DNA from: a virus
IMG/VR virus record: IMGVR_UViG_3300009034_000202
Span: 1-24,488 of that record
DNA length: 24,488 nucleotides
Reading direction: 5' to 3' (one strand)
The first letter of the stretch is position 1. Every line of letters begins with the position of its first letter. Shown piece after piece: positions 1 through 24,488 of the stretch. Made by a program: the position numbers and the translations under genes. A model generated the notes under the pieces. The model was given only the letters and a program-made list of their open reading frames with translations, did not search any database and was not told where the DNA came from.

Positions 1-86
1 ACTCCCAGATTGCTAAGATAGGGCATGATAGTCCAACCATATTTTTTAATAAGGTCAGACACTTTATATGGATTTGTTGCAGCCAT
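1..86 (-). CDS. Start of an unknown gene (partial, runs off the left edge)
   Basis: An ATG at 86 is preceded by AGGAG about ten bases upstream and opens a frame that stays open to the window edge, giving 28 residues beginning MAATNPYKVSDLIKKYGW. It is the first gene after the terminator that follows the capsid gene, where tail or head-completion genes usually lie. Too little is visible to assign a function. Confidence 0.6.
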   Translation of the reverse strand, partial: MAATNPYKVSDLIKKYGWTIMPYLSNLG

Positions 87-133
87 TATATATAATCTCC
101 TAAACTTCTAAACTATCAATTACTTAATGGTTC

Positions 134-198
134 AAAAAAATTTAGGGAAGCCTGAAAACACCGACATGAGAAAGGAAGAAAATGACGACTTCCCTAAA
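134..198 (-). terminator. Rho-independent terminator after the capsid gene
   Basis: On the minus strand a perfect 10-bp stem (TTTAGGGAAG pairing with CTTCCCTAAA; plus-strand arms 141-150 and 189-198) is followed directly by a run of T (A-run 134-140). The loop is long, 38 nt. It lies about 30 bases beyond the capsid stop and ends the structural transcript. Confidence 0.85.
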
Positions 199-230
199 CT
201 ATTCACTTTTCAATTAACCCTGCGGAGGGC

Positions 231-1838
231 TTATAACATCGTAGCTTCTGTTAAACCCGTGAGCTTAACTGCCCGAGGATCGGTGGGGGCTATGAGGTTA
301 TAGTACCAGAACGGAGCCTCCAATAAATCTTGAGGCCGACCAGATGCTCCCACTACTGTGGCATCGGTACTACGAGAAACCATAAATACCCCGGAAAGTC
401 CACCAAGCGGAGCCAAAAATTCAATTTCCGGCCCCATACTGGCTTCCATTCCGCCAAGTCTCGGAGGACTAAATCTCTGGATATTATCCCCACCAAACTT
501 CATCGCATACAAAGTCTTACTCAAGCACATCGGACTCATAATCCACTCGTAAGTTCGTCCACCGAACTCATACGAAATCTGAGACCAACCGCCCTTAAAG
601 CTCAAGGCTTTACCAGTACGCTCATAATTCTGTCTGTTGTTATACAGACCGGGCTGTTGTAGCCATTTCAACTGAACGCCCTGCGTAGTAATAACTGTAT
701 CCAATGTCTCACCCGGATAAGCATCCAGATACCCACCGATATAACCGTTAATTATATTATCAGTAAGTGGAGCATTCACGGCCTTGACTTGAGACTTAAA
801 CTGTGGATATATACCCAAATCAAGGGCCACACCCTCGGCAGCCCCACCTAAAATGTATCCAGACCCTTTAATCCAGTCATTGATTCCCCAACTAAGCTGG
901 GGTCGATTACTGACACGACTCGAATGAGCCGCCACAATCCAATCATCCGCTGCCGGTATGACTTTGAAAGCATCACTACCATCTGCCGGAGTCGTTACCT
1001 CAAAATGAGCATCCACACCAGTCACCGAATTAATGGCCTTGACATTTATGGTTTTGCCAAGATAATCAACGCCGGTAATAACGAGTATAACATAAGACTC
1101 GTCCGTATGCGTATAATTACGCACATCCGTTCCATCGGTGTCAGTACCTTCCCGGATTACGGCAGTACCACTATTGGCAACTAAATCAATTCGCATACCT
1201 TGACGGAAATTTGCGATTCGACCATACTCTTCATTAATAGTAATCTTACCATACGGTTCAGTTACCGCACCGGTCTGTTCTATGGCTGAAATTCTTCCGA
1301 GAACTTGATTTACACCAGACGAAGAATTTGTCGCACTATAAGAAAAAAAGCTGGAAGCCTCATAAATCGCTTTCAACTTCGCCACAGCCTTCATATCCCG
1401 AGCCACCTTCTTAATCTGGGCGGCATTCAACAATTCAGCCTGTTTCCAAGCAGCCGGAATACTAAAGTTCCCCACAACCTTATGCAGAACAAGCTCCCTC
1501 TTCATATCGCCCATGTGAGGCGATTCCGAGGCTTTTGGGAAGATTGACAAACCAGAGGCCAGAGTCGCTACCGTCTGGTCTAACCGCTGAATCATCCCCC
1601 CATCAATGGTCTCCATTGTCGGGCCAAGTGGATCAGCCGATTCAATCAAACCAGCCACGCCGGTTTCGTAAAGGTGAATTACTTTATATCCTCGACCGAC
1701 ACCTTCCTGCTTTTTGACTCCCAACGCTGTCCGCTTAATCTTATCGAACACGGGAGCTATCTGGGGGCCAGCCTCGGTAATCATCATTGGAAGTTCCTCT
1801 CTCACGAGGTTATCCAATGAACCTATTGCTTGTGCCAT
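231..1838 (-). CDS. Probable major capsid protein
   Basis: This 535-residue protein is probably the main shell subunit of the head. The call rests mainly on context: it directly follows a scaffold-like gene and the portal gene and is followed by a strong terminator, the usual arrangement for this highly expressed gene. The N-terminal region starts MAQAIGSLDNLVREELP and resembles the helical start of large capsid proteins; the rest is a mixed alpha/beta chain without signal peptide or membrane segment. At 535 residues it is longer than the usual 300-400 of HK97-fold capsids, so an inserted domain is likely. The ATG has AAGGGAT upstream. I see no catalytic motifs. A different large head protein is the main alternative. 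Confidence 0.75.
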   Translation of the reverse strand: MAQAIGSLDNLVREELPMMITEAGPQIAPVFDKIKRTALGVKKQEGVGRGYKVIHLYETGVAGLIESADPLGPTMETIDGGMIQRLDQTVATLASGLSIFPKASESPHMGDMKRELVLHKVVGNFSIPAAWKQAELLNAAQIKKVARDMKAVAKLKAIYEASSFFSYSATNSSSGVNQVLGRISAIEQTGAVTEPYGKITINEEYGRIANFRQGMRIDLVANSGTAVIREGTDTDGTDVRNYTHTDESYVILVITGVDYLGKTINVKAINSVTGVDAHFEVTTPADGSDAFKVIPAADDWIVAAHSSRVSNRPQLSWGINDWIKGSGYILGGAAEGVALDLGIYPQFKSQVKAVNAPLTDNIINGYIGGYLDAYPGETLDTVITTQGVQLKWLQQPGLYNNRQNYERTGKALSFKGGWSQISYEFGGRTYEWIMSPMCLSKTLYAMKFGGDNIQRFSPPRLGGMEASMGPEIEFLAPLGGLSGVFMVSRSTDATVVGASGRPQDLLEAPFWYYNLIAPTDPRAVKLTGLTEATML

Positions 1839-1907
1839 TGTTCTATCCCTTAACTAAATACATTTACAGTAATATGCAGTTAGTTGAGGGCTTCAATCAT
1901 CGAATTC

Positions 1908-2786
1908 CTACTTCATTGTCCGGGCAGCCTTAACTGCCTTTTGAAGATACCTTGCAATAAGATTCTTCTCTTGGTCATCCTCTGTTGAAGGAATTCGCTT
2001 AATTGGTTCGTCAGCTTGGATTACAGATGAAAGTCCCTCACCCGGAGCCAGGCCCAAAACAATGGGTTGCTGGTTGGATTTCTTTGGGATACCCAACTTT
2101 TTCAACTGCGACCGCACCCTCTGTACCGTCGCACTAACAAGCTCGGCTCCAAACGGTTTTCCGTTCTGAATCTTCGTCAGAACATCCTCAGCTACCATAT
2201 TTTTCACTTCAGCAAGAACTTCGTCTTTGTCCTCGCCTACTATCATTTTACCAATTATCTCATCTTTGTCAACCGCTTTGTCCGATATTTCTCGAATTTC
2301 TTTCTTGGCATCGCTGACGTGCCTCTGCTGCGAAAATTCCAAAATTGCTTTAACCTCCGCAGGAGTAGCTCCCATTTGCTTTTCAAATTCGGTATTGAAA
2401 TCTGAAACAGTGGTTTTTTTACCCGCTTTCTGCGGAGGTTCGTTCTCATCCTTGAGATATTGCATAAACTCAGCAGGTTCTATCCCCAACAAACCGGCCA
2501 ATTCCCGCACATCAGCCTCGGATGGATTATCATGGCCTTCAGAAATAGCTTCCACGAGAGTTCCAATTCTTATCCCTCGTTCTGCGGTTTTTGTAGCTGC
2601 GGCAGCTTCTTGAAATCTCTTGTCGGCCCCCGATGCTTTTGAGGCCCGTTCCTTTAGTTCCTCAAGGGTCAATGCGACATCTTCTCCGTCCACCTTAATG
2701 GTGTGAGTTTCAACTTTCTTTTCCTCTTGTTTCTCTTCTTGCTTTTCTTCCTGCTTCTGTTCTTCTTGTTTTTCTTCTTCTGGCAT
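1908..2786 (-). CDS. Head scaffold protein
   Basis: This 292-residue protein probably forms the temporary core on which the capsid assembles. The first 30 residues are almost only E, K and Q in KQEE repeats. They are followed by a motif around residues 31-50 (HTIKVDGEDVALTLEELKE) typical of phage scaffold and capsid-assembly proteins. The remainder is charged and predicted helical, ending in a basic segment (QKAVKAARTMK) that could contact the capsid protein. It sits between portal and capsid genes, as scaffolds normally do. Its ATG has AAAGGTAG upstream. Two copies of the iterated CTGCGGAG octamer lie inside it, in opposite orientations and different reading frames (encoding PAE and PPQ). 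Confidence 0.75.
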   Translation of the reverse strand: MPEEEKQEEQKQEEKQEEKQEEKKVETHTIKVDGEDVALTLEELKERASKASGADKRFQEAAAATKTAERGIRIGTLVEAISEGHDNPSEADVRELAGLLGIEPAEFMQYLKDENEPPQKAGKKTTVSDFNTEFEKQMGATPAEVKAILEFSQQRHVSDAKKEIREISDKAVDKDEIIGKMIVGEDKDEVLAEVKNMVAEDVLTKIQNGKPFGAELVSATVQRVRSQLKKLGIPKKSNQQPIVLGLAPGEGLSSVIQADEPIKRIPSTEDDQEKNLIARYLQKAVKAARTMK

Positions 2787-2835
2787 TTTTCTACCTTTCT
2801 TAAAAGTTTATATACCTGCTCCGCCACCCATCATT

Positions 2836-4665
2836 TCACCCTGCGGAGGTTGTTCTAACTCCATTGCTGCCGAATCTTCCATAGTTTCCATTCCTTCTGG
2901 TAAAATTCAGATTTTCGAGTTTGGCTCGACGATAATTTTGCCAAGCAACTTCATTGCCCACTGGAATGTCCAACCCCTTTTCTCGAACTTGGAAACTAAA
3001 TTCATTAAGAGTAATTCTTTGCCCTTCAAGAGCCTCTTTCAATTCCAGCTTTTGTTGTTCTTTTGAGATAGGAACTTCCGAAGCCACATTAATGTTCACT
3101 TCATCGGGGGATGGAATAGCATTTTTGGCAAGATTAATTTCTCCAGTCTCCATATCGAAAATGATACCAGCCAGAGAATCATCAAGATTATTGATGCTGA
3201 CGACTTTTTCCCCCGGCCAATTATCTCGGCAAATTCCTAACATAGAACGATAGACCCCCGATATTGCTTCGGCTACATTTTTGGCTGTAGGAGACAGAGG
3301 AATACCACTTGTTTCATATAACATCCCGAGACCTGATGCCGAATCCACTCGTCCAGGAGCACCACCTTTCAACATTTCTGTCGGTTGATTTGATACTTTA
3401 TCCATCAAACTCCCTGCAACCATAGCCCCATCTATTTGAGGTTTTGTCATTGCCGCAGGTTGTATCTGAAATGGTTTTTGTTCTGGGGCAGTATAATCAA
3501 TTTCATATACTAATCTTTTTATACCATCTTGACCTCTATGAGCCTCTGGAGGGGTTCCTATTCCGGCAGGCCACATCACCAATCCATATAAGTCATAATC
3601 TGATATGGACTGAAAGAGACTACTAAGACTGTATTCTGCCTCAGTATTCAAAGGAATCAACTGGTCAATAAATGAACGACCATAAAATCCGCCAACAATG
3701 ACATCCCGTGCAATTTTCACAGGCATATAGTATTTGCTCTGGGAATGGTCATAGCGATACAACTGATTTAGTTTCTCATAAGAACCCGCAAAAATAAGAT
3801 ACTCTGCCAAATATCCATCTGTTGTTTCAGTCCAGACCTCAACAAGCAGAGTGACATCGGTTTGTGTTTTATCTTTTTTAGTATGCCGTCCTTTCCATTG
3901 GGTTTCAACCTGACTTTGCCCACTCCTAATATAGAAACCTCCTCCACTATGAGTAAGAGAAGCAGTTCCCTGAAATCTGGATGACACATCGGCAGGCAAA
4001 TCACCAAAAGGAACTTTCACACTATCCATTCCTTTGTAGATTTTTGACCTCTTGCCCGGTGTTATTGAAAGACCTTTTACATAATCAGCGGGGACATATC
4101 TTAATCGTATCAAACCCCGCACATCCGATGGAGTAGATACATCTATTGGAATAGGTATCAATTCCCAAGGATTGATTACTTCAATCCCAATACTATCCAT
4201 TCCTTCTACCCATAACCCAAACCCAATCGTTCCATAATGAAGTAACGGCGGGAAAGCATTCAGAGCCAACTTAGAAACCTTTTCTTGCGGAAATGCCGAA
4301 TCCAGAACTACCTGAGCCGTACTTGCTTTCCTTAATCCATCAAGACTAACTCCTCGTCTTGATACAGCCGGAGCCAGATTTATTGTCAACAATCTTCCGA
4401 GTTGAGCCTGATATTTTGCAACAATATCCTCATACCGAAACTTTAGAACCCCTGATCCATCCAGATAAGACACATTCAGAGTCCCGCTTCCATAGTTGAT
4501 ATTCGAGAAATTGCGAATCCCCCTCATATAGAAATGATTAATCCACCAATTAATTGAAAGAGGATTCATCTTGGACTTGCCAGCAGAAATCAAGTATTGA
4601 AAAATCTGCTCAACTTGCGGTTTATTCTCTGTAGTATTGGGAGGGAGATTGAACTTATATCCCAT
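2836..4665 (-). CDS. Portal protein, with an alternative-frame C-terminus
   Basis: This 609-residue protein fits the portal, the dodecameric ring through which DNA enters the head, by size and by position between terminase and scaffold. The N-terminal third (NWWINHFYMRGIRNFSNINY, then a beta-rich region) and the long charged helical C-terminal part fit a portal; no diagnostic catalytic motif exists. The ATG overlaps the preceding stop as TGATG. The last 23 residues in this frame are basic and atypical. From about 2905 the +1 frame instead reads an acidic tail (PEGMETMEDSAAMELEQ) ending in MMGGGAGI at a TAA at 2808, which looks more like a genuine portal end and leaves only 21 bases before the scaffold gene. 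This suggests an indel at the TTTT at 2902-2905 or frameshifting. Confidence 0.75.
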   Translation of the reverse strand: MGYKFNLPPNTTENKPQVEQIFQYLISAGKSKMNPLSINWWINHFYMRGIRNFSNINYGSGTLNVSYLDGSGVLKFRYEDIVAKYQAQLGRLLTINLAPAVSRRGVSLDGLRKASTAQVVLDSAFPQEKVSKLALNAFPPLLHYGTIGFGLWVEGMDSIGIEVINPWELIPIPIDVSTPSDVRGLIRLRYVPADYVKGLSITPGKRSKIYKGMDSVKVPFGDLPADVSSRFQGTASLTHSGGGFYIRSGQSQVETQWKGRHTKKDKTQTDVTLLVEVWTETTDGYLAEYLIFAGSYEKLNQLYRYDHSQSKYYMPVKIARDVIVGGFYGRSFIDQLIPLNTEAEYSLSSLFQSISDYDLYGLVMWPAGIGTPPEAHRGQDGIKRLVYEIDYTAPEQKPFQIQPAAMTKPQIDGAMVAGSLMDKVSNQPTEMLKGGAPGRVDSASGLGMLYETSGIPLSPTAKNVAEAISGVYRSMLGICRDNWPGEKVVSINNLDDSLAGIIFDMETGEINLAKNAIPSPDEVNINVASEVPISKEQQKLELKEALEGQRITLNEFSFQVREKGLDIPVGNEVAWQNYRRAKLENLNFTRRNGNYGRFGSNGVRTTSAG

Positions 4666-4943
4666 CAGCGGACTCCAATTTCCATCGTATAGTTAGTATT
4701 TTTTGGCTTATCCTCCTTTTTCTTCCCATTGGCAATTCCTTTAAGTTTCCCCTGCGGAGGTTTAACTGAAGCAACCAAAGCCCGTAATGCCTCGGGCTTT
4801 GCCTCTTTCCCCGCCAGAAAAATGAGGAGTTGTTTATTTATAAGTGTAACCTGCCCAACAACATTGAATAATAATGCCAAGAGACCGCAGGATATACATC
4901 CAAATATCCCTAATAGAATCAAACAACCAGTTTCAATAGACAT
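4665..4943 (-). CDS. Small membrane protein between terminase and portal
   Basis: A 92-residue protein with one strongly hydrophobic segment at about residues 7-29 (CLILLGIFGCISCGLLALLF) and a basic soluble tail rich in Lys. The predicted topology is a single-pass inner-membrane protein. The ATG follows a run containing AAGGAAG. The stop shares a base with the portal start (TGATG), indicating translational coupling. A near-consensus promoter lies just upstream. The function is not recognised; its place in the head operon does not make it a holin by itself. Confidence 0.65.
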   Translation of the reverse strand: MSIETGCLILLGIFGCISCGLLALLFNVVGQVTLINKQLLIFLAGKEAKPEALRALVASVKPPQGKLKGIANGKKKEDKPKNTNYTMEIGVR

Positions 4944-4969
4944 AAAAACTTCCTTTCTTTATATATTAA

Positions 4970-4997
4970 ATTATACCAAAAACTCAATTTTTGTCAA
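4970..4997 (-). promoter_or_regulatory. Sigma70-type promoter for portal/head genes
   Basis: The minus strand carries TTGACA (plus 4992-4997), 16 bases, then TATAAT (plus 4970-4975): a full consensus pair. Initiation would fall near 4963, about 20 bases before the membrane-protein ATG. The 4998-5076 gap toward the terminase stop holds a 7-bp AT-rich hairpin (ATATTCT/AGAATAT, 5026-5043) with no T-run. Confidence 0.8.
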
Positions 4998-5076
4998 CCC
5001 CTTCTTATTTTCCTAATTATGACAAATATTCTCCGTAGAATATAAATGATAATCAAGAAACATAATATTTTTTTAA

Positions 5077-6924
5077 TCATCCAACTATAGTTCTTTGGCC
5101 ACGAATGACGCGGCGGTTATTTGGATCGATGGCAGATTTACGAGCATTCTGACTCAAGACATCAAGCATCTCCCCTGTAATTTCAGTGGAGGAAACACCC
5201 GACAACAATGGCATCCCTTTAACAAGAGGCAAATTTCTACGAATACGTTCCAACAAACTCGGCTTGCCTTTTTCTTTAACAAATTTCCCGCCTCGATTCT
5301 TGACAACAAATTGACTCATTGAGAGTGTATCAACAGCATCATCGTGGGGAAGAAGAGCCAAATCTGGGGTGAAATCCTCTGTCTGTTGATATAGTTGGTC
5401 AAATGGCCATTTTCCTGCAAGGTGAGCCGGATATTTTATCTTGCCCGGACGGAATCTCCACTCCATACCACATATTCGGTTGCTTTTGGTTACACGGGCG
5501 GGATATGTAATTGGAAAAACTCTTGCTCTCCAAGGTTGTGAGACCTTCTCTTCCATCTCGTTGATATATTCCTGCACAGCCTCCGCAAAACTCATCTGGA
5601 TACTTACGGCTTCTATTCCAAGTACGCGAGGTCTCCAAGCTAATCCTTTCTCGTAAATCAAACGCAAAAGTGTTGCATCCTTGGCTCGACCCATCCACAT
5701 ATCCAAAATCCATAATGTATTTGTAGTGTCAAATCCAAGAATCATAATACAGGAATAGTCATTGTATTGAGACATTCCACTGCCATAATCAAACAGCAGA
5801 ATTCGATACATTGGTAATACAATTTCTCGGAATGGTTTCTCAAAATCTTTATAAACCCTACGACCCGGCTCCATATAACGCTCTGACCATTTTATCAATC
5901 CTGTATGAGCCAATGGATTATTCCAATCAAATTCCCCTTCGACAGAATACTCGTTCTTGCGAGGGTCAATCACTAAGATACGGTCTTGTTCTGAAATAGG
6001 ATTGTTAAGATACTCAGCGGCAAAAGCCGATTCGCCGATTTCTTCTTTGCGAGCTTCAAGCACTTCTTGAGGCCATTTCTCAGGCCACAAGACATACACT
6101 TTTTTAGGATCATCTTTATCGTAGGCTATTGCTTTCAAGACCTTCCGATTCCAGAAATCAAATCGGGGGTCATCACTCGTCGTGGCGTGATAAAGAAAAG
6201 ACCGCCGATTAATCAAAGTTCCAGTCCAAAAAATAGATGAACCAGATTCAAGCATAGGAATTATCTGGCGGAACATAATCATCTCAAACTTTTCAATCAC
6301 AGCTTGAGCAGCGGCTTGAGAATCGGAATCAGGATCATTCTCGGGGTCATCAAGGAAGAATACTCTTGGTCTGCCCCCACGCTTTTTCCCCATCACACTA
6401 AGCCCTTTGATAATCGCCCCATTCATCAAACTTAATTGATGGTGATTCCAAATCTTCCGTCCCCTCGGTGGTTTCATTTCCCCGAAATCCTGAAGTATCA
6501 ATTCATTCTCAACAAATTGTTGTATGAGTTTGTCAAACCGTTCCTCAACTAATCTATCCGTTGCTAATCCAATCGTCATTTCATAATGTGGTCTGGTCAG
6601 GGCAAGTAACAGGGGAGCTTCAAGAGCTATCACAGTCGATTTAGCTGACCCCCTTGGAGCACCTTCTACATTTCTACCATATGTTCCCAAATCGTGAATC
6701 ATCTTATAGTGAAAAGGAGGGGACTCCTCGAAACCGTTTTTATAGAACAGTTTCCCCGCCCCAGCAAGATAACACCTGCGGAAGAAATCCCAAGCCACTA
6801 CCAAATCAAAAGCAGTCGATTGATTATACAGAACAGCCAATCTTGCCTGTTTCTGCCCATCAAACGACAACTTCTCATAATCCCTCGGCAGAGGCCAAAT
6901 AGGATATGGTCTCTTAATCCACAT
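5077..6924 (-). CDS. terL: Terminase large subunit (DNA-packaging ATPase/nuclease)
   Basis: This 615-residue protein is the motor that pumps DNA into the prohead and cuts concatemers. The ATPase half has a Walker A at residues 88-97 (GAPRGSAKST) and a Walker B at about 188-195 (VFFLDDPE). The nuclease half has the expected acidic residues: D379 in LLFDYGSG, E438 in LGIEAVS, and a final cluster HDDAVDTLSM at 527-536. All key residues are present, so it should be active. The gene overlaps the upstream radical-SAM-like gene by 11 bases, which places it in the same transcript. The length is normal to slightly long for the family. Confidence 0.95.
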   Translation of the reverse strand: MWIKRPYPIWPLPRDYEKLSFDGQKQARLAVLYNQSTAFDLVVAWDFFRRCYLAGAGKLFYKNGFEESPPFHYKMIHDLGTYGRNVEGAPRGSAKSTVIALEAPLLLALTRPHYEMTIGLATDRLVEERFDKLIQQFVENELILQDFGEMKPPRGRKIWNHHQLSLMNGAIIKGLSVMGKKRGGRPRVFFLDDPENDPDSDSQAAAQAVIEKFEMIMFRQIIPMLESGSSIFWTGTLINRRSFLYHATTSDDPRFDFWNRKVLKAIAYDKDDPKKVYVLWPEKWPQEVLEARKEEIGESAFAAEYLNNPISEQDRILVIDPRKNEYSVEGEFDWNNPLAHTGLIKWSERYMEPGRRVYKDFEKPFREIVLPMYRILLFDYGSGMSQYNDYSCIMILGFDTTNTLWILDMWMGRAKDATLLRLIYEKGLAWRPRVLGIEAVSIQMSFAEAVQEYINEMEEKVSQPWRARVFPITYPARVTKSNRICGMEWRFRPGKIKYPAHLAGKWPFDQLYQQTEDFTPDLALLPHDDAVDTLSMSQFVVKNRGGKFVKEKGKPSLLERIRRNLPLVKGMPLLSGVSSTEITGEMLDVLSQNARKSAIDPNNRRVIRGQRTIVG

Positions 6925-7639
6925 TCATTCGTCCTCGAGTAGCAAAATATTCCCGCAAACAATTACCACAAAATCGACAATGGGTATCCCCAAGTTCTCC
7001 TTCTATCTTACCACAAGAATGAACCCATTTATTATTCTCATATTGTTGCATTACTTCCCGCCATGCGACTGTTGTGATTGCACTATAGGAATTAAGAGTT
7101 CGTTTTCGGAATATATAATTCTTCCGATGATTTTCTGGAATTCTATCTGCCGAATTGAAATAAGCCATAAAAGTTAGTACAATAGGAACATCTCTTTGAG
7201 AATAATATCTGATACATTTTTTTTGAAGTTCTATGTTCCAAGTATTAGCCCGAAAACGAACAAACATTAAATTCTTGGGGACATCCCGACTTTGAATTTT
7301 ATAAAAATCAATATCTGTCATTTTCCCTGGATTCACAGTGAGAACGACTGGAGCCTCAAAATCAAGATTGAGAATTGCTGTATTGTAGAATTTTAGAGGG
7401 AATTGATGTGTTCTCATTAAAACGGTCGGTTTATCCACATTGGAGTCATTGCCATCATTAATCCTCACTACTTGGAAATCTGTTGGTTCTGGAATAAAAG
7501 GAAGATTCTCTTCCAGAGGTTCCAAATAGGATCGACCGGATTGGAAGAAACAATCCTCGCAATTATTTGGACAAGTTCCTGTTTGTGGAATGGCACAAAC
7601 AATCCCACTTCCTTTTGTTTTAGGATTCTCTTTTTTCAT
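6914..7639 (-). CDS. Radical-SAM-like iron-sulfur protein
   Basis: This 241-residue protein has a C-X3-C-X2-C motif near the N-terminus (C23, C27, C30 in TCPNNCEDCFF), the signature that binds the 4Fe-4S cluster in radical SAM enzymes. The following strand/helix pattern (VVLTVNPGKM, NLMFVRFRANTWN, VPIVLTFMAYFN) fits a partial TIM barrel. The C-terminal part has a second cysteine set, C-X11-C-X2-C-X2-C (GDTHCRFCGNCLREYF), which may hold another cluster or zinc. At 241 residues it is compact for the superfamily. Its substrate cannot be told from sequence. It overlaps the gene before it by 20 bases and terminase by 11. A zinc protein with fortuitous spacing is the alternative. Confidence 0.65.
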   Translation of the reverse strand: MKKENPKTKGSGIVCAIPQTGTCPNNCEDCFFQSGRSYLEPLEENLPFIPEPTDFQVVRINDGNDSNVDKPTVLMRTHQFPLKFYNTAILNLDFEAPVVLTVNPGKMTDIDFYKIQSRDVPKNLMFVRFRANTWNIELQKKCIRYYSQRDVPIVLTFMAYFNSADRIPENHRKNYIFRKRTLNSYSAITTVAWREVMQQYENNKWVHSCGKIEGELGDTHCRFCGNCLREYFATRGRMNVD

Positions 7640-8552
7640 TTTTCAATTCCTCAATGGCGGGGAGAGTTCTGACGACATCAAAGAAGGCGATGGTTGTGGC
7701 TATCCCCGCACACCACGCCGAGTTGCCTTTATTCGACCCCATTACGATTTTCAGGCTTGGCCAAATACCCTCGATGTAGCCGGGCTGATTCAGAAGAGCG
7801 AAAACCATCGCCGGTATCTCTGCTCGTTCTGCAAAATCCCAAGTCGTAGTCGAAGGCGTTGTCATCGGCTCCGCACACAATGTCACGATATGAAAAGCTA
7901 CGGTGGCCAGCACAAATCCATCCTCCAGAATGTACTTTCTCAGGGCCGTAAGTTCAATATCCTCCGCAGGGGGTATTTTATGTAAATCCCCAAGTTCTTG
8001 AAATATCTCTTTTTGTATTTGGCGTTCTTCTGGAGTCTGAGGCGGTAATTCTATAGGTTTGATTTCTGTAGGGTAATTCCCATCAGAATCAAAATTATCA
8101 TTTTCTTTCATATTTTCAAAAGCCCGCTCAGATGCGATTTTACTTTTCTGCGGAGGAGATTCCCGGGAAGAGGTCTTGGTCACAGGTTGGGGGTCGGGTT
8201 TTGATACAGGGATTATCGGACTTTTCGGAGTTGTTATTGTTGCTTTCGGATAATTCTCCACCGGTCGTAATACTGTTTCCGTTGGAAAATTGTCTCGGAG
8301 TCTCTCCTCCGTCTGACGATTCAGTTCCTCCAGAGTCAGCATTTCCGAGGGGGAAGGCTCGTCGGGTATCTCTGATAGATTCTGTGGAATCGGAGTTAAT
8401 ATTGCATTCTCCGGTAATTCGCTCAGGTCGGCTTTCTTGGGGTTGGCTCTGTCCCCTATCGCTTTCTCTATCGGATTCGGTTCGGGTTTCTTTGTGAAAT
8501 CCGCTCTTGCATTTCCTATCCAGTTTGTTTTGGGTTTTTTCGGTTTTGTCAT
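7620..8552 (-). CDS. Unknown protein with Pro-rich disordered N-terminus
   Basis: A 310-residue protein of unknown function. Residues 1 to about 190 are rich in Pro, Lys, Glu and Ser and probably disordered. Residues from about 200 (DIELTALRKYILEDGFVLAT) onward look folded, with hydrophobic helices and a moderately hydrophobic stretch around SAWCAGIATTIAFFDVVRTL. The ATG at 8552 has AAGGA eight bases upstream. It shares 413 bases with the preceding gene in another frame. Position before terminase would allow a packaging role, but no helix-turn-helix is visible. It carries two CTGCGGAG octamers, encoding PPQ and PAE. Confidence 0.65.
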   Translation of the reverse strand: MTKPKKPKTNWIGNARADFTKKPEPNPIEKAIGDRANPKKADLSELPENAILTPIPQNLSEIPDEPSPSEMLTLEELNRQTEERLRDNFPTETVLRPVENYPKATITTPKSPIIPVSKPDPQPVTKTSSRESPPQKSKIASERAFENMKENDNFDSDGNYPTEIKPIELPPQTPEERQIQKEIFQELGDLHKIPPAEDIELTALRKYILEDGFVLATVAFHIVTLCAEPMTTPSTTTWDFAERAEIPAMVFALLNQPGYIEGIWPSLKIVMGSNKGNSAWCAGIATTIAFFDVVRTLPAIEELKNEKRES

Positions 8553-8916
8553 TTTGAGATTCCTTAACTTTTGATTCTACTTGTTTTGGAGGATTGAGAA
8601 TTCCGGCGATACGTTTCGCGGAAAATGTAGTTTGACCTCCTTGAGCATTAGGAACAGTTTGAGAAACTTTTGCAGTGTATCCTGAGGACTCTGCGGCTTC
8701 CCGTAGCAATTCCCGTAAGTGTTTGAGTGCTTTGAATTTGATAGAAAGATTCGCATTTTGTTTTGCTAAAACAAGTGTTTCCTTTATTTCAATCGAGTAC
8801 GTCCAACCCAAATCTCTAAAAATATTTATGATGATAGACGCATCATTGAAACTTGTTATAGCAGCCAGCACATCATCAGGATTTGGCTGTTCAGATTTTT
8901 CAATTTCATCAGACAT
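8140..8916 (-). CDS. Unknown protein, possible small terminase subunit, overlapping the next gene
   Basis: A 258-residue reading frame. Residues 1 to about 110 look folded and mostly helical (SIEIKETLVLAKQNANLSIK, KALKHLRELLREAAESSGY), the type of helical segment seen in phage small terminase subunits, which fits the position upstream of terL. This is inference; no family motif is certain. The rest, from about residue 120, is low-complexity Ser/Glu/Asn/Arg sequence that overlaps the next gene by 413 bases. The N-terminal part must be coding, or a 364-base gap would remain. How far the C-terminal overlap is real is uncertain. The ATG is preceded by GGTGGTAAG. Confidence 0.6.
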   Translation of the reverse strand: MSDEIEKSEQPNPDDVLAAITSFNDASIIINIFRDLGWTYSIEIKETLVLAKQNANLSIKFKALKHLRELLREAAESSGYTAKVSQTVPNAQGGQTTFSAKRIAGILNPPKQVESKVKESQNDKTEKTQNKLDRKCKSGFHKETRTESDRESDRGQSQPQESRPERITGECNINSDSTESIRDTRRAFPLGNADSGGTESSDGGETPRQFSNGNSITTGGELSESNNNNSEKSDNPCIKTRPPTCDQDLFPGISSAEK

Positions 8917-8927
8917 TATAAATTATC

Positions 8928-9050
8928 TTACCACCGACCATAGGCATGTCCTTTTATGTGTCCTTCTTTCCTAAAATCATTATCTACTATCATATAGCAT
9001 AAAACTAAAATAGATAAAGGAATTCCGAGAATAAGCATTATAAGTTTCAT
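8928..9050 (-). CDS. 40-residue membrane peptide
   Basis: An ATG at 9050 with AAAGG upstream opens a 40-codon frame ending in TAA. Residues 2-22 are hydrophobic (KLIMLILGIPLSILVLCYMI), followed by a short charged and polar tail ending GRW. A single-pass membrane microprotein is predicted. It fills the gap between the SLOG gene and the 258-residue gene. The function is unknown. Confidence 0.55.
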   Translation of the reverse strand: MKLIMLILGIPLSILVLCYMIVDNDFRKEGHIKGHAYGRW

Positions 9051-9062
9051 TTTGATGCCTTT

Positions 9063-9413
9063 CTATACATATACAATAAAGGTTGGTTTTTTTGCTTTCT
9101 TTGCTTTTTCGATTGTGTCGGCAGTTCCACGAGATTCCCCATCCCAAAAAGCTAATATCATATCACAATTATCAACTATCGTTTGGTTGCGTATGAATCC
9201 AGCAGACTTGCCATATTTATCCCAATCTGCATAGAAAACTTTGCATGAAATGTCATTATTCTCGGCAAAATTTTCTCCTAATAAGTCAGCCCCTTTAGCC
9301 CCCCCAGATATAATTTCTGTAATATAATCAAGAGGACAGAGAGAATCATAAATAAATCCTGCCAACTGTTCATAACTATTAAATGTACGACTGCCTACGA
9401 TTGCTAATCTCAC
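9063..9413 (-). CDS. SLOG-family (DUF2493-like) nucleotide-binding protein
   Basis: A 116-residue protein with the hallmarks of a small Rossmann-like SLOG protein: an N-terminal strand followed by VGSRTF, a glycine loop SGGAKGADLLGENFA around residues 36-50, and FWDGESRGT near residue 90. Relatives are thought to bind nucleotides or nucleotide-derived signals and are common in phages; a specific activity cannot be stated. The start is GTG, overlapping the previous stop as GTGA, so translation is coupled. Length is typical for the family. Confidence 0.85.
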   Translation of the reverse strand: MRLAIVGSRTFNSYEQLAGFIYDSLCPLDYITEIISGGAKGADLLGENFAENNDISCKVFYADWDKYGKSAGFIRNQTIVDNCDMILAFWDGESRGTADTIEKAKKAKKPTFIVYV

Positions 9414-9826
9414 TTTTCTTTCCTTTCTGCGGATGGATGTGTAATTAATTTTTTCACCATCGAACTATCTCGTCCGGTCGCCGCCGCCATTTCAGCGAGT
9501 ATTCGAGGGGATTTTGCTTCCTCGATGATTTTGTTTGTAACTTCGACGAGAAAGCCCTTTTCTCGGAGTTTCTGATTGGCTTTGGCTGTACTCGCTGGGA
9601 ATATAAAACCGGGGCCACCGGGTCGGCTGAGTACGAACATAATTCTATTGAAGGTCGAGAGAGAAAAGAAAACCTCACTACCAATATATATTGGTTGAAT
9701 ATGTAAAGCCTTGAGATATTTCAGGGCCACGAGACGGGATACATCAAAGGTTGTCTCCAAATGCTTTAACTCAACAAGCTCACCCCCGCCAAAATCATAA
9801 GTTTTAGGTAGATTCATTTTTCCCAT
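9410..9826 (-). CDS. Helix-turn-helix-like protein of unknown role
   Basis: A 138-residue protein. Residues 17-50 (LVELKHLETTFDVSRLVALKYLKALHIQPIYIG, in part) have the pattern of a winged or MerR/excisionase-like HTH, with a helix pair followed by a short hairpin. The C-terminal half is charged and helical with AAATGRDSSMVKKLI. It may be a DNA-binding regulator or a terminase-type recognition protein; neither is proven. A promoter (TTGAAA-16-TATAAT) lies directly upstream, so it probably heads the transcript that carries the late genes. It couples to the SLOG gene by GTGA. Confidence 0.6.
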   Translation of the reverse strand: MGKMNLPKTYDFGGGELVELKHLETTFDVSRLVALKYLKALHIQPIYIGSEVFFSLSTFNRIMFVLSRPGGPGFIFPASTAKANQKLREKGFLVEVTNKIIEEAKSPRILAEMAAATGRDSSMVKKLITHPSAERKEK

Positions 9827-9846
9827 AGATTCTTCCTTTCAAACTC

Positions 9847-9874
9847 CATTATATCATATTTGGATTATTTTTCA
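9847..9874 (-). promoter_or_regulatory. Promoter for the 9826 gene and genes downstream
   Basis: Minus strand TTGAAA (plus 9869-9874), 16-base spacer, TATAAT (plus 9847-9852). The start of transcription would be near 9840, followed by a GGAAG-type ribosome site and the ATG at 9826. A CTCCGTAG variant of the iterated octamer lies just upstream, near 9892-9899. Confidence 0.75.
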
Positions 9875-9907
9875 AGGTTTTATTTCAAGCTCTCCGTAGG
9901 GATAAAT

Positions 9908-10090
9908 TTAGAAATCTGGCAAGTCAATACCATCTACCGATTCTTCTATGAAACCGTTTAGCCAATCTTGGCATTCAGTAAAATCCACAGATTCTTCTTC
10001 TCCTGGATAGTATCCTAACAACCATCCAATTCTTTTTCTACGTTCATCGGTGAGTTCGATTGATACTGTAAGTTTAGTTTTTTTGCTCAT
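9908..10090 (-). CDS. 60-residue acidic protein, unknown
   Basis: A 60-residue protein with a basic N-terminus (MSKKTKLTVSIELTDERRKR) and a strongly acidic C-terminus ending DGIDLPDF. AGGAA lies upstream at good spacing. The ATG overlaps the stop of the preceding 54-codon gene as ATGA. The ELTDERRKRIGWLL segment looks like a short helix. No family is recognised. Confidence 0.65.
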   Translation of the reverse strand: MSKKTKLTVSIELTDERRKRIGWLLGYYPGEEESVDFTECQDWLNGFIEESVDGIDLPDF

Positions 10091-10251
10091 TTTGATTTCC
10101 TACTTTCTTTGTCTCCCCAAATATATAATCCATAAATACAGGGTTTTATTTTACATTTTTCACATACCTCTGGATTTGTGCTTAATTGTCTATGAATTGC
10201 GGAAGCCTCTTTGTGAGTTGGAATTTTGCCTTTTCTACACAATCGTTTCAT
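10087..10251 (-). CDS. 54-residue Cys-containing protein
   Basis: This frame joins two neighbours by ATGA overlaps at both ends, which is strong evidence that it is translated. It encodes 54 residues, basic, with C5 and a CX2C-X4-C set (EVCEKCKIKPCIYG) that could bind zinc. The HKEASAIHRQL segment is probably a helix. The function is unknown. Confidence 0.65.
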   Translation of the reverse strand: MKRLCRKGKIPTHKEASAIHRQLSTNPEVCEKCKIKPCIYGLYIWGDKESRKSK

Positions 10252-10541
10252 TTTTGGTCATTGTTTAAGTGTTCTAATATTAGTTCCCAGAGGAGGCTGC
10301 CGGGGAATGGATGAGGGATTATTCGGTAGGATAGACGGGAGTTGCCTCGATAGACATAGAATTTGTTTTCGGTGAAATTCATCTGAATAGTGTCCCCGAA
10401 ATCTACTTGATGAGTTGTTGGGATATAGAAGAAATGGTGGTCTTTGTTCTCTCGGGAACGCACGACCAGTATGCGATGTGAAGCATTGTGGTCATAACAT
10501 TCAACTACAATTCCGATTTGATTTTTGTCGTCGGTTTTCAT
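10248..10541 (-). CDS. Small hypothetical protein
   Basis: A 97-residue protein if it starts at the ATG at 10541, two bases after the preceding stop. A TTG eight codons upstream (10565) would overlap the methyltransferase gene and give 105 residues. Neither start has a strong ribosome site, so coupling to the upstream gene is likely. The chain is beta-rich (QIGIVVECYDHNASHRILVV, HHFFYIPTTHQVDFGDTIQM) and could be a small barrel. No family is recognised. It ends as ATGA over the next gene. Confidence 0.6.
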   Translation of the reverse strand: MKTDDKNQIGIVVECYDHNASHRILVVRSRENKDHHFFYIPTTHQVDFGDTIQMNFTENKFYVYRGNSRLSYRIIPHPFPGSLLWELILEHLNNDQK

Positions 10542-10543
10542 AA

Positions 10544-11158
10544 TTACTTTTTTTGGATTATCCAAAAATAACTATGGACTTTTCTAAGATGTCTTTGGGT
10601 TCTTGATTTGACATACCATTTATTAGGGATGACTAAGATAGCTAAATCTTTCACATAAAATCCCGATTCGATTGCCCATTGCCAAACAAAACAATGCGTC
10701 ATTGTTGTTTTTGAATCTGTATAGTCTTGACATTTGAAAACAAGGATGCCTTTCGGTTTAAGAATTCGGTAAAATTCTTTTAAGGAATCTTTATACATCT
10801 TTTCAAGTGCTTCAAAATTCCAAAACATTCCAAAGCGAACTTCTGTTGTTTGTTTTCCGACTCGTTCTTTCCCTTGGCCTCCATGAGGGCCGTTCTTTCC
10901 TCCAAAGCAAAAAGGAGGGTCAAACATAATTGAATTTATAGAAGAATCGGGGATTGGTAATTTAGTGGAATTAGCATATTGAACATCTTCCCGTTGAGGA
11001 TTTATATCAAATTTTAGAGTTGGTTCTTGTAATCCTTTATAGAATTTACCTAATGAAAAACAAGGGTCTAAGTCAAAATGGTCTGACTCGATATGTAAAT
11101 CCAGAATATTCTGAATGACTTCTTGATTAGTTGTTCCAGCACTCTTAATACAACTCAT
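10544..11158 (-). CDS. DNA methyltransferase of the DPP[FY] type
   Basis: A 204-residue SAM-dependent methyltransferase. The catalytic motif IV reads FDPPF at residues 79-83, the form of enzymes that methylate exocyclic amino groups (N6-adenine or N4-cytosine). It is followed by a typical region leading to a helix and strand (YRILKPKGILVFKCQD, residues about 127-142). The short length and lack of a recognisable target domain suggest a solitary phage methylase; target site unknown. LDPCFSLGKFYKGL near residue 30 resembles a SAM-binding start. It has its own strong promoter and AAAGGAACC ribosome site. Possible roles are evasion of host restriction or regulation of its own DNA; a guess. Confidence 0.8.
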   Translation of the reverse strand: MSCIKSAGTTNQEVIQNILDLHIESDHFDLDPCFSLGKFYKGLQEPTLKFDINPQREDVQYANSTKLPIPDSSINSIMFDPPFCFGGKNGPHGGQGKERVGKQTTEVRFGMFWNFEALEKMYKDSLKEFYRILKPKGILVFKCQDYTDSKTTMTHCFVWQWAIESGFYVKDLAILVIPNKWYVKSRTQRHLRKVHSYFWIIQKK

Positions 11159-11180
11159 TTTCGGTTCCTTTCAAAACTGT

Positions 11181-11209
11181 ATTTTACCATATCCTCCGCA
11201 GGGAGTCAA
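11181..11209 (-). promoter_or_regulatory. Promoter of the methyltransferase gene with the octamer in its spacer
   Basis: Minus strand TTGACT (plus 11204-11209), a 17-base spacer, TAAAAT (plus 11181-11186). The spacer contains the iterated motif CCTGCGGAGG. Predicted initiation is about 15 bases before the ribosome site of the gene starting at 11158. Confidence 0.75.
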
Positions 11210-11284
11210 GTGTTTTTTTCATTTTATTTTTATCTTTACAATCGACATAATCGTTATAATTGGTAGCCACATTATCAAAAAAGC

Positions 11285-11451
11285 GTCCAGAGTATCAAAA
11301 GTCCAGAGTATCAATTACGGAACGCAGGGGGGGTTTTTGATACTGTGGTACTGGCTTTTTAGCGAAATAATCCAGAGTATCAAAAATACTCTCCCTGGCC
11401 TTTGTCTGTAACGATTGTAACGGTTGTATCACTCTGATTGTAGGGATTGTA
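11285..11451. repeat. Repeat block downstream of the helicase gene (possible origin)
   Basis: The gap 11210-11461 holds no gene I can support. It carries GTCCAGAGTATCAA twice as a 16-base tandem (11285-11298 and 11301-11314), a third TCCAGAGTATCAA at 11371-11383, and the inverse core TTGATACT at 11336-11343. A second family, GATTGTA, occurs at 11413, 11436 and 11445 with a related GGTTGTA between. Iteron-like repeats beside a RepA-type helicase suggest a replication origin; operator sites are the alternative. Confidence 0.6.
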
Positions 11452-11461
11452 AGGGTTATAA

Positions 11462-12544
11462 TCACGGTAATCTCCACTCCCAACGAATGATTTTGCCACT
11501 CTGGTTTTTTACGGGAATACCGAGGATTCCTATTGATTTCTTGACTCTCTTTAAGGTTGCAGATGAGTAGCCAAGAGCCTCACCTTCCTCGAAAATGAGC
11601 TTAGAATCCAGAGGCTCATCGGATAAAACGGACTCAAGCCACTCCGAGGCTTCGGTTTGTTTGCGGGGTCGGCCTTGTGAGCGTTTGCGAGGGGCGAGAA
11701 GTTCGTCTGCGGTGAGGAATATAGGGTCTTTCTCAAAACAACAGGCTGGTTGGTAGGATGTGCGGCCATCGGGAGTTGAAATGGAGGTGCTCATAAGGCG
11801 ATAGGCAAGGCCATCGGTGCGAGGAGCGAGATTGCCTTTATACCAGACCATATAGCGACGGTCAAGGTCGTCGGGGTCTTGGGCGACGAGCCAAGCCATA
11901 CGAGCGGCGTTCTGTTGGCCGACACTGCCGAGGACACGGAATTCGGCTGATAAGTCTTGATTTTTGTTGAGGTGGGTTATGCCGATGATGGATATGTTGC
12001 GGTCGGTCGCGATTTCGGAAAGGGGGCGGAGAAAACTGCGGACTTCTGTATTGGAGTTGGAATCGGTCTTGCCCATATAGGCGGTGTAGGGATCGATGAT
12101 TGCGAGTTTTGGATTGGAGGCTTTGTCGAGGACGGAAAGGAGCATATCGAGGTCGCCTGTTTTCGAGAGATTGTCGATACCTACGAGACCTATTGTTCCG
12201 TCTGGGAGAGTTATTTTTGCACCTTTGAGAATATAGACTCGGCTTAAATCTGCTTGCATTGCTATTAGGCGGGGGACTATTATGTTGCCGGGGGTATCCT
12301 CAGCAGAGAGGATGACGACATCTCCAGGTTCTCGGGTTGTAGAGGGGAGTTCGTCTATCCAGGGACGGCCTGTGGTAATTTGAGCGGCCATATAGAGGCT
12401 GAGAGTTGATTTACTGGTTCCACCGATGCCAACGAGGAGTGAGAGCATCTTGTAAGGAAAGCGATTAGGCCAAAGCCAATCAATATGTTCTACCTTGACT
12501 TTATCGCCCCGGATGTAATCAGGTTCTTTTTTGATTATCCCCAT
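11462..12544 (-). CDS. RepA/AAA_25-type replicative helicase
   Basis: A 360-residue RecA-fold ATPase of the hexameric helicase group related to plasmid RepA. Walker A is at residues 39-47 (GIGGTSKST), Walker B at about 147-151 (LAIID), and a sensor-like ITHLNK follows at 189-194. The last 100 residues contain a basic linker (APRKRSQGRPRKQ) and a winged-helix-like domain (GEALGYSSATLKRVKKSIGI). It probably unwinds phage DNA at the start of replication. The ATG overlaps the end of the methyltransferase-like gene by 10 bases. G-rich codon use differs from the AT-rich genes on both sides, suggesting separate ancestry. Confidence 0.85.
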   Translation of the reverse strand: MGIIKKEPDYIRGDKVKVEHIDWLWPNRFPYKMLSLLVGIGGTSKSTLSLYMAAQITTGRPWIDELPSTTREPGDVVILSAEDTPGNIIVPRLIAMQADLSRVYILKGAKITLPDGTIGLVGIDNLSKTGDLDMLLSVLDKASNPKLAIIDPYTAYMGKTDSNSNTEVRSFLRPLSEIATDRNISIIGITHLNKNQDLSAEFRVLGSVGQQNAARMAWLVAQDPDDLDRRYMVWYKGNLAPRTDGLAYRLMSTSISTPDGRTSYQPACCFEKDPIFLTADELLAPRKRSQGRPRKQTEASEWLESVLSDEPLDSKLIFEEGEALGYSSATLKRVKKSIGILGIPVKNQSGKIIRWEWRLP

Positions 12545-13080
12545 TGCTCTGCCATAGCATCAGCAATACCTTGATATGTTGTACTTCTTAATTTGCTTCT
12601 ATTTTTTGATGGAGGCATCCTATGAATTCTGTTTTCTCTTCCAGAAACAACATTTGTTGGTTGCAGTTTCGGCAAATTCTTTAACCATAAGCAAGTTGCT
12701 TTTGTCTCTCCATGTCCAAACATCCAAGGTTGAATAATCTGGTCTGGCTTTCTAATTTTACTGCTAATTACACTAATTGGATTTTCAAGTGCAATTTTTT
12801 GAATTGAGGCAGATAAAATCAAATTGACAAATTCTAATGCTTCTTTTTGTTCTTTTTGCCTATTTTTGAACCACCGAGCACCACTAACAGCCAGATATGT
12901 GCAAGGGGGATGAGCAATCATAAGATCAAAACCATTATTTATAATATCCCGTACATCACCCTGATAATGTGGCCCCGGCTGTTCCGTTGGCAACAAATCA
13001 CAACTTATCACATTGTGTCCCTTTTTAATAAAAGCATCTCTGACTCGCCCCGAGAGTTCACAGGCAATTAATATATTCAT
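12535..13080 (-). CDS. Cytosine-methyltransferase-like protein
   Basis: A 181-residue phage protein usually annotated as a DNA cytosine methyltransferase relative. It starts with a SAM-binding-like segment (IACELSGRVRDAF, residues 5-17), has CDLLP near 27-31, and the catalytic-type HPPCTYLAVSG at 57-67 with a PPC cysteine. IALENPIS later matches the ENP motif. It is far shorter than a full C5 enzyme, with no obvious target-recognition domain, so activity is uncertain. The start at 13080 is chosen because AGGAA lies eight bases upstream and the ATG overlaps the leader ORF as ATGA; a longer in-frame start at 13137 would enter the leader hairpin. Confidence 0.75.
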   Translation of the reverse strand: MNILIACELSGRVRDAFIKKGHNVISCDLLPTEQPGPHYQGDVRDIINNGFDLMIAHPPCTYLAVSGARWFKNRQKEQKEALEFVNLILSASIQKIALENPISVISSKIRKPDQIIQPWMFGHGETKATCLWLKNLPKLQPTNVVSGRENRIHRMPPSKNRSKLRSTTYQGIADAMAEQWG

Positions 13081-13196
13081 CGTCGTTTTCCTGAAGAAAG
13101 CGGGGCCGGAAAAGCGGTCAACAAAACCGGCCCCCAAACATCCGGGCTGTGACCCGATTGATGTGCATAATTGTGATTATTCCACCGCTTTTTCAT
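13077..13196 (-). CDS. 39-codon leader ORF coupled to the methyltransferase-like gene
   Basis: An ATG at 13196 has AAGGG five bases upstream and lies about 26 bases after the predicted transcription start. The 39 codons begin MKKRWNNHNYAHQSGH and end in TGA overlapping the next ATG as ATGA. The peptide is basic, with clustered Asn, His and Pro but no recognisable domain. A strong hairpin lies inside its second half, so its translation could open or close access to the downstream gene. It could instead be a simple microprotein. Confidence 0.5.
   Translation of the reverse strand: MKKRWNNHNYAHQSGHSPDVWGPVLLTAFPAPLSSGKRR
13102..13144 (-). promoter_or_regulatory. Strong hairpin inside the leader ORF
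   Basis: GGGGCCGG at 13102-13109 and CCGGCCCC at 13137-13144 form a perfect 8-bp all-GC stem with a 27-base loop in the mRNA. It ends about 21 bases before the methyltransferase-like ATG. There is no T-run, so it is not a classical terminator. Confidence 0.65.
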
Positions 13197-13229
13197 TTAG
13201 TCCCTTAACTTGTTATCTCCGCTATTGTC

Positions 13230-13257
13230 ATTATAGCAGATTCGGAGGATGTGTCAA
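13230..13257 (-). promoter_or_regulatory. Consensus promoter of the leader/methyltransferase/helicase operon
   Basis: Minus strand TTGACA (plus 13252-13257), 16 bases, TATAAT (plus 13230-13235). The predicted start is near 13222. It abuts the stop of the zinc-ribbon gene (13261), so that gene is transcribed separately or reads through. Confidence 0.8.
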
Positions 13258-13260
13258 GGA

Positions 13261-13461
13261 CTAAGATTGGCAATCGGGACAGGGAATTGGAGAATCAAAT
13301 GTGTCTGGTCTATTTAATATTTTCGTGTCGCCACAGGTCTCGCAGGGGAGAAGGCCGAGAGCTTGTCGGACAATACATTCGGATTCTGTATCGGTAATAC
13401 TTAGTCGCACTATTGCTCGGTCAAGGAGTTGGCGGATTTTTTGGATGTCGGTATTTTTCAT
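13261..13461 (-). CDS. Small zinc-ribbon protein
   Basis: A 66-residue protein with a helical N-terminus (MKNTDIQKIRQLLDRAIVRL) and two cysteine pairs in the C-terminal half (LPCETCGDTK and PCPDCQS) that should form one zinc ribbon. AAGGA precedes the ATG at good spacing. It lies directly downstream of the tRNA-like gene and may share its promoter. Proteins of this shape are common phage accessory proteins; the partner is unknown. Confidence 0.75.
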   Translation of the reverse strand: MKNTDIQKIRQLLDRAIVRLSITDTESECIVRQALGLLPCETCGDTKILNRPDTFDSPIPCPDCQS

Positions 13462-13484
13462 TTTGGGTTCCTTTCAAAAAATAT

Positions 13485-13553
13485 GGAGCGGGGTGGGAAT
13501 CGAACCCACGACCTGTTACCGGTTTACCGCTCTGCCAACTGAGCTACCCGCCC
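13485..13553 (-). tRNA. tRNA-like gene with shortened anticodon arm
   Basis: The minus strand has a tRNA acceptor stem (GGGCGGG with CCCGCTC, one G-U), a standard D arm (GCTC, loop AGTTGGCA, GAGC) and a perfect T arm (GTGGG, TTCGATT, CCCAC). A G at 13554 can pair with the C at the discriminator position (13485), as in tRNA-His. Between the D arm and the AGGTC variable loop there are only 14 bases where 18 are normal, and no 5-bp anticodon stem can be formed. No anticodon is assigned. CCA is not encoded. It has its own promoter and a T-run just after. Confidence 0.65.
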
Positions 13554-13563
13554 CAGTAGTTAC

Positions 13564-13592
13564 ATTGTAGCATATTGACATATCGACGTCAA
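13564..13592 (-). promoter_or_regulatory. Promoter of the tRNA-like gene
   Basis: Minus strand TTGACG (plus 13587-13592), 17 bases, TACAAT (plus 13564-13569). Initiation falls about 4 bases before the acceptor stem. An inverted repeat TTGAC/GTCAA (13575-13592) overlaps it and could be an operator. Confidence 0.7.
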
Positions 13593-13668
13593 GGGATTTT
13601 TTGGCATTTTGAAAATATTTTTTGGGTACCTTTATCGGACGGATACCTTTGGGGATTTTGGTTATTGG

Positions 13669-13686
13669 ACTGCGTAAATTTCCACT
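13669..13686 (+). repeat. 18-base direct repeat, copy 1
   Basis: ACTGCGTAAATTTCCACT, identical to 18337-18354 in the same orientation, 4,668 bases away. The two copies bracket the mini-gene cluster. Confidence 0.85.
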
Positions 13687-13792
13687 CGGAATCTAAAATT
13701 GATTTCTTGCGGGGGAGGTCTTTGACCAACATTATCGGACTCACGCTAGGGGCCGACGGGGGGGTCTCCCTCCGCAGGATCAATCCTGATTC

Positions 13793-13862
13793 CTGTACTA
13801 TGCTGTACTATGCTATACCAGACTGTACTTTTCTTAACTATGCTATACTGTGGCCGTACCTA
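13793..13862 (+). repeat. Array with exact 10-base period
   Basis: Seven consecutive 10-base units with consensus CTGTACTATG: two perfect copies, then CTATACCAGA, CTGTACTTTT, CTTAACTATG, CTATACTGTG and a degenerate GCCGTACCTA. The unit contains the palindromic GTAC/TATAC core. A 10-base spacing puts each unit on the same face of the helix, as expected for cooperative protein binding. Confidence 0.8.
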
Positions 13863-14092
13863 ATCCAGTGTGTTTTGGTGAGAACTGGTAAGTCCTATAA
13901 CCATTGGCGGTTAGTAGTCGGACATTTGGTTATTCAGACAACGATTATTGGACTTATCCTGCGGAGGTAAAAGGAGGAGGCCCCGACTATTGGTGGGAGG
14001 TTGCACCAGCCGAGGCCTTGGTGGAGAAGGAAATGAAACGAATTGTTTTTTATGATTTTGGGGCTATAACCACAAACCCTATATTCTAATAG

Positions 14093-14422
14093 TTATTCAC
14101 AGCCCTTATCCAACAAAAGAGATTCTAACCGGTTATTCCTCCTTTGTAAGGCTTCAGCCTCCGATTTCTCAGCCTCCTTAAAATCCATAGCAGGTGGCCA
14201 CATAATAAACCAGAAAGTATTGGATAGAAATTTACTTTTATCATGGTTTACTTTTTTGGTAATGAGAATCTTGTTTTGGTGAATCTCTTTTCTTATTGAA
14301 TTACAAGAGAGAAACTTATCACCTTTTTGATTCACAGCCACAATATGAGCATTACGGCCTCCACATCATCCTGCACTAATCAGCATCCCTACCAGCACTA
14401 ACAACACAACCAGTTTTTTCAT
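14093..14422 (-). pseudogene. Small lipoprotein gene interrupted by an in-frame TGA
   Basis: The ATG at 14422 has AAGGA at good spacing. It opens a lipoprotein signal sequence (MKKLVVLLVLVGMLISAG), then TGA at codon 19 (14366-14368), then Cys in the same frame and 89 further codons. Removing the TGA gives a perfect lipobox, SAG-Cys. The TGA looks like a 3-base tandem duplication in GGATGATGTGG. The rest has the pattern of a small lipoprotein family: CNSIRKEI, a hydrophobic WFIMWPPAM, EALQRRNNRLE and a terminal Cys. TGA is a stop elsewhere in the window, so the gene is broken or read through. Re-initiation at the GTG at 14341 would give 82 residues without a signal. Confidence 0.65.
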
Positions 14423-14457
14423 TTTACATCCTTTCAATAAAGTTTACATTCTACCAG

Positions 14458-14832
14458 TTAGTTAGTTCTGAAAATGTAATATTCTTCGGCATTATATTCC
14501 GAGCCGTCATAACTTGAAAAATGGTGTCCGTAACCATCCATCATACAATCCCGCACAACACCATCCCAATCAATATGACAAACCAGGATATTCGGCATAT
14601 CGTCCATGTTATAACAATCATCAAACAATTCTTGGATGAATTCGGCAAAAATATCTTCAATAGCATCCTCTTTGATAAATCTATATTCCGCATCATCAAG
14701 TCTTACATGAAAGTCATCGCATCCGATGTTATCACAAAGCTCCTGCAGTTCGTCTGAATCAAAGTGCGTAATTTCCAATACACTTTTGATTTTCCGTAGT
14801 ATTTCTACGTTGTCTTTTATTTCCGCAATCAT
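14458..14832 (-). CDS. Acidic hypothetical protein
   Basis: A 124-residue, very acidic protein (many Asp and Glu, such as FDDCYNMDDMPNI) with a strong GGAGGAT ribosome site. The N-terminus (MIAEIKDNVEILRKIKSVLE) is helical. The high negative charge would suit a DNA mimic or a partner of a basic protein, but this is speculation. No known family is recognised. It is the first full gene of a row of small genes read toward lower coordinates. Confidence 0.7.
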   Translation of the reverse strand: MIAEIKDNVEILRKIKSVLEITHFDSDELQELCDNIGCDDFHVRLDDAEYRFIKEDAIEDIFAEFIQELFDDCYNMDDMPNILVCHIDWDGVVRDCMMDGYGHHFSSYDGSEYNAEEYYIFRTN

Positions 14833-14844
14833 TTTATCCTCCTC

Positions 14845-15126
14845 TTAAAAAGGCTCAAAACACCTAAATTGTATTGTGTCATTCCCGCAAACCGTCGATC
14901 CGCATTTCTGACAATGGTCACAATCCACAATAGAAGATTCCGGCTGTACCATATCATAAGGCTGATATTGGTATTCTTGTGGATCAATAAGATTTCCACC
15001 ATCATCTTCACATTCACATAAATCACCAGTTTCAAACTCCTGTCCAGTACATACAAACACACCAGCCTCATTCCGCTCGAAATACTGTCTTACCCATCCA
15101 GTTGTTATCTTGATAAAATTATCCAT
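14845..15126 (-). CDS. Cys-rich hypothetical protein
   Basis: A 93-residue protein with GAGGTG upstream of the ATG. The N-terminal half is WVRQYFERNEAGVFVCTGQE, followed by two cysteine groups (LCEC at about 37 and VDCDHCQKCGSTVCG at about 67-81) that could bind zinc. Acidic overall. It begins 3 bases after the preceding stop. Unrecognised. Confidence 0.65.
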   Translation of the reverse strand: MDNFIKITTGWVRQYFERNEAGVFVCTGQEFETGDLCECEDDGGNLIDPQEYQYQPYDMVQPESSIVDCDHCQKCGSTVCGNDTIQFRCFEPF

Positions 15127-15129
15127 TTT

Positions 15130-15294
15130 TCACCTCACTTTTTTTATTTTAGCAACATTTTTTTTTGTCAATACATAACACACATCGTCAATCCATATAT
15201 AAGTAAAATATGGACATCCTCCTTGAAGGTTAAGCTCCATTTTTTCCTGTGGATTATGACTTGTGTGTGCACTTGTTAGTTTAATTGTTTTCAT
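15130..15294 (-). CDS. 54-residue hypothetical protein
   Basis: The ATG at 15294 is preceded by GGAGGATTGAAA, a strong ribosome site. It encodes 54 residues starting MKTIKLTSAHTSHNPQ, a middle part CPYFTYIWIDDVCYVL with two Cys, and a basic tail ending KKVR. The stop lies just upstream of the next gene. Several neighbouring genes start with the same MKT[IV]KL, hinting at duplication or shared leader sequence. Confidence 0.6.
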   Translation of the reverse strand: MKTIKLTSAHTSHNPQEKMELNLQGGCPYFTYIWIDDVCYVLTKKNVAKIKKVR

Positions 15295-15296
15295 TT

Positions 15297-15497
15297 TCAA
15301 TCCTCCCTATTCAATAATTGCTTGCGTATGTTTTGTCCTCCACATTCGGAGGTATTAAGATAATCGCAATTATCACAAGCCGACAATCCCTCGAATTGTA
15401 TAAGCCAGCAATCGCTCGTTAGTTTACTTTGGTCAATTTGTTTGCTTTCAGTAATAACTACTTGGCCGTTTTCAATTTTCGCTTTTTGGTAGAGCAT
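15297..15497 (-). CDS. 66-residue Cys-containing protein
   Basis: The ATG at 15497 has TAAGGAGG upstream. The protein has beta-like MLYQKAKIENGQVVITE, then CWLIQFEGLSACDNCDYLN with a Cys pair and a fourth Cys in SECGG: a likely small zinc site. Unknown function. The 109-base gap upstream (15498-15606) holds no gene, only two ATGCCGGAT repeats at 15559 and 15572. Confidence 0.65.
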   Translation of the reverse strand: MLYQKAKIENGQVVITESKQIDQSKLTSDCWLIQFEGLSACDNCDYLNTSECGGQNIRKQLLNRED

Positions 15498-15606
15498 AGT
15501 TTTGCCTCCTTAATCTGTAATCTATTTTCATAAACTCATAGGCTCAGGCTGGCCGGTAATGCCGGATCGCTATGCCGGATATTGCAGCCAGTCCTTGCCA
15601 ATAAAT

Positions 15607-16002
15607 TCACAACCATTCATGGCGTAAAGCATAACCGCCGTCTCTATCCCGTAATGCAGGATCACCGTTGCGATGGGATTCTCCCTTACGATACCTAAAA
15701 CCATTAGGAAATACTTGAGAGCTAAAATCATAAACAATAGCAAATCCCATATCCATTCCACATCCGCTAACTTTCAGACCTTCTCTATGTTTGTCTCTTT
15801 TATAATGGCATAATTCCTCAACCAGCCCAGACAAATAAAGAGGTTTGTTATCACGAATTGCATAAACATCAATTCGTCGAAACATCCCACTCGACGAGAC
15901 ATGGCGTAAAACAGTATAAATCATTGGTCGTTTACGCCTTAACCAACTCACTATTTCTTTCTCCCACTCTCCCAAATCTTTTGTTTTATCTTTTCGTTTC
16001 AT
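15607..16002 (-). CDS. Conserved phage protein with GCGMDMGF motif
   Basis: A 131-residue protein of a family seen in many phages, recognised by the phrases HVSSSGMFRRIDVYAI (residues 35-50) and SGCGMDMGFAIVYDFS (about 80-95), ending GGYALRHEWL. The biochemical role is not known. Length is close to the family norm. The ATG at 16002 is chosen because GGAGGG lies just upstream; an in-frame GTG at 16014 would place the ribosome site inside the gene. Confidence 0.75.
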   Translation of the reverse strand: MKRKDKTKDLGEWEKEIVSWLRRKRPMIYTVLRHVSSSGMFRRIDVYAIRDNKPLYLSGLVEELCHYKRDKHREGLKVSGCGMDMGFAIVYDFSSQVFPNGFRYRKGESHRNGDPALRDRDGGYALRHEWL

Positions 16003-16016
16003 TTTACCCTCCACAG

Positions 16017-16235
16017 TTATTGTTTGACTATCACAGTTTTACAGACTTGACGAGCCAAAGCGATATTCTCACTACCACATTCGGGACACTTGAAAACATC
16101 GTCCATTGCCATCATATAGTAATCGCCTTGTGTTCCACCGATCAATTCTCCGCAATCTTGGCATTGCATAAACTCACCACATCTTTTATTATAGTCCGCA
16201 TCGCCAATATCTACTAAATCTTTTCGCCTAATCAT
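16017..16235 (-). CDS. Zinc-ribbon protein
   Basis: A 72-residue protein with two Cys pairs (CQDCGEL at about 25-31 and CPECGSE at about 50-56) that should form one zinc ribbon. A further Cys precedes (KRCGEF). The ATG overlaps the previous stop as ATGA. The MIRRKDLVDIGDADYNKRCG start is typical of small phage ribbon proteins; the role is unknown. Confidence 0.75.
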   Translation of the reverse strand: MIRRKDLVDIGDADYNKRCGEFMQCQDCGELIGGTQGDYYMMAMDDVFKCPECGSENIALARQVCKTVIVKQ

Positions 16236-16381
16236 AGGTTTTTCCTCCTCTTATACTCTGCCGTCAAATTCTTTTTAACTTGAACAATAATTTTCTTGGC
16301 ATTCGACAAACCAGCCGTACACAACAGCCTCTCCGTCAACTTCTCCGCCATCTTATCAATATCAACTTTCGACAATTTCAT
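16232..16381 (-). CDS. 49-residue basic helical protein
   Basis: The frame begins at ATG 16381 directly after the stop of the preceding gene and ends as ATGA over the next, so it is coupled on both sides. It encodes 49 residues, predicted helical and basic (MAEKLTERLLCTAGLSNAKK). No known family. Confidence 0.6.
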   Translation of the reverse strand: MKLSKVDIDKMAEKLTERLLCTAGLSNAKKIIVQVKKNLTAEYKRRKNL

Positions 16382-16382
16382 G

Positions 16383-16577
16383 TTATACTCCGCAAGTTGG
16401 ACACTGATTCTCTATTTTGCCTTTATATACCATTGTTATATCCGCAGAGTTTAAGTTCCCATTCATATCTTTGTTATATCCCTGCACGGCATTTTTAATT
16501 GCTATTTTTACAGTCGAGGCACTTACAAACATCCTCGCACCTGTGTTAAAATCAACTGTCCACAAATTACTTTTCAT
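16383..16577 (-). CDS. 64-residue hypothetical protein
   Basis: The ATG at 16577 has AAAGGTG upstream. The chain starts MKSNLWTVDFNTGARMFVSA and continues with a helix (STVKIAIKNAVQGYN); a CPTCG pair lies at the very C-terminus, enough for half a zinc site. It might act as a dimer. Unrecognised. Confidence 0.65.
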   Translation of the reverse strand: MKSNLWTVDFNTGARMFVSASTVKIAIKNAVQGYNKDMNGNLNSADITMVYKGKIENQCPTCGV

Positions 16578-16589
16578 TTTTTCACCTTT

Positions 16590-16757
16590 TCACGAAATAT
16601 CCTTTTGTTCTTCTAACGACACAACCTCAAAGTCATCTGTCGCAGAAAAAAACTCAAATTCTTCAAGTGTATATCGTTCATCGTCATTTCGACAATCACC
16701 ACAATAATCTTCTTTGTGATAACATCCACAACATCCACACTCAAAAAATCTAATCAT
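16590..16757 (-). CDS. 55-residue Cys-rich, acidic protein
   Basis: The ATG at 16757 has GGAGG nine bases upstream. The first 22 residues hold six Cys (ECGCCGCYHKEDYCGDC), a dense metal-binding knot, followed by a highly acidic tail (DDFEVVSLEEQKDIS). The role is unknown; the design resembles other zinc microproteins here. Confidence 0.65.
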   Translation of the reverse strand: MIRFFECGCCGCYHKEDYCGDCRNDDERYTLEEFEFFSATDDFEVVSLEEQKDIS

Positions 16758-16766
16758 TTTAACCTC

Positions 16767-16913
16767 CTAAACTTGTTGGGCACAAAAACGCCGGTCTTTA
16801 CACTTATCACATCTAACTTGGTGTTTTCCTTCATTTTCTTTTTTCAGGTAGTTATATTTGGCACAAGTTATAGCACAACGAGGCCTAACAATTTTTGATT
16901 TTAGATTTATCAT
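16767..16913 (-). CDS. 48-residue zinc-type microprotein
   Basis: The ATG at 16913 has AGAGGA upstream. A basic N-terminus (MINLKSKIVRPRCAITCAKY) with CX3C, then CDKC and a final Cys. Four or five Cys could bind one zinc. Stops with TAG ahead of the next gene's ribosome site. Unknown. Confidence 0.6.
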   Translation of the reverse strand: MINLKSKIVRPRCAITCAKYNYLKKENEGKHQVRCDKCKDRRFCAQQV

Positions 16914-16922
16914 TTTAATCCT

Positions 16923-17000
16923 CTAACAAAGAGATATAAACGCCCAAAAACTCAAGAACACAATCGTCCGCCAGTTTTCGTCAAATAATAGCCGTCTCAT
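16923..17000 (-). CDS. 25-residue membrane microprotein
   Basis: The ATG at 17000 follows AAGGAAAGTAGGG. It encodes 25 residues: a charged start (MRRLLFDENWR) and a hydrophobic end (TIVFLSFWAFISLC). It starts 6 bases after the previous stop. A one-pass membrane peptide is possible; chance is not excluded at this length. Confidence 0.4.
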   Translation of the reverse strand: MRRLLFDENWRTIVFLSFWAFISLC

Positions 17001-17005
17001 TGTCC

Positions 17006-17167
17006 CTACTTTCCTTTACTGAATAGTTGTATTACTTTTGCTAATTCTCGCAAATCTCGGAATGTCAACGAATCCATTGCTTCTGTTATTTTCCGAGCAT
17101 TGGCATCACAAAGACCATACACTCGGCACAATATACTTGTTTTCTCTTCAGTGTTATAATGATTCAT
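17006..17167 (-). CDS. 53-residue hypothetical protein
   Basis: The ATG at 17167 has GGAGGAC upstream, overlapping the end of the gene before. The protein is helical (DANARKITEAMDSLTFRDLR, then ELAKVIQLFSKGK) with two Cys in the first 20 residues. Unknown function. Confidence 0.6.
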   Translation of the reverse strand: MNHYNTEEKTSILCRVYGLCDANARKITEAMDSLTFRDLRELAKVIQLFSKGK

Positions 17168-17169
17168 TT

Positions 17170-17334
17170 TCAGTCCTCCTGAGCAAAAAGAGTAATTGTA
17201 TGCGGTGTTTGCTGAACATCAACTATTGGTATATCCCAATAATCAAGTTGTGCAGCTTTCATTTCAGCATCGACTAAAACTTCTTGATCCGGGTTCATTT
17301 CTTGAAGTCTTTTAATTAACTCATAAACTTTCAT
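17170..17334 (-). CDS. 54-residue protein with MKVYELIKRLQ start
   Basis: The N-terminus (MKVYELIKRLQEMNPDQEVL) is a motif widespread in small phage and bacterial proteins: a helix followed by a D/N-P-D turn and a strand. The remainder (DYWDIPIVDVQ) fits a small alpha/beta fold. AGGA precedes the ATG. The role of the family is unknown. Confidence 0.65.
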   Translation of the reverse strand: MKVYELIKRLQEMNPDQEVLVDAEMKAAQLDYWDIPIVDVQQTPHTITLFAQED

Positions 17335-17336
17335 TT

Positions 17337-17531
17337 TTAATCCTGTAAAACAATCGCAGATTCCATAATTGTCGCCAAAGACAACCGATGATATTCAAGA
17401 GGCAAATTCGTTTGGGAAGATAAAATTTCAAACGCATCCAATAATTGCTGTTTACTCATAGGCTGATTTTCGTCAATATATTTGAAATAATCATCCAAAT
17501 ATTCTACTAACTGTAGTCGTGTCGTTTTCAT
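17337..17531 (-). CDS. 64-residue helical protein
   Basis: The ATG at 17531 has CGGAGG upstream and lies 3' of a good promoter; an upstream in-frame start (17639) would include the promoter, so the short form is preferred. The protein is acidic and helical (RLQLVEYLDDYFKYIDENQP, SKQQLLDAFEILSS). Unrecognised. It heads the row of mini-genes leading to 14.1 kb. Confidence 0.65.
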   Translation of the reverse strand: MKTTRLQLVEYLDDYFKYIDENQPMSKQQLLDAFEILSSQTNLPLEYHRLSLATIMESAIVLQD

Positions 17532-17576
17532 TATTTTAACCTCCGAAAAATTGAAAACCCCCAATTCACTATGTAA

Positions 17577-17605
17577 AGTATAACATATTCCGCCCGACAA
17601 TGCAA
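17577..17605 (-). promoter_or_regulatory. Promoter of the mini-gene cluster (P1)
   Basis: Minus strand TTGCAT (plus 17600-17605), 17 bases, TATACT (plus 17577-17582). It shares CTTGCATT and GTTATACTTTAC with the promoter at 18125-18153. Confidence 0.75.
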
Positions 17606-17651
17606 GTAAAAAATGATAAATATTAGAAAATATCTGCAATTTTATTCCAAT

Positions 17652-17683
17652 CCTCCGCAGACCAGTGGTTATTCCTGCGGAGG
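17652..17683. repeat. Inverted pair of the iterated octamer
   Basis: CCTCCGCAG (17652-17660) and CTGCGGAGG (17675-17683) are perfect inverse copies separated by 14 bases and can form a 9-bp hairpin. There is no T-run. It lies about 50 bases upstream of promoter P1. Confidence 0.8.
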
Positions 17684-17725
17684 TTCACTATAAATTTCGA
17701 TGTCTATCCGATCCTTGCAAAACAG

Positions 17726-17795
17726 ATATAAAAAATAGCCGGTGTCTTACTTGTACACAGTTCCAAAGGGAACACAGTAGATTCAGAACACCGGC
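17726..17795 (-). terminator. Rho-independent terminator
   Basis: On the minus strand GCCGGTGT (from 17795) pairs with ACACCGGC (to 17738), with an inner stem GTTCC/GGAAC, and is followed by TATTTTTT. It ends the short transcript of the 17951 and 17817 genes before promoter P1. Confidence 0.8.
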
Positions 17796-17816
17796 CATAA
17801 AGAAGGAGGGAAAAGG

Positions 17817-17954
17817 TCAATCTTGATAATATCTAATAACAAACCGGGCATAACTCCGCAGGTTTTCCCTCAATTCCTCTTTGGTAATCCTGCCCTGCAA
17901 ATATAACCTATTGAGTCTGGTCTGTTTCGCTTCGATTAGTTTTACTGTTTTCAT
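17817..17954 (-). CDS. 45-residue basic protein
   Basis: The ATG at 17954 overlaps the previous stop as ATGA and has GGGAGG upstream. It encodes 45 residues: MKTVKLIEAKQTRLNRLYLQ, then a helix GRITKEELRENLRSYARF, typical of a short helical hairpin with a possible nucleic-acid-binding face. It carries one CTGCGGAG octamer. A terminator follows 22 bases later. Confidence 0.65.
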   Translation of the reverse strand: MKTVKLIEAKQTRLNRLYLQGRITKEELRENLRSYARFVIRYYQD

Positions 17955-18118
17955 TTTTCTACCTCCCCAATTTTATTTTTTATTTGTTTGTATTTTTTAG
18001 CAGTATAAGCCTCACAATCGTCTTGAAGTGCTTTACATTTTTGATTAGTACAAATAAGATGAACGCCCTTATCTATCCACTTTTTTCCAACAAGATGTTT
18101 ACAAATATAGCAATTCAT
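17951..18118 (-). CDS. 55-residue zinc-type protein, probably leaderless
   Basis: The protein starts MNCYICKHLVGKKWIDKGVH and has CX2C, then ICTNQKCKALQDDC: a four-Cys zinc site with a basic helical tail (KKYKQIKNKI). A longer in-frame start at 18157 lies upstream of the promoter and is rejected. The predicted transcription start coincides with the A of the ATG at 18118, so the mRNA would have no leader and no ribosome site. Confidence 0.65.
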   Translation of the reverse strand: MNCYICKHLVGKKWIDKGVHLICTNQKCKALQDDCEAYTAKKYKQIKNKIGEVEK

Positions 18119-18124
18119 AAGTAA

Positions 18125-18153
18125 AGTATAACACAAAAGCAAACCAAATGCAA
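18125..18153 (-). promoter_or_regulatory. Promoter of the 17951 gene (P2)
   Basis: Minus strand TTGCAT (plus 18148-18153), 17 bases, TATACT (plus 18125-18130). Initiation seven bases beyond the -10 box falls at 18118, the first base of the ATG. Confidence 0.75.
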
Positions 18154-18183
18154 GCAAAAAATCAGAAAATCGAAATATTTTTC

Positions 18184-18212
18184 TTGACTTGTATTTTCAA
18201 ATATGGTATAAT
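18184..18212 (+). promoter_or_regulatory. Plus-strand consensus promoter
   Basis: TTGACT (18184-18189), 17 bases, TATAAT (18207-18212). It is the best plus-strand promoter I saw, and no plus-strand gene follows. It is back to back with P2 and points into the repeat-bearing stretch and then antisense to the 18357 and 18505 genes. Confidence 0.75.
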
Positions 18213-18218
18213 CTAATC

Positions 18219-18356
18219 GGCGTTGTCTGCCTACGGCCAAAAATGTTATCGGTCGTAGCAGTTATAGGACTACATCTCCGCAGAATCCTTATCGGACGCC
18301 AAGAGTTATAGGACTAATCCCCACCATAGTCCCGATACTGCGTAAATTTCCACTTG
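18219..18356 (+). ncRNA. Candidate noncoding transcript (segment B)
   Basis: Downstream of the plus-strand promoter lie a stem-loop (CTACGGCC 18231-18238 with GGTCGTAG 18251-18258, one G-U), four TTATNGG[AT]C repeats (18246, 18262, 18289, 18306), one CTCCGCAG octamer (18276) and the 18-base repeat at 18337. No reading frame with a ribosome site is present. The 3' end is unknown. It could be a small RNA, an antisense leader or a repeat used as a DNA site. Confidence 0.45.
18337..18354 (+). repeat. 18-base direct repeat, copy 2
   Basis: ACTGCGTAAATTTCCACT, identical to 13669-13686. It ends three bases before the stop of the 18357 gene. Confidence 0.85.
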
Positions 18357-18521
18357 CTATCCAATAATCCGTCCAGATCGTCGAATCAATCCTGCCCGCA
18401 TTAGTTTAGCAAATCGACGATTAAAAGTAGCAAGAGAAATTTTACCGACAGAATACTCGTATCGTAAATCTTCTTCCTCACGGGTAATGCTTTTCGGTCT
18501 TGGTTTACTCCCCTTGCCCAT
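18357..18521 (-). CDS. 54-residue basic phage protein
   Basis: The ATG at 18521 lies inside the end of the preceding gene (17-base overlap) with GGC/AAGGGG sequences nearby. It encodes 54 residues, starting MGKGSKPRPKSITREEEDLR and continuing with a basic helix (TFNRRFAKLMRAGLIRR). The GKGSKPRP start occurs in small phage proteins of unknown function. Possible nucleic-acid binding. Confidence 0.65.
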   Translation of the reverse strand: MGKGSKPRPKSITREEEDLRYEYSVGKISLATFNRRFAKLMRAGLIRRSGRIIG

Positions 18522-18729
18522 TTGTAGCCTCTTTTTTGATTTCTGCCTTTAGCCTTTCGATTTGCTTGTCGATAATTTCGTGGATTTTACGTTTAATAAG
18601 GTCAGATGTTTCTCCGTCTAAAGAATGGCCACTAATAGAGAGTACAACATCTGACCAAAGACATCTTTTGTGGAATGTGTCCAAAGAACAGATTTGTTTA
18701 GATAGTTTTTGAATTTTACTTACATTCAT
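18505..18729 (-). CDS. 74-residue hypothetical protein
   Basis: The ATG at 18729 has AAAGGG upstream. The chain is helical, with ICSLDTFHKRCLWSDVVLSI in the first half and a long charged helix (KRKIHEIIDKQIERLKAEIK) in the second that may form a coiled coil. Unrecognised. Confidence 0.65.
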   Translation of the reverse strand: MNVSKIQKLSKQICSLDTFHKRCLWSDVVLSISGHSLDGETSDLIKRKIHEIIDKQIERLKAEIKKEATNGQGE

Positions 18730-18740
18730 AATTTCCCTTT

Positions 18741-19649
18741 CTAAAGAATTGGATAGCTTCGGATTTCAATTTTAGGAGACACATATTCCCTGCCTCCAAT
18801 ATACTGACGATAAAAAGGCCATACTACAATTTTAGCAGTCATAAAAGCTCTTGCTGGATAACACGCATTGGATTCATAAGTTCCTCTGCCAATCGAATGA
18901 CTCTCAAGCCAACAACCTGGGTTGAGGGCAAAGCGATGTTTCCACAATAACTCTGCTGGCATTGCTCCATGTGTTGGGACATAAGACACAGGTTTTGGAG
19001 TTGCATAGGCAAAGGTGTGGGTGTGTCCACTAATACAAACATCTGCAATCTCCCACTCTCTCTGCATTGCATCAAGTTTTAGGTGTTCTGCCGACACGCT
19101 TCTTCCAGCCCCATAACCGTGCCGAGCAACAAGAATAATGGTCGAGACTCCTCCTCCAAGACGCTTGAATCTAAATCGAATTAAACATTCATCTGACAGA
19201 TTTCGAGTTTCAAGTTTCGCACAAAGCACTTCTTGTATATCAGTATTAAACCGTTTCCGTAACTGCTTTTCGTGATTCCCCTCCAAAGCTCCCAAAAGAA
19301 GATGTTTTACAGGAGTAAGAATTCCATAGGCTCTATCAGATTCCTTTATTGCTATATCACCAAGATTATTCTTTATTTCCTCTGTTCCCCCCTCTAAAAG
19401 CCATCCTGCTACATCGGAGAAATCAAATCTCTTTAGGTCTTTAGGATTAATAGCATTCAAAGCATCTCCTCCAAGCAAAACCTTAATGTGTCGGTCAGGC
19501 ATAGCATCTCGTTTAACCACTTCTTTAATCCATTTTTTCAGGGCTTCCTCATTGCAATTCGATTTTCCCACGTGCATATCCCATAATGGGAAAATCTCCA
19601 CCCGATCCCCACGACCACTACACTTTATTTCAACATCTAAAAGCCTCAT
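18741..19649 (-). CDS. Calcineurin-like metallophosphoesterase
   Basis: A 302-residue phosphoesterase with the family metal ligands in order: DMH at residues 24-26, GGD at 60-62, GNHE at 124-127, a HGYG at 177-180 and GHTH at 208-211. All are intact, so a two-metal phosphodiesterase or phosphatase acting on nucleotides or DNA is likely; substrate unknown. The start at 19649 is chosen because AGGGG lies upstream and the previous gene stops at 19651. It follows an HD phosphohydrolase, so the two may serve nucleotide salvage or removal of host nucleotides. Confidence 0.85.
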   Translation of the reverse strand: MRLLDVEIKCSGRGDRVEIFPLWDMHVGKSNCNEEALKKWIKEVVKRDAMPDRHIKVLLGGDALNAINPKDLKRFDFSDVAGWLLEGGTEEIKNNLGDIAIKESDRAYGILTPVKHLLLGALEGNHEKQLRKRFNTDIQEVLCAKLETRNLSDECLIRFRFKRLGGGVSTIILVARHGYGAGRSVSAEHLKLDAMQREWEIADVCISGHTHTFAYATPKPVSYVPTHGAMPAELLWKHRFALNPGCWLESHSIGRGTYESNACYPARAFMTAKIVVWPFYRQYIGGREYVSPKIEIRSYPIL

Positions 19650-19650
19650 A

Positions 19651-20211
19651 TCAATTTCCCCTAAATTTGTTATAACATTCCAAGAAAAGACGTTCAGCTT
19701 GGTCAGGAGTCCAAGGAACAATCAATTCTTTCACAGGATTGCTGTCACCTATACTCCAGATTGAAAAATCGGGCATTTTAGGCATTAAGTCTCGAATCTC
19801 GGTGGCCATCATCCGAATATCCGCTCTTTTGACCTCCGCAGAATAGGTAAAGTCAACTCCCAACGCTTCTCCAATTACGGCCTGAATTTCTCGTTCAAAT
19901 CCCGCAACTGTTTGACGATAACCAGTAGTTGGGTCTTTAACCCAAAGAAGTTTTTTCCAAGGTTTAGCTATATCCCCAATATAAGCCTCATCCGCATCGT
20001 GTAGTAATTTCACTAATGGATCACCGGGTAAATCCGAATTCTCCGCCATCAATACACAATGTTGGGCAACAGAATAAAATTCTCGAGTATGTCCTGTATA
20101 TCTACATTGATACGCCAGAGAATGAGCAATATCCTCTATGCAAACCATCTTCGGTTTAGGATTTAACAAATCGAAAACCTTTCCTGTATATGTTACTATA
20201 TTATTTGCCAT
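19651..20211 (-). CDS. HD-domain phosphohydrolase (YfbR-like)
   Basis: A 186-residue HD protein. The metal-binding residues are visible: H51 in SVAQHCVLMA, H71-D72 in LLHDADEAYIGD, and a later Asp within IRDLMPKMPD. The pattern HTREFYSVAQH...LLHDADEAYIGDIAKP is that of phage and bacterial dNMP 5'-nucleotidases, which remove phosphate from deoxynucleotides. Probably acts in the cytoplasm on nucleotide pools. It overlaps the membrane-protein gene by 11 bases. Confidence 0.85.
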   Translation of the reverse strand: MANNIVTYTGKVFDLLNPKPKMVCIEDIAHSLAYQCRYTGHTREFYSVAQHCVLMAENSDLPGDPLVKLLHDADEAYIGDIAKPWKKLLWVKDPTTGYRQTVAGFEREIQAVIGEALGVDFTYSAEVKRADIRMMATEIRDLMPKMPDFSIWSIGDSNPVKELIVPWTPDQAERLFLECYNKFRGN

Positions 20212-20476
20212 TTCGTTCTTTCCTTAAATAATAAATTAGCAAAATTAACCAAAATGTATTTGTCAATACGACGAGCGATCCACCGACAAAACTTGTCCAC
20301 TGCTTCAAGAATGGATAATAATAAAGATTCCAGAATCCCCAAAAAGTAAAATAGGCAATATGCACGAAACTCACACCTCGCACTTTCTTCTGTTTGAGCA
20401 ATTTCCAACAACTCAAAAAGATAAAGAACCCTCCGCAACACTCAAACAGCCCGTTTATGATGTCTTGCCAGATAAT
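20201..20476 (-). CDS. Phage membrane protein starting at ATT
   Basis: A 91-residue protein of a common phage type: WQDIINGLFECCGGFFIFLS, then KKVRGVSFVHIAYFTFWGFW, NLYYYPFLKQW and a third hydrophobic segment (SLVVLTNTFWLILLIYYL). About three membrane segments are predicted. The family normally begins M-x-W-Q. Here the codon is ATT at 20474-20476 with AAAGGAGG four bases upstream; no ATG, GTG or TTG lies at that place. Starting at the TTG at 20416 would lose the first 20 conserved residues. It may be a genuine ATT start or a mutated ATG. The function is unknown. Confidence 0.65.
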   Translation of the reverse strand: MIWQDIINGLFECCGGFFIFLSCWKLLKQKKVRGVSFVHIAYFTFWGFWNLYYYPFLKQWTSFVGGSLVVLTNTFWLILLIYYLRKERNGK

Positions 20477-21045
20477 TCACCCTCCTTTAGCTGCTCTTGG
20501 TAAAGAATAATCGCTAATAACGAATATATAGCATTGTCCATCAATGTATCAATTACTGATTCATTTTTAACCATTAACTGCCCGCTCTTTATAAATTCTT
20601 CGAGCCGAGACCACTTATCTTGCAATCGAACTAACACCCCTAAAAATGGAGTGAGATTTAATCGAACACATGCCCGAAGATTTTTAAGGGGGTCTTTTGT
20701 ACCGGAATAATCGTGACTCTTACGGGAATGCAAGTTCGCCATTTGTTCAAGCAATTTATAGAAATCAGGATGTCCAAGTCTCTTGATCTCCTGTGTATCC
20801 TTTCCGTGACCAATTCGCACACCCCCCCCGGAGGTTTCTGTATTTTTAGCAAGATACAATGCCTCCGCTTTTTCCGCATCGGCCTTATTTTTATAAAGAC
20901 CTCCACTTTCTTTTGTAGCCTTTCCAACAGAACCATCCGGCAAAACATAACCAGTTAGAGGGGATGAATCCGCTAAAATATCCACAACCCACGGCCTATT
21001 TTTATTATAATTAAATCTTCGTATTTTTGTCAATTTCTCTATCAT
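20455..21045 (-). CDS. DUF1599/Nmad1-like protein
   Basis: A 196-residue protein. Residues from about 105 (EQMANLHSRKSHDYSGTKDP) onward match the pattern of DUF1599/Nmad1, a helical domain related to MazG-type nucleotide proteins and found in phages with modified DNA: HDYSG, then LVRLQDKWSRLEEF, and DTLMDNAIYSLLAIILYQE. The first 90 residues are a separate basic domain (RRFNYNKNRPWVVDILADSS). The start at 21045 is preferred to 21060 because GGAGGA lies between. ATGA overlap with the upstream gene. It may modify or monitor nucleotides. Confidence 0.7.
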   Translation of the reverse strand: MIEKLTKIRRFNYNKNRPWVVDILADSSPLTGYVLPDGSVGKATKESGGLYKNKADAEKAEALYLAKNTETSGGGVRIGHGKDTQEIKRLGHPDFYKLLEQMANLHSRKSHDYSGTKDPLKNLRACVRLNLTPFLGVLVRLQDKWSRLEEFIKSGQLMVKNESVIDTLMDNAIYSLLAIILYQEQLKEGELSGKTS

Positions 21046-21323
21046 TTTAATTCCTCCCAAGATAAATTGATTGGTCGTACCGTATGTTTAATCCAATTCC
21101 AAGAAATATTCCTTTTAAGATTCAATTCTTTTGCTTTTTGTCTTGCTAATGCTCTGGTTCTAAAGAAAAAAGGTCGCCCTGAAAGACAATCTGTAATAAA
21201 AAGAATCAAATTCCTCCCTGTTACTCCTACTCCACATGGCCCAATCCATTCATGTCGATTCCAAGAATCCTCTGAATTCATTCGCACTTTATAATAAATT
21301 GCCCATACCCGCCTTGTTTTCAT
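21042..21323 (-). CDS. 93-residue hypothetical protein
   Basis: The start at 21323 overlaps the previous stop as ATGA; a start at 21386 is less likely. The chain (MKTRRVWAIYYKVRMNSEDS, then NRHEWIGPCGVGVTGRNLIL) is beta-rich with a basic C-terminal helix (ALARQKAKELNLKRN). Unrecognised; the fold might be a small nucleic-acid-binding barrel. Coupled on both sides. Confidence 0.65.
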   Translation of the reverse strand: MKTRRVWAIYYKVRMNSEDSWNRHEWIGPCGVGVTGRNLILFITDCLSGRPFFFRTRALARQKAKELNLKRNISWNWIKHTVRPINLSWEELK

Positions 21324-21757
21324 TTTAATTCTTCTTTCCCCAACAAAACTGCCGCTGTAAGTTTTGGTAATTCTAAATAATAACAAACAAATCCAGGAGC
21401 TTGATATTTCCTAAAAATCCCCACTCCCTCAATCCTTCCCGGCTTTTTCGCCTTCAGTACCGTCTCAGGTAAATACACCTTAAAACCCCCGGGAAGAGAA
21501 TACTGTGGAACCGATCCAAGCCATATAATTTTTCTATCATCCATTTGAGAGATTTGACTGGCAATCTTAAAAGTCGTATTCCACTGATTTGGATGCACAA
21601 CAGTCACAAACAGAAATCCATTAAATCCCACGTATTGCCTTCTTACAAGAATTGGTTGGTCATTGAGAAACAATCTTTTAGCCAGTAAATAATGACCTCT
21701 TGGTTTCCCTTGCGAGAAATGAGGGCAAATCGAAATAGGAATAGTTACTGGTTCCAT
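21320..21757 (-). CDS. 145-residue hypothetical protein
   Basis: The ATG at 21757 has CGGGAAT upstream. The protein is largely beta (ILVRRQYVGFNGFLFVTVVH, KIIWLGSVPQYSLPGGFKVY) with Pro and Gly turns. No known family is recognised. A structured stretch (21773-21856) lies immediately before it. Its stop overlaps the next gene as ATGA. Confidence 0.6.
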   Translation of the reverse strand: MEPVTIPISICPHFSQGKPRGHYLLAKRLFLNDQPILVRRQYVGFNGFLFVTVVHPNQWNTTFKIASQISQMDDRKIIWLGSVPQYSLPGGFKVYLPETVLKAKKPGRIEGVGIFRKYQAPGFVCYYLELPKLTAAVLLGKEELK

Positions 21758-21772
21758 AATATAATTCCCGAA

Positions 21773-21856
21773 AATGCTGGCGGGCAGGGAAGATACTTTT
21801 ACTCTGGGGATAGCCCTGTTTTCCCACTAAATCCAGCTTTCGCCACCGCCAGCATT
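21773..21856 (-). other. Long-range hairpin element
   Basis: AATGCTGGCGG (21773-21783) and CCGCCAGCATT (21846-21856) are a perfect 11-bp inverse pair with a 62-base loop that can itself pair (CAGGG with CCCTG). On the minus strand the stem is followed by TTTTC, then the next gene. It may be a terminator-type or cis-regulatory RNA element. The gap 21757-21938 also holds a 13-codon frame of no clear meaning beginning at an ATG near 21914. Confidence 0.55.
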
Positions 21857-21938
21857 ATTCACTTTTCAAAAAGGGACAGGCTTTATTTTCGTCCCATACC
21901 TGCCCCTAATCCGGTATTAATCATCCTCTGACACTTTC

Positions 21939-22493
21939 TTAAAGTGGTACATCTTCGACCAGAACCTCGGTGGGAACCTCAGCCGCTGCTTCTTCCGGAG
22001 TTACATAGACACCATCTGGCTGAATCTCTGCTCCAAAAGGCTCTACTGCGGAGGTTTCCGTAGTCGTGTTGATAACTTCTAAGATATAGCAGTTGGTGTA
22101 ATCTTTGCCATCTTTTCTGCTCCGAGATGTCCTGACTTTGACTCGGACAACGAGGCCGATAGATGCTTCGAGAATCGCATTGGCTTCTGCAAGGTCATTA
22201 ATATCTCTTCCGGCGAGAACCTTTATGGCTCCTTTTAGAATACCAAATACCTTGGAAGTGTAATAGCCAACTGTAAACTCTTCTCCGTTGAGTTTTTCAT
22301 CCTGAACATCTTCAATTCGGCCTTTGAGATTCCACCAGATCAAATCCTTGCCGTCTTTGGTGGACGTCCCTTTAGTCAACTTAACAAGGGACACGATATA
22401 CTCATTATCCGGGGGCATCCAATCACTGAAAATCTCCGCTTCTTTGTAGTCCTGATTGTGCTGTGCGAGCATCTGCTCAAAATTTAAGTCCAT
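21939..22493 (-). CDS. DUF669-like ssDNA-binding protein
   Basis: A 184-residue protein with the shape of DUF669 proteins: an N-terminal QMLAQHNQDYKEAEIFSDWM, then a beta barrel (NEYIVSLVKLTKGTSTKDGK, IWWNLKGRIEDV), a VRVKVRTSRSRKDGKDYTNC strand, and an acidic tail ending VLVEDVPL. The acidic tail is typical of single-strand DNA-binding proteins. It is commonly found next to Sak4-like ATPases, as here. The start at 22493 is chosen for AAAGGAA; 22508 is upstream of that site. Confidence 0.75.
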   Translation of the reverse strand: MDLNFEQMLAQHNQDYKEAEIFSDWMPPDNEYIVSLVKLTKGTSTKDGKDLIWWNLKGRIEDVQDEKLNGEEFTVGYYTSKVFGILKGAIKVLAGRDINDLAEANAILEASIGLVVRVKVRTSRSRKDGKDYTNCYILEVINTTTETSAVEPFGAEIQPDGVYVTPEEAAAEVPTEVLVEDVPL

Positions 22494-22534
22494 AACTGTT
22501 CCTTTCAAAATATATTGTTGTTTCTTTTATCACT

Positions 22535-22738
22535 TCAATCAATCAACGTGAAAGTGATAACATTCAATACAAAATCAATATCGGATACTTGGAATCGCAT
22601 CCCTAATAAAAGTTCTTCGGGGATTCCTCCTTTAGGGAACTCAGCTTGAAGTGGATCATCTCGGAAATACTTTCTTCTTCTATTCACTTCAAGTATCGCA
22701 AGTTTCTCTTTTTCTTTTTGTTTTGGAGATAAGCCCAT
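22535..22738 (-). CDS. 67-residue hypothetical protein
   Basis: The ATG at 22738 has AGGAGA upstream. The N-terminus is basic and helical (SPKQKEKEKLAILEVNRRRK), the rest beta-like (GMRFQVSDIDFVLNVITFTL). It sits between the recombinase and ssDNA-binding genes and is probably co-transcribed. No family is recognised. Confidence 0.65.
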   Translation of the reverse strand: MGLSPKQKEKEKLAILEVNRRRKYFRDDPLQAEFPKGGIPEELLLGMRFQVSDIDFVLNVITFTLID

Positions 22739-22755
22739 TTTAAGTCTCCTGAAAA

Positions 22756-23721
22756 TTACTTATTTTGTTTCTTTGCATTTGCAACTGCAACATTATAGTT
22801 TTTGACAAATATATCCCACGCATTGAGAAGAGGAATCTCAAACTTTCGATTCATCCCTGGAGCACCTCGACCCTTACCCTGCCGCTCCGCCGTTGTATAA
22901 GAATCAAGAAAATACTTAGAAGTCATTACTGTTCCACAAGGAACCTCAATAATCTGACCCCCCGGAAGTTTCCTTTTCTCTTTTTTCTCAATTTCCTTAT
23001 TGATACAATAAATCGTCAATTTGAATTCGCTTTTGTTTACAATCTGAGCAGCCATAGTTGGAAATACTGAGTCTCGGATAACAGTTCTTTCTTTGTTGGT
23101 AGAAGGATTAGTCTCTGTTTTAGTAGTCATGTGGCCAACGCAAGACCATACAAAACCAGCTTGTTCCAATTCCCGTAACCTTGACCAACACCGCTCCCGA
23201 ATCATAGCCCACCCATGCCCTTTGCTTCCAAATTCCGTAATATCATCAACGCCTTTTTCTATCTGCAGTTGAAGTTTAATCATCCCAACCCACTCATCTA
23301 CAGTATCGAGAGAAACTCGATGAACAACATGTTTACTGGTTTTACCCTCGTCAATGAGCTTTTGGGTAATCTGCATATAGCGGTTGTAATTTTCAATCGG
23401 AACTCTTAATGCCCTCGTGCCGACAATTCCCGAAGCCCCTCCATCGAAATCTAAAATCATATTGTCGGGAATACTCGATTCAAAAGTAGTCTTGCCCTCT
23501 CCACTTGGCCCGACAATCCACAGATTCAAATCCTCCGCAGGTTTAGGATCGTAGCCGGTTTGAACACCGAGTTTGGCCCAATCAGTTGGAATAACCGGCA
23601 CAGTATTAGGAATCGCAGGTAACACAATGTTGCTGCTTTTTGCGGGGTATAATTGACTCTGTGGAAATTTAGCCTTTGTAGTCTGAACCGCTTCTTGACT
23701 TGATATTTGCTCTATTGTCAT
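22756..23721 (-). CDS. Sak4/AAA_24-type recombination ATPase
   Basis: A 321-residue RecA-like ATPase. The Walker A is at residues 71-79 (GPSGEGKTT), followed by LDFDGG at about 90-95 and a LDTVDEW segment near 140 that is a likely Walker B region. Phage Sak4-type proteins have this layout and promote annealing or strand exchange with a partner ssDNA-binding protein, here the DUF669-like one downstream. The C-terminal half is mixed. The ATG has AAGGAG upstream and overlaps the previous stop as ATGA. Confidence 0.75.
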   Translation of the reverse strand: MTIEQISSQEAVQTTKAKFPQSQLYPAKSSNIVLPAIPNTVPVIPTDWAKLGVQTGYDPKPAEDLNLWIVGPSGEGKTTFESSIPDNMILDFDGGASGIVGTRALRVPIENYNRYMQITQKLIDEGKTSKHVVHRVSLDTVDEWVGMIKLQLQIEKGVDDITEFGSKGHGWAMIRERCWSRLRELEQAGFVWSCVGHMTTKTETNPSTNKERTVIRDSVFPTMAAQIVNKSEFKLTIYCINKEIEKKEKRKLPGGQIIEVPCGTVMTSKYFLDSYTTAERQGKGRGAPGMNRKFEIPLLNAWDIFVKNYNVAVANAKKQNK

Positions 23722-24014
23722 AGTTTCTCCTTGAGATTAAAAAGGAATTTTGCATTCTTTAGCCAGTTTTTTGTATCGTAACCTGCGTGATTTCCGGTAC
23801 AGGAGCCGATACAAAAAACTTCATCTTGGAGACCATAACAGGATATAAAAATCATGTTGACCCCCATGCTATTCTGAAAAACATCCATGTGTTCCCATTT
23901 GTGAGGTGGTGGTTTCTCCAAATCCTTTTGTTTGGCTTCCATTTTAGCCAAGAGGACATTCCCCACTGAGATTGCCTCTTTAAGATGGCCGATTGCTAAT
24001 TGTAATTCTGTCAT
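23718..24014 (-). CDS. 98-residue hypothetical protein
   Basis: The ATG at 24014 has AAAGGAAAAG upstream. The N-terminal helix (LQLAIGHLKEAISVGNVLLA) is followed by a linker and a beta part with two Cys (FCIGSCTGNHAGYDTK). Unrecognised. Coupled on both sides by ATGA overlaps. Confidence 0.65.
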   Translation of the reverse strand: MTELQLAIGHLKEAISVGNVLLAKMEAKQKDLEKPPPHKWEHMDVFQNSMGVNMIFISCYGLQDEVFCIGSCTGNHAGYDTKNWLKNAKFLFNLKEKL

Positions 24015-24181
24015 TTTTTTCTTTTCCTTTCTAATTTCTTTGCATCTTCTAATGCTTTATTTGCGGAACGTCTTGAGATTCCAGTAGATTGATTTCCGCT
24101 GGCATAGCCAATCCAATATCTGTGTCCATTACATCCTGAATAAGATAAGGCAGTAGGGCCTCTGATTACATTCCACATCAT
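24011..24181 (-). CDS. 56-residue basic protein
   Basis: The ATG at 24181 has AAAGGA upstream; a second ATG follows directly. It encodes 56 residues, starting MMWNVIRGPTALSYSGCNGH and ending in a very basic helix (EDAKKLERKRKK), with ATGA overlap to the next gene. The pattern (short beta part, then AxKALEDAKK) resembles small phage proteins of unknown role. Confidence 0.65.
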   Translation of the reverse strand: MMWNVIRGPTALSYSGCNGHRYWIGYASGNQSTGISRRSANKALEDAKKLERKRKK

Positions 24182-24190
24182 AAATGTCCT

Positions 24191-24488
24191 TTATGCCGGA
24201 ACTGATTTTTCAAGTTCAACTTCTTTTTTTGACTTATCTCCAGGACGCTTGATGAGCATAGCCCCTAATGTTCCCCCAAATAACGTAGGTAGCAGTAAAC
24301 CGACCGGCCCTTCTGGAGAGAATAGAGTTGACTTAATCTCCTCTCCTGCAATTATAGAGAGATTCGTCACGTTCTTATAATATCCACCTTTGATTTTCTC
24401 AATCGTAAGTTTGAAGTCAATAGCTTGGCCGACTCGTTTAGCATCGAACAATGTAGTATAAGGCATGAACAGTTTCGGCGGAACTCCC
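24191..24488 (-). CDS. Unknown gene (partial, runs off the right edge)
   Basis: The frame is open from the right edge to a stop at 24191. An ATG at 24466 has no good ribosome site, so the real start is probably beyond the window. The visible part has a beta-barrel-like segment (DFKLTIEKIKGGYYKNVTNL), a hydrophobic GLLLPTLFGGTLGAML and a charged tail. It may be an OB-like DNA-processing protein of the same recombination module; not certain. Confidence 0.6.
   Translation of the reverse strand, partial: GVPPKLFMPYTTLFDAKRVGQAIDFKLTIEKIKGGYYKNVTNLSIIAGEEIKSTLFSPEGPVGLLLPTLFGGTLGAMLIKRPGDKSKKEVELEKSVPA

Follow-up and report, generated by a model that had tools for sequence, protein, structure and literature searches.

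An asymmetric nine-base word iterated on both strands of related phage genomes, possibly a Chi-type signal read by the host

The iterated word in the window and in related phages

The window, i.e. the whole stretch of DNA analysed (24,488 nucleotides of virus record IMGVR_UViG_3300009034_000202), contains genes for a large terminase, a methyltransferase and scaffold-like, HD-domain-like and Sak4-like proteins, together with a noncoding candidate origin region. It also holds 17 exact copies of the 8-mer CTGCGGAG, nine on the plus strand and eight on the minus strand, spanning 220..23533 (Table 1). This 8-mer and the overlapping word CCTCCGCA jointly rank first among all 8-mers in the window, with 17 copies each. 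Fifteen of the 17 copies are CTGCGGAGG, and ten are the full CCTGCGGAGG.

Table 1. Copies of the word and the large terminase gene in the window
Feature	Position	Strand	Context
Copy 1	220..227	+	full CCTGCGGAGG at 219-228; 3' of gene 231-1838
Copy 2	2355..2362	-	left arm of divergent pair with 2430; within scaffold-like gene; retained at this position by 13 of 14 relatives (oriented W 22127)
Copy 3	2430..2437	+	right arm of divergent pair 2355/2430 (75 bp)
Copy 4	2841..2848	+	final codons of ORF 2836-4665
Copy 5	4752..4759	+	in ORF 4665-4943, PPQ codons CCT CCG CAG; intact in 12 of 16 relatives
Copy 6	7962..7969	-	left arm of divergent pair 7962/8148 (186 bp)
Copy 7	8148..8155	+	right arm of divergent pair 7962/8148
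Copy 8	11194..11201	-	intergenic; upstream of methyltransferase gene 10544-11158
Copy 9	13770..13777	-	left arm of divergent pair 13770/13959 (189 bp); noncoding candidate origin region
Copy 10	13959..13966	+	right arm of divergent pair 13770/13959
Copy 11	17653..17660	-	left arm of tightest divergent pair 17653/17675 (22 bp); intergenic
Copy 12	17675..17682	+	right arm of divergent pair 17653/17675
Copy 13	17854..17861	-	8-mer only: CTGCGGAGT
Copy 14	18276..18283	-	8-mer only: CTGCGGAGA; noncoding, among GTCCNATAA iterons
Copy 15	19834..19841	-	in HD-domain-like gene 19651-20211 (annotated by eye; no Pfam or NCBIfam match)
Copy 16	22046..22053	+	in ORF 21939-22508
Copy 17	23533..23540	-	in Sak4-like gene 22756-23721
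Large terminase	5077..6924	-	contains no copy in the window's version

A first-pass annotation had described the word as iterated far above chance and balanced in orientation (8 against 9), and had proposed a Markov model of order 5-6 and a count in the rest of the genome as checks. We ran both. Models of order 0, 2 and 3 predicted 0.4, 0.45 and 1.0 copies of CTGCGGAG in the window. Models of order 5-6 predicted 9.5-16.3 copies, because the motif copies themselves train the model. When the copies were masked in training, the prediction fell to 1.15 (order 5) and 0.95 (order 6), so the enrichment stands and chance is ruled out as its source. Related contigs of 50-57 kb each carry 35-57 copies of the 9-mer, distributed along their whole length. 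Neither check refuted the earlier description.

Related phages were found via the large terminase (20 loci, 77-89% identity). In 508 kb of related phage DNA (GC 38-55%) we counted 380 copies of CTGCGGAGG where an order-2 model expects 2.5, an enrichment of about 150-fold. The density in the window virus and its distant cousins is 0.7-1.1/kb on either strand (about 1 per 1.2 kb). In full, the signal is an asymmetric 9-mer, CTGCGGAGG; only the variants C1>T and A7>G are clearly tolerated, and the consensus YTGCGGRGG is not palindromic. A literature search for the word itself returned nothing relevant.

Selection on the DNA sequence

Most copies (83%) sit inside genes, where 138 are in sense and 131 in antisense orientation, and among the copies no preference for gene starts or gene ends was seen. 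They use all six reading registers (LRR, PAE, SAE, PPQ, TSA, FCGG). Homologous sites were intact in 613 of 1161 cases (53%), compared to 11% for all 8-mers, and 4-fold degenerate bases were conserved at 85% within the sites, compared to 41% in their flanks. Since the sites keep their positions and their 4-fold bases, selection acts on the DNA, as the first-pass annotation had suggested; purifying selection at this level holds the motif in place. The conservation of 4-fold sites rules out a constraint on the protein, and the six registers with their differing amino acids rule out codon bias. The partner of copy 2 lies at 47, 66, 72 or 75 bp in the relatives, or is more distant.

The copies could also be a mutational or structural by-product of codon bias, of template switching at inverted copies or of mobile mini-elements with CCTCCGCAG at their ends, and divergent copies do resemble terminal inverted repeats. 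However, homologous sites without the motif differ mainly by substitutions and not by indels, and the conserved 4-fold sites imply selection; together with the use of six registers, this makes a by-product extremely improbable. REP/BIME or mobile mini-elements were likewise rejected, as the copies are mostly genic and their turnover is mostly by substitution.

Orientation and spacing of the copies

Neighbouring copies alternate in strand, and divergent pairs (CCTCCGCAG...CTGCGGAGG) are in excess below 500 bp, with 51 found and 27 expected in near phages and 32 found and 15 expected in distant ones. Within 300 bp, divergent pairs outnumber convergent pairs 46 to 14. No helical phasing was apparent by eye among the pair spacings (22, 47, 72, 75, 93, 105, 110). 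Pairs forming single-strand hairpins or terminators were ruled out, as spacings reach 500 bp and nothing about a hairpin would favour a divergent arrangement over a convergent one. In the five large contigs of the window's clade, gaps between copies of the same orientation were regular (CV 0.51-0.74 vs 0.92-0.96 for random placement), whereas gaps between all copies pooled across strands were not. The same-strand spacing is about 2.5 kb per strand. The orientation architecture, comprising alternation, divergent pairs and even same-strand spacing, was absent from the first-pass annotation.

A spacing of this size is close to the length of Okazaki fragments, and both strands are used equally, as might be expected if the word were a replication signal specific to each strand, for example a site at which primase or the primosome preferentially starts on each template. 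We nevertheless consider such a signal very unlikely. The motif is constant although the replicative helicase is not: the window and relative G002 have an AAA_25 type, and the sequences in G012 and G061 differ from it. We also know of no primase that requires nine bases.

Distribution across phages and a possible host signal

The word was also found in unrelated siphophages with a lambda-E-type capsid (L185, L193/L235, L197, L223, L234 and L311), while their relatives L236 and L283 contain none, the homologous positions being scrambled in L236. Members of both phage groups occur in the source metagenomes 3300009788 and 3300024265. The siphophage contigs are short and carry structural genes only; most were found by motif search, and L234 by its capsid alone. 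A first scan for motif pairs returned mostly GC-rich or tandem-repeat matches, except for L119, and stricter scans for divergent pairs were productive. The motif therefore follows a factor that is not phage ancestry, the host being the simplest candidate. A host signature, as put forward in the first-pass annotation, is plausible because unrelated siphophages share the motif while their near relatives lack it.

This distribution also bears on a putative phage-encoded protein that would bind many sites, in the manner of stoperators, C1 operators or packaging and condensation signals, and bridge divergent asymmetric sites. The sharp 9-bp specificity, the conserved positions and the excess of close divergent pairs in near and distant phages would suit two-site bridging, and a conserved small protein of HTH-like appearance is encoded close to the terminase (9410-9826 in the window, and present in G061 and G055 as well), with no match to any Pfam or NCBIfam model. 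The stoperators of cluster A mycobacteriophages are comparable, as asymmetric, phage-wide sites with conserved positions in genomes of about 50 kb (PMC6550527). However, L5 stoperators mostly share one orientation with respect to transcription, and the stoperator consensus varies with the repressor of each phage (PMC6550527), whereas the present motif lies equally in both orientations, is largely genic in all six registers and has a consensus without drift across phages 50-60% identical in protein. Considering also that the motif is common to an unrelated siphophage group and gone from its close relatives, we regard a phage-encoded binding protein as unlikely, and stoperators fit the motif less well than Chi.

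Alternatively, the host signature could be a word linked to mismatch repair or DNA methylation, or one that serves in DNA uptake, which phages would copy because they share the host's DNA metabolism. Uptake sequences of Neisseria and Haemophilus are 9-10 bases long, occur about once per kb on both strands, partly as inverted pairs, and are enriched on a scale of more than 100-fold, as is HIP1. The motif resembles them in length, density, use of both strands and some inverted pairs. Unlike them, it is found in apparently lytic phages, for which an uptake signal has no obvious benefit; its even same-strand spacing is unexpected if it is read regardless of orientation, and no link to competence was seen. 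The earlier uptake-type comparison was one of density only.

HIP1 occurs about once per 1000 nt, and HIPs are palindromes that track with a methyltransferase (PMC4390886). The motif is like HIP1 and the alternate HIPs of cyanobacteria in being GC-rich, in its frequency and in its occurrence in genes and gaps (PMC4390886). In contrast to HIPs, it is asymmetric. The phages inspected have no single methyltransferase type in common: the window encodes an N6/N4 type, G002 a different one and G012 a C5-type sequence. The earlier likening to HIP1 is not supported in that form. Although the enrichment and the independence from phage lineage would be in keeping with another such host signature, we assign it a low probability; HIP1 and uptake sequences fit less well than Chi.

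Across 41 Bacteroidota genomes, the word showed no consistent enrichment. A terminase alignment against genome contigs gave only a distant match in Flavobacteriales (26%), an order whose phylum is without enrichment; the window's tRNA gene yielded no taxon, and family-model searches of phage proteins gave little information on the host. Most phages from metagenomes have no assigned host. If host-linked, the word would be a bar code pairing unrelated uncultured phages with one host and would point to a recombination (or other) signal of that uncultured host; the siphophage relatives with and without it would be a natural experiment on host switching.

At somewhat less than even confidence, we tentatively favour the view that CTGCGGAGG is a strand-specific DNA signal for a machine of the host and most probably serves as a Chi-type recombination hotspot. 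To our knowledge, Chi-type sequences have been established experimentally in only a handful of species. A host nuclease-helicase of the RecBCD/AddAB type would enter from a DNA end, meet CTGCGGAGG, cease degradation and load recombinase. The phage would be spared degradation and could form concatemers via recombination, and the motif would be retained because the phage relies on host end-processing. We infer that the shared factor is the host and the reader a directional DNA-end-processing enzyme. Regularity on the same strand but not in the pooled gaps is expected if only one orientation counts per direction of travel; the even spacing agrees, though indirectly, with one-directional RecBCD/AddAB recognition, and equal use of the two strands would fit a genome that is attacked at either end.

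Like Chi, CTGCGGAGG is short, non-palindromic and over-represented, and it is G-rich toward its 3' end. Its main difference from GCTGGAGG, a candidate Chi (PMC8022716), is an extra CG; this is no more than a resemblance. E. coli Chi in phages is likewise a short asymmetric G-rich word on both strands equally, and phages with a recombinase and without an inhibitor over-represent it (Bobay 2013, PMC3784561). Comparably, the present phages encode a Sak4-like annealing protein, and none of the proteins scanned, which took in part of the small ORFs, matched a Gam- or Abc2-like RecBCD inhibitor. Phage P1 has 27 Chi sites in its first 50 kb, balanced between strands (0.54/kb, about 11 times the order-2 expectation). 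This is a fair yardstick for the motif, whose density is comparable.

Several observations count against Chi. The enrichment exceeds that in the Chi cases compared (about 11-fold in P1, 2-3-fold in lambdoids). The leading-strand polarity of E. coli Chi is absent from these phages, in which the strands are balanced and alternating; P1 suggests that it may not apply to phages. The siphophage support comes from short structural-gene contigs, mostly selected by motif. The motif also differs from E. coli Chi in having nine bases and divergent pairing. By our reasoning, divergent pairs should not be favoured over convergent ones under a Chi model, and the observed pairing is left unexplained by Chi, HIP1, uptake sequences or stoperators alike. 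This layout is a puzzle for current Chi models. It is conceivable, though rather doubtful, that two asymmetric nonamers in divergent order, recurring every ~2.5 kb, form one functional unit, from which a host (or shared) machine would work outward both ways; this would be a class not described before in phages, and more than a new Chi sequence.

Abundance, form and distribution of the motif

The first-pass annotation had counted 17 copies of CTGCGGAG in the window, and exactly 17 were recovered, nine on the + and eight on the - strand. No other 8-mer is as frequent in the window as this word and the overlapping CCTCCGCA; Markov models of orders 0-3 predict 0.4 to 1 copies of CTGCGGAG. Unmasked models of orders 5-6 predicted 9.5-16.3 copies, solely because the motif copies themselves train the model; with copies masked and training on related contigs, the predictions were 1.15 and 0.95. 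The full signal is the asymmetric 9-mer CTGCGGAGG, found 380 times in 508 kb against 2.5 expected (order-2 model), an enrichment of about 150-fold. Only two single changes were clearly enriched, C1>T (45 vs 4.0 expected) and A7>G (46 vs 2.5 expected); C4>T and changes at the last two bases were weakly so. The consensus is YTGCGGRGG, usually preceded by a pyrimidine and followed by A or T.

The window, a 24.5 kb virus record with nearly all genes on the minus strand, encodes a large terminase, a Sak4-like annealing protein, an AAA_25 ATPase and an N6/N4-type methyltransferase. No near relative was found among 50,697 annotated phage records, in which the best terminase matches have 22-28% identity. 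A terminase search of IMG/VR returned 20 loci with 77-89% identity, and the motif is among the leading words in the longer ones. Like the window, these relatives are metagenomic contigs. Five long relatives (G002, G008, G009 and G013, 53-57 kb; G012, 51 kb) carry the 9-mer 35-57 times, spread along the full contig. The motif is also present in more distant family members (G061, G060 and G055; ~50-65% protein identity, GC 38-55%). Its density in these phages is 0.7-1.1 per kb.

Selection, strand order and spacing

All eight bases were kept at 613 of the 1161 homologous sites (53%) in pairwise alignments of ~74% nucleotide identity, compared to 11% for all 8-mers and GC-matched 8-mers with CpG alike. 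Where aligned codons encode an identical residue, 4-fold degenerate positions carried the same base in 85% of comparisons within the motif and in 41% of those in the flanks, with a similar outcome in every frame. The copies occupy all six registers and encode many peptides (LRR, PAE, SAE, PPQ, TSA), in support of the earlier proposal that selection acts on DNA. Gains and losses occur mostly by substitution, not insertion. Some sites are near-universal: that at window 2355 is present in 13 of 14 relatives, its opposite-strand neighbour lying at 47, 66, 72 or 75 bp depending on the phage, or farther.

Across ten contigs, neighbouring copies lay on opposite strands in 198 of 295 cases (150.8 ± 8.5 with shuffled strands). 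The excess sits in divergent pairs, CCTCCGCAG...CTGCGGAGG: at spacings of up to 300 bp there are 46 of these (20 expected), next to 14 convergent pairs and 10-15 same-strand pairs per orientation. Same-strand spacing was even in five large contigs of the window's clade (CV 0.51-0.74 vs 0.92-0.96 for random placement); copies pooled over both strands were not evenly spaced. As the clade's genomes are related, these counts are not fully independent, and a better replicate is offered by the distant group: it had 16 divergent pairs within 200 bp (6 expected) and four convergent ones, and its three contigs showed even spacing on the + strand (CV 0.69-0.73), not clearly on the - strand.

A Chi-type reading and its alternatives

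Selection on DNA, strand balance and even within-strand spacing suit a machine that would read one strand in one direction. Chi is the established case for phage DNA that has free ends or broken forks: RecBCD-type degradation halts there and recombination begins. The motif would most likely be a host recombination hotspot of this type. Chi accumulates in phages that have a recombinase but lack a RecBCD inhibitor (PMC3784561). As a yardstick, we counted Chi in phage P1, whose first 50 kb contain 27 copies, strands balanced and ~11x the order-2 expectation; by this count the density of the motif is not outlandish for Chi, but its enrichment is. The likeness to candidate Chi sequences (PMC8022716) is loose only. 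The divergent-pair preference is left unexplained by Chi since, by our reasoning, the expected resection gap is independent of site phasing on the two strands. This leaves room for a protein bridging two sites, or for a machine working outward from a divergent pair.

The suggested likeness to HIPs was not supported: HIPs, which go together with a methyltransferase, are palindromes (PMC4390886), and the motif is asymmetric. An L5-type stoperator set was rejected because those sites lie predominantly in one orientation (PMC6550527); a mobile mini-element was also rejected. Motif enrichment was not found in Bacteroidota, the sole phylum sampled.

Divergent-pair scans also found contigs of siphophages that have a capsid of the lambda-E type, a tape measure and their own terminase; for this group no sequence relation to the window's family was detected. 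Five (L185, L193, L197, L223, L311) carry 3-7 copies in 6-8 kb (0.07-0.14 expected for those modelled), and L234, recovered through capsid similarity alone, has three in 2.7 kb. The motif is absent from L236 (capsid 68% identical) and L283, occurs three times in the 20 kb of L210, and totals 23 copies (68 expected) in 70 further capsid relatives. At homologous positions the word is kept in motif-bearing siphophages and not in L236 and L210. The motif is thus not tied to a single phage lineage. Metagenomes 3300024265 and 3300009788 each contain both groups. We infer that the host is the simplest factor common to them. A shared phage-borne binding protein may also account for this, the siphophage contigs being short and limited to structural genes.

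Other features of the window and its relatives

Another iterated word, GTCCNATAA, forms clusters in two noncoding regions of the window and its long relatives, mostly in gene sense and adjoined by conserved GC-rich blocks. GTCCGATAA occurs 39 times against 2.6 expected (order-3 model, 324 kb). The GTCCNATAA copies look like iterons of a replication origin.

Features of the window and of the G002 stretch (L151)
Feature	Position	Strand	Remarks
Close divergent motif pairs	2355/2430, 7962/8148, 13770/13959, 17653/17675		
Cysteine-rich protein	6914-7639	-	241 aa; CPNNCEDC...HCRFCGNC
Two overlapping long ORFs	7620-8552 and 8140-8916	-	overlap ~410 bp, different frames; first proline-rich
YspA/SLOG-family protein	9063-9413	-	PF10686; conserved in the window's phage family
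tRNA-like gene	13485-13553	-	Rfam RF00005, 47 bits; not called by ARAGORN; inside candidate origin region
GTCCNATAA copies	13632-13640, 13662-13670, 13732-13740, 13945-13953, 18262-18270, 18289-18297, 18306-18314	-	
Uracil-DNA glycosylase domain fused N-terminal to family A DNA polymerase	L151:8760-11345	-	PF03167 + PF00476; single 861-aa protein

The cysteine-rich protein was unmatched in family libraries and annotated phages. The overlapping ORFs are found again in the relative L180. G002 has another tRNA-like gene elsewhere (L151:2279-2346), and in G061 a similar glycosylase-polymerase gene is divided between the contig ends.
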